Of a stretch of DNA of 64,000 nt, positions 1 through 64,000 are shown piece by piece (positions within the stretch are counted from its first letter, which is position 1; the number at the start of each line of letters is the position of its first letter). Origin of the DNA: Limosilactobacillus reuteri (GTDB taxonomy: Bacteria > Bacillota > Bacilli > Lactobacillales > Lactobacillaceae); assembly GCF_013694365.1 (NCBI RefSeq), contig NZ_CP059275.1:1736001-1800000 (forward strand), given 5' to 3'. Both the position numbers and the translations under genes were made by a program. A model generated the notes under the pieces. It ran no database searches, had not been told where the DNA came from, and was given only the letters and a program-made list of their open reading frames with translations.

Positions 1-186
1 ATTTTGAATGCTAATAAAGAATTATCAGCGAATGAACTTATTAACCACGTTTGGGATGAGAATGAAACCGCTGATCAAGAAGATCTCTGGATTAATATCT
101 GTTATTTACGGCAAAAATTACAGGCAATTCAATCTCAAGTAACAATTAGTGGTGAAAAAACTGGACCGTTTATGATTGCATGCTAG
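1..186 (+). CDS. Response regulator, C-terminal DNA-binding end (5' partial)
   Basis: The reading frame is open from the first base, so this is the tail of a longer gene. The residues resemble the winged-helix output domain of OmpR/PhoB-type response regulators: an ELSANELINHVW stretch, then a recognition-helix-like WINICYLRQKL, then the short wing ending GPFMI. The receiver domain lies outside the window. The next gene is a sensor histidine kinase, so the two probably form one two-component system; this pair is in normal order. The TTG at base 4 is unlikely to be the real start. The regulated genes cannot be told from the sequence. Confidence 0.75.
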   Translation: MLNANKELSANELINHVWDENETADQEDLWINICYLRQKLQAIQSQVTISGEKTGPFMIAC

Positions 187-1434
187 ATGATTCAACGTTT
201 TCGCTATAAATTTATTGCAATCTCAACTGCGGCATTATTATTTGTAATTTTGACAATTGTTGGCAGTATTTGCACCCTCACTTACTATCAATCGCACCAA
301 GAAATTGAACGGGTATTGACGATTTTGGTAAATAACGACGGCCAAATTCCCCGAAAAGGGATCCGGACTACTGACAATAGTCAACCTCAATTTTCACGTG
401 AGGGCCTTCATCAATATCGTTATTTTGCTGTACTGGTTGATAATAAAAATCAAGTAACGGAAGTGCAAGATGATCATATTGCAACGGTTACGCCGCAGGA
501 TGCCCGAGCAATGACAGACCGTCTTGTAAGAAGAAAAGTGCATAGCGGGCAGTTGCTATATCGAGGGGTAAATTATGCTTATAAGATTCGGAATAAAAAC
601 GGCGAGAAAGTAATTGTCTTTCTTGATGAATCACTCCTCATGGCCCGGACACGATCACTAATGCATACAGGGTTGATCTTAGGGATAATTGTTTTAGTTC
701 TGTATACCATTGTTTTAACCCTTTACTCGCGTCGTGCAATTCGGCCAATTATTGAAGCAGAGCAGCGGCAAAAAGAATTTATAACTAATGCTAGTCATGA
801 ATTAAAAACGCCATTGACAGTTATTTCAGCGAATAATGAAATGCAAGAGATTATCAATGGTGAGAATGAATGGACAACAAGCACCAAGCAACAGGTTACT
901 CGCCTGACAAAGTTAATTAATAACCTGGTGTCACTTGCACGCATGCAAGAACAACCGACATTAACGATGTTGCCGGTAAATGTAAGTCAAATTGCCGGGG
1001 ATGTGGCTAGTAGTTTCAAGAGTGTGATTTCAACCGAACAGAAACAATTCAATGTACAGATTGATGAAGGCTTGGTAGCAAACGCTGATGAAAATACACT
1101 ACGGGAACTGTTGAATATTTTGCTTGATAATGCGAATAAGTATTGTGATCCTCAGGGTGAAATTGATTTTACAGTGTCCTCGTCTAATCATAGTAAAAAT
1201 ATAGTTATTACGATTGCGAATAGCTATAAAGATGGTAAAAGCCTGGATGCTAAAAAATTCTTTAACCGCTTTTATCGGGTTGATGAATCGCATACTCAAG
1301 GAAAAAAGGCAGGCTTTGGTATTGGGCTTTCGATGGCTCAATATATCGTTAAACAATTCAAAGGGAAAATTACGGCGAAGTATACAAATGGTAAGTTAGC
1401 TTTTATCGTAACGTTAAAAGAAGTAGGAAAGTAA
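187..1434 (+). CDS. Membrane sensor histidine kinase
   Basis: 415 residues, typical of a small HPK. A membrane segment lies at about residues 9-33 and a second at about 160-181, with a roughly 125-residue extracellular sensor between them. The H-box ASHELKTPL gives phospho-acceptor His204. The ATPase has an N-box (LLDNANK, 312-318) and a G-box (GFGIGLSMA, from 376). It should autophosphorylate and pass the phosphate to the response regulator whose tail precedes it. The signal is unknown. No obvious HAMP domain is seen; the link between the second membrane segment and the H-box is short. Confidence 0.9.
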   Translation: MIQRFRYKFIAISTAALLFVILTIVGSICTLTYYQSHQEIERVLTILVNNDGQIPRKGIRTTDNSQPQFSREGLHQYRYFAVLVDNKNQVTEVQDDHIATVTPQDARAMTDRLVRRKVHSGQLLYRGVNYAYKIRNKNGEKVIVFLDESLLMARTRSLMHTGLILGIIVLVLYTIVLTLYSRRAIRPIIEAEQRQKEFITNASHELKTPLTVISANNEMQEIINGENEWTTSTKQQVTRLTKLINNLVSLARMQEQPTLTMLPVNVSQIAGDVASSFKSVISTEQKQFNVQIDEGLVANADENTLRELLNILLDNANKYCDPQGEIDFTVSSSNHSKNIVITIANSYKDGKSLDAKKFFNRFYRVDESHTQGKKAGFGIGLSMAQYIVKQFKGKITAKYTNGKLAFIVTLKEVGK

Positions 1435-2616
1435 ATGAAATTTTGGCGACTTAAGATTGGAATATATGCAGTTGTTTGGAGCCTAATAATTGGTATGCTG
1501 ACAGCGGCGTATTTAAACTTAGTTAACTGGGTAATTGATTTAGTTTGGCATCAATACCTAGATCCGGCAGTTAGTAGTAAATGGTATCCGTTTTTAGTAT
1601 GTATTCCATTGGGATTTTTGATTGGTTTCTTGAATGAGCGATGGGGTAATTACCCGTTAACGATTGAACAAGTGCTGACGCAAGTAAGGTTGAAAGGGCA
1701 ATTAAATTATCATAATTGGTGGAAGTCTTTTATTCTTGGCTTATTGGCCCTCGGAGCAGGAGGGAACATCGGGCCGGAAGCTTCTACAACAGTCTTAACT
1801 AGCAGCATGATTAATTGGCTTGGTGACCGTATGCGCTGGGCAACTTCAATGCGCCAGAAAGTTTCTCTTTGGTACGGTAAAATGCAAACGCAAGATTTAG
1901 CCCGTGCTCCTAGATTCAGTCAGCTTTTTAAAAATAAATATCAACGAGTCTTTGTTATTTCAGGATTAGTTGGAATTGGAATAGTAGGCGCGGCGATTGT
2001 TTTTAAGCTTTTTCCTGAAGAAGGTGTTTTTGGGATGCATCACCGGATCATTAATTGGGAGTGGATCAATTTATTAACGAGTATTCCAACGATTATCATT
2101 GGGATTGCTTTTGGGTGGCTGTTTGTTCACTTAGAAAATTGGGCTGCACTGATAATTAATGCAAAAATAAGTAAGATTTGGCAAGGTGGGATTTTTGGGT
2201 TAATTTTAGCGATCAGCTCGTTGATTACAAGCGATATCTTATTTTCTGGTGAGTTTAGAATTGTTCCTTTTACCCACGAAGCCTTCAATCATTCAATCAT
2301 CTTCCTATTAGTTGTAGCACTCGTAAAAGCCGTAATGAGTAATCTGGGTTTTGCAATGGGATGGCGGGGAGGAACTATTTTCCCGGCTATCTTTTCGAGT
2401 GTCGCGGTAGGAACTGCCTGTGCGATGATGTTGCCTGGAGACGTACGGATAAATGCAATTGTTGTAATCGCGGCAAGCCTTACCTTTATTTTAGAAAAAC
2501 CGTTATTAACAATTATCCTGCTGTTATTATTGGTACCGATTGAACTAGCGCCGGTTATAATTGTAGTTGCATTTTTAGTAGGAAGGATTATTAAACTTTT
2601 TCCTGCTAGTGAATAG
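1435..2616 (+). CDS. ClC-family chloride channel/transporter
   Basis: 393 residues, almost entirely hydrophobic with about ten membrane segments. A GNIGPEAS motif near residue 112 corresponds to the GREGP anion-binding loop of ClC proteins, and MGWRGGTIFPA near residue 306 corresponds to the GGxFxP loop. Members move Cl- (or F-) across the membrane, often in exchange for protons, and can help in acid stress. The protein is a little shorter than the usual 420-470 residues. I cannot identify the gating glutamate with certainty, so channel versus exchanger is open. Confidence 0.8.
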   Translation: MKFWRLKIGIYAVVWSLIIGMLTAAYLNLVNWVIDLVWHQYLDPAVSSKWYPFLVCIPLGFLIGFLNERWGNYPLTIEQVLTQVRLKGQLNYHNWWKSFILGLLALGAGGNIGPEASTTVLTSSMINWLGDRMRWATSMRQKVSLWYGKMQTQDLARAPRFSQLFKNKYQRVFVISGLVGIGIVGAAIVFKLFPEEGVFGMHHRIINWEWINLLTSIPTIIIGIAFGWLFVHLENWAALIINAKISKIWQGGIFGLILAISSLITSDILFSGEFRIVPFTHEAFNHSIIFLLVVALVKAVMSNLGFAMGWRGGTIFPAIFSSVAVGTACAMMLPGDVRINAIVVIAASLTFILEKPLLTIILLLLLVPIELAPVIIVVAFLVGRIIKLFPASE

Positions 2617-3957
2617 GTGTTTAGCAGAATTGGTCAATTAATATTCGATAATGAAGCTGTTGCAAAGACTTCTGATTTTACAATGGGTCTTGAGATTGAA
2701 ATGCAACGAGTAGACGAAGATGGCAACCTAAGCCTTGAGCCATATCCGTCAGCGATTGGGGATGAGAAGACTAATCCATGGATTACCAATGATTTTTTAG
2801 AAACAATGGCTGAAATGGTAACTCCTTCTGCCCAACATGCTCTTGATGCAATGCATTATTTGTATGTTATCAATAATACATTGCGATCAGCTCTTGCTCC
2901 CGGCGAGTTATTATGGCCGTTATCCATGCCCCCACGACTTCCTAAAGATAAGACTAAATTACGGTTAGCTAAAATGGGACCGAAAAAAGAAGCTTATTTG
3001 AAGGAATGGGCAAAACGTCATGGGTACTCGCAAGGAACGCCCTGTGGAGCGCATATTAATTTGAGTATTGATCAGCACATTATTGAGCTAGTCCTTAATG
3101 CTTTCCCGGAACGCTTTAATAGTAAGCGTGAAGTGCGGAATTATTTATATACTATCTTGGCACAAGGTTTTGTCCGATATCGATGGCTTCTTACGTATCT
3201 TTATGGTGCAAGCCCAATTGTTGAAGAAAATTATTTTGAACCGGGAAAAGAGTTGCCTCATCCGATTCGGAGTGTGCGGCAAAGTCAATACGGTTTTGGG
3301 ACCAAATTTACCGGTGATTTTACTAATCTCGATCGTTACATTGCACGGATTGAAGAAGGAGTTAAAGCAGGGATCTTAACATCGGATTACGAATTTCATG
3401 GTCCGGTGAGGTTCAAAGGAAACACGGATTTAAAAAAGTTGCCTGAACATGGAATTGAGTATTTAGAATTACGAATGCTCGATTTAGATCCTAGCAGTTC
3501 AGTAGGAGTTCGAACTGGTACACTAAGATTTATTCGTTTATTAGCAAGTTACTTGATCATGCAGCCGCCATTAAAAGAAAACGAAGTAGAAGAAATGTTG
3601 GTGACTGCCGATAAAATGAATGAAGTTGTAGCCGAGGAAAATCCCCAAGCAACTTGTAGATATCAGGCCAAAGCTCGTGCTGTCCTCAAAAGTTTAGAGC
3701 GGTATGCCAATCAAATCCAACTCGGTCCAGAATATTCCGAAGTTCTGGAAGACTTAGAAGATCGGGTCGAAAATCCGCTAACTACCCCGAGTGCTAAACT
3801 CTTAAACTATGTAAAGAATGGTTCACTCACCGAGTATGCGTTGCGTCGTGCCAAACGTTACCAACAAGCGGCACAGGAAACAATCCATCCTTTTAAAGGG
3901 TTTGAAGATGGACGAATCTATACTGCTGATGAGCTTCGAAAAGAATTAACATTGTAA
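2617..3957 (+). CDS. gshA: Glutamate-cysteine ligase (gamma-glutamylcysteine synthetase)
   Basis: 446 residues beginning at GTG. It resembles Gram-positive GshA: the N-terminal MGLEIEMQRV segment supplies metal/ATP-binding glutamates, CGAHINLS lies in the middle, and LELRMLDLDP is near residue 285. The enzyme joins L-glutamate and L-cysteine with ATP to give gamma-glutamylcysteine, a thiol antioxidant or glutathione precursor. The length fits a stand-alone ligase rather than the fused GshAB (about 750 residues), because no ATP-grasp domain follows. L. reuteri is known to carry several such ligases; which paralogue this is cannot be decided here. Confidence 0.85.
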   Translation: MFSRIGQLIFDNEAVAKTSDFTMGLEIEMQRVDEDGNLSLEPYPSAIGDEKTNPWITNDFLETMAEMVTPSAQHALDAMHYLYVINNTLRSALAPGELLWPLSMPPRLPKDKTKLRLAKMGPKKEAYLKEWAKRHGYSQGTPCGAHINLSIDQHIIELVLNAFPERFNSKREVRNYLYTILAQGFVRYRWLLTYLYGASPIVEENYFEPGKELPHPIRSVRQSQYGFGTKFTGDFTNLDRYIARIEEGVKAGILTSDYEFHGPVRFKGNTDLKKLPEHGIEYLELRMLDLDPSSSVGVRTGTLRFIRLLASYLIMQPPLKENEVEEMLVTADKMNEVVAEENPQATCRYQAKARAVLKSLERYANQIQLGPEYSEVLEDLEDRVENPLTTPSAKLLNYVKNGSLTEYALRRAKRYQQAAQETIHPFKGFEDGRIYTADELRKELTL

Positions 3958-4686
3958 ATGCATCCACGAATTGCTATTCCTGCAGATACATTAACTGAAG
4001 CTACAAACATCATTAACGAGCGAAATGCTGCCTTCGCACCTCGCCCATTAATCGAAGCCATTATCAAGTCAGGAGGATTACCCGTTATTCTTCCTAGTGT
4101 TGCTGCTTCACTAGCACCATCCTACCTTGATCTTTTTGATGGGATTATCTTTGCTGGAGGAAGTGATGTCGATCCAACCTTTTTCAACGAAGAGCCGCAT
4201 CAAAAATTAGGTCCCACATATCTTAAACGAGATCAATTTGAAATTAGTCTTGCTACAGCTGCATTTAATGCTGGAAAACCAATGATGGGGATCTGTCGTG
4301 GAATGCAGGTATTAAATGTTGCGCTTGGCGGGACTTTATACCAAGACCTTTCGGAAAATCCCCATCAAACCCTTAAGCATTCCCAAGATGCCCCAGGAAA
4401 TTTTCCTTCCCACCACGTTAATACAGACAAGGCAAGTCGATTATTTAACTTAGTAGGACCCAGACCATATGTTAATTCACGTCATCATCAATCACTAAAT
4501 CAGATTGCTGAACCACTTCATGTAACGGCATGGGCTGATGATCAGGTACCAGAAGCCGTGGAAACCATTAACTCTGATCAAATTTTAGCAGTTCAATGGC
4601 ATCCAGAAAACATGTTTAAACATTACGATTATTCGCGCGCTATTTTTGCTGACTTAATTACTAGAGCGAAAAAAGCGGCTAAATAA
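3958..4686 (+). CDS. Class I glutamine amidotransferase-like hydrolase (peptidase C26, PuuD-like)
   Basis: 242 residues. The nucleophile elbow GICRGMQVLN gives Cys113, and QWHPE supplies His215 and Glu217, completing the Cys-His-Glu triad. An oxyanion-type stretch FAGGSDVDP is near residue 65. This family hydrolyses gamma-glutamyl bonds, for example gamma-glutamyl-GABA in putrescine breakdown. It lies beside a gamma-glutamylcysteine ligase, so a role in gamma-glutamyl compound turnover is an attractive inference, but adjacency is unreliable in this window. Substrate unknown. Confidence 0.85.
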   Translation: MHPRIAIPADTLTEATNIINERNAAFAPRPLIEAIIKSGGLPVILPSVAASLAPSYLDLFDGIIFAGGSDVDPTFFNEEPHQKLGPTYLKRDQFEISLATAAFNAGKPMMGICRGMQVLNVALGGTLYQDLSENPHQTLKHSQDAPGNFPSHHVNTDKASRLFNLVGPRPYVNSRHHQSLNQIAEPLHVTAWADDQVPEAVETINSDQILAVQWHPENMFKHYDYSRAIFADLITRAKKAAK

Positions 4687-5553
4687 ATGCTTGAATTAAC
4701 TAATATTAACTCAACGTTCAACTTAAATAATGAGGTCAAGATTCCCTGTGTGGGATATGGTACATTTAGGACTCCGGCAGATGTAGCTGAACAGGCCGTG
4801 AAAGAAGCAATTGAAACTGGTTATCGACACATTGATACTGCGGCTGTTTACGGAAACGAAGAAGCAGTAGGCAAGGGGATTAAGGATTCGGGAATTAAGC
4901 GTGAAGACCTTTTTGTGACTAGCAAGTTATGGAATACTAATCGTGGCTATGAACAAACGAAGAAGGCTTTTCAAGAGACGCTTGATCGTTTGCAGATGGA
5001 TTATTTAGACCTTTACTTAATTCACTGGCCCGCCAATGAAAAGCAGTTTGGAGATGATGCTGCCAAGATTAATGCTGAAACGTGGCGCGCAATGGAAGAC
5101 CTTTACAATGAAGGTAAAATTCGGGCAATTGGGGTAAGCAATTTTATGCCTCACCATATTGCGGAATTAATGAAAACGGCCAAAGTAGCGCCAGCAGTTG
5201 ATCAAATTGAGGTTCATCCGGGTTGGCCACATACGGAAGAAATTAAATACTTACAAGCACACAATATCTTAGTTGAGGCATGGGCTCCTTTAGGTGGTCA
5301 AGGTGCTAAAGTATTAACTAATCCAACAATGATTCAAATCGCTGATAAGTATCAAAAGACGCCAGCGCAAGTCTGTTTACGTTGGATTCTCCAACAGGGG
5401 ATTCTTCCATTACCGAAGTCTGTCCATAAAGAACGGATGATAAGTAACCAAAATATATTTGATTTCGAATTAACTGATGAGGATATGCGCAAGATTAATT
5501 TATTGCCAAATCTTGGCGGTCAATGTGCTGATCCAGATGAGGTTGATTTTTAA
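4687..5553 (+). CDS. Aldo/keto reductase (2,5-diketogluconate reductase-like)
   Basis: 288 residues, the usual AKR size. The catalytic tetrad is visible: Asp50 and Tyr55 in GYRHIDTAAVYGNEE, Lys80 in VTSKLWN, and His113 in YLIHWP. The (beta/alpha)8 fold ends with the NADPH-binding segment ILPLPKSVHKERM. It reduces aldehydes or ketones with NADPH in the cytosol. It belongs to the AKR5-like bacterial group; no specific substrate can be assigned. A second, less similar aldo/keto reductase lies at 12382-13230. Confidence 0.9.
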   Translation: MLELTNINSTFNLNNEVKIPCVGYGTFRTPADVAEQAVKEAIETGYRHIDTAAVYGNEEAVGKGIKDSGIKREDLFVTSKLWNTNRGYEQTKKAFQETLDRLQMDYLDLYLIHWPANEKQFGDDAAKINAETWRAMEDLYNEGKIRAIGVSNFMPHHIAELMKTAKVAPAVDQIEVHPGWPHTEEIKYLQAHNILVEAWAPLGGQGAKVLTNPTMIQIADKYQKTPAQVCLRWILQQGILPLPKSVHKERMISNQNIFDFELTDEDMRKINLLPNLGGQCADPDEVDF

Positions 5554-7341
5554 ATGAAAAATGCTTATCGCGCTTTTCGCCAATACTCTTGCCAGTTCAG
5601 GAAAAATTGGCTTGAATATTTAATATTATTTGGCGGTCTTGATATTTTAAACCAGTTTCTGGTAATTCCATTTTTTCGCTGGATAACTACCTTTGTCCTG
5701 CAGGCAGGAGAAATTCCGTTTATTTCATATCAAAATATTGTAATTATTCTGACCCATCATCCATTAGTTGTAGTGATCCTTTTAATTGAATTAATATGCC
5801 TAATGGTAATTATCTATGGCGAATTTATGCTCTTGTTGAAGGGCTTTTGTGGAATTGGCTTGCCAGAGTTTAGCTGGCGCCGAATGTTTAGGCAAACAAA
5901 AGAAACTTTATCGTTACTAAATTTTGGATCGTTAATTCTATTATTAGGTTACTTTTTACTTATTATTCCATTTGCGGATATCATCTTTCGAACTCCCCTG
6001 CTGGCGAAAATTCAAGTTCCTCAGTTTATTGTTGATTATCTTACCCGTAATGCATGGCTTATTGGTGGATTGACCTTGTTCTATCTTTTGATGACAATGA
6101 TCGGTATTCGTTTAATATTGACAATGCCGTTAATGGCTTATCAACATTTACGGTTAAGAGCTGCTATGTCTCAAAGCTGGCAAATGACAAGTAAGCTAAG
6201 ATGGTTGAAGTTTTTAATTCAAATTGTGCTGATGACAATAATTGTAGGTAGTATAACGGTTGTTTTTTACCTCATGATTTACATTCTCCAGGTTGTTTTG
6301 GATTTATTACCCGGGAAATTATCTTTGATTACTGCTATCTTTAACTTGTCGATCTTACAGCTTGGTGGGGAAGTACTAGCAGTATGGGCAGGAACAATTA
6401 TCTTACTGGTAGTCGTTAACCCCTTAACTAGCATTAGTGAACTAGCGACAACTCCTGAACATCCATCACGAGGATTGCTAACTTCCTTTATGCTTGTCTT
6501 CCTTGTAATCGGCTTGGCGACTCTTGCAAATAATACTTTTTACATGATGGGAACGGGGATTAAACGCCCAATAACTATCTCTCATCGGGGAGTTACTGAA
6601 AAAAACGGGGTGCAAAATACTATTCCAGCAATGGAAAAAACAAGTAAACTTAAGCCTGATTATATTGAAATGGATTTGCATGAAACAAAGGATCACCAGT
6701 TTGTTGTGATGCACGATGAAAATCTTAAAGACCTAACAGGAGTAAATAAAACACCTCATGAACTAACATTGAAGCAATTAACACGACTAACAGCACGCGA
6801 AAATGGCTATCATGCTAAGGTTGCGAGTTTTGATCAATATTTAGCAGCGGCTGAGAAATATCATCAGAAACTTCTGATTGAGATAAAAACAACACCCCAT
6901 GATTCAAAACAGATGCTCCAGAATTTTAATCGCCGGTATGGGAAAAGGATTTTGCAAGATCATGACCAAGTTCACTCGCTCGATTACAGTGCTGTGACTA
7001 AGCTAAAAAATATTAATCCGCGGTTAACAGTTTTGTATATTCAACCCTATAATTTGGGTAATCCCCAGGGAGTTGCTGACGGTTTTTCGATGGAATATTC
7101 AACATTAAATCAGGACTTCATTACTCAAGCCCAGTGGCAACATAAACCGGTATATGCATGGACGGTTAATGACACCGATTTAATGAAACAGACTATGTAT
7201 AACCACGCTAATGGGATAATTACCGATAATTTAGGGGAATTAAATGCGGCAATAAAAGATTTTACTGGAAAGCAGAGTTATGCTAATCGAATTCTAAATT
7301 ATATTATTGTCGTTCCTACAAGTGGGGGAATTGAACCGTAA
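5554..7341 (+). CDS. Membrane-anchored glycerophosphodiester phosphodiesterase
   Basis: 595 residues in two parts. Residues 1 to about 335 form a hydrophobic domain with seven or eight membrane segments, like the GDPD membrane domain. Residues about 338-580 form a catalytic TIM-barrel. The barrel opens with ISHRG (His344), followed by YIEMDLHE and VVMHDENL, which hold the metal-binding Glu/Asp and the second catalytic His. Later LIEIKTT and the C-terminal VYAWTVND are typical of the family. It should hydrolyse glycerophosphodiesters to glycerol-3-phosphate, probably outside the cell, possibly acting on teichoic-acid or lipid breakdown products. Confidence 0.88.
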   Translation: MKNAYRAFRQYSCQFRKNWLEYLILFGGLDILNQFLVIPFFRWITTFVLQAGEIPFISYQNIVIILTHHPLVVVILLIELICLMVIIYGEFMLLLKGFCGIGLPEFSWRRMFRQTKETLSLLNFGSLILLLGYFLLIIPFADIIFRTPLLAKIQVPQFIVDYLTRNAWLIGGLTLFYLLMTMIGIRLILTMPLMAYQHLRLRAAMSQSWQMTSKLRWLKFLIQIVLMTIIVGSITVVFYLMIYILQVVLDLLPGKLSLITAIFNLSILQLGGEVLAVWAGTIILLVVVNPLTSISELATTPEHPSRGLLTSFMLVFLVIGLATLANNTFYMMGTGIKRPITISHRGVTEKNGVQNTIPAMEKTSKLKPDYIEMDLHETKDHQFVVMHDENLKDLTGVNKTPHELTLKQLTRLTARENGYHAKVASFDQYLAAAEKYHQKLLIEIKTTPHDSKQMLQNFNRRYGKRILQDHDQVHSLDYSAVTKLKNINPRLTVLYIQPYNLGNPQGVADGFSMEYSTLNQDFITQAQWQHKPVYAWTVNDTDLMKQTMYNHANGIITDNLGELNAAIKDFTGKQSYANRILNYIIVVPTSGGIEP

Positions 7342-7839
7342 ATGGAATCTACTTTTCGGTTACGCCGCTCAATTATTGCCGCAATGTTATTAGCATTAAC
7401 TCTTGTCCTCGGCCGCTTCTTTCTTATCCCTATTCCATGGACACATGGTAACGTCAACTTATGTGATGCTGGTGTATTCATTGCTGCCATGCTTTTAGGA
7501 CCAGGAGCAGGGACAATTGTTGGTGGCTTTGGCGGAATGTTCCTTGACCTTATTTCCGGCTTCCCCCAAGATGCCTTATTTTCCTTTGCCGCTCATGGTT
7601 TAGAAGGATTTATCAGTGGCTGGATTTATAAAAAATATGGCAACACCACCTGGGGCAAATGGACCGCAATCTTGGTCGGAACAATCGTAATGATTGCAAT
7701 CTACTTTATCTGCAATACCGTTATGTACCATGTAATTACTGGTTTTTTAAGTTTAGGTTCAAACTTTATCCAAGGAATGATCGGTGGAATAGTGGCGTTA
7801 ATTGTTATTAGGCAATTGAAGAAGCATCACGTTGGATAA
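7342..7839 (+). CDS. ECF transporter substrate-binding S component
   Basis: 165 residues with five or six membrane segments and a positively charged N-terminus (FRLRRSI). The LGRFFLIPIPWTHGNVNL stretch and GPGAGTIVGGFGGMFLDL match vitamin-binding S components of group II energy-coupling factor transporters. The S component captures a vitamin or metal and docks on the shared EcfAA'T module, which is not in the window. The substrate cannot be assigned from motifs I can recognise. Confidence 0.8.
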   Translation: MESTFRLRRSIIAAMLLALTLVLGRFFLIPIPWTHGNVNLCDAGVFIAAMLLGPGAGTIVGGFGGMFLDLISGFPQDALFSFAAHGLEGFISGWIYKKYGNTTWGKWTAILVGTIVMIAIYFICNTVMYHVITGFLSLGSNFIQGMIGGIVALIVIRQLKKHHVG

Positions 7840-9189
7840 ATGAAGGTTATTATTGTTGGTTGTACACATGCGGGAACAATTACTGCCACTCAAATTTTAC
7901 AGAATCATCCAGAAACAGAAGTCACAATTTATGAACGGAATGATAACGTTTCATTCCTCTCATGTGGGATTGCGGTTTACTTGAGCGGTGATGTTGGTGA
8001 TCCAGATGCGATGTTTTATTCGAGCCCTGAACAACTTGCTGCCATGGGTGCAACAGTTCATATGCAACATAATGTAACTGATATTGACCCTAAGACTAAG
8101 ACAGTCACAGTGACAGACCTTGTGACAGGCGAAACAAAGACCGACCATTATGATAAGTTAGTTGATACTACTGGTTCTTGGCCAGTAATTCCACCAATTG
8201 AAGGTGTAGATGGCCCTCATGTTTATTTGTGCAAGAATTACCATCATGCTAAAGAATTATTTAACGTTGCTAAAGATGCGCAACGAATTGTTGTGATTGG
8301 TGGAGGTTATATTGGGGTTGAATTAGTAGAAGCTTACACTCGTCAAAATAAGGACGTTACATTGATTGATGGGTCTCCACGGATGCTTCATAAATACTTT
8401 GACCGCGAGTATACGGATCGGATTCAACAGGAATTTGTAGATCACGGCGCCCACTTTGCTTTTGACCAACGCGTAACTGGATTTGAAAACCACAAAAATG
8501 GTGTAACCGTTAAGACGGATAAGGGCAACTACGAGGCAGATATTGCTATCCTCTGTGTTGGCTTCCGTCCTAATACTGATCTCTTAAAAGGTAAAGTTAA
8601 GATGCATGATAATGGGGCAATCATTACAAACGAATACATGCAATCATCTGATCCAGATATTTACGCTGCCGGAGATTCAACGGCTGTTCACTATAACCCA
8701 ACTGGCAAGGATGCATACATTCCATTAGCTACTAACGCTATTCGGCAAGGAACAATTGTTGGAACAAATCTCTTTGGTAATACAATGCACGATATGGGAA
8801 CCCAATCTAGTTCTGGCTTAAACTTATATGGAACAACGATGGTATCATCTGGCTTAACTTTGGAGAATGCCAAAGAAGCGGGCTTTGATGCAGCTGCGGT
8901 GACAGTTGAAGACAACTACCGTCCAGAATTTATGCCGACAACAACTCCTGTATTAATGACATTGGTGTGGGATAAGAAGACTCGGCAAATTCTTGGTGGA
9001 CAGTTTATGAGTAAGCATGATGTTTCTCAATCTGCTAACATTATTTCCTTATGTATCCAGGATAAGCACACGATTGATTATTTAGCATTTGTTGATATGC
9101 TTTTCCAACCACACTTTGATCGTCCATTTAACTATGTAAATATTCTTGGCCAAGCGGCGGTAAAGAAACAAGCTGAATTAGAAAAATAA
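7840..9189 (+). CDS. nox: NADH oxidase (H2O-forming type)
   Basis: 449 residues, family length. It has an N-terminal FAD-binding site (VIIVGCTHAG), redox-active Cys42 in SFLSCGIA, a central NADH-binding site (VVIGGGYIGVE) and a second FAD contact (DIYAAGDST). A single redox cysteine near residue 42 is characteristic of NOX/Npx enzymes, which reduce O2 to water or peroxide with NADH and regenerate NAD+ in lactic acid bacteria. The oxidase is more likely than the peroxidase in this genus, but sequence alone does not prove it. The stop codon is followed by a hairpin at 9224-9260. Confidence 0.88.
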   Translation: MKVIIVGCTHAGTITATQILQNHPETEVTIYERNDNVSFLSCGIAVYLSGDVGDPDAMFYSSPEQLAAMGATVHMQHNVTDIDPKTKTVTVTDLVTGETKTDHYDKLVDTTGSWPVIPPIEGVDGPHVYLCKNYHHAKELFNVAKDAQRIVVIGGGYIGVELVEAYTRQNKDVTLIDGSPRMLHKYFDREYTDRIQQEFVDHGAHFAFDQRVTGFENHKNGVTVKTDKGNYEADIAILCVGFRPNTDLLKGKVKMHDNGAIITNEYMQSSDPDIYAAGDSTAVHYNPTGKDAYIPLATNAIRQGTIVGTNLFGNTMHDMGTQSSSGLNLYGTTMVSSGLTLENAKEAGFDAAAVTVEDNYRPEFMPTTTPVLMTLVWDKKTRQILGGQFMSKHDVSQSANIISLCIQDKHTIDYLAFVDMLFQPHFDRPFNYVNILGQAAVKKQAELEK

Positions 9190-9260
9190 GAGGCTGGGAA
9201 AAAACTCTCAGTCCAAAATGAAAGCCGGACGATGAATCAAATCTTGGTTCATCGTCCGGC
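9188..9260 (+). terminator. AAGAGGCTGGGAA motif followed by a 17-bp hairpin
   Basis: Bases 9224-9240 and 9244-9260 pair over 17 bp (one G-T pair) with a 3-base loop; the stem begins GCCGGACGATGAA. An A-run precedes it and a short T-rich stretch follows, so it can end transcription of the NADH oxidase gene. The 13 bases AAGAGGCTGGGAA just upstream (9188-9200) occur again, inverted, at 23643-23655 beside another long hairpin. This is one of the few non-coding pieces kept in the window. Confidence 0.7.
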
Positions 9261-9309
9261 TTCTTATGTACACAGGAAATCGTTCCTGATATGATGTAAT
9301 TACCCCTAA

Positions 9310-9474
9310 AAACAAACTAATAGAAAACTGGAACAACTCGGACTTATGAATATGTCCAAGACGCTCCAGTCAATTCAATGTGATTAAGTTGTCGAACCGC
9401 CGTATACGGAACCGTACGTACGGTGGTGTGAGAGGTCGATAATCGAACTAATCAATTATCTCCTACTCGATTTT
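9310..9474 (+). mobile_element. Group II intron 3' remnant (domains V and VI)
   Basis: Bases 9395-9428 read as domain V: ACCGCCGTA pairs with TACGGTGGT, separated by a short upper stem and a two-base bulge, followed by GTGAGAGGTC. Domain VI follows (GATAAT pairing with ATTATC at about 9438-9460) and the sequence ends CCTACTCGATT, a familiar 3' end for introns of this group in lactobacilli and enterococci. No reverse-transcriptase/maturase gene is present, and only about 165 bases at the 3' side are kept, so this copy could splice or move only with help, if at all. Confidence 0.75.
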
Positions 9475-9477
9475 CAA

Positions 9478-10002
9478 ATGTTTGAAGAAACTAAAAAGGG
9501 CTTTGACTGGTTTAGCCTAATTGTTGGAATCTTATTTATCATTGCCGGAATTGCATCATTCACGCGGCCAGATAAAACCCTTCACTTCTTAGCCATTGTT
9601 GCCGGAATTGCTTTTATTTTCCGCGGAATTTATGAATTATGGTTCCGTCAACGAATCGGTCGAATCTTAGGAGAATCCTCAGGTTGGTTAATTTTTTCTG
9701 CAATTTTAGATATCATTTTAGGAATTATTTTTCTTTTCCAACCAAGCTTTGGGGTACTCTTCATTGCTATCATCTTCGCTATCTGGTTTATCCTTGATTC
9801 TATCACTGAGTTGATCAGTGCGAAGTTTTTCAAGGAATTTTATCGCGGATACTACTGGTTCATTGTAATTCTAGCAATTTTGAGTTTGGTATTAGGAGTT
9901 ATTCTTTTATTTAGCCCATTACTTTCCGCTATTACAGTGGTATGGTTAGTTTCAACATTCTTGATTGTGTTCGGAATCATGAAACTTATTCAAGCATTTT
10001 AA
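9478..10002 (+). CDS. DUF308/HdeD-like membrane protein
   Basis: 174 residues forming six membrane segments in three similar hairpins (WFSLIVGILFIIAGI, LIFSAILDIILGIIFL, WFIVILAILSLVLGVILL). This internal repetition and size match the DUF308/HdeD family, known for acid resistance in enterobacteria; the function in Firmicutes is not established. The start follows directly on the group II intron remnant, and no ribosome-binding site is visible in front of it. Confidence 0.8.
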   Translation: MFEETKKGFDWFSLIVGILFIIAGIASFTRPDKTLHFLAIVAGIAFIFRGIYELWFRQRIGRILGESSGWLIFSAILDIILGIIFLFQPSFGVLFIAIIFAIWFILDSITELISAKFFKEFYRGYYWFIVILAILSLVLGVILLFSPLLSAITVVWLVSTFLIVFGIMKLIQAF

Positions 10003-10446
10003 ATGGAAAATGAAGATTTGCTGAAAATAGAAAAAAGCTTGTTTAGTGATACCTCAAAGTATCGTGATATTATCAACACCCCTCGGCATGTTTCTCAAGC
10101 TCATACGCCAATGACCACCGAAGATCGCGCTGCTCAGTTTTCTCCTTTTGCGGCCTTGACCGGCTACCATCAATTATTAGCAAAGGTAGGGGAAAAGTAT
10201 GGTCATAAGACTTATCCCACAGCTGAGATGAGGCATCGAATTAGAGTCCAACTTGCCATGATTGAACGGGGCCGATCACATCCGTTAATAAAAGTTGAAT
10301 TCTTTAATGGTAAGACAGGTTTTTATGAAGAATACACGGGAAAATTAAAACGAATTGATTACCATGCTCATCACCTAATATTTGATGACGGAACAAGGCT
10401 TATAATTCAAAATATTCGTAAAATTAAAAGAGATCAGTTTTGCTGA
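10003..10446 (+). CDS. YolD-like protein
   Basis: 147 residues. The motif MTTEDRAAQFSPFAALTGY (residues about 37-55) is characteristic of YolD-like proteins, small partners usually encoded next to Y-family DNA polymerases. The C-terminal half is a beta-rich domain (IKVEFFNGKTGFYEEYTGKL). The polymerase gene follows directly, so the two likely act in SOS translesion synthesis. The biochemical role of YolD proteins is not well defined. Confidence 0.75.
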   Translation: MENEDLLKIEKSLFSDTSKYRDIINTPRHVSQAHTPMTTEDRAAQFSPFAALTGYHQLLAKVGEKYGHKTYPTAEMRHRIRVQLAMIERGRSHPLIKVEFFNGKTGFYEEYTGKLKRIDYHAHHLIFDDGTRLIIQNIRKIKRDQFC

Positions 10447-11949
10447 ATGATGGGGCGAACATATATGGCAATCGATTTAAAATCATTCTATGCCTCGGTC
10501 GAATGTACTGAGTGTGGGCTAGATCCCTTAAACGCTAACCTCGTAGTTGCCGATGAATCGCGAACTAGTAAGACTATTTGTCTCGCCGTTTCACCAGCTT
10601 TGAAAAATTTTGGTGTTTCTGGTCGCCCGCGATTGTATGAGGTGGAACAACGAGTAGCATACTTGAATAATCGTCGTGCCAAAGAAATGTCTCACCAGCG
10701 ATTATCACCAGTTGTTTCAATTTACCGGGATGAACTATTAAAATCACCGGAACTTAAAATTGGTTATAGGATTGCGCGCCCACGAATGAATTTTTATCTT
10801 GAAAAAAGTGCCGCCATCTATGAAATTTATTTACGCTATTTACCACCAGAAAAGATCCACGTTTATTCTATTGATGAGGTAATGATGGATATTACTGATT
10901 ATCTTAATAAGTACCATGTTAGCGCCCGTTCTTTAGCTAAGGAAATCATCCAAACAATTAAAGCAGAGACACAAATTACTGCAACTGCAGGAATTGGGAC
11001 CAATCTTTTCTTAGCGAAAGTAGCGATGGATATAGTAGCTAAACGGATTCCAGGGGATGAAGACGGGGTCCGGATTGCACAGATGAATGAACATACTTTT
11101 CGCCGTTGCCTTTGGGCGCACCAGCCACTAACAGACTTTTGGCGAATTGGTCCTGGGTATGCGCGACGACTAAAAAAGCTAGGTCTTCATACAATGGGAG
11201 ATATTGCTCGTTGTTCTTTGGGAAAGTTATCTGATCCAATGAATGAAGAAGTATTATACCGCGAATTTGGAAAAAATGCGGAAATCATTATTGACCATGC
11301 GTGGGGATATGAGTCAGCCACCATTAAAGATATCAAAAATTATCATTCATCAGATCATGGGGTGTATTCTGGGCAGGTGTTGCCTCGACCTTATAACTTT
11401 ACAGAAACCCGGTTAGTGATTCAAGAGATGGTTAATTCATTAGCTCTCCAGTTAACCAAGCAAAACTTAGTAACTGATCAAGTAGCTTTAAGGGTCGCCT
11501 ATGATGTTTCTAATATATCGGAGGATTACCAAGGACCATTAGTGACAGACTTCTATGGACGCCAGGCGCCAAAGCCAATGCATGGAAAAGCTAATCTTTC
11601 CTTACCGACTTCATCTGGTACAGAATTGATGGAGGCATTTATGAAGTTATGTGATTCTGGCCTTGACCGGCGATTGACAGCTCGTAAAATTACGGTAATA
11701 GCGAACCACCTTCTCTCACCACGGCTTGCCAGATTGGCGAATTATAATGAGCAGTTAGATTTATTTACGGACTCAACGAAAAAACATAAGAATCGTTCCA
11801 AAGTTCAAGAAAAGGATCAAAAACTACAAAGACTTGTCCTTGATTTGCAAAATGAGTACGGTAAAAATGCCATTATTCGAGCGGCGGATTTGAAAAAAGG
11901 TGCTACTCTTTTGGAAAGAAATAATCAGATTGGAGGGCACCAAGCATAA
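10447..11949 (+). CDS. Y-family DNA polymerase (UmuC/ImpB type)
   Basis: 500 residues. The first catalytic Asp is Asp10 in YMAIDLKSFYASVEC, with the steric residues FYASVE. The second acidic pair is Asp143-Glu144 in YSIDEVMMD. A helix-hairpin-helix region (FWRIGPGYARRLKKLG) and a little-finger domain follow. It copies damaged DNA with low fidelity. The near-C-terminal YNEQLDLF resembles the beta-clamp-binding QLxLF consensus. The start could be Met1 or Met2, or Met7 just before the active site; the extra residues are not conserved enough to decide. Confidence 0.9.
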   Translation: MMGRTYMAIDLKSFYASVECTECGLDPLNANLVVADESRTSKTICLAVSPALKNFGVSGRPRLYEVEQRVAYLNNRRAKEMSHQRLSPVVSIYRDELLKSPELKIGYRIARPRMNFYLEKSAAIYEIYLRYLPPEKIHVYSIDEVMMDITDYLNKYHVSARSLAKEIIQTIKAETQITATAGIGTNLFLAKVAMDIVAKRIPGDEDGVRIAQMNEHTFRRCLWAHQPLTDFWRIGPGYARRLKKLGLHTMGDIARCSLGKLSDPMNEEVLYREFGKNAEIIIDHAWGYESATIKDIKNYHSSDHGVYSGQVLPRPYNFTETRLVIQEMVNSLALQLTKQNLVTDQVALRVAYDVSNISEDYQGPLVTDFYGRQAPKPMHGKANLSLPTSSGTELMEAFMKLCDSGLDRRLTARKITVIANHLLSPRLARLANYNEQLDLFTDSTKKHKNRSKVQEKDQKLQRLVLDLQNEYGKNAIIRAADLKKGATLLERNNQIGGHQA

Positions 11950-12381
11950 ATGGCTAATGAATTACAAAACCGTAATAATTTATTCGATAGTTTGATGAAC
12001 ATGCGTAACTGGATGAACGATGATTTCTTCTCTAACCTAACTCCGGTTGCTGATCACATGAAGACAGATATTACACAAGATGACAAAAATTATACCGTAA
12101 AGATTGACATGCCTGGATTTGATAAGAAGGATATTCACATTAATTATGCCAATGATATTTTGACAGTTACTGGTCATCGGGATACCTTTGATGATGATGG
12201 TGATAAGGATGGCAATGTTCTGCATTCTGAACGTCGGTATGGCCAAATGAGTCGGCAATATCGTTTGCCAGATGTAAATAAGAAGGATATCAAAGCTCAA
12301 TACAAGAATGGTGTTTTGACAATTACTCTTCCTAAGAAGGATGAGACTGATGACGATGAAAATCATATTGATATTGAATAA
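11950..12381 (+). CDS. Hsp20/alpha-crystallin small heat-shock protein
   Basis: 143 residues. A short N-terminal arm (residues 1-35) leads into an alpha-crystallin domain at about 36-135, with DMPGFDKKDIHINY and the conserved YKNGVLTITLPK near the end. It is an ATP-independent holdase that keeps unfolded proteins soluble. Many lactobacilli regulate this gene through CtsR or HrcA, but no operator can be seen because no upstream sequence is retained. The tail is acidic (DETDDDENHID). Confidence 0.92.
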   Translation: MANELQNRNNLFDSLMNMRNWMNDDFFSNLTPVADHMKTDITQDDKNYTVKIDMPGFDKKDIHINYANDILTVTGHRDTFDDDGDKDGNVLHSERRYGQMSRQYRLPDVNKKDIKAQYKNGVLTITLPKKDETDDDENHIDIE

Positions 12382-13230
12382 ATGAAAAAAGTCACAATCA
12401 ATAATGTTTCAATGCCTGCAATTGGAATCGGAACATGGAATATGGGAAATTCTCTCGTCAATCGGTCCACAGAAATTAAAGCCATTCAAACTGCAATTGA
12501 CGCTGGCGCACAAGCTATTGATACTGCGGAAATGTATGGCGATGGTCGTTCTGAAGCACTTGTCGCTGAGGCCATCAAACCATATAGTCGGGAAAAGCTA
12601 TTCTTAATTGATAAAGTTCTTCCTTCAAATGCCAGCAAGACAAAACTTGAGCATAGTTTAGACCAAAGTTTAGCTGCCGTAGGAACAGACTATTTTGACC
12701 TTTACCTTTTACACTGGCGGGGTGGGACTCCGTTAGCAGAAACAGTCAACGAATTAGAGAGAGTTAAAAAGGCAGGAAAGATTAAAGCATGGGGAGTCTC
12801 AAACTTCGATGTCAGTGATCTTGAAGAATTATGGCGCCTTAAAAATGGCACTGATTGCGTTGCCAACGAAGATCTCTATAATCTCGATAGTCGCGGAATT
12901 GAATTTGACCTCCTTCCCTTAATGAAACAGCATCAGCTTCCATTAATAGCCTACTCTCCCCTTGCACAGGGTGACAGTCTATCTGGAAAGTTAACCGAGA
13001 ATCCGCTACTAAAAGAAATTGCCGCAAACCACCATGTGACCGTTAGTCAGATCATGCTTGCATGGGTCTTAAGAATTGGAAATGTCCTTGCTATTCCAAA
13101 GAGCAGCAGCCCAAAACATGCTGAAGAAAATGTTGCAGCTGGTAACATTGAACTAAGTGATGATGAGTTACTTGCTTTACAAAAAGAGTTCCCATCACCA
13201 AATAAAAAAGTACCCCTCGCAGTAATTTAA
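12382..13230 (+). CDS. Aldo/keto reductase
   Basis: 282 residues with the complete tetrad: Asp47 and Tyr52 in AIDTAEMYGDGRSE, Lys78 in LIDKVLP, and His111 in YLLHWRGG. The NADPH-binding end reads VLAIPKSSSPKHAEEN. It is closest in style to YeaE/DkgA-like reductases. It differs clearly from the first aldo/keto reductase at 4687-5553, so the two are not a recent duplication. Substrate unknown. Confidence 0.88.
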   Translation: MKKVTINNVSMPAIGIGTWNMGNSLVNRSTEIKAIQTAIDAGAQAIDTAEMYGDGRSEALVAEAIKPYSREKLFLIDKVLPSNASKTKLEHSLDQSLAAVGTDYFDLYLLHWRGGTPLAETVNELERVKKAGKIKAWGVSNFDVSDLEELWRLKNGTDCVANEDLYNLDSRGIEFDLLPLMKQHQLPLIAYSPLAQGDSLSGKLTENPLLKEIAANHHVTVSQIMLAWVLRIGNVLAIPKSSSPKHAEENVAAGNIELSDDELLALQKEFPSPNKKVPLAVI

Positions 13231-14529
13231 ATGATTGAAAAAGATTTATCTGTAGACTTTTTAGGCGTTCATTTTGAAAATCCATTTTGCTTGTCGTCCT
13301 CACCTGTTGGGAACTGTTACGAAATGTGTAAGAATGCATATGACGCTGGTTGGGGCGGTATCGTATATAAGACTTTATCACCAACACACTTTAAGATTGA
13401 TGAAGTTTCTCCTCGGTTCGACGAATTAGCCAAGGAAGACATGCATTTTGTTGCCTTTAAGAATATGGAACAATTATCAGAACACCCCTTGGAGCAGGAC
13501 TTGGCTGATATGCGACGGTTAAAAGAGGAATATCCCAATAAAGTCTTGATTGCTTCAATTATGGGTGAGACATTGGAAGATTGGACCAACCTGGCTAAGT
13601 TAGTAACTGAGGCAGGGGCTGATATGATTGAATTAAACTTCTCTTGTCCACAGATGACTTCTCATACCATGGGTTCAGATGTGGGAACTAATCCAGAATT
13701 ATGTAAGAAGAATTGTGAAGCCGTTAAACGCGGGACTAGCCTTCCAGTTCTTGCGAAGATGACACCAAATATTACGACGATGGTTCCGATTGTTAAGGCA
13801 TGTCTAGAAGGAGGGGCAGATGGCTTCTCCGCAATCAATACTGTTAAATCAATTGTTGATGTTGATCTGAAGAAGAAAGTTGGTTTACCAAATATTGATG
13901 GTAAATCTTCTGTTTCTGGATTATCTGGGAAAGCTGTTAAGCCAATTGCTTTACGTTTCTTACAACAATTACGGTCAGCAGCCGGCCTTGAACAACTACC
14001 GATTTCTGGAATTGGGGGAATTGAAACCTGGGAAGATGCTGCTGAATTTATTCTTTTGGGTGCCACTACTCTCCAAGTTACAACTGCGATCATGGAATAT
14101 GGTTATCGGATCATTGATGACCTTACTAATGGTTTAATGCATTACATGGAAGAACAGCATGTAGACCACCTTCAAGATCTTGTCGGCTTAGCTAATAAGA
14201 ATATTATTCCTACTAATCAGCTTGACCGAAATTACAAGGTTTACCCTAAGATTGATTGGGATAAGTGTATCGGTTGTGGACGTTGCTTTATCTCATGTCA
14301 AGATGGTGCTCACCAAGCATTAACTTGGGATGATGAAAAACGGCAACCAGTTTTTGATAAGAGTAAGTGTGTCGGTTGTCAACTGTGTGCACTTGTTTGT
14401 CCTGTGGGGGCTATTAAGTTAGGCCTTGTTGAGATTAAGCCGGGCCACAAAGGTAATCCAGCAGAAATCGATGTAGGATCTCAACGTCTTCATCGCTATC
14501 ACCCGGTAAAGGCTAATCAAGAAAATTAA
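13231..14529 (+). CDS. preA: NAD-dependent dihydropyrimidine dehydrogenase subunit PreA
   Basis: 432 residues. The N-terminal part is an FMN-binding dihydroorotate-dehydrogenase-like barrel ([34 protein letters not shown]). The C-terminus carries two 4Fe-4S clusters: Cys346, 349, 352 and 356, and Cys380, 383, 386 and 390. With PreT it reduces uracil or thymine to the dihydropyrimidine, or runs in reverse. PreT is the following gene here, but its last 8 bases (15752-15759) equal the first 8 of this gene and carry an AGGAGG at proper distance, so the real order is preT then preA. Confidence 0.9.
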
Positions 14530-15759
14530 ATGACTTCAAAGTATGAAACAGAGTCGAAAGGTTACACGATGACAACCGTAATGCAGGAAGCTGCACGATG
14601 TTTATTATGTCATGATGCACCATGTTCACAAGCTTGCCCAGCACATACTAATCCAGCAAAATTTATTCGAAGTGTTCTTTTTCGTAATGTCAAAGGGGCA
14701 GCTGAAACGATTCGGGAAAACAATGCGTTAGGATCAATCTGTGCGCGTGTTTGTCCAACTGAACGTTACTGTGAAAAAGCATGTACCCGGGCTAAAATCG
14801 ACGGACCAATTGATATCGGTGGGATTCAACGGTATGTCACTGATATGGAGCGAAAGATGAATATGAAGATTCTTAAAACTGGTAAGCCAAACGGGATGAG
14901 TATTGCCATCATTGGTAGTGGCCCATCAGGTTTACAGGCAGCCACGACTCTTCGTGAAAAGGGCTATGCAGTTGATATCTATGAAAAAGCTGCTAAGGCT
15001 GGCGGTTACTTGACCTACGGCATTCCTGAATATCGGTTGCCGGAAGAAATTGTGGATTATGAAGTTCAACGAATTGTCGACCTTGGTGCGCACATTATCT
15101 ATAACACAACTGTCGGAAAAGATATTTCAATGGATGACCTTAAAGCTCGTTACAATGCAGTAATTGTTGCTATTGGGACAAGTGAAGCAAAGATGCTTCC
15201 AATGTTTGAACACAATATCTGTACTGAATCAGCAATCTCATTCCTAGCCCGGGCAAAAGAAAGTAAGGGTAATTTAGAAGATCTTCCGCAAAATGTCCTT
15301 GTTATTGGTGGTGGGGATGTTGTAACAACCTTAAAGAAGCTTAATGTTCCTTATGTTACCGATGTTGTTTATGAGCAGTTTGATGAATTCAAAGCTTCTA
15401 AAAAGGAACTTGCCGGTGCTCAAGAAGCTGGTGTAACAATTGTTGATGGTTACGTTCCAAAAGAAGTTCATCAGAATCGTGCTACCTTTACTCACCGGAA
15501 GATTAAGAGTGAATTAACTATTACTGCTGATAAGATTATTTTAGCAGTTGGTCAAAAAGCGAATGCAGAAGGACTAGACATTGACTTACAGCATAATGAA
15601 ATTCCATTCCGTGAACCACGATTCCGGACAAAAGATCCCAAAGTTTTTGCGACTGGTGATATTGTTGCCGGAGATAAAACCGTTGTGGTAGCAGTACAGA
15701 AAGGAAAAGAAGTAGCAGAAGAAATAGACCGGTTGTTAGGAGGACAAGAAAATGATTGA
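14530..15759 (+). CDS. preT: NAD-dependent dihydropyrimidine dehydrogenase subunit PreT
   Basis: 409 residues, GltD-like. An N-terminal Fe-S region holds Cys24, 27, 32 and 36, followed by ICARVCPTERYCEKACTR. Next come an FAD site (IIGSGPSGLQAA), an NAD(P)H site (VLVIGGGDVVTT) and the final FAD contact (VFATGDIVAGDKTVVVAVQKG). It passes electrons from NADH to PreA. Met14 (MTTVMQEAARC) is a possible alternative start. The gene tail contains the ribosome-binding site and start of preA. Confidence 0.88.
   Translation: MTSKYETESKGYTMTTVMQEAARCLLCHDAPCSQACPAHTNPAKFIRSVLFRNVKGAAETIRENNALGSICARVCPTERYCEKACTRAKIDGPIDIGGIQRYVTDMERKMNMKILKTGKPNGMSIAIIGSGPSGLQAATTLREKGYAVDIYEKAAKAGGYLTYGIPEYRLPEEIVDYEVQRIVDLGAHIIYNTTVGKDISMDDLKARYNAVIVAIGTSEAKMLPMFEHNICTESAISFLARAKESKGNLEDLPQNVLVIGGGDVVTTLKKLNVPYVTDVVYEQFDEFKASKKELAGAQEAGVTIVDGYVPKEVHQNRATFTHRKIKSELTITADKIILAVGQKANAEGLDIDLQHNEIPFREPRFRTKDPKVFATGDIVAGDKTVVVAVQKGKEVAEEIDRLLGGQEND
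15738..15759 (+). promoter_or_regulatory. Ribosome-binding site and buried preA start in the preT tail
   Basis: AGGAGG at 15738-15743 is followed after 8 bases by ATGATTGA (15752-15759), which contains the preT stop and equals the first 8 bases of preA at 13231. In the native genome preT and preA would overlap by these 8 bases and be translationally coupled. The preA gene does not follow here, so the signal now points at nothing. Confidence 0.85.
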
Positions 15760-16521
15760 ATGAAATTTATTTCTTGGAGTGTTAATGGCTTGAAGTCAGC
15801 CATTAATCATGGATTTGTCGAAGATTTTAAACGCCATGATGCTGACTTCTTCTGTCTACAACGTACACGATTGGATAAAGGCGAAGAACCGCTTCAAATT
15901 CCTGATTATTACCAATACTGGAATTATGCAGAAAAGAAGGGTTATTCTGGTACCGCCATTTTCACTAAATATAAGCCAGAAAACGTTATATACGGAATGA
16001 ATAATTCAATTTTTGATAAAGAAGGGCGACTAATCACGCTCGAATATCCAAACTTCTATTTGATTGATGTATACGTCCCAGTTTCAGGTGAAAAGCTGCA
16101 ACATCTTGATTATCGTCTCGACTGGGATCGCGCTTTCCTTGATTATGTTACTAATTTGCAAAGTAGTAAGCCAGTAATCATTGGCGGTGATATGAGCGTT
16201 GCCTATCAACCAATTGGCCTAGCAGAGCCAACAGAAGATCATCATCAAGCCGGCTTTACAAAACAAGAACGAGCTGATTTTGGTAAATTACTTAATGCTG
16301 GCTTGACGGATACTTTCCGTTATCTCCACCCTAATTTGCATGGTGCATATACCTGGTGGAGTTATCGTTATGACGCACGGGAACGAAATGTAGGTTGGCG
16401 TCTCGATTACTTCTTAGTTTCTGATGTATGGAAAGAACGAATTGAAGAAGCCAAGATTCTTTCAGATGTCAAAGGTTCAAGTCACTGTCCAATTGAACTT
16501 GTTGCTAATGTTGAAGTATAA
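15760..16521 (+). CDS. Exonuclease III-like protein with degenerate active site
   Basis: 253 residues, full length and collinear with ExoIII/ExoA AP endonucleases (GAYTWWSYR, WRLDYFLVSD, DVKGSSHCP all align). Most catalytic positions are changed: the usual WNxNG Asn is Ser7; the metal-binding Glu of LQET is Arg35; the Asn of VPNS is Val108; the Asn of GDLN is Ser146; and the Asp of SDHCP is Ser241. Tyr105, Asp144, Asp216 and His242 remain. It is therefore unlikely to cut DNA by the standard Mg2+ mechanism. The frame is intact, which suggests a retained non-catalytic role. It may bind abasic DNA, but that is a guess. Confidence 0.82.
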   Translation: MKFISWSVNGLKSAINHGFVEDFKRHDADFFCLQRTRLDKGEEPLQIPDYYQYWNYAEKKGYSGTAIFTKYKPENVIYGMNNSIFDKEGRLITLEYPNFYLIDVYVPVSGEKLQHLDYRLDWDRAFLDYVTNLQSSKPVIIGGDMSVAYQPIGLAEPTEDHHQAGFTKQERADFGKLLNAGLTDTFRYLHPNLHGAYTWWSYRYDARERNVGWRLDYFLVSDVWKERIEEAKILSDVKGSSHCPIELVANVEV

Positions 16522-17214
16522 ATGAAGTTATCTAAGAAAGTAGCCAAGATTACAGCAGCGATTACTGGTGCAGTTGCATTAGGAACAGTAGCTACTGCAA
16601 CGACTGCAAACGCCGACAGTATTTACACGGTGCAAGCAGGTGACACCCTTTCTGGGATTTCTTACAAATTAGGTCACGATCTAACTTTTGTAGATACATT
16701 AGCAAACAACAATAATATTGCTGATAAGAACTTGATTTACGTTGGTCAACAATTAGTGATCAAGGATGATGGTGAAGTTGCACCAGCTACTCAAGAAGAA
16801 GTTGCTACTTTACCAGCCGCAAATGTTGCACCACAAGCTACACCTGCTGAAAATCAAGCGCAACAAAACCAACAAGTACAATCAAACCAAGAAGCACCAG
16901 TTGCTCAACAACAAGTACAAACTCCACAAACACAAAATGTACAACAATCTAGTGCTCAAGCATCAACTGGCTATAACTCAAATGTAGCTGGAAATGATGC
17001 TGCTGCTAAGGCTTGGATCGCAGCTCGCGAATCAGGTGGTAGCTACAGTGCACGGAATGGTCAATATATTGGTAAGTACCAATTGTCAGCATCATACTTA
17101 AATGGTGACTACTCAGAAGCTAACCAAGAACGAGTAGCTGATCAATACGTAGCTAGCCGTTACGGTTCATGGAGTGCTGCTCAATCATTCTGGCAATCAC
17201 ACGGTTGGTACTAA
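16522..17214 (+). CDS. apf: Apf-like secreted LysM protein (first copy)
   Basis: 230 residues. A Sec signal peptide ends near ATTANA (about residue 32). A LysM domain follows (YTVQAGDTLSGISYKLG to YVGQQLVIK, about 34-80). Next is a Gln/Ala/Pro-rich linker (85-150) and a C-terminal lysozyme-like domain (GNDAAAKAWIAARESGGS to SHGWY). This layout is the aggregation-promoting factor family of lactobacilli: surface proteins non-covalently bound to peptidoglycan, linked to aggregation and adhesion. A paralogue at 18916-19692 shares nearly the same C-terminal domain. Confidence 0.85.
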   Translation: MKLSKKVAKITAAITGAVALGTVATATTANADSIYTVQAGDTLSGISYKLGHDLTFVDTLANNNNIADKNLIYVGQQLVIKDDGEVAPATQEEVATLPAANVAPQATPAENQAQQNQQVQSNQEAPVAQQQVQTPQTQNVQQSSAQASTGYNSNVAGNDAAAKAWIAARESGGSYSARNGQYIGKYQLSASYLNGDYSEANQERVADQYVASRYGSWSAAQSFWQSHGWY

Positions 17215-18915
17215 ATGTCAAAAGAGAGTAAGATTATTGATACAAAATCATTATATGTAAATCCTGACCGCGGTGTTGCAACGTTAAACTATAGTCAAAA
17301 TTACTTTACTGATATTACTTCATTAATTAATAGTGATGAAGTAAAGGAAATTGTCCGTTTATATTTAGCTTCACGTAACCCTGATAATGATGATGATGCT
17401 TTTGATAATGCCACTGTTAACAAGTTTGTTGATATCTTAAAGAAAGTTCTTTTTGAGGATGATAGTGCATTTGATGAATATGACCCTAAAGATATTCTTG
17501 AGAGTGTTGAAGAATTATACTCATACTATCGTTCACTATTACGGGTATCGGTAATTAATCTTAGTGATAATAAGATTATCGGTAACGAGTTCCGGACTAT
17601 TGATACCCAATTCAACGACTTAGTGCGTAAAGCATACCGGATCCTCGAAGAAAAGCTCCAAGGTTTTGAAAACCGGACTTATCGACAAGTTAATGCGGCA
17701 ACTAACGCAACAATTTTAGTTCAACAACAAGATTGGAAAATTCCAGCTGGTTATGAAGAATTAAAGGATATTGATTTTATTAATACCGTGATGCTTCGTC
17801 CACCAATGATGATGCATACTAAGAGTAACAAACGGGAAGGGGTCTTTTCTGAAGTAAAAGATAACCCAATCGAACGTTTCCGTGGTGAACGTGGTAAGTG
17901 GTATTGTTACCCAGCAAAGATTGGTGAAAGTTTAGCCTTTATTTACTTCAATGTTGATTACTTGGTAAACGGAATCGCTCTTTCAAACTTATTTGAAATT
18001 GCATCCCCTGATGAGATTAAGGGGCAAAAACCTGATATGATTCTTCTTTTCGGTCTAAAAGAAACAGAAGGCATGGTTTCTCATTACTATCGTGACGAAA
18101 AGAATGATTTGTGGGTTGGTGAAGTACCTTACACAGATAAGACTACTTACTTTGGTTACATGAAGAAGATGTGCTTGACGCTCCATAACCTTCATCAAAT
18201 TTACAATGGTCGCCTGCCAATTCACGGGTCCATGTTGAAGATTAAATTTACTAATGGTAAAGAAAAGAATGTTGTTTTCTTCGGTGATTCAGGTGCCGGA
18301 AAGTCAGAATCAATTGAAGCATTACAAGAATTAGCTGACGATAAGATTGTCAGCATGGAGACAATCTTTGATGACATGGGAAGCTTTACCCTTACTGATG
18401 GTGAACCAGGGGTATATGCTCAAGGAACAGAAACTGGTGCCTTTGTTCGTCTTGATGATTTGAGTAGTGCCGTGGCCTTCAATAACATGGACCGTGGTGT
18501 TTACCTTAATCCTGAACAGAAGAATGCCCGGGTTATTATTCCTGCTGATACTTACGAAAATGTAATCAAACATCACCATATTGATATGTGGCTATACGCT
18601 AACAATTACAGTGATGAAGTTGGTATTCATCGTTTTGATACAGAGGAAGAGGCCGAAAAAGTATTTATTGCTGGACAACGGAAGGCCCTTGGAACAACTG
18701 ATGAAGTTGGAATGAGCAAGACATTCTTTGCTAACCCATTTGGCCCAGTTCAAGAACCAGAATTAACTAAGCCGATTATTGACAAGGTCTTTACAAAGCT
18801 ATTTGACCAAGATGTATACGTTGGAGAAATCTTTACTCACCTTGGTAATGACAAGTCAAAGGATGCTTTGAAAGAATCAGCTCAAGAATTGCTTGATGTT
18901 TTGATGAATAATTAA
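17215..18915 (+). CDS. P-loop protein resembling PEP carboxykinase/HPr kinase
   Basis: 566 residues. The nucleotide-binding loop is FFGDSGAGKSES (Gly357-Ser364 region), of the form found in ATP-type PEP carboxykinases and HPr kinases. A nearby acidic stretch (SMETIFDDMGSF) may bind metal. Lactobacillus homologues are often labelled phosphoenolpyruvate carboxykinase. I do not see the full PEPCK substrate-binding set, and the N-terminal 200 residues look unrelated to it, so the function should be treated as open. The gene is flanked on both sides by apf paralogues. Confidence 0.6.
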   Translation: MSKESKIIDTKSLYVNPDRGVATLNYSQNYFTDITSLINSDEVKEIVRLYLASRNPDNDDDAFDNATVNKFVDILKKVLFEDDSAFDEYDPKDILESVEELYSYYRSLLRVSVINLSDNKIIGNEFRTIDTQFNDLVRKAYRILEEKLQGFENRTYRQVNAATNATILVQQQDWKIPAGYEELKDIDFINTVMLRPPMMMHTKSNKREGVFSEVKDNPIERFRGERGKWYCYPAKIGESLAFIYFNVDYLVNGIALSNLFEIASPDEIKGQKPDMILLFGLKETEGMVSHYYRDEKNDLWVGEVPYTDKTTYFGYMKKMCLTLHNLHQIYNGRLPIHGSMLKIKFTNGKEKNVVFFGDSGAGKSESIEALQELADDKIVSMETIFDDMGSFTLTDGEPGVYAQGTETGAFVRLDDLSSAVAFNNMDRGVYLNPEQKNARVIIPADTYENVIKHHHIDMWLYANNYSDEVGIHRFDTEEEAEKVFIAGQRKALGTTDEVGMSKTFFANPFGPVQEPELTKPIIDKVFTKLFDQDVYVGEIFTHLGNDKSKDALKESAQELLDVLMNN

Positions 18916-19692
18916 ATGAAGTTAACTAAAAACATCGCGAAAATCACTGCTGCCGTTGCAGGTGCTGTTGCCTTGGGAACATTCGCTACTGCAACTACTG
19001 CTAATGCTGATTCTGTTTACACGGTGCAAAGTGGTGATACCTTATCAAGTATTTCCTATAAGTTAGGCCATGACTTAACTTATGTTGACTCTTTAGCTTC
19101 AACTAATCAAATTGCCAATAAGAACTTAATTTATGTTGGTCAAAAGTTAGTAATTAAAGATGACGGTGAAGTAACCCAAGCAACTGCTCAACAAGCTGCT
19201 ACTTTACCTGAAGCATCTCAAGCTCCAGCATCAGCTAGTGTTGAAAGTCAACAACCTAGCCAAGCTCCGGTGGTTGCTAGTCAGGCTCCTGTAGCAACAA
19301 GCCAAGTACAATCATCAGCTGCACCGGTTTCTGCTCCTGCTCAATCACAGGCTCCAGTACAATCAGTAGCTCCACAACAATCAACTGTTTCAGCTGCTGC
19401 ACAACAAAGCTACAGTGCACCAGTACAAGCACAAGCTACTAGTTCAAACTACAGCTCAAATGTTAGTGGTAATGATGCGGCTGCTAAGGCTTGGATCGCA
19501 GCTCGTGAATCTGGTGGTAGCTACAGTGCTCGTAACGGTCAATACGTTGGTAAGTACCAATTATCAGCATCATACTTAAATGGTGACTACTCAGAAGCTA
19601 ATCAAGAACGAGTAGCTGATCAATACGTAGCTAACCGTTACGGTTCATGGAGTGCTGCTCAATCATTCTGGCAATCACACGGTTGGTACTAA
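18916..19692 (+). CDS. apf: Apf-like secreted LysM protein (second copy)
   Basis: 258 residues with the same architecture as the copy at 16522: signal peptide to about residue 32, LysM at about 34-80, then a longer Ser/Ala/Pro/Gln linker (about 85-180) rich in SQAPV units, and the lysozyme-like C-terminal domain. The last 75 residues differ from the first copy at only a few positions, and the DNA there is also close. The linkers differ strongly, so the copies diverge mainly in the wall-spanning spacer. Confidence 0.85.
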   Translation: MKLTKNIAKITAAVAGAVALGTFATATTANADSVYTVQSGDTLSSISYKLGHDLTYVDSLASTNQIANKNLIYVGQKLVIKDDGEVTQATAQQAATLPEASQAPASASVESQQPSQAPVVASQAPVATSQVQSSAAPVSAPAQSQAPVQSVAPQQSTVSAAAQQSYSAPVQAQATSSNYSSNVSGNDAAAKAWIAARESGGSYSARNGQYVGKYQLSASYLNGDYSEANQERVADQYVANRYGSWSAAQSFWQSHGWY

Positions 19693-20583
19693 ATGGCAAA
19701 AATTTGGAAGAAAGAGCCAGCATGGTTAGAGAAAAAACGTCAACTAGCAGTTATACTGCAATCACGGTTCCCAACTTTACCCGGTCAAGAAGAATGGGTA
19801 GATCCCTGGCAAAAGAAAACAACTGGTGTAAGCAGGGGTTGGCTTTCCTTACAGGAAGATAGCCTAACTGCGATGCCTCTTGAACAAGCGGTTAATGAAT
19901 ACTCAACACTATTACAAGAAAATTTAATGGAGAAGGCCATCTTTTGGCAGGATAACCAGTTAGCGGCCATGCATCTTGCAAATATTGACTGTGGACAGTT
20001 TATATATTTGTGTCCACAAATTACTCAGGAGCGTCCAATTGTCTTTAGTCCCCATCTTAACTCTGCAAACACCCATAATATTATTGTCATCAGTGCGGGG
20101 GCGAATGCGGTAATTGAAGAACGGATGGTTAATGATACGTTATTACCATCATATGAAGGGACGGAGATTTTAGTTGGAGCTAACGCGCACGTTACGTACC
20201 GGCAGGCAAATCGCTCAACTAGTAAAAATATCTATCGGACAATCCATGCATACCAAGCCCATGGTTCAACGCTGCAGTTTGAAGTAGCGAGTCAAGTTCA
20301 AACTAAAGCTACTGTCGATCTTTATAGTTTTCTGGATGGTCAAAATACTCAGTGGACCCCCACAATTGCTTTAAGAGGAACGCAGCAGTTAACCGCAATG
20401 GTTGATGGTTTTGGTAAGGAAACTTCTGCCACTCTTACCCAATATCGGGATTCAGAAATGGTCACTGGAGCACCTTTTAAAGTAAAAGCCGGCGAACCAC
20501 TCCCAATTAGCGAAGATATCTATCCATTAAAAGAATTAGCTAGTAGTGAGCGTTGGCTAAAACAAATAATGACTGCTGAATAG
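19693..20583 (+). CDS. SufD/SufB-like Fe-S assembly protein
   Basis: 296 residues. The C-terminal half has the right-handed beta-helix style of SufB/SufD proteins (NTHNIIVISAGANAVIEERM; EILVGANAHVTYRQANRST) with the family's tryptophan-containing stretch. It is shorter than typical SufD (about 420 residues), lacking part of the helical N-terminus and C-terminal end. It would work with SufC and SufB on Fe-S cluster scaffolding, but no other suf gene is in the window. A diverged minimal SufD is the best reading. Confidence 0.6.
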   Translation: MAKIWKKEPAWLEKKRQLAVILQSRFPTLPGQEEWVDPWQKKTTGVSRGWLSLQEDSLTAMPLEQAVNEYSTLLQENLMEKAIFWQDNQLAAMHLANIDCGQFIYLCPQITQERPIVFSPHLNSANTHNIIVISAGANAVIEERMVNDTLLPSYEGTEILVGANAHVTYRQANRSTSKNIYRTIHAYQAHGSTLQFEVASQVQTKATVDLYSFLDGQNTQWTPTIALRGTQQLTAMVDGFGKETSATLTQYRDSEMVTGAPFKVKAGEPLPISEDIYPLKELASSERWLKQIMTAE

Positions 20584-21162
20584 ATGGCAGAAACACGATT
20601 ACCCCGCAATCCTAAGTCGCAAGAGTGGTTAGCAAAAGATCATTCATTACAATATATTGCAGACTATAAGCCCTTCAATTTTGTTGACGGGGAAGGGGTC
20701 CGGTGTAGTTTATATGTTAGTGGATGCCTTTTTAACTGCCCCGGATGCTATAACAAGGCGGCGCAGAATTTTCATTATGGACAGCCATATACCCAGGATT
20801 TAGAAGACCAGATTATCGAAGACCTTTCGCAGAGTTATGTTCAAGGATTGACTTTATTGGGTGGCGAACCATTCCTTAATACTCAGGTTTGTCTGAAGTT
20901 AGTTAAACGGGTTCGGAAAGAATTCGGTCACGAAAAGGATATTTGGTCTTGGTCTGGTTATACTTGGGAAGAATTAATGAAGGAGTCGAGCGATAAACTT
21001 GAACTTCTACACTACCTCGATATTCTAGTCGATGGTCGATTCTTGCTGGCTAAAAAGGATCTTACCCTTCAGTTTAGAGGGAGTTCTAACCAACGAATTA
21101 TTGATGTTCCGCAATCTCTTCAAACGGGGAAAGTGGTTATTTGGGATAAGCTTGTTCATTAG
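20584..21162 (+). CDS. nrdG: Anaerobic ribonucleotide reductase activating protein
   Basis: 192 residues, family length. It is a radical-SAM enzyme: the cluster cysteines are Cys48, Cys52 and Cys55 in GCLFNCPGC, followed by the LLGGEPF loop that contacts SAM. It generates the glycyl radical on NrdD under anaerobic conditions. NrdD is the next gene, whereas in lactobacilli nrdG usually follows nrdD, in line with a pair that was originally on the opposite strand. Confidence 0.93.
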   Translation: MAETRLPRNPKSQEWLAKDHSLQYIADYKPFNFVDGEGVRCSLYVSGCLFNCPGCYNKAAQNFHYGQPYTQDLEDQIIEDLSQSYVQGLTLLGGEPFLNTQVCLKLVKRVRKEFGHEKDIWSWSGYTWEELMKESSDKLELLHYLDILVDGRFLLAKKDLTLQFRGSSNQRIIDVPQSLQTGKVVIWDKLVH

Positions 21163-23397
21163 ATGAAAGTGCAAATAATTGATAAGAAGGATCTTCAAAG
21201 TTTAACAAGTGTTCAAGTAGTTAAACGTGATGGAACAGTAACACCATTCTATTCCTATAAGATTAACCTTGTTTTAAATGCGCTCAATGCTGATGAGCAA
21301 ACTAGCCAAAGTGTTTATGTTACCTTATTGGATGCCTTGCTTAATCAAACAACTGTCACTACTAAAAAGATTGCCGATCTCTTTGTTCAAGGGCTGGTTA
21401 ATGCTAATCATGAAGAATTGGCAAAAGTTTACCGTGATTATCGCCAACATGATGAAGAAGCATTTGCCGAAGCTACTAATCCCCAAAATAAGTTAGAGCA
21501 GCTTTTCGACCGAAACTCACGGATTGTTCACGAAAATGCTAATAAAGATAGCCATGTTTTTAATACTCAACGGGACCTTGAAGCCGGAGTCGTGAGCCGT
21601 GCATTGGGGTTACGGATGCTTCCTGGTATTGTAGCTAAGGCGCATCTTCGTGGTGATATTCACTGGCATGACCTTGACTATTCACCGGTAACACCTGAAA
21701 CTAACTGTTGTTTAATTGACTTTGATGAGATGTTTAAGCATGGATTTAAGATTGGTAATGCTTGGGTTTCTTCACCACGCTCGATTCAAACAGCAACCGC
21801 GCAGATGTCGCAGATTATTGCTAACGTGGCGTCTCTGCAATATGGGGGATGTTCTGCTAATCGGATTGATCAATTATTAGAACCATATGCAAAGCTAAAT
21901 TACGAAAAGCATATGAAGGATGCCGAAGAGTGGATAGTACCAGAGAAACGAGAAGAATTTGCTCGTGAAAAGACAAAAAAGGATATTTACGATGCAATGC
22001 AGGCTTTAGAATATGAGATTAATACCCTTTATTCTAGCCAAGGTCAAACTCCATTTACGACCATTAACTTTGGCTTAGGGACAAGCTGGATTGCCCGGGA
22101 GATCCAAAAAGCCATTTTGAAGATCCGGATTAAGGGTCTTGGTAAGGAACATCGTACAGCTATTTTTCCTAAATTAACTTTTACTATTAAACGAGGCTTA
22201 AATCTTGACCCTGAAGATCCTAATTATGATATCAAGCAACTAGCGCTTGAATGTTCAACAAAGCGGATGTATCCAGATCTTTTGATGTATGACAAGATTA
22301 AGGAACTAACGGGGAGCTTTAAGACACCAATGGGTTGCCGTTCGTTCTTACAGGGATGGACAGATCCAGAAACTGGTAAAGAAGTAAACTCGGGACGGAT
22401 GAATTTAGGGGTAGTGACAGTCAACTTGCCACGGATTGCCTTGGAGGCTCATGGCAATAAGCAATTATTCTGGGAAATTTTTCAAGAGAAGATGAATATT
22501 TGTAAGATTGCCTTGGATTACCGGATTAAGCGTACTAAAGAAGCCAAGCCAGAAAATGCTCCCCTTCTTTATATGTATGGTGCATTTGGTAAACGGCTAA
22601 AGAAGACTGATAGTGTCGATGAAGTCTTTAAGAATAGTCGGGCGACCGTTTCACTAGGTTATATTGGTTTATATGAAGTATGTACGACTTTCTATGGGTC
22701 AAATTGGGAGCATAATAAAGAAGCACATGACTTTGCAATTGCAATTACTAAGGCAATGCATGATTTATGCGCTGAATGGGAAAAAGAAGAAGGATATCAC
22801 TTTAGTCTTTATTCCACCCCTGCTGAATCGTTAACAGATACATTCTGCCAAGATGATTTGAAGAAGTTTGGTCGGGTTGAAGATGTAACGGATAAGGAAT
22901 ACTACACAAATAGTTTCCACTATGATGTTCGTAAACATCCGACACCATTTGAAAAGCTATCATTTGAAGAGGCTTTTCCTAAGTATGCGGCTGGTGGTTT
23001 TATTCATTATTGCGAATATCCCAACTTACGCCAAAATCCAAAAGCTTTAGAAGCAGTTTGGGACTGGGCATATGATCATGTCGGTTATCTGGGAACAAAT
23101 ACTTCAATTGATCAGTGCTTTAAGTGTGGCTTCAAAGGTGAATTTGAAGCAACTGCTCGCGGCTTTAAATGTCCGCAGTGTGGGAACCATGACCCAGCAA
23201 CCTGTGACGTTGTTAAGCGGACATGTGGTTATCTTGGTAACCCTCAGCAGCGGCCAATGGTTCATGGACGGCATGAGGAAATTATTCACCGAGTTAAACA
23301 TATGAATGCTGGAATGATCAAGAATGCAGCTGAATTTGAACAACAGCGGCAAATGGATAATAAGGCTCATGCTCATATTACTGGTGATCAAATTTAA
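21163..23397 (+). CDS. nrdD: Anaerobic (class III) ribonucleoside-triphosphate reductase
   Basis: 744 residues. An N-terminal ATP-cone (VVKRDGTVTPFYSYKI) senses dATP/ATP. The catalytic barrel has NFGLGTSWI and MGCRSFL. A zinc ribbon (CFKCGF then CPQCG, about 651-680) precedes the radical loop RTCGYLG with Gly689. It makes deoxynucleotides without oxygen. The downstream stretch 23398-23655 is non-coding and structured. Confidence 0.95.
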   Translation: MKVQIIDKKDLQSLTSVQVVKRDGTVTPFYSYKINLVLNALNADEQTSQSVYVTLLDALLNQTTVTTKKIADLFVQGLVNANHEELAKVYRDYRQHDEEAFAEATNPQNKLEQLFDRNSRIVHENANKDSHVFNTQRDLEAGVVSRALGLRMLPGIVAKAHLRGDIHWHDLDYSPVTPETNCCLIDFDEMFKHGFKIGNAWVSSPRSIQTATAQMSQIIANVASLQYGGCSANRIDQLLEPYAKLNYEKHMKDAEEWIVPEKREEFAREKTKKDIYDAMQALEYEINTLYSSQGQTPFTTINFGLGTSWIAREIQKAILKIRIKGLGKEHRTAIFPKLTFTIKRGLNLDPEDPNYDIKQLALECSTKRMYPDLLMYDKIKELTGSFKTPMGCRSFLQGWTDPETGKEVNSGRMNLGVVTVNLPRIALEAHGNKQLFWEIFQEKMNICKIALDYRIKRTKEAKPENAPLLYMYGAFGKRLKKTDSVDEVFKNSRATVSLGYIGLYEVCTTFYGSNWEHNKEAHDFAIAITKAMHDLCAEWEKEEGYHFSLYSTPAESLTDTFCQDDLKKFGRVEDVTDKEYYTNSFHYDVRKHPTPFEKLSFEEAFPKYAAGGFIHYCEYPNLRQNPKALEAVWDWAYDHVGYLGTNTSIDQCFKCGFKGEFEATARGFKCPQCGNHDPATCDVVKRTCGYLGNPQQRPMVHGRHEEIIHRVKHMNAGMIKNAAEFEQQRQMDNKAHAHITGDQI

Positions 23398-23449
23398 TAA
23401 ATCCTAAATTTCAAGAATAAGTTAGCCACTGGACTCAAATAAATAATAC

Positions 23450-23545
23450 TGACCAATTGATTATTGGTTGATGGAGCTGTGATATCTCTTGGTAGAAGGC
23501 CTTACGATAGATATCCATTGACGAATGTCAACCAATTAAGACCCT
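23450..23545 (+). ncRNA. Candidate structured RNA with alternative pairings
   Basis: ATTGGTTGA (23463-23471) can pair with TCAACCAAT (23528-23536) over 9 bp, enclosing GATATCT (23481-23487) paired with AGATATC (23509-23515). The same ATTGG can instead pair with CCAAT just upstream (23453-23457). A T5 run follows the outer stem (about 23544-23549). Two mutually exclusive stems before a T-run is an attenuator-like layout. I do not recognise a known riboswitch family. It may be only an unusual terminator. Confidence 0.35.
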
Positions 23546-23561
23546 TTTTAGTAAATAACCA

Positions 23562-23655
23562 AAAATGCGAACTACAATTTTTGATTAAATCAAAAATCAT
23601 AGTTCGCATTTTCTTAGTTAGAAGCTAGAAAATAATAGTTAATTCCCAGCCTCTT
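23562..23655 (-). terminator. Long hairpin plus inverted AAGAGGCTGGGAA motif
   Basis: Bases 23562-23586 and 23588-23612 are nearly perfect reverse complements (two mismatches); the stem starts AAAATGCGAACTA. Flanking A and T runs would allow termination in both directions. On the minus strand the hairpin is preceded by AAGAGGCTGGGAA (23655-23643), the same 13 bases as at 9188-9200. The next gene starts directly after it, with no ribosome-binding site. Confidence 0.6.
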
Positions 23656-25032
23656 ATGACCAAAATTAGCGTTAAAACTAAACTTAAAGCTGTTGAAGAA
23701 TATGCCAACGGTAATGTTACTTTAGCATCAGTTAGGCATAAATACGGGATTGCTGAACATGATTTCCAAATTTGGGTGGGAATTTATGCAAGATTTGGTA
23801 AAGGACCATTACTCAATCCACCCAAAGTAACTGGGGATTTTCGGTTAAATCTGGTAAAGTGGAAACAAGAAAATTTGGCGTCAATTTCAGAAACTTGTAT
23901 TCACTTTGGATATCGTTCCCCAGGTTCAGTGTATCAGTGGGAATGTCTCTATAACAAGCAAGGGCCACAGGCTTTACTGAGATTGCGTCGGGGAAGGAAA
24001 CCTAAAAATGGTCAAACGACACGACAAGAATCAAGACAAGCTTCTTCAGCTCCAAAAACAGAACCAAACCTTACAAAGAGAAAACTTATTGTTAAAGATA
24101 CAACTCGATGCCTCAAAAAAATTGACAGCCTTGAGAAAGCATCCAAAAAAGAACTCGCACAAGTAATTTATGACCTCAAGGCTAAATACTTATTAAAGGA
24201 TTTGATCGATGCACTTCCCATTTCCATGTCAACCTATCAGTATTGGCAAAATCGGTTTGAACATCCGGATGAGGATGAAGAAGAACTTAAAGCCGTTATT
24301 AAAGGCCTCTTTAACTACTACCAAGCTGAATACGGCGTACGCCGTTTAAGCACTCAAATTCGAGACTACTATCGCTTAATTGGTAAAAAGACACCTAATC
24401 ATAAGCGCATTCAGCGCTTAATGCATGAAATGGAACTTAAATGTATCAAATATAATCGGCAAGTCCGTAAGTATGATTCCTCTAAGGGACCAAATGGCAA
24501 GAAAGCTAAGAATAAGCTAAATCGGCGTTTTATGAGTAACCGTAAATATCAGAAAATGGTTTGTAACATTACAGAATTAAAGGCTCATGATGGGCGAAAA
24601 GTGTACTTAGAAATTATTAAGGACTTGGCAACTAACCAGATTCTCACTTGGTCAATCAGTCAACATCCAAATCTTCAATTCGCATTAGATCCACTCCAGC
24701 AATTACTTAAGCAGTTACCTCATACAGGATACCAATTAACTTTACATACTGATCAAGGCTGGCACTATCAACATCGTGCTTGGCGCAAACTACTTCGTCA
24801 GGGAAACATTAGGCAAAGCATGTCGCATCGAGCAACCTGTCTGGATAACGCTGCCTGTGAAACAGTCTTTAGTAAACTGAAAGCAGAAATTGGTCCTGAT
24901 ACCAGTTATCGCAATCAAGAAGAATTAAGCCAAGCAATTAATGAATGGATTCACTTTTACAACGAACGCCGTATTCAGACAAAACTAGGCAACCAAACTC
25001 CACTTCAATATGAGCAGAATCTAGTTGCCTAG
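23656..25032 (+). CDS. IS3-family (IS150-like) transposase, single fused frame, first catalytic Asp changed
   Basis: 458 residues. It has two N-terminal helix-turn-helix repeats (VKTKLKAVEEYANGNV; FRLNLVKWKQEN), a basic linker, and an integrase core. The core shows Asp366 (LHTDQGWHYQ) and Glu402 (DNAACETVF) exactly 35 residues apart, as in IS3 DD(35)E enzymes. The first Asp, expected in the strand before ITELK, is Asn304 (CNITELK), one G-to-A change away. This copy is probably inactive. IS3 elements usually split OrfA and OrfB with a -1 frameshift; here both are in one frame. No terminal repeats are retained. Confidence 0.88.
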   Translation: MTKISVKTKLKAVEEYANGNVTLASVRHKYGIAEHDFQIWVGIYARFGKGPLLNPPKVTGDFRLNLVKWKQENLASISETCIHFGYRSPGSVYQWECLYNKQGPQALLRLRRGRKPKNGQTTRQESRQASSAPKTEPNLTKRKLIVKDTTRCLKKIDSLEKASKKELAQVIYDLKAKYLLKDLIDALPISMSTYQYWQNRFEHPDEDEEELKAVIKGLFNYYQAEYGVRRLSTQIRDYYRLIGKKTPNHKRIQRLMHEMELKCIKYNRQVRKYDSSKGPNGKKAKNKLNRRFMSNRKYQKMVCNITELKAHDGRKVYLEIIKDLATNQILTWSISQHPNLQFALDPLQQLLKQLPHTGYQLTLHTDQGWHYQHRAWRKLLRQGNIRQSMSHRATCLDNAACETVFSKLKAEIGPDTSYRNQEELSQAINEWIHFYNERRIQTKLGNQTPLQYEQNLVA

Positions 25033-25710
25033 TTGAACAATAAAGATAATAATCAAAATAACAATAAGCGGCGACCTACGCGGGTTGAGCTTTATGACAC
25101 TCCTAAGCCAGGAGAAGAAAAGAAAAAACGTTCTTTCTTTAATCGTAAACCTAAACAGACTACCCCTAACCATAAACATAAGACAGCATCCCCTAACAAG
25201 AAAAAGAATCCATATGGAATTTCACGTCGGATGTTCAAGGTCATTTTAGGCTGTCTATTAGTTGTCTTAATTGCAACCATTGTTATTTTCTTAGTTAAAC
25301 AACAGGACCCTGTTAATGTTGATAGCAATGACACTACTGTCTCCACAAGCACTTCATCACGCAAGAAGCATAAAAAGAGCAGCAGTAGCAGTCATAAGCA
25401 TCGTTCAAGTTCCAATGACAGTGATGACAATGATACTCAAGATACTTATAGTATTTCAACTCCTAGTCGTTCGAATAACACGCCTCAATCAAGTCATCCA
25501 ACTAACCAACAACCAGCTACTAACTCTTCCTCAACTCCGCAACAAAACCAACCATCGCAGGAAGAACACCATGATCAAGGCAACAGCCAACAACAATCTA
25601 CTTCACAACCAGCAAGCAACAATTCTGGGTCACAGCCTAATCAAAGTTCGCAAAGTACTAGCTCCCAGTCAAACCCGCAACCTGCTTCATCTCAAAATAA
25701 TCAACATTAA
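25033..25710 (+). CDS. Single-pass membrane protein with disordered Ser/Gln/Asn-rich tail
   Basis: 225 residues from a TTG start. Residues 1-64 are hydrophilic and Lys/Asn-rich, and presumably cytosolic. One membrane segment follows (about 68-90, VILGCLLVVLIATIVIFLV). The remaining 135 residues are low-complexity Ser, Gln, Asn and His with runs such as SSSSSHKHRSSS and QQNQPSQ. No enzyme motif or sortase signal is visible. It could be a wall-spanning or division-associated protein, but I do not recognise it. Confidence 0.65.
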   Translation: MNNKDNNQNNNKRRPTRVELYDTPKPGEEKKKRSFFNRKPKQTTPNHKHKTASPNKKKNPYGISRRMFKVILGCLLVVLIATIVIFLVKQQDPVNVDSNDTTVSTSTSSRKKHKKSSSSSHKHRSSSNDSDDNDTQDTYSISTPSRSNNTPQSSHPTNQQPATNSSSTPQQNQPSQEEHHDQGNSQQQSTSQPASNNSGSQPNQSSQSTSSQSNPQPASSQNNQH

Positions 25711-27516
25711 ATGGCTCAGGTTGCTGTTATGTCCCCAGATGGATCAGTTAAGAAGATCGATCGGGATTCACAAGAAGGTTTAGAAGCATTACGTAAGCTT
25801 TCTGCATTAATGTTAAAGGCTGCACTAAAACAAGAATTTAAAGGTATCCGACTTGGTGAAGCTGTCGCTGACGAAGATGGTTTCCACGTTGATTCTGATA
25901 AAGATAATCAACAAGTTTCTGCTGACGAATTACCAGCTCTTGAAGACGTAATCAAGGGAATGGCAAAGAACGATGTTAAGGTAGAATTTGTTGAAGTACC
26001 TGTAGAGGAAGCACTTGCCGAAGTAAAAGATGATCGTTTCTCAACTGAATTGATCAATGAAAATGCTAAAGACGGCAAAGTAGCAATGTACCAACTTGGT
26101 GATGTCAAAGCTGTTGCAGATGATGACATTCTTTTATATGGTAACGTTGTTAAAAACTTACGCCTTCTTTCTGTTGCTGGTGCTTACTGGAAAGGTATGT
26201 CTTCAAATCCAATGCTTCAACGGATTTACGGAACTGTCTTCTACAAGAAGGACGCATTAGAAGAAGACTTAAAGAAACGTCAAGAAGCTAAGGAACGTGA
26301 CCACCGTGTTATCGGTAACCAACTTGACCTCTTCTTTGTTGATCCTAAAGTTGGTGCCGGTTTACCATACTGGTTACCAAAAGGTGCTACTATTCGCCGG
26401 ACCATCGAACGTTACATTATTGACCGGGAAGTTGCCGATGGTTACCAACACGTTTATACTCCAGTCCTGATGAATCTTGATGCATACAAGACTTCTGGTC
26501 ACTGGGAGCACTACCGCGATGATATGTTCCCACCAATGGACATGGGTGATGGCGAAATGCTTGAATTACGGCCAATGAACTGCCCAAGCCATATTCAAGT
26601 TTACAAGCACCATATTCGTTCATACCGTGATCTCCCATTACGAATTGCTGAGCTTGGTATGATGCACCGTTATGAAAAATCAGGTGCTCTTTCTGGTCTT
26701 CAACGGGTTCGTGAAATGACTTTGAACGATGGCCACACTTTCGTTACCCTTGACCAAATTCGTTCTGAATTCGCAAAGATTTTGAAGTTGATCATGAGCG
26801 TTTACGAAGACTTTGATATTACTGACTACAGCTTCCGTCTTTCTCTTCGTGACCCTAAGAACGTTAAGAAGTACTATGCTAATGACGAAATGTGGGAAAA
26901 ATCCCAATCAATGTTGAAATCAGCAATGGACGATCTTAACCTTGATTATTATGAAGCTGAAGGTGAAGCTGCCTTCTATGGTCCAAAACTTGATATTCAA
27001 ACTAAGACTGCTCTTGGGAATGACGAAACAATGTCAACTATTCAACTTGACTTTATGCTTCCAGAACGATTCGGACTTTCCTACGTTGGTCAAGACGGTA
27101 AAGAACATCAACCAGTTATGATTCACCGTGGTGTTGTTGGAACAATGGAACGGTTCATGGCTTACTTAACAGAAATTTACAAGGGTGCATTCCCAACTTG
27201 GTTAGCCCCAGAACAAGTCCACATTATCCCTGTTAACGAAGAAGCCCATGGTGAATACGCAGATAACCTCGCTAAGAAGATGAAGGCTGCTAACATTCGG
27301 GTTAATGTTGACCACCGAAATGAAAAGATGGGCTACAAGATTCGTGAAGCTCAAACACAAAAGGTTCCATACACTCTTGTTGTTGGAGACGATGAAAAGA
27401 ATAACAATGGTGTATCTGTTCGTAAGTACGGTGAAAAGGAACAAAATGAAATGAGTCAAGAAGCATTTATGAATGAAATTCTTGAAGATATTGCTTCTTA
27501 CTCCCGTGAAAAGTAA
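25711..27516 (+). CDS. thrS: Threonyl-tRNA synthetase without TGS domain, editing site degenerate
   Basis: 601 residues, shorter than the usual 640. The catalytic core is intact: zinc ligands in MNCPSH, NDGHTF and MIHRGVVG, motif 2 in [17 protein letters not shown], and a C-terminal anticodon-binding domain ([11 protein letters not shown]). The N-terminal TGS domain is missing. In the editing domain the HxxAH signature is replaced by RKLSALM (28-34), and the CxxxH signature by AVADDD (about 134-139). It should charge tRNA-Thr but probably cannot clear Ser-tRNA-Thr. It may be a second paralogue rather than the housekeeping enzyme. Confidence 0.85.
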
Positions 27517-27651
27517 ATGTCTACTATGAACGATTTATTTAAAGCAATGGGTAAAGCTACTGAAGAACATCATGCTAGCGGTCTTTTATTTGAAGCTAAA
27601 ACTGATACACCTGCTGGTATTGGTCAAGGTATCCTTAACGTTCGCAAGTAA
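27517..27651 (+). CDS. Small hypothetical protein (44 aa)
   Basis: An open frame of 44 codons fills exactly the space between the thrS stop and the next GTG. The product begins MSTMNDLFKAMG and ends GILNVRK. It is hydrophilic, with no membrane segment or signal. I do not recognise it. Its exact fit between neighbours with no spare bases indicates that it was annotated as a gene in the source. Confidence 0.45.
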   Translation: MSTMNDLFKAMGKATEEHHASGLLFEAKTDTPAGIGQGILNVRK

Positions 27652-28896
27652 GTGAAGTTTACGAGACAACAATGGCAACGGATTTTTTATGATTGGGCAA
27701 ATTCTGGTTATGGAATTTTAGTTGTGACCGCTGTTTTACCAGTCTATTTCAAAGCAGTAACTGATCATGCCGGTGTTAGTGCAGCAAACTCGACAGCACT
27801 GTGGGGGTATGCTAATAGTTTTGGTACGCTTGTTATTTCATTATTAGCGCCTTTATTAGGGGCATTGGCTGATTACCCGTATGCAAAGAAGCGCTGGCTA
27901 AATCTTTTTACCTGGTTGGAAATTATACTGACAATCGGGCTTGCCCTTGTTCCAACTAAATACTGGCAACTACTTTTAATCGTTTATATTGGGTCAATTA
28001 TTGGTTACTCAGGAGGAAATCTATTTTATGACAGTTTTTTAACAGATGTGGCCGATAATAGGCAAATGGATCGTGTTTCATCGACTGGCTATGGAATGGG
28101 ATATTTAGGAGGAGTAGTCGTCTTTATTATCTTTTTAGTAGCAGAACTAAGTAAGGGCTTTAGCAGTCTCTTAAGCAGTTATGGAGTAGCCCGATTTAGT
28201 TTTATTCTGGCTGCAGTTTGGTGGATTATTTTTGCGTGGCCGTTATTAAAAAATGGTCATCAACGTTATAGCGTCAGCAGTGTCGCAAATCCTTTTGTCG
28301 ATAGTTTGCGTCGTCTGAGAAGAACTATGCATCATATTAATCAATATAAGCAGTTGACATGGTTTTTAGTTGCTTACTTCTTCTATATTGACGGTGTCGA
28401 TGCAATCTTTACGATGGCAACGGTTATTGGTAAAGACTTAGGAATTCAAACAACGATGCTGATGGTCGTTCTGTTAGTAGTTCAGTTAATTGCTGTTCCA
28501 TTTTCAATTTTATATGGTTGGCTTGCTAATAGATTTTCTACGAGACGAATTATTATGCTGGGCATTATCGTTTATTTCTTTATTTGTCTTTATGCTTTAT
28601 GGTTAGAAACTTTGACTGATTTTTGGATTTTAGCTATTTTAGTTGGGACAAGCCAAGGCGGACTTCAAGCACTTAGTAGATCATACTTCGGCCGCCTTGT
28701 TCCTAAAAATGCCAGTAGCGAATTTTTTGGTTTCTATAATATCCTTGGGAAGTTTTCCGCCATTCTTGGCCCCTTTATTGTTGGAATCGTTACTCAATGG
28801 ACTGGTAAATCGACGGTCGGCGCAGCTTCATTAAGTGTTCTGTTTGCTCTGGGGTTAGTTATGTTTATATTTGCTTTGGCTATTAAGGATAAATAA
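27652..28896 (+). CDS. MFS transporter, UMF1/Atg22-like
   Basis: 414 residues, about twelve membrane segments, GTG start. The N-terminal FYDWANSGYGILVVTAVLPVYF is typical of the UMF1 family, related to yeast Atg22 vacuolar effluxers. A RFSTRR loop follows the seventh or eighth segment, and GTSQGGLQALSRS is a conserved late motif. Substrates are probably amino acids or small metabolites; nothing here identifies them. Confidence 0.82.
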   Translation: MKFTRQQWQRIFYDWANSGYGILVVTAVLPVYFKAVTDHAGVSAANSTALWGYANSFGTLVISLLAPLLGALADYPYAKKRWLNLFTWLEIILTIGLALVPTKYWQLLLIVYIGSIIGYSGGNLFYDSFLTDVADNRQMDRVSSTGYGMGYLGGVVVFIIFLVAELSKGFSSLLSSYGVARFSFILAAVWWIIFAWPLLKNGHQRYSVSSVANPFVDSLRRLRRTMHHINQYKQLTWFLVAYFFYIDGVDAIFTMATVIGKDLGIQTTMLMVVLLVVQLIAVPFSILYGWLANRFSTRRIIMLGIIVYFFICLYALWLETLTDFWILAILVGTSQGGLQALSRSYFGRLVPKNASSEFFGFYNILGKFSAILGPFIVGIVTQWTGKSTVGAASLSVLFALGLVMFIFALAIKDK

Positions 28897-29478
28897 GTGA
28901 TTTTAGGAGATCACTATCAAATTAATGTTGATAAGATGATTCATTTAAATATGTTATTTGCGCAACAAGGACTTCTTCACCCTCTTGGAAAGAAAAGCAC
29001 TTATCGAAATAACTGGCAAGTCACTGCTAAAACTTGCGATGGAGAAACTTATATTTACACTCGTGGTGCCGTGGATCGAGGAAAAATTAAGCAAATGATT
29101 GCTGGTGTTGAAGGGGTTGAGCGAATCCATGATAACGCAGCGGCGATCAAACGGGAGGCAGATCCTAAGTGCACATTCCTCGTCGAAGCCAAACCAGGAT
29201 ACTATTTCACCGATGAGGTAAACAGACCAGCGATTGTCGAAAAAGTTGATCCAGAATCAATTGGAACTCACGATCGCTATCATGGCGTTCATGGTTACGG
29301 GCCAACACAAGCAAATTACTTCACTACCGCTATTTTTGCTGGTCTCCGAATCAAAAGTGGTGCGACTGTTGAACATGCTCGCTTGGTTGACGAAGGACCG
29401 ACATTTGCTAAATTATTAGGATTACATTATCCGACTTCAACTGCCGGACAAGCAATTGATGCAATCTTTAAAGACTGA
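28897..29478 (+). pseudogene. Type I phosphodiesterase/alkaline-phosphatase-superfamily protein, C-terminal piece
   Basis: 193 residues from an internal GTG. It starts at ILGDHYQ, matching the Asp-His metal-binding strand that normally lies in the second half of these enzymes, and includes a later His near GVHGYGP. The upstream catalytic half is absent. The piece at 29479-29814 is an earlier part of the same kind of protein, so the gene is broken in two, and the pieces are in reverse order for a + strand gene. The intact enzyme would cleave nucleotide or phosphodiester substrates. Confidence 0.7.
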
Positions 29479-29814
29479 ATGCCCCTCTATGATGTTGCAA
29501 AAGAAAAGGGCTTAACAACTGCTGCATTTTTGTGGCCTGTGACTGCTGGCAGTAAGATTGATTATAACCTTGCAGAAATCTTTCCTAATCGAATTTGGAC
29601 AAATCAAGTACTGGTTTCGTTAAAGGCAAGTAGTCCGTTATTTCTATATGGAATGAATAAAAAATACGGTAAATTACGTCACGGGATTAAGCAGCCGTGG
29701 CTTGACGATTTTGTAACAGCCTGTGCGGTTGATACAATAAAAAATAAAAAGCCGGACTTAACATTGATTCACTTAGTTGATATGGATAGTATGCGTCACC
29801 GTTATGGGGTTTGA
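29479..29814 (+). pseudogene. Same phosphodiesterase, middle piece
   Basis: 111 residues (MPLYDVAKEKGLTTAAF...). It ends LVDMDSMRHRYGV and stop, where the Asp and His belong to the two-metal site of the alkaline phosphatase superfamily. The nucleophile Thr/Ser region and the segment joining it to the C-terminal piece are missing, so neither piece is likely to work. A native order of this piece first, then 28897-29478, fits a gene on the opposite strand. Confidence 0.65.
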
Positions 29815-31191
29815 ATGCAAAATCAGTTACCCAAGGGAAAAGAGCATGAGAAAACTCTCGGCCTCTTCGACCTTTCTATTCTAGGTATTGGCGCAATCAT
29901 CGGAACTGGAATTTTAGTTTTAACTGGAATTGTCGCCGCGGAAGATTCAGGTCCAGCAATTGTTTTCTCTTTTCTGATTGCTGCTCTTGCTAGTGGTTTA
30001 ATTGGTCTCTGTTATTCAGAATTAACCACTAGTTTACCCAATTCAGGAAGTGCCTTTTATTACGCGTGGGTTTCAATTGGTAAATTTATGGCGTTCCTTG
30101 CTGGATGGACGCTGATTGGGGTCTACGTTACTACAACCGCTACGGTAGCCAATGGTTGGACTGGGTACGTACAATCGTTCCTAGAAGTCCTCGGAGTTAA
30201 TTTACCACATAAATTACTGGTTACGCCTGCAGCTGGTGGTTATGTAAACCTTCCTGCTGTCTTGATGATCCTTTTTATGACGATTATTTTGACGCGTGGA
30301 ACTAGTGAAAGTAAACTTGTTAACAACTTCTTGGTTGGTGTCAAAATCTTTATTATTGTTCTATTTATCGTTGTTAGTGCTCAACATATCAATCTCGCTA
30401 ACTGGCACCCATTTTTACCATATGGATACAAGGGGATTTTCACAGGAGCATCTGCTGTCTTCTTCTCCTTCTTAGGATTTGATGCATTAGCTACTTCTGC
30501 TGAAGATGCTAAAGATGTTGATAAAAATATTCCCCGGGCAATAATTTTATGTTTAGTTATTTCAACTGCTCTTTATATTTTAGTTAGTCTTGTTATGACG
30601 GGAGTTCTAAGTTATAAAGATTTGAATGTCTCTGAAGCTATGTCGTATGTTCTTTTAGCTAAGGGTCATAAATACGTGGCTGAAATTGTTTCACTTGGCG
30701 CTGTTTTAGGAATTATGGCTGTCGTCTTTGCATTCATCTATGCTGGCTCAAATATCATGAAGTCAATGAGCCGAAGTGCCTTTCTTCCTCAAGGCCTCGC
30801 TAAAGTCAACGGCAAAACTCAAAGTCCTAATCGTGCTATTTGGCTAGTCGGACTTCTTTCAGCTGTCCTAGCTGGAGAATTCGATCTCCATTATCTTGCA
30901 TTAATTGCCAATATTGGATCATTGGTTGTCTTTGCTTTAATTTCGCTCATCGTAATTATCTTACGGTACCGTTATCCAGAATTAAAGCGACCATTTAAGG
31001 TACCTTTTGGCAACGTTATTCCTGTGCTATCAGTATTAATCTGTATTGTCTTATTAGTAAGCATCTCACTTAATGCTTGGTTAACATACTTATTGTGGCT
31101 AGTAGTCGGATTAGGAGTTTACTTCTTCTATTCCCTTCGTCATGCCAACGAATTTAATTTCCAAGATGAAAGTGATATCCCAGGTAATTAA
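29815..31191 (+). CDS. APC-family amino acid permease
   Basis: 458 residues with twelve membrane segments. The first helix holds the family's unwound substrate loop GIGAIIGTGILVLTG, and the sixth holds SFLGFDALATSAEDAKD. It is closest to YfnA/CAT-type permeases, which bring in cationic or branched-chain amino acids with protons. Length and topology are complete. The specific amino acid is not predictable here. Confidence 0.87.
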   Translation: MQNQLPKGKEHEKTLGLFDLSILGIGAIIGTGILVLTGIVAAEDSGPAIVFSFLIAALASGLIGLCYSELTTSLPNSGSAFYYAWVSIGKFMAFLAGWTLIGVYVTTTATVANGWTGYVQSFLEVLGVNLPHKLLVTPAAGGYVNLPAVLMILFMTIILTRGTSESKLVNNFLVGVKIFIIVLFIVVSAQHINLANWHPFLPYGYKGIFTGASAVFFSFLGFDALATSAEDAKDVDKNIPRAIILCLVISTALYILVSLVMTGVLSYKDLNVSEAMSYVLLAKGHKYVAEIVSLGAVLGIMAVVFAFIYAGSNIMKSMSRSAFLPQGLAKVNGKTQSPNRAIWLVGLLSAVLAGEFDLHYLALIANIGSLVVFALISLIVIILRYRYPELKRPFKVPFGNVIPVLSVLICIVLLVSISLNAWLTYLLWLVVGLGVYFFYSLRHANEFNFQDESDIPGN

Positions 31192-32148
31192 ATGAAATTT
31201 ACAGTCGTTGGTGCAGGTGCAATGGGATTACGGTTTGGTGTTTTATTACAAGAAGCAGGTAATGAAGTTGATTTTGTTGAAGGATGGTTACCACATTACA
31301 ATAAGATGAAAGAACAAGGAGGCGTTTATGTAACTCGCGAGCATAAAAATAGACACCTTGTTCCCGTTAATGTTTATACACCTGAAGAATACAATGCTAC
31401 AGATGCTGATTTTGTTTTCTTTGAATTAAAACAAATGCAGTTAGATGATATGTTAAAACGTTGTGAACATTTCTTGAAGGATCAATATGCGATGACAGCG
31501 ATGAATGGAATGGGACATGTTGAAAAATTATTGAAGTATTTCCCAAAAGAAAAAGTAGTTGCTGGAACTGCCTTAGTAGCAACTATTTTAACCAAACCTG
31601 GCGAAGTGGAATTTGTTGGAGAACGAGGGATGGGAACGACTAATTGGGCTAATTATACTGAAAAGCCTGATGAGAAGACACAAGCGTTAATGGCAGAACT
31701 TAAAAAAGCAAACTTTAATCCATCCCTTAAAGATGATTTTATGGGAACGTTGATGGCAAAAGTGGTCTTTAATTCAGTCGTTAATACCCTTTGTACTATG
31801 TTTGAAATTACAATGGGTGAATATGCGGCGTTTGATAAGGCTGATGAACTATCTCGGCAATTAATCGATGAAGCATATGATGTCTGTGAACGTGCAGGGG
31901 TACAATTAGTTAATACGCGAGCAGAAGAGCTAGAAAGTGTAAATTATGTCTCTAAAGTTGGCTGTCCGCATCATTATCCTTCAATGTACCAAGATATGAG
32001 TCATAATCGTCCAGTGGAAGTTGATTATATCAATGGTTACTTTGTTAAGCTGGGTCGCCAATATAATTATGAAGCCAAAACTCATAATTTTGTTACTAAT
32101 TTAGTCCACTTAGCGGAAACAACTCGTCAGAATCGAAGTGCTAAATAA
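31192..32148 (+). CDS. 2-dehydropantoate 2-reductase family (ApbA/PanE)
   Basis: 318 residues. The N-terminal Rossmann site VVGAGAMGLRFG binds NADP. The central GTALVATIL and the C-terminal PSMYQDMSHNRPVEVDYINGY contain the conserved Ser, Asp and Glu of the ketopantoate reductase fold. It would reduce 2-dehydropantoate to pantoate for coenzyme A synthesis. Many lactobacilli are pantothenate auxotrophs and keep such proteins as general 2-keto acid reductases, so the family name is safer than panE. Confidence 0.82.
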   Translation: MKFTVVGAGAMGLRFGVLLQEAGNEVDFVEGWLPHYNKMKEQGGVYVTREHKNRHLVPVNVYTPEEYNATDADFVFFELKQMQLDDMLKRCEHFLKDQYAMTAMNGMGHVEKLLKYFPKEKVVAGTALVATILTKPGEVEFVGERGMGTTNWANYTEKPDEKTQALMAELKKANFNPSLKDDFMGTLMAKVVFNSVVNTLCTMFEITMGEYAAFDKADELSRQLIDEAYDVCERAGVQLVNTRAEELESVNYVSKVGCPHHYPSMYQDMSHNRPVEVDYINGYFVKLGRQYNYEAKTHNFVTNLVHLAETTRQNRSAK

Positions 32149-32265
32149 ATGAGTGGATTAGCAGAGAGTCCTTGGTTGATGAAAAAGGATAACCTGCTTA
32201 TAATGAAAATCACTTTGAGTGCCATGATGAAATTAGTAATTAATGGTGGGATCAGCCCATTATAG
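32149..32265 (+). CDS. Small hypothetical protein (38 aa)
   Basis: An open frame of 38 codons fills the gap exactly from the previous stop to the next start. The product (MSGLAESPWLMKK... to GGISPL) is Met-rich and resembles nothing I know. It may be a broken gene fragment rather than a functional peptide. Confidence 0.3.
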   Translation: MSGLAESPWLMKKDNLLIMKITLSAMMKLVINGGISPL

Positions 32266-33402
32266 ATGACTGAATTCACTACACGTACTACATCACCATT
32301 TCGTTATGACATCGTTGGAAGCTTCCTTCGTCCTCAAGAGCTAAAAGAAGCTCGTGCAAAATTTGCAAACGGCGAAATAACACAAGCAGACTTAACAGTT
32401 GTTGAAGATAAAGCAATTATTAATTTGATTAAACAAGAAGAAGCTGCCGGCCTGAAAGCAGTTACTGACGGTGAATTCCGGCGTAGTTGGTGGCACCTTG
32501 ACTTTTTCTGGGGATTAAATGGCGTTAAAAAAGCTACTCTAAAGGAAGGCTATAAATTTGCAGATGAAGAGACTCGTCCTGAAACTGCGCAAATCACTGG
32601 AAAAATCTCCGGCGAAAACCACCCCTTTGTCGAACACTTCAAATTTACCCAAGCTCATACCTCTGATGGCGTTCAAGTTAAACAAACTATCCCTGCGCCA
32701 GCACAATTTTTAGAAGAATTTCTTCGTCCCGAAAATCAAGCTAATGCTAAAGAATTTTATCCCAACCAAGAAGATTTAGATCATGACGTTGCCACTGCTT
32801 ATCATCAAGTGATTGAAGATCTTTATGCTGCTGGTTGTCGTACTCTTCAACTAGATGACTGTACATGGGGAATTTCTGTTAACGCCTTTGCTAACCTAAG
32901 GAAAAAAGACCCCAATGCTGATGTATCTCAGCTTAAAGCCCTGCAAAAGCGATTTTTAAAAGTAAACAATGAGGCAATTGCTAATTTACCCGCCGATTTA
33001 ACAATTAATACCCACGTTTGTCGCGGAAACTATCACTCAACATGGGCTGCTGCCGGTGGTTATGGACCAGTTGCCGACACACTATTTGCTAAAGAAAACG
33101 TCAATGCCTTCTATCTCGAATACGATAGTGAACGTGCTGGCGGATTTGAACCACTTAGCAAAGTTTCTGATGATAAATATGTTGTCCTTGGTTTAATTAC
33201 TTCAAAATCAGGTGAACTTGAAGATAAGGCAGCAATTATCAAACGAATCCATGAAGCTGCGCAATTCCATCCATTAGATAAGCTCTGTCTTAGTCCTCAA
33301 TGCGGCTTCGCATCAACTGAAGAAGGAAACATTTTAACAGAAGAACAACAATGGAAAAAGGTTGCACTTGTTAAAGAAATTGCTACAGAAGTTTGGGAAT
33401 AA
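32266..33402 (+). CDS. Cobalamin-independent methionine synthase C-terminal-like protein (YxjG/YxjH type)
   Basis: 378 residues, matching the MetE C-terminal barrel alone (full MetE is about 750). Zinc-binding residues lie in NTHVCRGN and LSPQCGFAS, and substrate contacts are likely in TDGEFRRSWWHLDF. Such short proteins transfer methyl groups from donors other than folate polyglutamate, or act on homocysteine in sulfur-amino-acid salvage. A strong intrinsic terminator follows the stop (33415-33438). Confidence 0.8.
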   Translation: MTEFTTRTTSPFRYDIVGSFLRPQELKEARAKFANGEITQADLTVVEDKAIINLIKQEEAAGLKAVTDGEFRRSWWHLDFFWGLNGVKKATLKEGYKFADEETRPETAQITGKISGENHPFVEHFKFTQAHTSDGVQVKQTIPAPAQFLEEFLRPENQANAKEFYPNQEDLDHDVATAYHQVIEDLYAAGCRTLQLDDCTWGISVNAFANLRKKDPNADVSQLKALQKRFLKVNNEAIANLPADLTINTHVCRGNYHSTWAAAGGYGPVADTLFAKENVNAFYLEYDSERAGGFEPLSKVSDDKYVVLGLITSKSGELEDKAAIIKRIHEAAQFHPLDKLCLSPQCGFASTEEGNILTEEQQWKKVALVKEIATEVWE

Positions 33403-33414
33403 GGGAGCGAGGCA

Positions 33415-33438
33415 GAAGTCACTTGTGACTTCGTTTTT
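33415..33438 (+). terminator. Intrinsic terminator after the MetE-like gene
   Basis: GAAGTCAC (33415-33422) pairs with GTGACTTC (33425-33432) across a 2-base loop, followed by GTTTTT. The 8-bp stem plus T-run is a standard rho-independent terminator 12 bases after the stop. Confidence 0.8.
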
Positions 33439-33472
33439 CGACGCGAAGCTAGCCTCTGGGAGCCCCCGCAAG

Positions 33473-33524
33473 CAACAATAGGCCTCTAGCGTTCGGTTTT
33501 GCCGGACGTTAGAGGCCATTGTTG
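33473..33524. repeat. Long inverted repeat (about 23-bp arms)
   Basis: CAACAATAGGCCTCTAGCG... at 33473-33496 pairs with the arm at 33502-33524 except for one bulged A and two G-T pairs, with a short TTTTG loop. It would form a stable hairpin in RNA. It sits in the retained 172-base non-coding stretch between the MetE-like and cytochrome-b5-like genes. It may be a bidirectional terminator or a small dispersed repeat. Confidence 0.6.
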
Positions 33525-33574
33525 TACTGCGTATTTGCTTTTTATGAAAGTAACTTAACTTATGTCACAGTCCC

Positions 33575-33817
33575 ATGGCAAAGACATTTACAAGAGAAGA
33601 ATTGAAAAAATATGATGGGCAAAACGGGAATCCAGCTTATGTAGCAATTAATAATCGTGTCTATGATGTAACTCATATTCCTGCATGGCAAGATGGCACC
33701 CATCATGGAAATAAGGCAGAATTGGCTTTGACAGATGTTCTGTTTGATTACTCTCCGCATAAAGACCGTGTATTGGCAAATCTACCCAAGGTGGGAACTT
33801 TAGTGGGAGAAGAATAA
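33575..33817 (+). CDS. Cytochrome b5-like heme/steroid-binding domain protein
   Basis: 80 residues, a single domain. It opens FTREELKKYDGQNGNPAYVAINNRVYDVT, the start of cytochrome-b5-like folds. His34 in THIPAW and His43/His44 in GTHHGNKA are possible heme ligands, although the classic HPGG loop is replaced. Such stand-alone domains are found in lactobacilli; whether they bind heme is not known to me. Confidence 0.75.
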   Translation: MAKTFTREELKKYDGQNGNPAYVAINNRVYDVTHIPAWQDGTHHGNKAELALTDVLFDYSPHKDRVLANLPKVGTLVGEE

Positions 33818-34255
33818 ATGAATGTTGAAGTAAAAACGCTAAGTGAAATGACCGCTCAAGAATGGTGTAGATTAGCAGAAGAACGGATAAAAGTATTTGT
33901 TGTTGAGCAAGAATGTCCTTATCAAGAAATTGATGAACAGGATTATCAAGCTCACCATTTAATGCTGAAGGATGACCAGGGAGACTTAGTAGGTTATACG
34001 CGAATTATGGCTAAGGACAGCTCTCATGCGACTTTTGGCCGCGTATTAGTTTTAAAACAATTTCGTGGACATGAATACGGACGTCAGCTAGTTCAGGCAA
34101 CGGTCGATGAAACTAAGCGTCTTTTCCCAAATAAGACAATTCAAATTCAAGCTCAAGCATATCTTAAAGAGTTTTACGCATCGTTTGGATTTAAGCCGAT
34201 TTCAGATGTTTACCTTGAAGACAATATTCCGCACTTAGATATGATATTAGATTAA
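33818..34255 (+). CDS. GNAT acetyltransferase (ElaA-like)
   Basis: 145 residues. The N-terminal LAEERIKVFVVEQECPYQEID is characteristic of ElaA-type proteins. The acetyl-CoA loop follows as VLKQFRGHEYGRQLV, and the chain ends with FYASFGFKPISDVYLEDNIPHLDM. It transfers an acetyl group from acetyl-CoA to an unknown acceptor in the cytosol. Confidence 0.85.
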   Translation: MNVEVKTLSEMTAQEWCRLAEERIKVFVVEQECPYQEIDEQDYQAHHLMLKDDQGDLVGYTRIMAKDSSHATFGRVLVLKQFRGHEYGRQLVQATVDETKRLFPNKTIQIQAQAYLKEFYASFGFKPISDVYLEDNIPHLDMILD

Positions 34256-34912
34256 ATGGCAAGAGAAGTTTTGATTCTAGGTGCAACGGGAAAAATTGCT
34301 GGACACGCAATTGATGCATTGTTAGCAAATGGCAATGATGAATTATTACTATTTACTCGGCACCCACAAAATATGAATGTTGTCGATGAAAATCGTGAAA
34401 CAGTTATTAAAGGGGATGTCCTAAATATTGGCGATTTAGAGCCAGCGATTGAACGAGCAGATGTAGTTTATGCTAATCTACGAAATCCTGAAATTACGCA
34501 ACAAGCTAAAAATATTGTCAGCTTAATGGAAAAATATGCTGTAAAGCCGTTAGTCTGGATTTCCTCGATTGGAATCTATGATGAAGTTCCAGGTAAATTT
34601 GGTGAGTGGAATAATGAAATGTTAGGTGGCGGCCAGAAAGATAGTTATTTAGGAACTTATCGCAGTGCTGCCGATGTAATTGAAAATTCAACCCTTGATT
34701 ACACAATCATTCGACCAGCATGGTTAACAGATAAGGATGAAGTGGATTACGAAACGACTGCAAAAGGAGAACCATTTAAAGGTACCGAGGTCTCGCGAAA
34801 GTCAATTGGTAATTTTGTAGCAAAAATTATTGATGATCCGGCACCATATGCACGAAAAAACTTTGGTGTGAATAAACCAAATACAGACGGAGATAAACCT
34901 GCTTGGTATTAA
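34256..34912 (+). CDS. NAD(P)-binding SDR, NmrA/YwnB-like
   Basis: 218 residues. The nucleotide loop GATGKIAGHAID is close to the start, and a middle segment (VWISSIGIYDE) and TIIRPAWLTD follow the atypical SDR fold. There is no clear YxxxK catalytic pair, so it may be a redox sensor or a flavin/NAD reductase. It lies beside an HxlR regulator, a common partner of such proteins. Confidence 0.8.
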   Translation: MAREVLILGATGKIAGHAIDALLANGNDELLLFTRHPQNMNVVDENRETVIKGDVLNIGDLEPAIERADVVYANLRNPEITQQAKNIVSLMEKYAVKPLVWISSIGIYDEVPGKFGEWNNEMLGGGQKDSYLGTYRSAADVIENSTLDYTIIRPAWLTDKDEVDYETTAKGEPFKGTEVSRKSIGNFVAKIIDDPAPYARKNFGVNKPNTDGDKPAWY

Positions 34913-35224
34913 ATGGTCGAAAAAGATTGTCCGATTGAGAATACGCTTAAGTTAATAAACGGAAAGTGGAAAAGCGTAATTATATATCAAATTAGTGAAT
35001 ATGAGCCTTGTCGTTTTTCGGAGTTGCAAAAATTAATTCCAGATTGTTCAAAGAGAATGTTGGCTCTTCAACTAAAGGACTTAGAGGGAGCAAATATTAT
35101 ACAAAAGCGTGTTTATTCGACAGTGCCGCCTAAGACTGAGTATTCATTGACGGAAGTAGGAAAAAGTTTGGTACCAATAATTAGGTCAATTAACCAGTGG
35201 GGCAAAAAATATACTAAAAAATAA
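34913..35224 (+). CDS. HxlR-family transcriptional regulator
   Basis: 103 residues. The family signature CPIENTLKLINGKWKSVIIYQI begins at residue 4, with the winged helix RFSELQKLIPDCSKRMLALQLKDLEGANII following. Cys4 and Cys22 are possible redox-sensing residues. HxlR proteins respond to aldehydes, quinones or oxidants and usually control a neighbouring oxidoreductase, here probably the SDR or the nitroreductase. Confidence 0.9.
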   Translation: MVEKDCPIENTLKLINGKWKSVIIYQISEYEPCRFSELQKLIPDCSKRMLALQLKDLEGANIIQKRVYSTVPPKTEYSLTEVGKSLVPIIRSINQWGKKYTKK

Positions 35225-35827
35225 ATGAATTCACAATTTAACAGTTTAGCTGCAAATCGTCGTTCAATCTATGCGCTTGGTGATAATCTTTCACAAACAC
35301 CAGAAGAAATTTTTGACTTAGTGAAGCAAACAATCAAAAACTCACCAACTGCTTTTAATAGTCAAACAGTACGGGCAGTCGTATTATTTGGCAAGTCATC
35401 AGATAAAGTATGGGAAATCGTTGAGGATGCTTTACGCAAAATCGCTAAGAGTCCAGATGCTTTTGAACAAACAAAGTCAAAAATTGATAGTTTCAAGGCA
35501 GGCTATGGAACGATCCTCTACTTTACTGACACTACAATTGTGCATCAATTAGAGAATGATTATCCATCATATGCAGCTAATTTTGCAAACTGGGCTGAAC
35601 AAGGCCTCGGTGGTGCTCAACAAGCAGTTTGGACAGCACTCGCAGAACAAGGAATCGGTGCCAGTCTTCAACATTATAACCCATTGATTGATGATGCAAT
35701 TCATCAAGTATTTAATCTTCCAGCTGATTGGCAATTGCGTGCTGAAATGCCATTTGGTTCAATTGAGGCACCAGCTGGAGAAAAGGCTCAGCTTGATGAC
35801 GAAGAGATGTTCAAATTAATCAAGTAA
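35225..35827 (+). CDS. Nitroreductase-family protein
   Basis: 200 residues. FMN contacts are expected in ANRRSIYAL near the N-terminus and in GLGGAQQAVWTALAEQGIGASLQHY, the family's conserved region. This is the HBN1/RutE-like fatty-acid-repression subgroup of nitroreductases. It reduces nitro compounds or quinones with NAD(P)H. It stands between two HxlR regulator genes. Confidence 0.88.
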   Translation: MNSQFNSLAANRRSIYALGDNLSQTPEEIFDLVKQTIKNSPTAFNSQTVRAVVLFGKSSDKVWEIVEDALRKIAKSPDAFEQTKSKIDSFKAGYGTILYFTDTTIVHQLENDYPSYAANFANWAEQGLGGAQQAVWTALAEQGIGASLQHYNPLIDDAIHQVFNLPADWQLRAEMPFGSIEAPAGEKAQLDDEEMFKLIK

Positions 35828-36280
35828 ATGGAACGGCAACCTAAAATGTATAATACTGGAGCAGATTATGCTTTAGCAATCATTGGTGGTAAATGGAAGT
35901 CCGTTATCCTTTATCTCTTAGCTGGTCATCCCCGACGAACAAGTGAACTAGTTAAGCAGCTAGGCACCTCATATAAAGTCTTGAGTGACCAGCTTAGTGA
36001 AATGATAGATGCCGGCCTCGTTATCCGAAAAAGTTTCAATACGATTCCTCCACATGTTGAATATCGCTTAACTCCTGAGGGTGAAAATCTTTATGCTGCC
36101 CTTCGTTATTTAAATTACTGGGGTGAAAATAGAGCAAAACAAACTGGTGACATTAAAATCATGTGTACTGACGAAATGAAGCAGGTCGGCGATGATGGTC
36201 TATGTGTCATCACTAAAAAACATCTTAATCATTGGCGCCAAGAAATTGTAAAAAGCAAGGACAAAGATATTTCTATCTAA
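35828..36280 (+). CDS. HxlR-family transcriptional regulator (second)
   Basis: 150 residues. The core (ALAIIGGKWKSVILYLL; RRTSELVKQLGTSYKVLSDQLSEMIDAGLV; PPHVEYRLTPEGENL) is a standard HxlR winged helix. A roughly 40-residue C-terminal extension (residues 110-150) with Cys113 and Cys126 is unusual. The pair of HxlR genes around a nitroreductase suggests two separately sensed redox signals. Confidence 0.88.
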   Translation: MERQPKMYNTGADYALAIIGGKWKSVILYLLAGHPRRTSELVKQLGTSYKVLSDQLSEMIDAGLVIRKSFNTIPPHVEYRLTPEGENLYAALRYLNYWGENRAKQTGDIKIMCTDEMKQVGDDGLCVITKKHLNHWRQEIVKSKDKDISI

Positions 36281-36446
36281 ATGGCTTTTTATTTTTCTAA
36301 CTTAATTTTACAAACCGCGTTTTTGCTGGAACAACAGGAATTAATAGAATTTTTGGTGCGTTTTCGGTGGGAAAAACAAGTATTCAAAGCTTTCCAATTA
36401 TCATGAACGCGGTTTGTAAAATTAAGTTAGAAAAATAAAAAGCCAT
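36281..36446. repeat. Perfect 39-bp inverted repeat around an 88-base spacer
   Basis: Bases 36281-36319 and 36408-36446 are exact reverse complements (39 of 39), beginning ATGGCTTTTTATTTTTC. The spacer 36320-36407 includes an open frame reading FAGTTGINRIFGAFS, which looks like a scrap of a protein gene. The left arm starts exactly at the stop of the HxlR gene. It could be the long ends of a small non-autonomous element or an assembly or inversion product. Confidence 0.85.
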
Positions 36447-36585
36447 TTGTGGTAGACTTTTGAATACCCATACATCAAAAGAAAGGACACCACAAATGAC
36501 CTACCATCATCTTACCATAGACGAACTAACGATCTTAGTATTCGACACACTAAAGGCTACTGGTCTTTTCTTTTTTTGTAAATAA
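36447..36585 (+). mobile_element. IS30-like element, 5' remnant
   Basis: TTTGTGGTAGACTTTTGAA at about 36447-36466 resembles an IS30-type end. GAAAGGA at 36481-36487 then leads, after 8 bases, to ATG at 36496. The short frame opens MTYHHLTIDELTILV, the usual N-terminus of IS30 transposases in lactobacilli, then diverges and stops at 36585 after 29 codons. Bases 36586-36660 hold nothing I can name. Confidence 0.65.
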
Positions 36586-36660
36586 GTAAATTGGTCTACA
36601 AAAAAGATTTCCACGACCAGATGAATTATTCATCCAACCTATGAAAATCTTACACTAACT

Positions 36661-37821
36661 ATGTCTAAATTTCGCTTGCAGTCCGTTGTTTTTGTCTTAA
36701 CCGCATTTTTATTAGGATGTAATGAATTTATGGTTGTGGGGGTTATTTCTGATATTGCCAAAAGTTACCATGCTTCATTATCAACGGTTGGCTTTTTAGT
36801 TACTAGTTTTGCAATTATTTATGCTATCTGCACGCCTTTAATTACCACTTTGACAGGTAAGTTTGATCGTTTTAAGGTTTTGATGGTACTAATGCTGATC
36901 TTTTTAATCGGTAACACTTTAACCGCAGTTGCGCCTAACCTATTTTGGCTATTTGTTTCGCGGATTGTAACAGCTGCGGTCGCGGGGACAATTATTTCAT
37001 TGATTCTTGTATTTGTAAGTATGATTGCGCCAATTGAAAAACGGGCAATGCTGGTCGCTTCAACTTTCGCTGGTTTTAGTATTGCTACGATTGTAGGGGT
37101 CCCCGTTGGAACAGCAATTAGTAATGCCTTTTCTTGGCGGGATAGTTTTGCCCTCATTTCGGTTTTAACCGTAATTATTTGTGGCTTTTTATATTGGCTG
37201 ATACCACGGGACAGTCGTCAAGAAAATGCTTCGTTAAGTAACCAAGTTCAACTTTTTAAGGATCGGCGAATAATTTTTGGGGTTATCGTAATGGTAACAT
37301 TAATGTCCGCTGAATATACCTTCTATACTTATGTTCGCCCAATTATTACCAATGTTCTTGGGTTTAGTACGACTAACTTAACATGGCTATTAGGACTTAT
37401 TGGAATTACGTTTATTCTTGGTAATATATGTGCCGGCGTAATCGCAAATCGTTTTGGGATCACTAAACTTACTGTTATTAGTAGCACCGTCCTTATTTGT
37501 TTATTGTTGATGAATGCAATGTTCCATGTTGCATGGTTAGGGATCCTGTTATTGTGTGTTATTTGTTTTGTCCTAGGAATGCCCGGTTCAATTCTGCAAG
37601 TAATGTTTCTGAATATTGCTGATCGAGAGTATCCAGAAGCAATGAATTTGGCTTCTTCATTAAACCCGATTTGTACTAACGTGGGGGTATCGATTGGCTC
37701 CTTGACCGCCTCAATCAGTATTAATTTTGTTCAAATTAACCAGATTGGATACGTTGGAGCAATCTATGCCTTGATTGCAGTTTTTGGTTCGCTTTATCTG
37801 ATTAAAACAAGCGCCAACTAG
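36661..37821 (+). CDS. MFS efflux transporter (DHA1, AraJ-like)
   Basis: 386 residues with twelve membrane segments. The first helix contains GCNEFMVVGVISDIA, a hallmark of the arabinose-efflux/DHA1 group, and motif A is weakened to TGKFDRFKVLM. It probably exports sugars or drugs with proton exchange. The gene is full length; the specific substrate is unknown. Confidence 0.85.
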   Translation: MSKFRLQSVVFVLTAFLLGCNEFMVVGVISDIAKSYHASLSTVGFLVTSFAIIYAICTPLITTLTGKFDRFKVLMVLMLIFLIGNTLTAVAPNLFWLFVSRIVTAAVAGTIISLILVFVSMIAPIEKRAMLVASTFAGFSIATIVGVPVGTAISNAFSWRDSFALISVLTVIICGFLYWLIPRDSRQENASLSNQVQLFKDRRIIFGVIVMVTLMSAEYTFYTYVRPIITNVLGFSTTNLTWLLGLIGITFILGNICAGVIANRFGITKLTVISSTVLICLLLMNAMFHVAWLGILLLCVICFVLGMPGSILQVMFLNIADREYPEAMNLASSLNPICTNVGVSIGSLTASISINFVQINQIGYVGAIYALIAVFGSLYLIKTSAN

Positions 37822-38064
37822 ATGATGAAGATGTCAATAAAACCAGTTTCTGCTTTACGTGATTACAATAAACTACTAAAAGAAGTAGATGCTGATAATC
37901 CAGTATTTTTAACTAAAAATGGTTATGGAAAGTATGCGATTGTTGATATTGAAAGTTATGATCGATTTGTAAATGGCATGAAAGTTCTTAAGGATCTTCA
38001 AGAAGCCTCGGCTGAAAGTGGATTATACACGCTAGACGATGTATTTGGAGAGCTTGATAAATGA
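37822..38064 (+). CDS. Phd/YefM-type antitoxin
   Basis: 80 residues. The N-terminal SIKPVSALRDYNKLLKEV and then NPVFLTKNGYGKYAIVDIESYDR are the DNA-binding fold of Phd/YefM antitoxins. The C-terminal tail would wrap the toxin. It ends ATGA, and the following toxin starts ATGA; natively these would be the same four bases. Confidence 0.85.
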   Translation: MMKMSIKPVSALRDYNKLLKEVDADNPVFLTKNGYGKYAIVDIESYDRFVNGMKVLKDLQEASAESGLYTLDDVFGELDK

Positions 38065-38388
38065 ATGAAAAATTATCAAATAGGATTTAGAGGTGCAGCA
38101 AAGCGAGATGTTGATAATCTGTATCAATATCTTATTCATAAGTTTAATAAGCAGACTGCTGATAAGGTGAGTGGTTCTCTGAAACATTCAATTGAACGTT
38201 TATCGGCAATGCCAGGATTGGGTAAAGATGCTGCAGAGTTATCTGAATTATTAGCTGGCTATCGTTTTTTACCATTGAAGCGCAACACGGTTTTTTATCG
38301 TGTTCATGATGATGAACAATTAGTTGAAATTTTGCGCATTTACGATAATCGTATGGATATTATTGCGCATTTATTGAATGACAGATAG
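38065..38388 (+). CDS. RelE/ParE-family toxin
   Basis: 107 residues. It shows the RelE/ParE fold: a helical N-terminus (AAKRDVDNLYQYLIHKF), then YRFLPLKRNTVFYRVHDD and the C-terminal EILRIYDNRMD strand. It is either a ribosome-dependent mRNA nuclease or a gyrase inhibitor; the sequence does not settle which. It is partner to the preceding antitoxin. Confidence 0.85.
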   Translation: MKNYQIGFRGAAKRDVDNLYQYLIHKFNKQTADKVSGSLKHSIERLSAMPGLGKDAAELSELLAGYRFLPLKRNTVFYRVHDDEQLVEILRIYDNRMDIIAHLLNDR

Positions 38389-38967
38389 ATGACAGTAGAT
38401 GGAATTAATCTTGATAAAATTAAAGAACAAACAGCAACAGGTTTAACCGAATTATTGGATCAAGCTCAGTTAGAAAAAGATGACCTCGTAGTGTTAGGTC
38501 TTTCAACTAGTGAAGTCCATGGCGGAATAATCGGAAAGGACTCTAACATTGAGATTGCCTGGGCGATTGTTTCGACAGTTGTTAATATCTTACGAAAACA
38601 CCAACTCCATTTAGCAGTCCAAGGTTGCGAGCACCTTAATCGGGCACTTGTTGTCGAACGAAATGTAGCTAAGGAGCGCGGCTTTGAACAAGTTACTGTC
38701 TTCCCTTCGCTCCATGCAGGTGGTGCAGGACAAATTGCTGCTTTTGAAAACTTTAACGATTCGATTGAAGTTGAACACATTACTGCTGAAGCCGACATGG
38801 ACATCGGTGATACCTCGATTGGCATTCATGTTAAGTTTGTCCAAGTTCCAGTTCGCACTTCGATAAAACAAATCGGACTGGCTCATACGACTTATCTCCG
38901 CAACCGACCAAAATTGATTGGTGGTGCGCGCGCAAAATACGAATGGGATCCGTTTGACAATAAATAA
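38389..38967 (+). CDS. DUF436 (YwlG-like) protein
   Basis: 192 residues. The LGLSTSEVHGGIIGK and VQGCEHLNRALVVER segments, followed by HAGGAGQIAAF, are characteristic of the conserved DUF436/TIGR01440 family, widespread in Firmicutes and of unknown function. Cys and His in GCEHLNR might bind a metal. The length is normal. Confidence 0.88.
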   Translation: MTVDGINLDKIKEQTATGLTELLDQAQLEKDDLVVLGLSTSEVHGGIIGKDSNIEIAWAIVSTVVNILRKHQLHLAVQGCEHLNRALVVERNVAKERGFEQVTVFPSLHAGGAGQIAAFENFNDSIEVEHITAEADMDIGDTSIGIHVKFVQVPVRTSIKQIGLAHTTYLRNRPKLIGGARAKYEWDPFDNK

Positions 38968-39840
38968 ATGCATAATTTAATTTTTCTTACAGATCTTACA
39001 GGATCAGATTTAGATCCTTATATGCGACTTAATGAAGCACAACTTTTTCATGCTCTTGAACCTAATCCGGGTTTATTTATTGCGGAAAGTCCCAAAGTGA
39101 TTGAACGAGCTTTACGAGCAGGTTATCGGCCAGCATCTCTTTTAATAGAAGAAAAGGAACTAGAGCGCGACTTGGCTGATTTGGATCATGAGATGGCAAT
39201 TAACCAAACTAGGGGATTAGAACAAACGCCAATTTATGTAGTTAATAGTAAATTACTTCGGCAGTTGGCTGGTGGTGGTTATAATCTTTTACGAGGAGCA
39301 TTAGCAGCTATGCACCGCGTCGAACGGCCAAGTTTAAATAATTTTTTGGCTACTATGCCCAGTGACCATCCGCGTATCGCAATCCTGGAAAGTGTTGTTA
39401 ATCCCACCAACATTGGGGCGATTTTTCGCTCAGCCGCAGCTCTCGGAATTGATGGGGTAATTGTGACGAGCGACTCAGCTGATCCCCTTTATCGCCGGGC
39501 CTCACGGGTAGCTATGGGAACGGTTTTTCAAGTACCATGGACCTATGTTGATGCTAAAGTTTGGCAGTCAGAAGGAGTTGATCTTCTTCATCGAGCTGGC
39601 TACAAAACAGCCGCGATGGCGCTCCGTCATAACACGGTTGATATTGATGATCCTCAGTTAGCTAAGGTGGATAGATTAGCCATTATCCTTGGTTCAGAGG
39701 GGCCGGGATTAAGAGAAAATACAATTACGCAGAGTGATTTTACAATTAAGATCCCGATGGCTACAGGCGTTGATTCCTTAAATGTGGCGGCTGCCTCGGC
39801 CCTCGCTTTTTGGGAATTGGGTAATCGGAAAGTTAAATAA
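38968..39840 (+). CDS. SpoU/TrmH-family RNA 2'-O-methyltransferase
   Basis: 290 residues. An N-terminal substrate-binding domain (FIAESPKVIERALRAGY) precedes the SPOUT knot with three motifs: VVNPTNIGAIFRSA, ILGSEGPGL and IPMATGVDSLNVAAASAL. It methylates ribose in rRNA or tRNA using SAM. Which nucleotide is modified is not predictable. Confidence 0.88.
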   Translation: MHNLIFLTDLTGSDLDPYMRLNEAQLFHALEPNPGLFIAESPKVIERALRAGYRPASLLIEEKELERDLADLDHEMAINQTRGLEQTPIYVVNSKLLRQLAGGGYNLLRGALAAMHRVERPSLNNFLATMPSDHPRIAILESVVNPTNIGAIFRSAAALGIDGVIVTSDSADPLYRRASRVAMGTVFQVPWTYVDAKVWQSEGVDLLHRAGYKTAAMALRHNTVDIDDPQLAKVDRLAIILGSEGPGLRENTITQSDFTIKIPMATGVDSLNVAAASALAFWELGNRKVK

Positions 39841-40092
39841 GTGATTCCGGCATATCTCGGTGACGTTTTTGGGACAAAAGAACTTGGAGCTATTCATGGC
39901 TATATCTTAACTGCCTGGGCAATTGCTGGGATGGTGGGACCCCTTCTTCTTTCTTACACACACCAAGTTCTCCACAATTACTATGTCACCTTAATTGTTT
40001 TCATAATTATTGATGCTTTAGCAATGATTGTTTCTCTTTTGATTCAACGTGATTTTATTACTAATCGGCAAACGAAACTCGTTATAAAATAA
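39841..40092 (+). pseudogene. MFS transporter C-terminal fragment (oxalate/formate antiporter-like)
   Basis: 83 residues from a GTG. They cover what looks like the last two or three membrane segments of an OFA-type MFS carrier (IPAYLGDVFGTKELGAIHGY is a known late motif). The first ten segments are missing, so it cannot transport alone. It is a 5'-truncated remnant. Confidence 0.65.
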
Positions 40093-41451
40093 ATGATTAA
40101 TTTATTTAATTTTTACACGGTCGAAAGCAAGGACCTGCAATTTTCCCAGTTGGTGGCTGGCCAAAAGTACCCGACGGTCGTCTTGCACGATGATGGTTTC
40201 TTGCCTGACGACGTGACTTCCCCGCTGAAGTACTACCTACAGCTGGCCGGGGAAGAATTAGTCGGCAAACCGCGCTACTTTAACCAGATTGATTTACCGC
40301 GCTACTGGGCGATTGAGGCTAACAGCAGCGGTGGCAAGCTAATGGACATGGGGCTCCAACGGGGGCGGATTACCTTTGCCACGACCGATAACTCCCGACC
40401 GGTCAAGACGGTGGAATGGTTTGACCGCAACGGCCAGGTCCGGGTGGTTGATCACTACAATCAATGGGGCTTCAAGCACGCCGTGACCGACTACGATGAA
40501 GCCGGTCACCCGACGCTGACCACCTACCTGACCCGGGCCGGTCAAGAAATTGTCGTCTCTAACCACCTGACCGGCCAACTGGTCTACTACCAACCTAACG
40601 GCCAGCCACGCTTCTTCAACAATCAGACTGAGATCATTGCTTACTACCTGCAGCAAGCGGACCTGGATATTCGCCAAATTAACTTTAACTCCCTGTCCAC
40701 GCCGCTGTTTGTCGTCCAGAAGCTCGGGGCAGCCGTTAAGCACCCGCGTCTCTTCTGGCAAGAACCGCTCCAAGATGCGATTCCGGGCAACATGCAGTTT
40801 ATTTTAAACGGCAACCTCGGGCCTAACGCCGAAATTGTCATCCAGACCAAGGCCGCTTACGACAACTTGCGCCGTTTGGTAGCCGACCAGCCGCAGCAAC
40901 AAGTCCAGCTGAGCTACCTCGGCTACGCTTATCCGTTCCAACGACTCAACAAGGAACGCAAGGAAATCTTGATCCTGACTAATTCTGATCAGTTGGTGGA
41001 AATTGAAAGTCTGATCAAGGGCTTGCCGGACTTCCACTTCGCGATAGCGGCGGTGACGGAAATGTCCAGCAAGCTGATGAGTTTGGACCACTACGCTAAC
41101 GTTGACCTCTATCCAACTGTCGCAACTAAGACGGTGCGGAAACTGGTGGCCCACGCCGACGTCTATTTAGACATCAACCGTGGCAACGAAATCCTCGATG
41201 CCGTGCGGGGCGCCTTTGAAAACAACATGTTGATCATGGGCTTTGAAGAAACCCTGCACGCGCCGCGCTACGTGGCCCCGGTCAACCGTTACCAACCAGC
41301 ACAAGTCGACCAAATGGTGGCGGACTTGCAGGCGGTCTTTGCCCCGGGCGACCAACTGGAAAACCGGCTCCAGGCCCAATGGCAAGCGGCCGACCGGGTG
41401 GTCCCGGACGTCTACCGCGACTTCTTTGCAAAGCATCATTGGTCTATTTAA
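40093..41451 (+). CDS. gtfB: Accessory Sec glycosylation chaperone GtfB
   Basis: 452 residues, similar to the GtfB/Gtf2 subunit that stabilises GtfA and guides it onto serine-rich-repeat adhesins. The N-terminal part reads MINLFNFYTVESKDLQFSQ. Late segments resemble a degenerate glycosyltransferase fold (ADVYLDINRGNEILDAVRGAF). Its first 8 bases (ATGATTAA) equal the last 8 of gtfA at 42953-42960, so natively it follows gtfA with an 8-base overlap. The third-codon positions are strikingly GC-rich compared with flanking genes. Confidence 0.85.
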   Translation: MINLFNFYTVESKDLQFSQLVAGQKYPTVVLHDDGFLPDDVTSPLKYYLQLAGEELVGKPRYFNQIDLPRYWAIEANSSGGKLMDMGLQRGRITFATTDNSRPVKTVEWFDRNGQVRVVDHYNQWGFKHAVTDYDEAGHPTLTTYLTRAGQEIVVSNHLTGQLVYYQPNGQPRFFNNQTEIIAYYLQQADLDIRQINFNSLSTPLFVVQKLGAAVKHPRLFWQEPLQDAIPGNMQFILNGNLGPNAEIVIQTKAAYDNLRRLVADQPQQQVQLSYLGYAYPFQRLNKERKEILILTNSDQLVEIESLIKGLPDFHFAIAAVTEMSSKLMSLDHYANVDLYPTVATKTVRKLVAHADVYLDINRGNEILDAVRGAFENNMLIMGFEETLHAPRYVAPVNRYQPAQVDQMVADLQAVFAPGDQLENRLQAQWQAADRVVPDVYRDFFAKHHWSI

Positions 41452-42960
41452 ATGACTGTTTATAATTTTAACCAAGGAATCGGCTGGGCCAGCAGCGGGG
41501 TCGAATACGCCCAGGCTTACCGAGCCCAAGTCTTCCATCACTTAGGGGTGGATGCAAAATTTATCTTTACTGATTTTATTTCGGCCCAAAATATTGAGCA
41601 CTATACCGCCAACCTGGGCTTTAAAGATGAAGAAGTCATCTGGCTCTACCAAGCCTTTAGTGACTTTAAAATTGCGCCGACGACCTACACTTTGGCCGAT
41701 TTAACCGCGACCTTTGCCGAGCAACCAACGAAAGTGGAACGCCAAGGCAACGTGGTGACGTACATCTTTAATGATCAATACTACGTGCGGGTCATTTTAC
41801 GGCGCGCTGGCAGCGAGCAAGTCCTGCGGGCCGAATACGTCCGTAGTGGCAACCTCTTTCACCGGGATTTCTTTAGCTACGGGCGCTACATGAGCGAATA
41901 CTACGCCCCAATTGATGGCAAGGCCAAACTAATAGTGCGCCGCTTCTTTAATGAGGACGGCTCCGTGGCGATGGAAGAATTGCCGACTGGTGATAACGCG
42001 ACTTTCCGTTTGCCGGGCCAGCTGTTATTGTCTAAGGAAGAATTGATCACCGCCTTTTTGGAACGGCTGGCGTTTCAAAAGGGGGATGTGATCATTGTCG
42101 ACCGGGGCACCGGGATGGCTCAACAAATCTTAGCTCACAAGGGACCGGCCAAGGTCGGCAGCGTCGTGCACGCTGAGCACTTTAGCGTCAATAACACCAA
42201 TGATGATCATATCTTGTGGAACAACTACTACGAGTATGTCTTCCAGCACCACCGCGACATTGATTTCTACGTCACGTCCACCCAGGTCCAGACCGAGCTG
42301 TTGGCGGCCCAATTTGCCAAGTACAACCAGGCCCACCCGCAAATCTTTACGATTCCGGTCGGCAGTTTGCTGGAATTAAAGCACCCAACCACGCCGCGGC
42401 GGCCGTTTAGTCTGATCACGGCTTCGCGGTTGGCAGGGGAAAAACACCTCGATTGGGTAGTCCAAGCCGTGATGGCCGCCAAGGCCCAATTCCCGCAATT
42501 GACCCTTGATATTTATGGGGAAGGGGGCGAACGGGCCAAGTTGCAACAGCTGATTAAGGACGGGCAAGCGGAAGATTACATCCACTTAAAGGGACACCAG
42601 AACTTAACGGATGTTTATCAAGGCTACCAAGCCTACATTTCGGCTTCCACCAGTGAGGGCTTTGGGCTGACCTTGCTTGAAGCCGTGGGTTCCGGACTGG
42701 CGATGATTGGCTTTGACGTCCGCTATGGAAATCAGACCTTTATTCGCAACGACGAAAATGGTTATTTGATTCCGTACGAAATCGGCGAAACGGGCGAGCA
42801 AGCGATCCACGCTTTGACGACGACGTTAGCAGCCCTGTTTGCCAAATTAGACTTAGAACGGGCAGAACAAGTATCCTATGACTTGGCGGCGGACTACTTG
42901 GAACCAGAAATTGAGGCCAAGTGGGCCCAATTGTTGAAAGAGGTGCAAGCGGATGATTAA
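41452..42960 (+). CDS. gtfA: Accessory Sec O-GlcNAc transferase GtfA
   Basis: 502 residues. The N-terminus (YNFNQGIGWASSGVEYAQAYR) and the extended beta region are those of GtfA/Gtf1. The GT4 catalytic motif E-x7-E is Glu402 and Glu410 in SEGFGLTLLEAV. With GtfB it puts the first N-acetylglucosamine on Ser/Thr of the serine-rich-repeat protein in the cytosol. AAAGAGG at 42937-42943 lies 9 bases before the buried gtfB start. Confidence 0.92.
   Translation: MTVYNFNQGIGWASSGVEYAQAYRAQVFHHLGVDAKFIFTDFISAQNIEHYTANLGFKDEEVIWLYQAFSDFKIAPTTYTLADLTATFAEQPTKVERQGNVVTYIFNDQYYVRVILRRAGSEQVLRAEYVRSGNLFHRDFFSYGRYMSEYYAPIDGKAKLIVRRFFNEDGSVAMEELPTGDNATFRLPGQLLLSKEELITAFLERLAFQKGDVIIVDRGTGMAQQILAHKGPAKVGSVVHAEHFSVNNTNDDHILWNNYYEYVFQHHRDIDFYVTSTQVQTELLAAQFAKYNQAHPQIFTIPVGSLLELKHPTTPRRPFSLITASRLAGEKHLDWVVQAVMAAKAQFPQLTLDIYGEGGERAKLQQLIKDGQAEDYIHLKGHQNLTDVYQGYQAYISASTSEGFGLTLLEAVGSGLAMIGFDVRYGNQTFIRNDENGYLIPYEIGETGEQAIHALTTTLAALFAKLDLERAEQVSYDLAADYLEPEIEAKWAQLLKEVQADD
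42937..42960 (+). promoter_or_regulatory. Buried ribosome-binding site and gtfB start in the gtfA tail
   Basis: AAAGAGG, nine bases, then ATGATTAA, which is both the gtfA end and identical to the gtfB start at 40093. It indicates a native gtfA to gtfB order and translational coupling. The gene that now follows (42961) is not gtfB. Confidence 0.85.
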
Positions 42961-43149
42961 ATGAGCGAACATAATAAACACGATGATCCGCTGGCAAACG
43001 ATATTGCCAAGCGCCTAGCTAAAGAGCAATTCAAACCGACCAAGAATAAAAAGGAGAAATCCTTTGACCTCCAGCAAAAATTAATGCTGATCATTGCCCT
43101 GTCGGTAATCCTCGGGGTCGTGATGTCGGTGATGAGCCTCTTGCGCTAG
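42961..43149 (+). CDS. Small single-pass protein of the accessory Sec cluster (Asp4/SecE-like?)
   Basis: 62 residues. Residues 1-38 are highly charged, with an amphipathic stretch ANDIAKRLAKEQF. One membrane helix follows at about 40-61 (KLMLIIALSVILGVVMSVM). SecE and the streptococcal Asp4 share this layout of cytosolic amphipathic helix plus one membrane helix. It sits between secA2 and gtfA. I infer a small translocon subunit; no motif proves it. Confidence 0.5.
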   Translation: MSEHNKHDDPLANDIAKRLAKEQFKPTKNKKEKSFDLQQKLMLIIALSVILGVVMSVMSLLR

Positions 43150-45528
43150 ATGAAAAAGCCATCATTAAACCGGGCCCGGGTCAAGAAGCTGCGCCGGATT
43201 ACCAACCAAATTAATAAGCTGGCGCCGCAGATGGCGGCCTTAAGTGATGGCCAGCTCAAGGATTATACCCGCAAGTTTCGCCAGCGCTTACAGGCGGGGC
43301 AAACACTCGACAGCCTGCTGGTCGAAGCCTTTGCGGTGGTCCGTGAGGCCGACCGGCGGGTATTAGGGATGTTTCCCTACGATGTCCAAGTCATGGGCGG
43401 GATCGCTCTGTACCAAGGCAATATTGTCGAGATGAAGACCGGGGAAGGTAAGACCCTGACGGCGACGATGCCCCTGTATTTAAACGGCCTGAGCGGAGAC
43501 GGGGCGATGCTGATTACCCCGAATGAATACCTGGCTTACCGGGACGGAACCGAAATGGGCCAGGTCTACGAGTGGCTGGGGCTGACCTGTCGGGTCGGCT
43601 TTGCTGCGCCGGGGGCCAACGAATTTACCACTAAGGATAAGCGGGCAGCCTACGGGGCGGACATTACCTACACTACTAATGCAGCCTTAGGGTTTGACTA
43701 CCTGTTTGATAATTTAGCTACCAACGTCAAAAATAAGTTCATGCGTGACTTCAATTACGCGATTGTCGACGAAGCGGATGCCGTCCTCTTGGACAGCGCC
43801 GTGATGCCCTTGGTGATTTCTGGTTCCCCCCGGGTCCAATCCACCTGGCTGGGGGTCGCCGATGAATTTATCTACACCCTTAAGGAAGGCGAAGAATACA
43901 AGTACGATAAAGAGGACAAGGCGGTTTGGTTTACGGATCCGGGGTATGATGCCATGAGTCACTACTTTGCCGTTAAGGATCTGTTCAATGGTCATCATAC
44001 GGCTCTGCTGCGGGCAACTAACTTGGCTTTAAAAGCCCACCGGTTGTTTGAAAAGGATAAGGATTACGTGGTCAATCAGGACCAAGAGATTGAACTGCTG
44101 GATAGTGCCAACGGCCGGGTGATGCAGGGGATGAAGCTGCAAGCCGGCCAACACCAGGCGATTGAAATGAAAGAGCAGGGCAAGATTTCTCCCGATACCC
44201 GGACTTTGGCTTCGATTACTTACCAGAATCTCTTCCGGAAGTTTAAGAAGCTCTCGGGGATGACCGGGACGGGGAAGGTCGCCGAAAAGGAATTTATCGA
44301 GACCTACTACGACCGGGTAATTCAGATTCCGACCAACCGGCCGGTCGCCCGGGTGGATTTGCCCGATAAGGTCTACACCACTCTGCCGGAAAAGCTGATG
44401 GCTTCCTTGCAGGAAGTCTTGCGTTTGCACAAAATTGGCCGGCCAATTTTGCTGGTGACGGCCAACGTGGAAGTTTCAGAAATCTATTCGGAATTGCTGT
44501 TGCAACAAAAAATTCCCCACAGTGTCTTAAACGCTAAAAATGTTGCTAAAGAAGCCGCGATCATTGCCGAGGCCGGTCAAAAGGGAGCGGTCACGGTCGC
44601 AACGACGATGGCTGGGCGGGGGACTGATATTAAGCTTGGCCCCGGGGTCAAAGAACTCGGGGGCTTAGCGGTGATCGGGACCGAAAAAATGGCCAGCAAA
44701 CGGATTGACCAGCAACTCCAAGGCCGGGCCGGCCGGCAAGGCGATCCCGGGACTAGTCAGTTCTACGTCTCCTTGGAAGATGATGTGGTCATCAAGCACG
44801 GGGCCCGCTGGCTGCAAAAATACTACAAGAAACGCCGCCGGCAAATGGATCCCGCTCATCCCAAGGAAATTACGACTGCCAAGTTCCGCCGGGCGATTGC
44901 CCAAGCCCAAGATGCCAGTGACAGCGAAGAACGCCAGCAACGGCGCAAGTCCCTGGAAATGGATGAAAGTGCCCAGATCCAACGCCAGTTGATTATTGGC
45001 GAACGGAACCGGTTGTTGTACGGGGAAAAAGTCGATCTGGATCTAACCGCCATTATGCGGACCGAATTTATCCGCTTTTTTACAACCCATCCGGAGCTAA
45101 CGGTGGATCAGCTGGTCCGCTACATTTTAGATAATATGACCTACCAGTACTTTGAACGACCAACGACGCTAGACTTAAGGTCACAAACCGCGGTGGTGGA
45201 TTACCTGATGCAAATTGCCCAGGCGGAATTGACGCGCAAGCAAGCGGGCTTTGCCGACGCCGAAGAAGAAAATAACTTTTATCGCATCGTGGTCCTCAAG
45301 GCGATTGATGAATGTTGGGTTGAAGAAATCGACGGGTTGTCGCAGTTGCAATCGATTGTCGCCAGCCGCTCGACGGCCCAACGTAACCCCTTGTATGAAT
45401 ATCATAAGGAAGCCTTACGCTCGTACAATGAAATGCGCCACGACTTATACCACCGGATTACCCGGCACCTCTTGATGAGCACGATTGATGTTAATAAGCA
45501 GGGAGAAAAGCAGATTTACTTTGTCTAA
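43150..45528 (+). CDS. secA2: Accessory Sec ATPase SecA2
   Basis: 792 residues, shorter than SecA1 because the C-terminal zinc-binding tail is missing. Walker A is MKTGEGKT (Lys101), Walker B is VDEADAVL (Asp207-Asp210), and the second motor domain shows TMAGRGTDIKLG and QLQGRAGRQGDPG. It drives export of glycosylated serine-rich-repeat adhesin through SecY2. It belongs to the SecA2-SecY2 class because secY2 and asp1-3 are present. Confidence 0.93.
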   Translation: MKKPSLNRARVKKLRRITNQINKLAPQMAALSDGQLKDYTRKFRQRLQAGQTLDSLLVEAFAVVREADRRVLGMFPYDVQVMGGIALYQGNIVEMKTGEGKTLTATMPLYLNGLSGDGAMLITPNEYLAYRDGTEMGQVYEWLGLTCRVGFAAPGANEFTTKDKRAAYGADITYTTNAALGFDYLFDNLATNVKNKFMRDFNYAIVDEADAVLLDSAVMPLVISGSPRVQSTWLGVADEFIYTLKEGEEYKYDKEDKAVWFTDPGYDAMSHYFAVKDLFNGHHTALLRATNLALKAHRLFEKDKDYVVNQDQEIELLDSANGRVMQGMKLQAGQHQAIEMKEQGKISPDTRTLASITYQNLFRKFKKLSGMTGTGKVAEKEFIETYYDRVIQIPTNRPVARVDLPDKVYTTLPEKLMASLQEVLRLHKIGRPILLVTANVEVSEIYSELLLQQKIPHSVLNAKNVAKEAAIIAEAGQKGAVTVATTMAGRGTDIKLGPGVKELGGLAVIGTEKMASKRIDQQLQGRAGRQGDPGTSQFYVSLEDDVVIKHGARWLQKYYKKRRRQMDPAHPKEITTAKFRRAIAQAQDASDSEERQQRRKSLEMDESAQIQRQLIIGERNRLLYGEKVDLDLTAIMRTEFIRFFTTHPELTVDQLVRYILDNMTYQYFERPTTLDLRSQTAVVDYLMQIAQAELTRKQAGFADAEEENNFYRIVVLKAIDECWVEEIDGLSQLQSIVASRSTAQRNPLYEYHKEALRSYNEMRHDLYHRITRHLLMSTIDVNKQGEKQIYFV

Positions 45529-46206
45529 ATGCAAAGTGTCTATCTTCAATCCCCAGCAGACCTTTACTTTAATGGTTTAAGTGGTAGTGATCGGGACCGA
45601 ATTTATCATTCGTATAAATACTTCGGCAGTTCTGTCCAATCGGGGACCCATGCCTACCTGTTTGGTACCCGGATCAAATTTTTAGCCCGGGACCATGTTG
45701 AAATGCGTAACCCCTTTTTGCCGACGGGTTCGACGATTTACCACTGGGATGAACTATACTTGTTTGTGACCAGTCATGCTGTGCCGCAGTTGCCTTTGCT
45801 AGAGCACGGTCACCATTATCAGTTGCATCTGGTAGCCGAAAGCAATTACGAGCGGGGATTGTATTTGCGGGTCTTGATGTTTGACTACGAAAATAAACTG
45901 ATCAAGATGAAGATTATTCGGGAGGCAACCGGGATCTTTACCTTCGAGCCAGCGGCCTACTTCTACGCGATTGAATTGGTCAGTGGAGGTTGTACGGAAC
46001 TGACCTTCCATCGCTTAGACATCACGGACGTAACCGATCAGGTGCAAGATCAAGTAGAAGCGGCGGCCGCGGAAGCCGAAGATGAAGTCGAAGATGCAAT
46101 TGTCAATGAAGACTTACACGCTGAAGTTAATTACCAGCAACAGCTGGCTCGTAACGCCACGCAAAAAGCGCAACGCTTGGCGGTCATTGATCAGTATTTG
46201 GACTGA
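45529..46206 (+). CDS. asp3: Accessory Sec protein Asp3
   Basis: 225 residues, a beta-rich first half (GSTIYHWDELYLFV; QLHLVAESNYERGLYLRVL) followed by an acidic coiled C-terminus (AAAEAEDEVEDAIVNEDLHAEV). Position and size fit Asp3, which binds Asp1 and Asp2 and delivers the adhesin to SecA2. Individual catalytic motifs are not expected. The stop TGA could overlap the native secA2 start by one base. Confidence 0.8.
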   Translation: MQSVYLQSPADLYFNGLSGSDRDRIYHSYKYFGSSVQSGTHAYLFGTRIKFLARDHVEMRNPFLPTGSTIYHWDELYLFVTSHAVPQLPLLEHGHHYQLHLVAESNYERGLYLRVLMFDYENKLIKMKIIREATGIFTFEPAAYFYAIELVSGGCTELTFHRLDITDVTDQVQDQVEAAAAEAEDEVEDAIVNEDLHAEVNYQQQLARNATQKAQRLAVIDQYLD

Positions 46207-47829
46207 ATGGAACACTATTTATTAATTGGGCCGACCGATTTAACGGCCACGTTGGCACCGGATAAGGAGCACCAGTGGCACTATGCCGCTCCGGGGGAAG
46301 TGGCGGCCCTGCTGGCTAAGTTGGCGCCAAAGCCGAAACAAAAAAAGAAGGCTCAGTCGGAACCAAGAAAAATCCAGCAACCTAAAATCAAGCCTAAGCC
46401 ACCATTGCGTAGCTTTGCGGGGGCTTATTTTGCGACGTGTCCGACTGATGAAGATTTGCGGGCCCTCTTTAAGTTTGTTGATAGTTACCGAGTGGCTTGT
46501 GCACCGGCTGTCTTGGCCGCGGCGACTACACCACTGGCCCAGGATTACTTTAAGGGCAAAGTTGTCCGGCCGCTCCAGTTGACGGCGTGGCCGCAGATCG
46601 TGGAATGGCTTCAGACCCGGCTCTTTGAGCATCAAGGAGGTGCGAAAGTCAACCCTTCAGCATTTGAACCAGCGCCAGGGTATCACGGAAGTTTAGAATT
46701 CAACGGGTTTGTGGCTGTAGAATTAGAAGCGGATTTTGGGGCTGATTTTCAATCAGTTGGCACCTACCGTTGGGGAGGCTATATCGACCCGGGCAAATTA
46801 CTAAAAGTTTGGCCAGAGTACTCCCACAGCGCTGGTGTGGCCCTGCGAATGGTAGTGTATGAGGCGCCACCGGGCGAACCCTACCGGTTTAAAAAGCGTT
46901 GGGTCTTTGATGAGGCACAAATGGTTGACCAAGTGCCAGTCCCAGAAGCGCCAGCAACAGGAACCCTGTGTGTGACCTTTGAAGCTAAGGGGCAGGGCTG
47001 GCTGTCACTGGGCAACGTCCATTTTCGATGGTCACGCCACGAAATGGGCGAATTCTTGCCGGGTGGGGGCCGGATTGTGGACCATGATCGCCGCGAAGTG
47101 AATTATTACTTTAATCCGGGTGATCTCAAGCCACCGCTGAACGTCTATTTTTCAGGTTACCGGACCGCTGAAGGCTTTGAAGCTTTTTACATGATGCGCT
47201 CGTTTGGTGCCCCCTTCTTACTCTTTGCGGATCCACGGCTTGAGGGGACGGGCTTTTATCTAGGCAGCTCAGAATTTGAAGCCCAAATTAGGGACCAAAT
47301 TAAACAAACCTTGGACTGGCTGGGCTTTGATCGGCATCAATTAAATACCTCAGGCCTTTCGGCGGGGACCTTTGGGGCCTTGTACTATGGTACCCAGCTG
47401 GGCGCGCATAGTATCATTATTGGGAAACCCTTGGCAAATTTGGGTGATGTCGCACAAAAAGAGCAATCAATTCGCTACGGGGGATTTCCCACTTCATTAG
47501 ATATCGTTAACTTGCACACGTCACGGGAAGTTCAACGGGCGGGACGTAAGGCGATCGTAAAGACGATGAATCAACGGTTCTGGCAGGCCTTTGATCAGGC
47601 GAATTTAGATGATACCCAGTTAATGTTGACTTACATGCACCAGGATGATTATGACGATAAGACCTATCACGACATGCTGGCACACTTGGCTGCGACGGAT
47701 AAACATCCCTATTTAATCAGTCGGGGGCTGAATGGGCACCACAATGATGGTAGTTATGAGACGGTCATCTGGTTTAAAAAGCAGTACCTGACGATGTTGG
47801 AACGGGATTTTAACCGGAGGAAAAATTAA
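46207..47829 (+). CDS. asp2: Accessory Sec protein Asp2 (carbohydrate acetyltransferase)
   Basis: 540 residues. The alpha/beta-hydrolase half contains the nucleophile elbow GLSAG (Ser385) and a C-terminal His511/His512 in NGHHNDGS, matching the Ser-Asp-His triad that lets Asp2 O-acetylate GlcNAc on serine-rich-repeat proteins. Residues about 40-65 are Lys/Pro/Gln-rich, an insertion I do not expect in streptococcal Asp2. GGAGG at 47816-47820 near its end would serve the native next gene, asp3. Confidence 0.85.
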   Translation: MEHYLLIGPTDLTATLAPDKEHQWHYAAPGEVAALLAKLAPKPKQKKKAQSEPRKIQQPKIKPKPPLRSFAGAYFATCPTDEDLRALFKFVDSYRVACAPAVLAAATTPLAQDYFKGKVVRPLQLTAWPQIVEWLQTRLFEHQGGAKVNPSAFEPAPGYHGSLEFNGFVAVELEADFGADFQSVGTYRWGGYIDPGKLLKVWPEYSHSAGVALRMVVYEAPPGEPYRFKKRWVFDEAQMVDQVPVPEAPATGTLCVTFEAKGQGWLSLGNVHFRWSRHEMGEFLPGGGRIVDHDRREVNYYFNPGDLKPPLNVYFSGYRTAEGFEAFYMMRSFGAPFLLFADPRLEGTGFYLGSSEFEAQIRDQIKQTLDWLGFDRHQLNTSGLSAGTFGALYYGTQLGAHSIIIGKPLANLGDVAQKEQSIRYGGFPTSLDIVNLHTSREVQRAGRKAIVKTMNQRFWQAFDQANLDDTQLMLTYMHQDDYDDKTYHDMLAHLAATDKHPYLISRGLNGHHNDGSYETVIWFKKQYLTMLERDFNRRKN

Positions 47830-49395
47830 ATGTATTATTTTTTACCCGCTTGGTACCGGGGCGATCAATCTTGGGACAGTCACGAGCAAGTCTGGTTCCA
47901 TCAGTCCCAGCACGGCTTTGATGATACGATCAATCAAGTCCGGATGTTTACCAGCAGCGGTCAGGCAGCGGCGCTATTAGTCCCCGTCTTTTTCCCCAAT
48001 TTACGGCATTTTGCCTACCAACAGGGGATTTATGAAGTGCCGCGTTTGTCGGTCTTTGATTACTTACAGGGGATTCCCGCCGATTTGCCGGTCGTGAACC
48101 TTGATTACCACGATTTTGCCTGGCCGGCGGATGCCAATTATGTCTACAATCCCTTTACCGTCACCGTCTTTAGTAAGGGGCAGCGCTATGCCCAAATTTC
48201 GATGGGCCCGGAAGGCAATCTGATCGTGATGGACCTCTTTAAAAACGATCAACGGTACCGCCAATTAGACTTTGACGACCGGGGGTTTGTTTCGCGGGTC
48301 AGTGAGTATAACGAACAGCAACAGTTGGTCCGTCAAGCCTACCTCGATCACTTGGGCAACGAACAGTTTTACGTGGCCGCCGATGGGCAGGTCCACATCG
48401 TCGGTGGGGTCCACTTGGCCCGCCATCAGGGCATTTACCCCGACCTGCGCAGCTTGATTACCGAGCAGTTTACCCAGTTTGTCCAAGAAAAAATCCAGCC
48501 AGCTGATCTGGTGGTCGCTGCGGCGGATCCTTTCCATGACCAAATGTTGGGAGAAGTGGTGCCCAACGAGCAGTTGGTACTGTCCTATTTTGGCGACCGG
48601 GCCGATTTGGCCACGGCCGCTGAGGCGGAATTGGCCCAGCGGGCAATTTTAACCATTGCCGATTCGAACCACAATCAACAGCGCTTAGAAGCGCTCGGGG
48701 CCCAGACCTTGCAATTGCCACCGCTCGACACCCGGTTGAGTTTAGGGATCAGCAACCAAGAGCGGTTATTGAAGATCATGCTTTTGATCGATGACCTGTC
48801 AACGGCGGCGTTACGATCCGCTTTGGCAATTATCATGACTACGATGAACGAAAATGATTTGATTGATTTAACCCTATTGACCTTCCAACCTTTCCAGCGC
48901 CAAGAAGAAATTGCGACTTTGGTTGCTGAATTGAATAATCAATTAGGGTTGCGGGATCAGTATACGTTCAATCAAATTGAAGCGGCAGAAGCGGAAAACC
49001 AGTTGGCGGATAACTTAGACGCAGCTCAGGAAACGGCCCGGGAGCGCGATATTCACCTGGTGACCGTTAATTCCGAACCCCAGCTGATTCAAGCGGTCCA
49101 CACGACCCGGCTGTTGATCGATCTGTCAGCACAACCGGATGTCTTCTTGCAAATTGCGGGGATCAGTGCCGGAATTCCGGAAATTTTACGGGCGGAGTCG
49201 CTTTACGTGGAAGATGGCAAGAACGGCCGCTTATTGCAAAACGTCACCACCGATTTGGCCCCGGCGATTCACTTTTACTTAGACGGGCTGAAAAATTGGA
49301 ATACCGCCCTGGTCCACGCGGCCAATAAGATTGCTGATTACACCAGCAGGCGGATCGTCAAGCGGCTCCAAGCCGCGATTAAAGAGGCGAGGTAA
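47830..49395 (+). CDS. asp1: Accessory Sec protein Asp1
   Basis: 521 residues beginning YYFLPAWYRGDQSWDSH, a typical Asp1 opening. The rest has a two-lobed GT-B-like fold without E-x7-E, as in Asp1, which binds GlcNAc-modified adhesin with Asp2 and Asp3. AAAGGAGG at the end of secY2 (50631-50638) is positioned for this gene, implying native order secY2 to asp1. Confidence 0.85.
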   Translation: MYYFLPAWYRGDQSWDSHEQVWFHQSQHGFDDTINQVRMFTSSGQAAALLVPVFFPNLRHFAYQQGIYEVPRLSVFDYLQGIPADLPVVNLDYHDFAWPADANYVYNPFTVTVFSKGQRYAQISMGPEGNLIVMDLFKNDQRYRQLDFDDRGFVSRVSEYNEQQQLVRQAYLDHLGNEQFYVAADGQVHIVGGVHLARHQGIYPDLRSLITEQFTQFVQEKIQPADLVVAAADPFHDQMLGEVVPNEQLVLSYFGDRADLATAAEAELAQRAILTIADSNHNQQRLEALGAQTLQLPPLDTRLSLGISNQERLLKIMLLIDDLSTAALRSALAIIMTTMNENDLIDLTLLTFQPFQRQEEIATLVAELNNQLGLRDQYTFNQIEAAEAENQLADNLDAAQETARERDIHLVTVNSEPQLIQAVHTTRLLIDLSAQPDVFLQIAGISAGIPEILRAESLYVEDGKNGRLLQNVTTDLAPAIHFYLDGLKNWNTALVHAANKIADYTSRRIVKRLQAAIKEAR

Positions 49396-50643
49396 GTGCA
49401 CGCTTGGCAAAAATGGAAATTCAACCACCCGGTTTTTCATAAGGCTTGTTGGTCGGTTTTACTTGTATTCATCTTTCTCTTGGGAAAGTCAATTCCGCTC
49501 CCGTATACGGACGCCAAATCATTGGTGATTGAAAATGCTGGCCTGCACTTCGCCAGTGTGGCGACCGGGGGGGATTTAACCCGGCTATCGCTGTTTAGTC
49601 TAGGAATTTCGCCCTGGATGTCGGCGATGATTATTTCAAATTTGCTGACCCAAGCTCGCGGTTTTGGCCTGGACCGGCTGTCGGAAAAGCGCAAGGATTG
49701 GATCTCCAAAGAGATTACCCTCCTCTTGACGCTTTTGCAGGGCTTCGTGGTGATCAGTTCAATGCAACTGACGACGCCAGGCTGGGCCGCCAAGGGGGCG
49801 GTGCTTTTAACCTTGACGGCGGGAACGATGTTTACGGTCTGGCTTTCGAATACCAACGCCCAGTTTGGGATTGGCGGGCTCACGCTACTGGTCTTAGTCA
49901 ACATGCTGCAAATTGCGATGAAGACCGGCCTGGCCGCAATTCTGACCTTAGCGGGGTATTCCGAAGTTAGGCTGGTCCTGATTATCGCGGCACTGGTCGT
50001 GGGGCTGGTCCTTTTTGCGGCCTTAAATGTTTTAACGGACCGGGGCGAATACCGCTTGCCCGTCGTACGATTACTGATTGACAATCGCTATGCGTCACGT
50101 TCCTATCTGCCAATTAAGCTGAACCCCGGCGGGGGGATGCCAGTGATGTTTGCGATGGCGATTGTGACCCTGCCAACTTATTTTTGCATGTTTTTCCTGA
50201 CCTTTTTCCCGCAAAACCATTGGCTGATGTGGGGGGCAACCAGCCTGAGTCTGACGAAGCTCCCGGGGATTGTTCTCTACATCAGCATGCTCTTTTTGCT
50301 CTCCATCGCCTTTGCCTTGGTGAACGTCAATGCGGAACAACAAGCTAAAGCCTTCCAACGGGCTGGCGACTACCTACTGGGAGTACGGCCCGGCAAAGCA
50401 ACCGAACGGCGGATTAACCAGTTGGCGTTGATTTTTGGCTTCGTCGGGGGCTTGTACAACGGAATTTTTGCCGGCCTGCCGATGCTGATGATTGTCAGTC
50501 ACCCGCACCAATTAGGGGTGTACATGCTGCCCGGATATGTTTTGATGATTGTCGGGTTTTCAATGGGGATGATCGATCAGATCAATATTTTGTCAATCCG
50601 CAAGCGTTATCGGCCACTATTTGACCACGCAAAGGAGGCATAA
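49396..50643 (+). CDS. secY2: Accessory translocon channel SecY2
   Basis: 415 residues, GTG start, ten membrane segments. LGISPWMSAMIISNLL in the second segment and IPLPYTDAKS match SecY/SecY2. Compared with SecY1 the cytosolic loops are short. It forms the membrane pore for the glycosylated adhesin. The tail carries AAAGGAGG, a ribosome-binding site for asp1. Confidence 0.9.
   Translation: MHAWQKWKFNHPVFHKACWSVLLVFIFLLGKSIPLPYTDAKSLVIENAGLHFASVATGGDLTRLSLFSLGISPWMSAMIISNLLTQARGFGLDRLSEKRKDWISKEITLLLTLLQGFVVISSMQLTTPGWAAKGAVLLTLTAGTMFTVWLSNTNAQFGIGGLTLLVLVNMLQIAMKTGLAAILTLAGYSEVRLVLIIAALVVGLVLFAALNVLTDRGEYRLPVVRLLIDNRYASRSYLPIKLNPGGGMPVMFAMAIVTLPTYFCMFFLTFFPQNHWLMWGATSLSLTKLPGIVLYISMLFLLSIAFALVNVNAEQQAKAFQRAGDYLLGVRPGKATERRINQLALIFGFVGGLYNGIFAGLPMLMIVSHPHQLGVYMLPGYVLMIVGFSMGMIDQINILSIRKRYRPLFDHAKEA
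50631..50643 (+). promoter_or_regulatory. Ribosome-binding site in the secY2 tail
   Basis: AAAGGAGG (50631-50638) directly before the secY2 stop. In native order it would be close to the asp1 start; here an IS30 fragment follows, which has no need of it. It supports reversal of gene order in this cluster. Confidence 0.75.
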
Positions 50644-50916
50644 ATGTTTTTTTACACTGACCCATATTCTCCTTGGGAACGCGGATTCAATGAAATCAAT
50701 AATCGTTTTCTCCGGAAGGAGATTACTAAGGGCCAAGCTATTAATGATTATAGTAGTGCCCAGATTATAGCGACCAATAACTGGATGAATCACTATCCAC
50801 GAGCCATATTTAATGGACGTTCTGCAATGGATGTTTACTGTAAAGCATTCTATCAAGAGATGTCACGTTCTCATCAACCAATAATTAATTGGTCAGTGCT
50901 ATTTATTTCAGCTTAG
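50644..50916 (+). pseudogene. IS30-family transposase, C-terminal piece
   Basis: 90 residues. YTDPYSPWERGFNEINNRFLR and then LRKEITKGQAI are the end of an IS30 integrase core, including its final catalytic Glu in the ERGFNE region. The first 17 bases repeat the last 17 of the next piece (51056-51072). One extra T in the seven-T run would explain the split: with six T the two pieces join as HVFYTDPYSPWE. Confidence 0.85.
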
Positions 50917-51072
50917 AGTAAAACTGCATATGCAGTGAATCATTTTTTTGTTGAGTTGCGTCAGAAGCTTGGCAAGAATGCTTACTATCGCATTTTTAAA
51001 ACAATTACTTCTGATAATGGTTCTGAATTTAGTGAGTTAACACGAGTTCATGACCATGTTTTTTTACACTGA
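50917..51072 (+). pseudogene. IS30-family transposase, middle piece (no start codon)
   Basis: Exactly 52 codons are open from the base after the previous stop, with no start codon (SKTAYAVNHFFVELRQ... to HDHVFLH). ITSDNGSEFSEL holds the second catalytic Asp. It should precede the piece at 50644-50916 in the intact gene but is placed after it. A 5'-incomplete gene taken from a contig end is the likely origin. Confidence 0.8.
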
Positions 51073-51322
51073 GTTAGTGTGATTAATCTTTTTATCATGT
51101 TCAACGTGCTTTTGAATGCCAGAATAACCGTTCTTATCCTTGGCTTGTAAGTCAGTTGTTACCGTGCATTTAATCGACATATTATCATCACCCATATCGA
51201 TGGGTGATGATAATATGTCGATTAAATGCACGGTAACAACTGACTTACAAGCCAAGGATAAGAACGGTTATTCTGGCATTCAAAAGCACGTTGAACATGA
51301 TAAAAAGATTAATCACACTAAC
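51073..51322. repeat. Perfect 123-bp arm palindrome (4-base spacer)
   Basis: Bases 51073-51195 and 51200-51322 are exact reverse complements, separated by ATCG. Each arm equals the first 123 bases (41 codons) of the relaxase gene at 59852. The left arm with the spacer (127 bases, 51073-51199) recurs exactly at 61970-62096. Such a large perfect palindrome is hard to maintain in bacteria, so joining of two copies of a repeated contig end is more likely than a natural cruciform. Confidence 0.9.
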
Positions 51323-51721
51323 ATGATGTCTCCGAAAAGCATCGCCCGTTGGCAAGAACTGAAAGCCAAGAAATTAAGTGGCCGCACGGTTCCAGAAGAT
51401 ATGGAATATAAGAAATTACAGATGAAGCATGACGCTGATGTTTTAGCCTTAAATGAACTAAAATGGAAAGCTGAATTAGCCGAAGCTATCATGCTTTCAT
51501 CAATGAATAACAGCAACACTAAGTCTGTGTTAGATGATGTTATTCAATCCGAAATTGGCGAGGAACAGAAGCCATATTCTCGGAAAGATATTGCTGATTT
51601 TGTGACCGACTTTTTAGCAAAAGCTAAACAAGAAGTGACTACACAAAATCACAAGCAGCCATTGGGAAGTAATCCATTAAATAATAATGAATTACCTAAT
51701 GGCTCAAAACACAGCAACTAA
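51323..51721 (+). CDS. Hypothetical plasmid protein
   Basis: 132 residues from ATG at 51323 (MMSPKSIARWQELKAKKLSG). It is hydrophilic and helical with a charged middle (YKKLQMKHDADVLALNELKWKAELAEAIM) and a Gln/Asn-rich tail. The frame is also open upstream through the relaxase 5' repeat, giving an artificial fusion; the ATG at 51323 begins right after the repeat, so I take it as the true start. Function not recognised. Confidence 0.55.
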   Translation: MMSPKSIARWQELKAKKLSGRTVPEDMEYKKLQMKHDADVLALNELKWKAELAEAIMLSSMNNSNTKSVLDDVIQSEIGEEQKPYSRKDIADFVTDFLAKAKQEVTTQNHKQPLGSNPLNNNELPNGSKHSN

Positions 51722-52000
51722 ATGGCAGGTAACGTTAACTTTAAGGATTACTTGAATCAACAACTTCAAGACCCACAATTCAAGCAAGAGTTTGAAAATG
51801 AAACTACCAAATTAGAAAGTGCCATTGCTGTAACCCATGTTCGTAAGGAAGCAGGTTTAACTCAACGAGAATTAGCTAATGTTTCCAAAGTTCCGCAATC
51901 TACTATTGCTCGGATTGAAACAGGAGCGAACACTAGCGTTGATACTTTAACTAAGATTGCTAATGCTTTAGGTAAGAAATTAACTGTTAGTTTCTCGTAA
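51722..52000 (+). CDS. higA: HigA-like XRE antitoxin
   Basis: 92 residues with a helix-turn-helix at about 38-88 (RKEAGLTQRELANVSKVPQS, TIARIETGAN, KIANALGKKL). It pairs with the HigB-like toxin at 52001. In HigBA loci the toxin gene comes first, and the toxin tail carries AAAGGAG (52351-52357), so this order is reversed relative to the native one. Confidence 0.88.
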   Translation: MAGNVNFKDYLNQQLQDPQFKQEFENETTKLESAIAVTHVRKEAGLTQRELANVSKVPQSTIARIETGANTSVDTLTKIANALGKKLTVSFS

Positions 52001-52366
52001 ATGGAAGAACTAAATTTTGAATTTTATACTCGTCCTAATGGTCATACAGAGTTTCAAGAATATCTTGATGGCCTTAATACCAAGGCTCGAGCAAAATTAT
52101 TAGCAAGAATTTATATGATTGCAACTCATGGTATCAGTGTCGGGATTCAGCACGATTGGGTAAAACAATTGGATTGTAACCTATATGAAATTCGCTCACG
52201 AGTTAGTAATAACCAACAACGTGGCCTTTATTTTCATGTCGAAGAAAATCACTATGTAATTACCCATGGCTTTACCAAAAAGACACAAAAAACTCCTCAA
52301 CGTGAAATTAATCACGCTAAGAAGTTACGTGCTGAATATCTAGAAAATCGAAAGGAGCAATTATAA
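52001..52366 (+). CDS. higB: HigB-like (Gp49/RelE superfamily) toxin
   Basis: 121 residues. The family core is visible: a helical N-terminus, HDWVKQLDCNLYEIRSRVSNNQQRGLYF and the C-terminal HGFTKKTQKTPQREINHAKK. It is likely a ribosome-dependent mRNA interferase. AAAGGAG near the end would start translation of the native downstream antitoxin. Confidence 0.85.
   Translation: MEELNFEFYTRPNGHTEFQEYLDGLNTKARAKLLARIYMIATHGISVGIQHDWVKQLDCNLYEIRSRVSNNQQRGLYFHVEENHYVITHGFTKKTQKTPQREINHAKKLRAEYLENRKEQL
52351..52366 (+). promoter_or_regulatory. Ribosome-binding site in the higB tail
   Basis: AAAGGAG (52351-52357), 9 bases before the end of higB. Native toxin-first order would place the higA ATG right after. 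Here an unrelated small frame follows. Confidence 0.7.
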
Positions 52367-52525
52367 ATGACACAAACTTTGGAAAGCTATATTCAAACGA
52401 AGGCAAATTTTATTGCGGACTATTTATTTAGTAACAGCCTTTCGCCGTTTAATGGTGGTAAAAGCATTACAACACCGCTTCTTGGAAAAGTGGTTGGCTT
52501 CATTTTTCAAAAGACACCCCAGTGA
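52367..52525 (+). CDS. Small hypothetical protein (52 aa)
   Basis: An exact 53-codon frame fills the space between the higB stop and the cat start. The product (MTQTLESYIQTKANFIADYLF to FIFQKTPQ) is moderately hydrophobic at both ends. I do not recognise it. It could be a truncated gene. Confidence 0.4.
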   Translation: MTQTLESYIQTKANFIADYLFSNSLSPFNGGKSITTPLLGKVVGFIFQKTPQ

Positions 52526-53176
52526 ATGAACTTTAATAAAATTGATTTAGACAATTGGAAGAGAAAAGAGATATTTAATCATTATTTGAACCAACAAACG
52601 ACTTTTAGTATAACCACAGAAATTGATATTAGTGTTTTATACCGAAACATAAAACAAGAAGGATATAAATTTTACCCTGCATTTATTTTCTTAGTGACAA
52701 GGGTGATAAACTCAAATACAGCTTTTAGAACTGGTTACAATAGCGACGGAGAGTTAGGTTATTGGGATAAGTTAGAGCCACTTTATACAATTTTTGATGG
52801 TGTATCTAAAACATTCTCTGGTATTTGGACTCCTGTAAAGAATGACTTCAAAGAGTTTTATGATTTATACCTTTCTGATGTAGAGAAATATAATGGTTCG
52901 GGGAAATTGTTTCCCAAAACACCTATACCTGAAAATGCTTTTTCTCTTTCTATTATTCCATGGACTTCATTTACTGGGTTTAACTTAAATATCAATAATA
53001 ATAGTAATTACCTTCTACCCATTATTACAGCAGGAAAATTCATTAATAAAGGTAATTCAATATATTTACCGCTATCTTTACAGGTACATCATTCTGTTTG
53101 TGATGGTTATCATGCAGGATTGTTTATGAACTCTATTCAGGAATTGTCAGATAGGCCTAATGACTGGCTTTTATAA
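52526..53176 (+). CDS. cat: Chloramphenicol acetyltransferase (pC194/cat-TC type)
   Basis: 216 residues, matching the Gram-positive plasmid type from memory (MNFNKIDLDNWKRKEIFNHY at the start). Catalytic His189 is in QVHHSVCDGYH. It transfers acetyl from acetyl-CoA to chloramphenicol, giving resistance. A closely related gene is known on L. reuteri plasmids. The native gene has an attenuator leader, which is not retained. Confidence 0.95.
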   Translation: MNFNKIDLDNWKRKEIFNHYLNQQTTFSITTEIDISVLYRNIKQEGYKFYPAFIFLVTRVINSNTAFRTGYNSDGELGYWDKLEPLYTIFDGVSKTFSGIWTPVKNDFKEFYDLYLSDVEKYNGSGKLFPKTPIPENAFSLSIIPWTSFTGFNLNINNNSNYLLPIITAGKFINKGNSIYLPLSLQVHHSVCDGYHAGLFMNSIQELSDRPNDWLL

Positions 53177-53923
53177 ATGAACAAAAATATAAAATATTCT
53201 CAAAACTTTTTAACGAGTGAAAAAGTACTCAACCAAATAATAAAACAATTGAATTTAAAAGAAACCGATACCGTTTACGAAATTGGAACAGGTAAAGGGC
53301 ATTTAACGACGAAACTGGCTAAAATAAGTAAACAGGTAACGTCTATTGAATTAGACAGTCATCTATTCAACTTATCGTCAGAAAAATTAAAACTGAATAC
53401 TCGTGTCACTTTAATTCACCAAGATATTCTACAGTTTCAATTCCCTAACAAACAGAGGTATAAAATTGTTGGGAATATTCCTTACAATTTAAGCACAAAA
53501 ATTATTAAAAAAGTGGTTTTTGAAAGCCGTGCGTCTGACATCTATCTGATTGTTGAAGAAGGATTCTACAAGCGTACCTTGGATATTCACCGAACACTAG
53601 GGTTGCTCTTGCACACTCAAGTCTCGATTCAGCAATTGCTTAAGCTGCCAGCGGAATGCTTTCATCCTAAACCAAAAGTAAACAGTGTCTTAATAAAACT
53701 TACCCGCCATACCACAGATGTTCCAGATAAATATTGGAAGCTATATAAGTACTTTGTTTCAAAATGGGTCAATCGAGAATATCGTCAACTGTTTACTAAA
53801 AATCAGTTTTATCAAGCAATGAAACACGCCAAAGTAAACAATTTAAGTACCATTACTTATGAGCAAGTATTGTCTATTTTTAATAGTTATCTATTATTTA
53901 ACGGGAGGAAATTAATTCTATGA
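53177..53923 (+). CDS. erm(B): 23S rRNA adenine-N6 methyltransferase Erm(B)
   Basis: 248 residues. The SAM-binding motif [14 protein letters not shown] and the catalytic NIPYNLST are clear. It dimethylates A2058 and gives macrolide-lincosamide-streptogramin B resistance. Standard Erm(B) has 245 residues and ends NGRK. Here one extra T after AAA makes the chain continue LIL before the stop. The regulatory leader peptide is absent because upstream sequence has been removed. Confidence 0.95.
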
Positions 53924-54148
53924 GTGGGAAATTTAGGCGCACAAAAAGAAAAACGAAATGATACACCAATCAGTGCAAAAAAAGATATAATGGGAGATAA
54001 GACGGTTCGTGTTCGTGCTGACTTGCACCATATCATAAAAATCGAAACAGCAAAGAATGGCGGAAACGTAAAAGAAGTTATGGAAATAAGACTTAGAAGC
54101 AAACTTAAGAGTGTGTTGATAGTGCATTATCTTAATAATTTTGTATAA
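53924..54148 (+). CDS. Small conserved protein downstream of erm(B)
   Basis: 74 residues, GTG start (MGNLGAQKEKRNDTPISAKK). A ribbon-helix-helix-like middle (DKTVRVRADLHHIIKIETAKNG) suggests DNA binding. I recall this frame next to erm(B) on other plasmids, where it is thought to be a truncated Omega/Cop-type or partition gene. Unlike most junctions here, this stop-start contact may be native. Confidence 0.6.
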   Translation: MGNLGAQKEKRNDTPISAKKDIMGDKTVRVRADLHHIIKIETAKNGGNVKEVMEIRLRSKLKSVLIVHYLNNFV

Positions 54149-54733
54149 ATGTTTATTATTATGCCTACCAGTGGTTATGTTGGATTTCCGGTTCCACGAT
54201 GTTATGACTCATTTGTAACGAGTAAGACGGAAGCTGATGAAGATAAGTTACTTGCAGATTGGAGTAAGTCATCAATTAAATTTGCAAACGATATTGCGAA
54301 TAATCCGGATTATCATTCACTAGTGGCAATGGAGCATCTGAGTGACTTTACACGGCAACTGATTCCGGCGTGCAACATTTTTAATGTTATTTATCCTCAT
54401 AATTTAAATAATATGAAAATTGCGGAGTTTGCAAAGGGATCAGAGACTCCGGGATCCTTTGATGGAATGACTCAAATTACAACGCATATTTATCGAACTA
54501 TTCAAGAGCTATTTGCACCACAAGAAGCAATTTATATCAATGATCAATTGTGTCGAATTAATTATGTGGCCGAAAAGCACTATTTAGAGCTTTGCCTTAG
54601 TCAAACATCTAGTCTTAAGGTTAATGTTCGAAGTAAAATCACAAAGCAGATTGAAAATTGTAAGGAAGCGATTAATACTATTACTCAGGAAAATTCATTA
54701 ATCATTGATACTGAGAAGCTTACGCTGTTGTAG
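54149..54733 (+). CDS. Hypothetical protein
   Basis: 194 residues (MFIIMPTSGYVGFPVPRCYD...). It is mostly helical and charged, with three cysteines near the middle and end, no membrane segment and no motif that I recognise. It lies among plasmid genes. The ATG at 54149 may be too early: MPTSGY at the fifth codon is another possible start. Confidence 0.45.
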   Translation: MFIIMPTSGYVGFPVPRCYDSFVTSKTEADEDKLLADWSKSSIKFANDIANNPDYHSLVAMEHLSDFTRQLIPACNIFNVIYPHNLNNMKIAEFAKGSETPGSFDGMTQITTHIYRTIQELFAPQEAIYINDQLCRINYVAEKHYLELCLSQTSSLKVNVRSKITKQIENCKEAINTITQENSLIIDTEKLTLL

Positions 54734-55321
54734 ATGAAACAGCTAGTATTACCCATCAAAGATACCAACGTCCTCCACGAAGTTGAAGATACTTTACTCC
54801 ATAATTTCCGAGAAGGGCGTCGTAATTACACAATCTTCCAAGTTGGCAAGGCCACTCTGCTTCGGGTGAGTGATGTATTGGCTCTCAGACGCAGCGAAAT
54901 CTATGAAAGTGATGGAGCTATCAAGAAAAATGCTTATATTCGGGATAAAAAAACTGGCAAGCCTAATGTTTTATACCTTAAACCAGTAAAACAGGACCTA
55001 ATCGACTATTTTAACTGGCTAAACGAGCAAAACATTCAATCCGAGTGGCTTTTCCCCTCCTCACGGGACCATTCTCGGCATATTACAGAAAAGCAGTTTT
55101 ACAAAATAATGGCTAAAACTGGCGATTTATTGGGAATTAGCTATCTTGGAACCCACAGCATGAGAAAGACGGGTGCCTACCGTGTTTACACGCAAACCCA
55201 TTACAATATTGGCCTGGTGATGAGCCTTTTAAACCATACATCTGAAGCTATGACTTTAAAATATCTGGGATTGGACCAGGTTAGCCGTGAAAAAATGCTC
55301 GATGAAGTCAAGTTTGATTAA
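54734..55321 (+). CDS. Small tyrosine recombinase
   Basis: 195 residues: only the catalytic domain, without the usual arm-binding and SAM-like domains. Arg44 (LLRVSDVLALR), His141 and Arg144 (HSMRKTG), His168 (LLNH) and nucleophile Tyr177 (LKYLGL) form the active site. Plasmid resolvases for multimer resolution often have this short form. No att site is visible because flanks are removed. Confidence 0.85.
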   Translation: MKQLVLPIKDTNVLHEVEDTLLHNFREGRRNYTIFQVGKATLLRVSDVLALRRSEIYESDGAIKKNAYIRDKKTGKPNVLYLKPVKQDLIDYFNWLNEQNIQSEWLFPSSRDHSRHITEKQFYKIMAKTGDLLGISYLGTHSMRKTGAYRVYTQTHYNIGLVMSLLNHTSEAMTLKYLGLDQVSREKMLDEVKFD

Positions 55322-55612
55322 ATGATGCTAAAGAATAATAATGAAATTGTTGCCGAAACTGATGAGGATTTACAATTACAAGCAGGTATGCAGCTGGATT
55401 CAAATGAACGACAATGTTTATTATCTAATGGTATGCTTTTTGTTGATACACAGCGGATTCAACCTTATCTATCATCAATCAGAGTATACTTACAAAATAC
55501 TCAACCAGCTGAGCGAGTTTGGACTCTATTTAAGGTTCAGGACATAGCCAATAATCAGCTCGCAAATTACATCTTATCGGTCGCGATCACCCCGCAAAAC
55601 CAGGGTGAATAA
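55322..55612 (+). CDS. Hypothetical protein
   Basis: 96 residues (MMLKNNNEIVAETDEDLQL...). It has an acidic N-terminal part, then a mixed alpha/beta region (SIRVYLQNTQPAERVWTLFKVQDI). No family recognised. It lies between a plasmid recombinase and tet(W). Confidence 0.4.
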   Translation: MMLKNNNEIVAETDEDLQLQAGMQLDSNERQCLLSNGMLFVDTQRIQPYLSSIRVYLQNTQPAERVWTLFKVQDIANNQLANYILSVAITPQNQGE

Positions 55613-57538
55613 ATGAAAATAATCAATATTGGAATTCTTGCCCATGTAGACGCTGGAAAGACGACCTTGACGGAGAGCCTGCTATATGCCAGCGGAGCCA
55701 TTTCAGAACCGGGGAACGTCAAAAAAGGGACAACGAGGACGGACACCATGTTTTTGGAGCGGCAGCGTGGGATTACCATTCAAGCGGCAGTCACTTCCTT
55801 CCAGTGGCACAGATGTAAAGTCAACATTGTGGATACGCCCGGCCACATGGATTTTTTGGCGGAGGTGTACCGCTCTTTGGCTGTTTTAGATGGGGCCATC
55901 TTGGTGATCTCCGCTAAAGATGGCGTGCAGGCCCAGACCCGTATTCTGTTCCATGCCCTGCGGAAAATGAACATTCCCACCGTTATCTTTATCAACAAGA
56001 TCGACCAGGCTGGCGTTGATTTGCAGAGCGTGGTTCAGTCTGTTCGGGATAAGCTCTCCGCCGATATTATCATCAAGCAGACGGTGTCGCTGTCCCCGGA
56101 AATAGTCCTGGAGGAAAATACCGACATAGAAGCATGGGATGCGGTCATCGAAAATAACGATAAATTATTGGAAAAGTATATCGCAGGAGAACCAATCAGC
56201 CGGGAAAAACTTGTGCGGGAGGAACAGCGGCGGGTTCAAGACGCCTCCCTGTTCCCGGTCTATTATGGCAGCGCCAAAAAGGGCCTTGGCATTCAACCGT
56301 TGATGGATGCGGTGACAGGGCTGTTCCAACCGATTGGGGAACAGGGGAGCGCCGCCCTATGCGGCAGCGTTTTCAAGGTGGAGTATACAGATTGCGGCCA
56401 GCGGCGTGTCTATCTACGGCTATACAGCGGAACGCTGCGCCTGCGGGATACGGTGGCCCTGGCCGGGAGAGAAAAGCTGAAAATCACAGAGATGCGTATT
56501 CCATCCAAAGGGGAAATTGTTCGGACAGACACCGCTTATCCGGGTGAAATTGTTATCCTTCCCAGCGACAGCGTGAGGTTAAACGATGTATTAGGGGACC
56601 CAACCCGGCTCCCTCGTAAAAGGTGGCGTGAGGACCCCCTCCCCATGCTGCGGACGTCGATTGCGCCGAAAACGGCAGCGCAAAGAGAACGGCTGCTGGA
56701 CGCTCTTACGCAACTTGCGGATACTGACCCGCTTTTGCGCTGCGAGGTGGATTCCATCACCCATGAGATCATTCTTTCTTTTTTGGGCCGGGTGCAGTTG
56801 GAGGTTGTTTCCGCTTTGCTGTCGGAAAAATACAAGCTTGAAACAGTGGTAAAGGAACCCACCGTCATTTATAAGGAGCGGCCGCTCAAAGCAGCCAGCC
56901 ACACCATCCATATCGAGGTGCCGCCCAACCCGTTTTGGGCATCCATCGGACTGTCTGTTACACCACTCCCGCTTGGCTCCGGTGTACAATACGAGAGCCG
57001 GGTTTCGCTGGGATACTTGAACCAGAGTTTTCAAAACGCTGTCAGGGATGGTATCCGTTACGGGCTGGAGCAGGGCTTGTTCGGCTGGAACGTAACGGAC
57101 TGTAAGATTTGCTTTGAATACGGGCTTTATTACAGTCCGGTCAGCACGCCGGCGGACTTCCGCTCATTGGCCCCGATTGTATTGGAACAGGCATTGAAGG
57201 AATCAGGGACGCAACTGCTGGAACCTTATCTCTCCTTCACCCTCTATGCGCCCCGGGAATATCTTTCCAGGGCTTATCATGATGCACCGAAATACTGTGC
57301 CACCATCGAAACGGTCCAGGAAAAAAAGGATGAAGTTGTCTTTACTGGCGAGATTCCCGCCCGCTGTATACAGGCATACCGTACTGATCTGGCCTCTTAC
57401 ACCAACGGGCAGAGCGTATGCCTTACAGAACTGAAAGGGTATCAGGCCGCTGACGGCAAGCCAGTCATCCAGCCCCGCCGTCCAAACAGCCGCCTGGACA
57501 AGGTGCGCTATATGTTTCAGAAGATCAGGAAGAACTAG
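55613..57538 (+). CDS. tet(W): Tetracycline resistance ribosomal protection protein Tet(W)
   Basis: 641 residues, an EF-G-like GTPase: G1 [11 protein letters not shown]3 DTPGHMDF, G4 INKID. It displaces tetracycline from the ribosome. The sequence matches Tet(W) closely from memory, but the C-terminus reads MFQKIRKN rather than the usual MFQKVM, making it two residues longer. It is strongly GC-rich, as expected for this gene and unlike the Lactobacillus genes around it, so it was acquired. The tet(W) leader is not retained. Confidence 0.95.
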
Positions 57539-58585
57539 ATGAGCATTAATGAAGGTAATCAAGCTTATCTTGATGGGTTAAGCTCCAATGGCAATACTTT
57601 AACCGTAACTGGTTGGCATGCTACCAACCAAGCTGCTGGTCGTCCTTACCATTACATTATTGCCTGGGACCGGAACCTTGGTCATGAAATTGCACGGCAA
57701 AAGGTAACGGCCGTTAGTCGCCCTGATGTTGCTAAAGCTTATAGCACCGTTGCTAATGCTGTAAACTCCGGATTCAGTGTTAAATTTAACCTAACTCCAC
57801 AGTTCTTTAATGATAATATTCAGTTTATTTCCCGTTGGACGGACGATGCTGCCGGAAATGGGAATGCTGTAGATTATTGGTTTAAGCCAATGAATCGGAC
57901 GAACCGAGCCAACCTTGATTCTGTTACACTAAGTAATGGTCAAGTAAGGGTTGCCGGATGGCATGCTACAGATCTTTCACAGCTTGAACCTAATCATTAT
58001 TTGATCGTGTTTGATAATACTACTGGACAACAGGTTGCTTCTGAAAAGGTAGATCTGCTATCATCTCAGGATGTTAAGAATGTCTTTGGTGATATTCAGA
58101 CTGCAGACCACTCACGGTTTAACTACACATTCAACTCACTACATTTGATTCCAGGACACAATTACTCATTAGTTAGCCGATATTCAGCAGATGCTAATGG
58201 TAATGGTAACGATGGTGCACACACCGATTCATGGTTAAATATGGGTACTTTCCAACAGTCGGCTTACTCTATTGATCATGTGGCACTCAACCGTCGTCAT
58301 ATGACTGTCCAGGGGTGGGTAGCTAATGACAATGCAATGACCAGACCATATGCTTATGCGATCTTATTACAAAACGGTCATGAAATTGGCCGCCAGCGTT
58401 TAAATCTTAGTGAGCGTGCTGATGTTGCTAAGGTTTACCCGCAGATTTATCGTAGTCAATACAGTGGATTTAACACCAGTTTTGATTTGCCAACTGCTTC
58501 TACTAACGGATTGCAATTGGTCTTGAGATTTACTGATGATCCAGCAGGCAATGGTAATAGCTCTGATAAGTGGATAAATCTGTAA
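57539..58585 (+). CDS. Surface-repeat protein fragment, three repeats of about 115 aa
   Basis: 348 residues, made of three repeats. They are marked by LTVTGWHATN, VRVAGWHATD and MTVQGWVAND near their starts, and by RWTDDAAGNGN, RYSADANGNGN and RFTDDPAGNGN near their ends. These repeats occur in L. reuteri glucansucrases and wall hydrolases, where they probably bind the wall or sugars. No signal peptide, catalytic domain or anchor is present, so it is likely a 5'-truncated end of a bigger surface protein. Confidence 0.75.
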   Translation: MSINEGNQAYLDGLSSNGNTLTVTGWHATNQAAGRPYHYIIAWDRNLGHEIARQKVTAVSRPDVAKAYSTVANAVNSGFSVKFNLTPQFFNDNIQFISRWTDDAAGNGNAVDYWFKPMNRTNRANLDSVTLSNGQVRVAGWHATDLSQLEPNHYLIVFDNTTGQQVASEKVDLLSSQDVKNVFGDIQTADHSRFNYTFNSLHLIPGHNYSLVSRYSADANGNGNDGAHTDSWLNMGTFQQSAYSIDHVALNRRHMTVQGWVANDNAMTRPYAYAILLQNGHEIGRQRLNLSERADVAKVYPQIYRSQYSGFNTSFDLPTASTNGLQLVLRFTDDPAGNGNSSDKWINL

Positions 58586-58906
58586 ATGTCACTACTTCAA
58601 CATAATAGAAAATTATCAGACAAAGTTAGCATACAAGCAAAGAATCAAGTTACTCGTGATGAAATCGTACCCCAGACTCAATCAGTAACATTCATACGCA
58701 ATTTACGAGTCGATAATCATATTACCAATCAAGTTGCTGCATTAATTGATCTAGGTATAGCAGAGAATACCAAGCAATTAATTAACGACATGGTACAATC
58801 TCGTATTAATCAACTAAACAAAGAAGACCAAAATAGATTACAAAAGATAATACAAGCATTAGAAATGAAAGACTTTTATACAGTCCAAAGTAAAGTAAAA
58901 AAGTAA
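58586..58906 (+). CDS. DUF5388-type plasmid partition-associated protein
   Basis: 106 residues. The IRNLRVDNHITNQVAALIDLG segment with the following helix (TKQLINDMVQSRINQL) resembles small ribbon-helix-helix-containing proteins encoded after parA on lactobacillus plasmids. It probably binds a centromere-like site as the ParB partner. It precedes parA here, but usually follows it. Confidence 0.75.
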   Translation: MSLLQHNRKLSDKVSIQAKNQVTRDEIVPQTQSVTFIRNLRVDNHITNQVAALIDLGIAENTKQLINDMVQSRINQLNKEDQNRLQKIIQALEMKDFYTVQSKVKK

Positions 58907-59725
58907 ATGGATACTTGTGTAATGTCTTTTTGCAATCAAAAGGGTGGAGTCGGCAAAAGTTCCACTACCGCATTAGTCAGTTATAACCTCGCTAAAATGG
59001 GATACAAATGTTTAACAATTGATTTTGACCCTCAAGCCAATTTAACTTCGCTTTTTATTAAAACAAAGTCCACACAAAATTCTGGTGTTATTTCAATTAA
59101 GACCTCATTAATGACAGCAATTAAAAATAATATTAACTTCTCAAAAATAACTATTCCAATTATTGATAATCTTGATTTGATTCCTAACGCTTCAGATTTC
59201 TTTCTTTACTCACGTTTCCTTGAAAGTATGTTTAATAATGAAATAGATAGAGTCCAGTATTTAGCTAATAAAATAAGCACTGACTTACAAAATAAATATG
59301 ACTTTATTTTTATCGATGTTCCACCAACGTTTGGATTGGCTAATGACTCAGCCTTCTACGCTTGTAATCAACTAATTATTGTTTTACAAACTCAAGAACG
59401 TGCTCTTGATGGTGCCAAAGTTTTAGTCAACTATCTCCAATCAAACCTAATTGACGATTTTCATTCAAATGTTGATATTCTTGGTATCCTCCCTGTACTC
59501 TCTAAGAGAAACGCACAAGTTGATACCGAAATCTTAAATTCTGCTATTCAAGAATTTGGACAAGAAAATATTTTCAGCAACCATATTATGACCATGGAGC
59601 GTGTCAAAAGAATGGATATGACTGGAATTACCGATGGTAAAAACGATATTTGGGATAAGAGAACTCATCAAGCATACATAAACGTTGCTAAAGAAATCCT
59701 CGAACGACTAGGAGTAAAAGCATAA
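58907..59725 (+). CDS. parA: ParA-family plasmid partition ATPase
   Basis: 272 residues. The deviant Walker A is QKGGVGKSS (about 11-19), Walker A' is TIDFDPQANLT, and Walker B is FIFIDVPPTFG. ParA moves plasmid copies apart using ATP and the nucleoid. It is paired with the DUF5388 protein. No replication initiator gene is found in the window. Confidence 0.92.
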   Translation: MDTCVMSFCNQKGGVGKSSTTALVSYNLAKMGYKCLTIDFDPQANLTSLFIKTKSTQNSGVISIKTSLMTAIKNNINFSKITIPIIDNLDLIPNASDFFLYSRFLESMFNNEIDRVQYLANKISTDLQNKYDFIFIDVPPTFGLANDSAFYACNQLIIVLQTQERALDGAKVLVNYLQSNLIDDFHSNVDILGILPVLSKRNAQVDTEILNSAIQEFGQENIFSNHIMTMERVKRMDMTGITDGKNDIWDKRTHQAYINVAKEILERLGVKA

Positions 59726-59848
59726 ATGGGACAAGGGCAAGGTGCGTTTAAATTATCTGCATTGCAATTATTGATGAGCTCAGCAGCAGTATTTGCTAAG
59801 TTGATTAATGATTGCGATGGGTTGACTGAGAGAGCAATGTTCTCTTGA
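59726..59848 (+). CDS. Small hypothetical protein (40 aa)
   Basis: A 40-codon frame starts directly at the parA stop (MGQGQGAFKLSALQLLMSS) and ends 3 bases before the relaxase ATG. It has a hydrophobic centre but no known motif. Possibly a fragment. Confidence 0.3.
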   Translation: MGQGQGAFKLSALQLLMSSAAVFAKLINDCDGLTERAMFS

Positions 59849-59851
59849 GAT

Positions 59852-61969
59852 ATGGGTGATGATAATATGTCGATTAAATGCACGGTAACAACTGACTTAC
59901 AAGCCAAGGATAAGAACGGTTATTCTGGCATTCAAAAGCACGTTGAACATGATAAAAAGATTAATCACACTAACCAAGATATTGTGTTCAGCGAAACTCA
60001 ATTTAATCAATATGATAAATCTCCGAAAACACGAGCAGCAATCGACCAATGGAACAATGAACATTTCAAAGACTATGTTGAGGAACACGATAAACATCAA
60101 CGTGAAAAGGGACACGCAGAACGGCAATACGGCAGTGTTAAAAACTACCTAAAACGGAAAAAGAAGGCGACCGCTGTATTAACCATCGGTAATATGGAAG
60201 TTCAAAGTAAATTAATGCAACAATTCTGTCCTAAGACTTCCTATCAGGAAGAAAAGTTGCCGGACGGTACTACGCACTTAGTTTTCAAATTAAAGGACCA
60301 AAATAACCAACCAATCCCAGATAATATTGCGGTTGCCAAGCAGTTTTATGGCTGCTTCAATCGAGCCTTAATTAAGGCCACCAATAACAATGTTGGGTGG
60401 ACACTTAAAGATAAATCACGAGTTAATGTTGGCGATTATTTACATCGAGGTCGCTACGCCACCAATAATGATGAAATGGGAATCTCTCACATTCATTATG
60501 AAGTAGCTACCTTTGGCATGACCCGAGGGGGTAAAAAACGGGCAGCACATGTCACTAATTCATTAAACCAAGCCTTAGTAAGTCTCCATCACGCCGTTAC
60601 AGGTAAATACTGTTCCGGACGTGACGCTACGAAATGGTTTCGGGCCAACATGGACCAATTCGCCTTAAAATGCCTCGAAGATGAACTACATAAGACCTAC
60701 AAAGTGCCTCAAAATAAAAAAATCCTCGATTTTGAACGTAAAACCAAGGAAGATAAGACCGTACAAACTGGTCTTTCCATGGAACAGTTAAAAGCTCAAC
60801 ATCAGGAAATCGCTGACCACCAAAAAGCAGTTCAGTCACTACAAAGCCAAGCTGATAACTTAACTAACCAAAAGAATGATGTCCAATCACAAGTTGCAAC
60901 CGTCACTCAGAACCTAAAGAGCATCTACGAAGCCGCCACAGGCCACCAGGCGGTCGATAAAGACGGTAACGACCTTTCACCCCTAGCAATGGCAAACGGC
61001 ATTACAAAGGCTGCTAGAAGCTCTCAGAAGGATAAGCAACAAGCTGAACAGAACGCCAATGCTGCCCAAGAAAAGCAAACAGCCGCCGAAAATCAACAGA
61101 AGCAATTAGACCAACAATTAGCTCATCAACGCCAACAATTACAAACCCTGCAAAATCAGATTAGCGACGCTGACAAACAGATTAAGCAGCGCAAGCTCCA
61201 GCGTATCAAAGCCGCTCAACAAGAAATTGACCAAAACGACTTACTCGATAACAACGATCAACCAATTACAGTAACCGAAGCTAATGTAACCCAAATGGAA
61301 CAGGAATTAGATTCCTGGCGTCAAGAAGAGCGAGATAATTGGGAAACAGATAAACAAGACTATCAAGATGAACTTGATAACCTAAACCAAGAGATAACTA
61401 CTGCCCGTACTACCAAGACTGAATTATCAACTACCAACCAACAATTAACCACCCAGAATCAGCAACTCCAGAATGAAAATACAACCGTACAAAACCAAAT
61501 TAACGACTACAAAAACCAATTAGTCGATACCATTGCCGAAAATGCCCCTGAACACAAAGTTGACTCATCATTACTAAAGCCAAATGAAAAAGCTCAAGCG
61601 GTTATTACCAACACCGGACGACAGCAACATTTACGCCAGCCACTTAAATACCTGATGGACACCGTTACCGAAGTCCTACAAAAAGTCAAAACCGAAGCTA
61701 CCAAGTTCATTGACCATGTTGTCAAAATCCTAATAGCTCCTAACGGTGATCAGTCACCTAAAAATCTACAAAACCGAGAACTAGATCCATCAAGCATCAC
61801 AGCCTCAGACAAGCCAATTGACCATCTCAAAGAGAAACAATTACAAAACGACCCTGCCGTTAAACTAAAAAAAGCTATCCTGTCCGCCAATAGCGAACAA
61901 CTACAAAAGGTTGACCAGCAAGTCAAACAATCACTTAAACAACAAGTCGAAGATGACATTGAATATTAA
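59852..61969 (+). CDS. MobV/Pre-like plasmid relaxase
   Basis: 705 residues. The N-terminal GIQKHVEHDKKINHTNQDI resembles the first motif of Pre/MobV relaxases. DEMGISHIHYE (His213, His215, Glu217) corresponds to the metal-binding HxH motif. A long Gln-rich coiled coil spans about 310-570. It would nick oriT and start conjugal mobilisation. Met6 (MSIKCTV) is an alternative start. The first 123 bases occur three more times in the window, and an inverted copy follows the stop directly. The oriT cannot be located. Confidence 0.65.
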   Translation: MGDDNMSIKCTVTTDLQAKDKNGYSGIQKHVEHDKKINHTNQDIVFSETQFNQYDKSPKTRAAIDQWNNEHFKDYVEEHDKHQREKGHAERQYGSVKNYLKRKKKATAVLTIGNMEVQSKLMQQFCPKTSYQEEKLPDGTTHLVFKLKDQNNQPIPDNIAVAKQFYGCFNRALIKATNNNVGWTLKDKSRVNVGDYLHRGRYATNNDEMGISHIHYEVATFGMTRGGKKRAAHVTNSLNQALVSLHHAVTGKYCSGRDATKWFRANMDQFALKCLEDELHKTYKVPQNKKILDFERKTKEDKTVQTGLSMEQLKAQHQEIADHQKAVQSLQSQADNLTNQKNDVQSQVATVTQNLKSIYEAATGHQAVDKDGNDLSPLAMANGITKAARSSQKDKQQAEQNANAAQEKQTAAENQQKQLDQQLAHQRQQLQTLQNQISDADKQIKQRKLQRIKAAQQEIDQNDLLDNNDQPITVTEANVTQMEQELDSWRQEERDNWETDKQDYQDELDNLNQEITTARTTKTELSTTNQQLTTQNQQLQNENTTVQNQINDYKNQLVDTIAENAPEHKVDSSLLKPNEKAQAVITNTGRQQHLRQPLKYLMDTVTEVLQKVKTEATKFIDHVVKILIAPNGDQSPKNLQNRELDPSSITASDKPIDHLKEKQLQNDPAVKLKKAILSANSEQLQKVDQQVKQSLKQQVEDDIEY

Positions 61970-62096
61970 GTTAGTGTGATTAATCTTTTTATCATGTTCA
62001 ACGTGCTTTTGAATGCCAGAATAACCGTTCTTATCCTTGGCTTGTAAGTCAGTTGTTACCGTGCATTTAATCGACATATTATCATCACCCATATCG
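61970..62096 (-). repeat. Inverted copy of the relaxase 5' end (127 bases)
   Basis: Identical to 51073-51199 over 127 bases; its reverse complement is the first 123 bases of the relaxase gene plus CGAT before the ATG. On the minus strand it reads as the natural start of a relaxase gene, with 62097-62358 as its upstream region. The exact 127-base size matches a common assembler k-mer, hinting at a shared contig edge. Confidence 0.85.
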
Positions 62097-62220
62097 TTGG
62101 CTAATAGTCGTAACCTCTGCTTGAAGGTTCGTTCAGAATCGGTAGGGTAAGTATGCGATGTTTCCAGAATCTCCCACTTCAAGCATTAAACCGTAGGTTT
62201 AGCTAAGTGGGAGTAGTTCA
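62097..62220 (+). mobile_element. IS200/IS605-type right end with candidate guide-RNA scaffold
   Basis: CTCCCACTT (62171-62179) pairs with AAGTGGGAG (62205-62213); inside, TAAACC (62187-62192) pairs with GGTTTA (62196-62201). The upstream GGTAGGGTAAGTATGCGATG run and the ending AGTAGTTCA are familiar from tnpB-type elements of lactobacilli, where this part of the element is transcribed as the omega (guide) RNA. The tnpB gene itself is missing. On this strand the element end points toward 62220. Confidence 0.55.
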
Positions 62221-62358
62221 ATATAATTGTTAAGATATCGTGGAAATCAACCACAAGGCTCGAGGCTAAGTCCGAACGATAATCAGCCCGTGCCGTGCTA
62301 ATTACCATTCTATCCTTAGCCCACCGCCTTGTCGAGGAGGTTAATTCCCACTTACTTT
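62221..62358 (-). other. Interrupted minus-strand reading frame flanking the IS end; imperfect inverted repeat
   Basis: On the minus strand a frame is open from about 62356 to 62189 (WAKDRMVISTARADYRS then LASSLVVDFHDILTII) and runs into the IS end, so it may be a gene cut by the insertion. The same bases form pairs CAAGGC/GCCTTG and GGCTAAG/CTTAGCC (about 62261-62332). I cannot name the protein. GAGGAGG just before 62341 is too far from the hydrolase ATG at 62359 to be its usual ribosome-binding site. Confidence 0.35.
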
Positions 62359-63321
62359 ATGGCAAAACGTAAAATGATTCTTGATTTAGATACTGGTGTT
62401 GATGACGCTTTAGCTATTGCCTATGCGCTCGCTGACCCAGAAGTTGATCTAATCGGAATTGTAAGTTCATATGGTAACAACCTATTAGATGTTTGTGCCG
62501 AAAACAGCCTTAAGTTATTGGAATTATTAGGTCACACTGATATTCCAGTATTTAAGGGTCTTCCACATTCATGCACTACTGACCACTTTGATGTAATGCA
62601 AGTTTCAAAGGATATCCACGGTGATAACGGTATCGGTGATGTTGAATTACCTGCGCCAAGTCGGGCTCTTGAAGAACAATCCGGTGTTGATTTCTACATC
62701 GAAGCCGCTCACAAGTATGGCAAGGACTTAATCATCATCCCTACTGGTCCAATGACTAACTTAGCTGCTGCTTTGAAGAAGGATCCTGAAATTGCTGACT
62801 TGATTGGTAATGTCACATTCATGGGTGGTGCCTTAACTGTTGAAGGTAATGTTACTCCTGTCGCAGAAGCTAACATTAACCAAGACCCAAAGGCTGCCGA
62901 TGAAGTAATGAAGTCCAATTTGCCACTTACGATGGTTGGTCTTGATGTTACTCTTCGTACTCTTCTTACTAAGAACGAAACAAAGCAATGGCGTGAATTA
63001 GGCACTGCTTCCGGTAAGGCTTTTGCTGATATTACCGACTTCTACATCGACGCTTACTACAACCTTGATATTGATAAGCGTGGTTGTGCCCTCCACGATC
63101 CATTAGCTGTTGGTGTTGGTATTGACCCATCATTTGTTTCAACTATTAGCTTATTCATGAAGGTTGTTTACCAAGAAGGACCTTACTATGGTCGGACAAT
63201 CGGTGACAACGCTAAGTTAAACGATCCTAACCCTAATGTTAAGGTTGCCGTTAACGTTGACAAAGAACGTTACCTCAAGGCCTTCATGGACCGCCTAAAC
63301 AAGCTTTTCAAAGAAAATTAA
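62359..63321 (+). CDS. Nucleoside hydrolase
   Basis: 320 residues from ATG at 62359. The calcium-binding signature DLDTGVDD (Asp11, Asp15, Asp16) and the later LHDPLAVGVG are those of inosine-uridine preferring hydrolases, with MGGALTVEGNVTPVAEANI forming the ribose-binding loop. It splits nucleosides to base and ribose for salvage. An upstream TTG at 62329 would add ten residues (SRRLIPTYF) unlike the family, so I reject it. Confidence 0.92.
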   Translation: MAKRKMILDLDTGVDDALAIAYALADPEVDLIGIVSSYGNNLLDVCAENSLKLLELLGHTDIPVFKGLPHSCTTDHFDVMQVSKDIHGDNGIGDVELPAPSRALEEQSGVDFYIEAAHKYGKDLIIIPTGPMTNLAAALKKDPEIADLIGNVTFMGGALTVEGNVTPVAEANINQDPKAADEVMKSNLPLTMVGLDVTLRTLLTKNETKQWRELGTASGKAFADITDFYIDAYYNLDIDKRGCALHDPLAVGVGIDPSFVSTISLFMKVVYQEGPYYGRTIGDNAKLNDPNPNVKVAVNVDKERYLKAFMDRLNKLFKEN

Positions 63322-64000
63322 ATGGCAGAGAAAATTTACGATGTGACAATTATTGGTGGAGGTCCAGCGGGGATGTTTGCTTCATTTTATTGCGGCCTTC
63401 ATGAATTAGATGCCCAGCTAATTGAAAGCCTTCCACAACTTGGCGGACAAGTAGGGGCACTCTATCCTGAAAAACAAGTTTGGGATGTAGCGGGAATGCC
63501 AGGTGTAACTGGACATGACCTAATTGCTAAGCTAGAAGAGCAAATGGCAGTGGCACCGATTGACCAATTCCTCGGTGAAACTGTTGAGGACGTCATTAAA
63601 AAAGACGATGGAACCTTTACCATCAAATCAGCAAAGCGGGTATCCCGGTCACGAGCAGTAATCATTGCTCTTGGTAACGGGGCGTTTACTCCGCGTAAGC
63701 TTGCTTTAGAGGGAGCAGCTGAGATTGAAGGCAAGCAGCTTTCATATTTTGTTAATCATAAAGCTGATTATGCGGACAAGCGGGTTGCCATTCTTGGTGG
63801 GGGCGACTCCGCGATTGATATTGCCTTGATGCTTGAACCCGTTGTTAAGGAAGTCCACCTTGTCCATCGGCGGGACCAGTTCCGCGGTCTGGAGCATACT
63901 GTAACTCAGCTTAAACAGTCATCTGTACAACTGGATACGCCTTTCTTACCACGCGCATTAACGGTGGAAGACGATGAAACGGTAACGCTTGATCTTAAGA
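63322..64000 (+). CDS. Ferredoxin/flavodoxin-NADP reductase type 2 (3' cut by window end)
   Basis: The first 226 codons are present. It has an FAD site (IIGGGPAGMFASFY), then GGQVGALYPEK, which marks YumC-type reductases rather than thioredoxin reductase because the CxxC pair is missing, and an NADPH site (VAILGGGDSAIDIA) with HRRDQFRG. It moves electrons between NADPH and ferredoxin or flavodoxin. It continues past base 64000. Confidence 0.9.
   Translation, partial: MAEKIYDVTIIGGGPAGMFASFYCGLHELDAQLIESLPQLGGQVGALYPEKQVWDVAGMPGVTGHDLIAKLEEQMAVAPIDQFLGETVEDVIKKDDGTFTIKSAKRVSRSRAVIIALGNGAFTPRKLALEGAAEIEGKQLSYFVNHKADYADKRVAILGGGDSAIDIALMLEPVVKEVHLVHRRDQFRGLEHTVTQLKQSSVQLDTPFLPRALTVEDDETVTLDLK

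Follow-up and report, generated by a model that had tools for sequence, protein, structure and literature searches.

The window analyzed here is a 64-kb stretch (bases 1,736,001-1,800,000) of a Limosilactobacillus reuteri-like record that consists of one contig of 2,085,667 bases and is listed as 100 complete and 0.96 contaminated. A piece-to-piece walk revealed that the window is tiled without gaps by abutting pieces (Table 1), with coding sequences (CDS) accounting for 61,491 of its 64,000 bases and CDS-to-CDS contacts for 66 of its 80 junctions. Tiling boundaries near 51200, 59852, and 62359 were placed by hand from repeats, and the exact piece boundary at 59848-59852 is uncertain by 3 bases. 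Even the short frames at 27517-27651, 32149-32265, and 52367-52525 and a start-less piece at 50917-51072 fill their spaces exactly, as the original prediction for this DNA had claimed.

Table 1. Features of the 64-kb window, with strands as written in the window unless marked otherwise.
Feature	Position in window	Strand	Observation
Whole window	1..64000	+	81 abutting pieces: 72 CDS, 2 frames lacking a start, 1 frame left open at the window end, 6 non-coding fillers
Peptidase C26 family gene	3958..4686	+ (native minus)	Native flanking spacers 123-1012 bp (G004, G006)
ECF riboflavin transporter S component gene	7342..7839	+ (native minus)	Native spacers 52 and 268 bp
Filler	9190..9477		127-bp piece (9190-9316) present in two further exact copies in the record, then a repeat ending in a group II intron match
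Two-gene minus-strand operon, reversed order	10003..11949	+	Native 1-bp overlap; Shine-Dalgarno sequence of the first window gene lies at the end of the second
Two-gene operon, reversed order	13231..15759	+	Native 8-bp overlap ATGATTGA present twice, at the start of 13231 and the end of 15759
Filler	23398..23655		One repeat piece of about 131 bp and another of about 127 bp
Filler, 172-bp intergenic repeat	33403..33574		Recurs over at least 100 bp at 19 other places in the record; some 30 matches in L. agrestis
Filler	36407..36660		Two 127-bp pieces (36407-36533, 36534-36660), each with exact 127-bp copies elsewhere
Accessory Sec cluster	40093..50643	+	GtfA-like glycosyltransferase, SecA, Asp2, Asp1, SecY
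Filler, 127 bp by set boundaries	51073..51199		Inverted start of the replication gene at 59852, extended upstream by a few bases; pLRI04 9971-9845, 100%
cat match	52526-53176		pLRI04/pTE15
erm(B) match	53177-53923		pLRI04/pTE15
tet(W) match	55613-57538		First 1913 of 1926 bases; pLRI04/pTE15
Plasmid piece	57539-58585	minus on pLRI04	pLRI04 15730-14684, 100% match
Plasmid piece	58586-58906	plus on pLRI04	pLRI04 13748-14068, 100% match
Plasmid piece	58907-59725	plus on pLRI04	pLRI04 12930-13748, 100% match
Plasmid piece	59726-59848	minus on pLRI04	pLRI04 12230-12108, 100% match
Plasmid piece (replication gene at 59852)	59852-61969	plus on pLRI04	pLRI04 9849-11966, 100% match
Filler	61970..62358		Roughly 127 bp inverted from the start of the gene at 59852, followed by other repeats (about 129 bp and 133 bp)

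The analysis of six-frame open reading frames (ORFs) in the window reveals that, among plus-strand ORFs of at least 150 amino acids, an ATG, GTG, or TTG directly follows the stop codon in 47 of 52, and in 55 of 60 when the threshold is lowered to at least 100 amino acids, while a single minus-strand ORF of at least 150 amino acids is present. The identical script, applied to both strands of native DNA, found 25 of 480 ORFs directly before a start codon (G006, 8/106; G004, 3/22; G003, 2/13; G008, 6/167; 11 named Limosilactobacillus loci, 6/172), and the predicted prevalence of zero-length stop-start junctions, mostly on the plus strand, is thus confirmed. This observation was extended to 29 other 20-kb stretches of the record, where the next start is touched by 368 of 425 plus-strand ORFs and 1 of 11 minus-strand ORFs. 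The spacer-free abutting that characterizes a file of concatenated features was found in the window and, at a level of at least 75% zero junctions, in 25 of these 29 stretches, with the four exceptions all lying beyond 1,990 kb.

When overlapping genes are cut out singly, the bases that they share are written twice, and such doubling is widespread in the record. Among 453 neighboring CDS pairs, drawn from the window and the first 20 other stretches, the end of the first gene recurs as the start of the second over at least 8 nt in 11 pairs (forward doubles) and the end of the second recurs as the start of the first in 23 (reverse doubles), the latter being expected because minus-strand operons are turned over. 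Shuffling of partners gave a mean of 0.2 and a maximum of 2 in 200 trials, against the 34 observed, and the doubled overlaps claimed by the original prediction are therefore real. At a threshold of at least 4 bases, 24 forward and 40 reverse doubles were counted, where shuffling gave 11 on average and 17 at most, and the longest doubled overlap spans 47 nt. The 8-bp double at 13231/15759 corresponds to a native overlap of 8 bp in L. balticus, so that here, too, the bases of overlapping features appear twice, as in a concatenated feature file. Inverted doubles, which arise from overlaps between opposite strands, were found at 36407, at 51073-51199, and in the first part of 61970-62358. In 644 kb of the record, inverted 24-mers separated by less than 600 bp group into 64 clusters, 40 of which fall in its final two stretches, versus 4 in 716 kb of native DNA.

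These observations were further examined by placing the pieces on native DNA, namely stretches from L. balticus BG-AF3-A and L. agrestis WF-MT5-A together with L. reuteri plasmids, with a match over at least 60% of the piece required and the ends then extended to the full piece. In L. balticus, 43 of the 81 pieces were placed, yielding 35 neighboring pairs on one stretch, 34 of them no more than 3 kb apart (a pair separated by 4 kb was excluded). Zero spacing was found in 0 of these 34 pairs: 32 are separated by spacers of 2 to 552 bp and 2 overlap, and both members lie on the plus strand in 6 pairs, both on the minus strand in 14, and on mixed strands in 14. Placement of 40 pieces in L. agrestis gave 31 pairs, 30 of them within 3 kb (one pair 6 kb apart was excluded), with zero spacing in 0 of 30, one overlap, and both members on plus in 5. 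At least one gene thus lies natively on the opposite strand in 28/34 pairs in L. balticus and 25/30 in L. agrestis, and each feature is written in the window on its coding strand regardless of its native strand, again as in a concatenated feature file. Two junctions absent from the data of these two species were found in the collection genomes G004 and G006, each spaced and mixed-strand. The contigs of both relatives resemble the window in their gene neighbors, at 75-99% identity, but differ from it in their spacers, few overlaps, and mixed strands. The original prediction had held that genes would match native genomes while junctions would not, and the comparison with close relatives and L. 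reuteri plasmids bore this out: pieces match native DNA at 71-100%, whereas the junctions compared, all of them outside 38.9-51 kb, find no match, and both spacers and minus-strand orientation return.

The most direct comparison is offered by plasmid pLRI04 of L. reuteri I5007 (NC_021504.1), which is 100% identical to five adjacent window pieces at 57539-61969. These pieces stand in descending order on pLRI04, where their spacings are 615, -1, 699, and 141 bp and three of them lie on the strand opposite to the other two. Despite otherwise identical DNA, 0 of the 4 window junctions are kept in the plasmid, which, unlike the window, has spacers and a 1-bp overlap and uses both strands. The resistance genes alongside (52526-57538) are plasmid-borne and match the L. 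reuteri plasmids pLRI04 and pTE15 at 98.9-99.9%, each plasmid carrying just part of the cat/erm(B)/tet(W) set. A prophage at 40-62 kb was considered and rejected, the region being made up of accessory Sec genes and plasmid pieces; the 15 phage records with a match are confined to positions 52,525-57,525 of the window, mostly the resistance genes.

The signals that normally surround genes are disturbed in the same DNA. Across the 36 genes with a start codon that could be placed in L. balticus, a Shine-Dalgarno match of at least 5 nt precedes the start in 2 window genes versus 28 of the same genes in L. balticus, while random 20-mers of the window gave an average of 2.3 of 36 and a maximum of 8. 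Over all window CDS, 10 of 72 starts have such a match, and the absence of ribosome-binding sites before most starts had been correctly foreseen. It had also been proposed that these sites appear at the ends of genes whose true partner lies on the other side, and of 16 gene ends bearing a Shine-Dalgarno match in the window, 8 (11949, 15759, 42960, 47829, 49395, 50643, 52366, and 59725) were judged by eye to suit the start of the window gene before, whereas the other 8 show no fit or may be due to chance. The gene order behind four of the fitting ends (11949, 15759, 52366, and 59725) was seen in a native relative, and that behind 42960, 47829, 49395, and 50643 follows what we take to be the usual order of accessory Sec genes. 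Scans for promoters and terminators, made on 9478-23397 of the window and on its L. balticus counterpart, were not decisive, with 26 promoter-like sites in the window versus 36.5 after shuffling (L. balticus, 46 versus 47.7) and 7 terminators versus 9.9 (L. balticus, 11 versus 10.6). The two longest listed native terminator stems, of 14 and 13 pairs, are without counterpart in the window list, in which the longest has 9 pairs.

The accessory Sec cluster runs in the reverse of the order known in streptococci, and an 8-bp overlap, ATGATTAA, is doubled, with one copy opening at 40093 and the other ending at 42960. The conclusion that the cluster is written in reversed order rests on the streptococcal gene order and the doubled overlap, and it agrees with the reversed gene orders noted in the original prediction. 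In the nearest two named relatives, L. balticus and L. agrestis, nothing beyond short matches of about 64-81% was found for the cluster, and most of the DNA in the accessory Sec and plasmid parts likewise has only short, distant matches there. A search of viral contigs with the Asp2 protein gave no match.

The pieces extend beyond coding sequence, with tRNA, 16S, and repeat pieces joined in, as would be found where the non-coding features of an annotation are also written out. In the record, 81 tRNA matches were obtained (150 of 180 candidates scored), 77 of them on the plus strand, and each of the 4 minus-strand matches has an equal-score plus-strand match close by. Several of the tRNAs abut to the base, for example at 2016265-2016337, 2016338-2016410, and 2016411-2016483, and full 16S genes lie on plus in 3 of 3 cases, two of them with inverted partial 16S copies alongside. 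The view of the window as a string of excised coding sequences thus holds for the excision and fails for the restriction to coding DNA. A genuine genome of extreme compactness, one-stranded and free of spacers, would agree with the single contig and its listing as 100% complete, but we reject it and consider its probability practically nil in the face of doubled overlaps, absent Shine-Dalgarno sites, base-to-base tRNAs, and an identical plasmid with normal spacers. Rather, the 64-kb window is almost certainly an artifact and not natural DNA, in which annotated features were excised, set to one strand, and joined end to end; we found no evidence against this gluing, and the arrangement within the window carries no biological information.

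All six window fillers are repeats: the five that were searched in the record are pieces with 95-100% copies, and the sixth, at 51073-51199, turns up among the matches of another filler's record search. In the filler at 36407, the first ~40 bases are the inverted start of the preceding 41-aa frame. The 172-bp repeat at 33403-33574 is possibly a small mobile or regulatory element of the genus, and an intergenic repeat of about 133 bp (62226-62358) has many copies in L. balticus and L. agrestis. Annotation of the RAST type would call repeat regions of at least about 100 bp at about 95% identity, and the window fillers would fit such a rule.

The lengths of these repeats give an indication of where the pieces came from. 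Over 644 kb of the record, maximal exact repeats of at least 40 bp are commonest at 127 bp, with 122 pairs, in counts that are inflated by family copy number. The peak is broad (124 bp, 8 pairs; 125 bp, 61; 126 bp, 83; 128 bp, 61; 130 bp, 11), and repeats of 43 and 47 bp contribute 121 pairs each, both lengths being seen at lower numbers in native DNA. Maximal exact repeats of 127 bp are absent from about 500 kb of native DNA. Neighboring contigs of SPAdes-type assemblies share k bases at their ends, and exact repeats peaking at 127 bp are what an assembly of this type with k = 127 would leave. The use of SPAdes with k-mer sizes as large as 127 is documented (PMC6256058). The 127-bp repeats probably lie at contig ends, and the most likely source of the pieces is a single draft assembled from short reads and annotated with a repeat-listing tool.

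The original prediction of a gene-only or pangenome-type concatenation is upheld for the concatenation and not for the pangenome. Genes of several strains pooled and joined would look identical where they are one-stranded and spacer-free, and plasmid and chromosomal genes do stand side by side in the window; nevertheless, window neighbors adjoin in single native genomes (34/35 pairs in L. balticus and 30/31 in L. agrestis on one stretch), overlaps between neighbors are duplicated exactly, contamination is listed at 0.96, and 127-bp repeats are kept that a gene-family list would drop. We consequently reject the pangenome mixture as very improbable, and one genome is most likely the source.

We infer that one L. 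reuteri-like strain would have been assembled from short reads with k-mers of 127 in a SPAdes-like manner, and that the draft would then have been annotated, probably by a RAST-type annotator with a repeat-region caller, so that CDS, RNA genes, and repeat regions were listed. Each feature would have been exported on its own coding strand, presumably in contig order, and the pieces joined without spacers into the 2,085,667-bp "contig." Such a process would lose spacers, flip minus-strand genes in place, reverse minus-strand operons, and double overlaps, while the contig-end repeats would become short fillers. What we take to be the closest known counterpart is a multi-FASTA file of annotated features (CDS, RNA, and repeat regions) from RAST/PATRIC-type servers, which likewise holds features on their own strands, repeated overlaps, and RNA and repeat features; the record differs in that it has no headers and forms one sequence held as a genome. 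The analysis rests on the stored copy of the record, which leaves room for gluing by the data holder of the collection rather than by the depositor. This is nevertheless quite unlikely, since the collection genomes G003, G004, G006, and G008 and two others have normal spacers, and the fault therefore belongs to this record.

These findings bear directly on how the record can be used. Its proteins are usable as such, and gene neighborhood is usable only where it has been checked against native genomes, while strands, spacers, promoters, and operons are unusable. Analyses of operons, promoters, riboswitches, synteny, strand bias, or replication origin that are run on the record would give wrong results. 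Completeness and contamination checks do not flag it, and it is held among whole genomes with values of 100 and 0.96. It is conceivable, though we lean against it, that glued feature files posing as single-contig genomes are a type of error that has gone unseen in public genome sets; if so, marker-gene quality scores would rate such files as complete and clean while their spacers, promoters, operon order, and strands are false. The stop-start and doubled-overlap tests are cheap and could detect similar records. In a literature search, we recognized no paper naming this record or reporting such a record, a result that says little about print overall.

The tail of the record (1990001-2085667) departs from the pattern described above. 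Zero junctions in the four exceptional stretches amount to 4/11 at 1990-2010 kb, 5/10 at 2010-2030 kb, 1/17 at 2038-2058 kb, and 0/2 at 2066-2086 kb. Sequence repeated at 95% identity or more within the analyzed DNA of the record makes up 97% of the last 20 kb, 64% of 2038-2058 kb, and 33% of 2010-2030 kb, as compared with 3% of the window and 0% of one mid-record stretch. We read the tail as repeat and fragment pieces from small contigs, part of which could be unglued DNA. Group II intron pieces are present in many copies, at 9317-9477 of the window and in the tail of the record, where the intron 3' end and D1-D4 gave Rfam matches.
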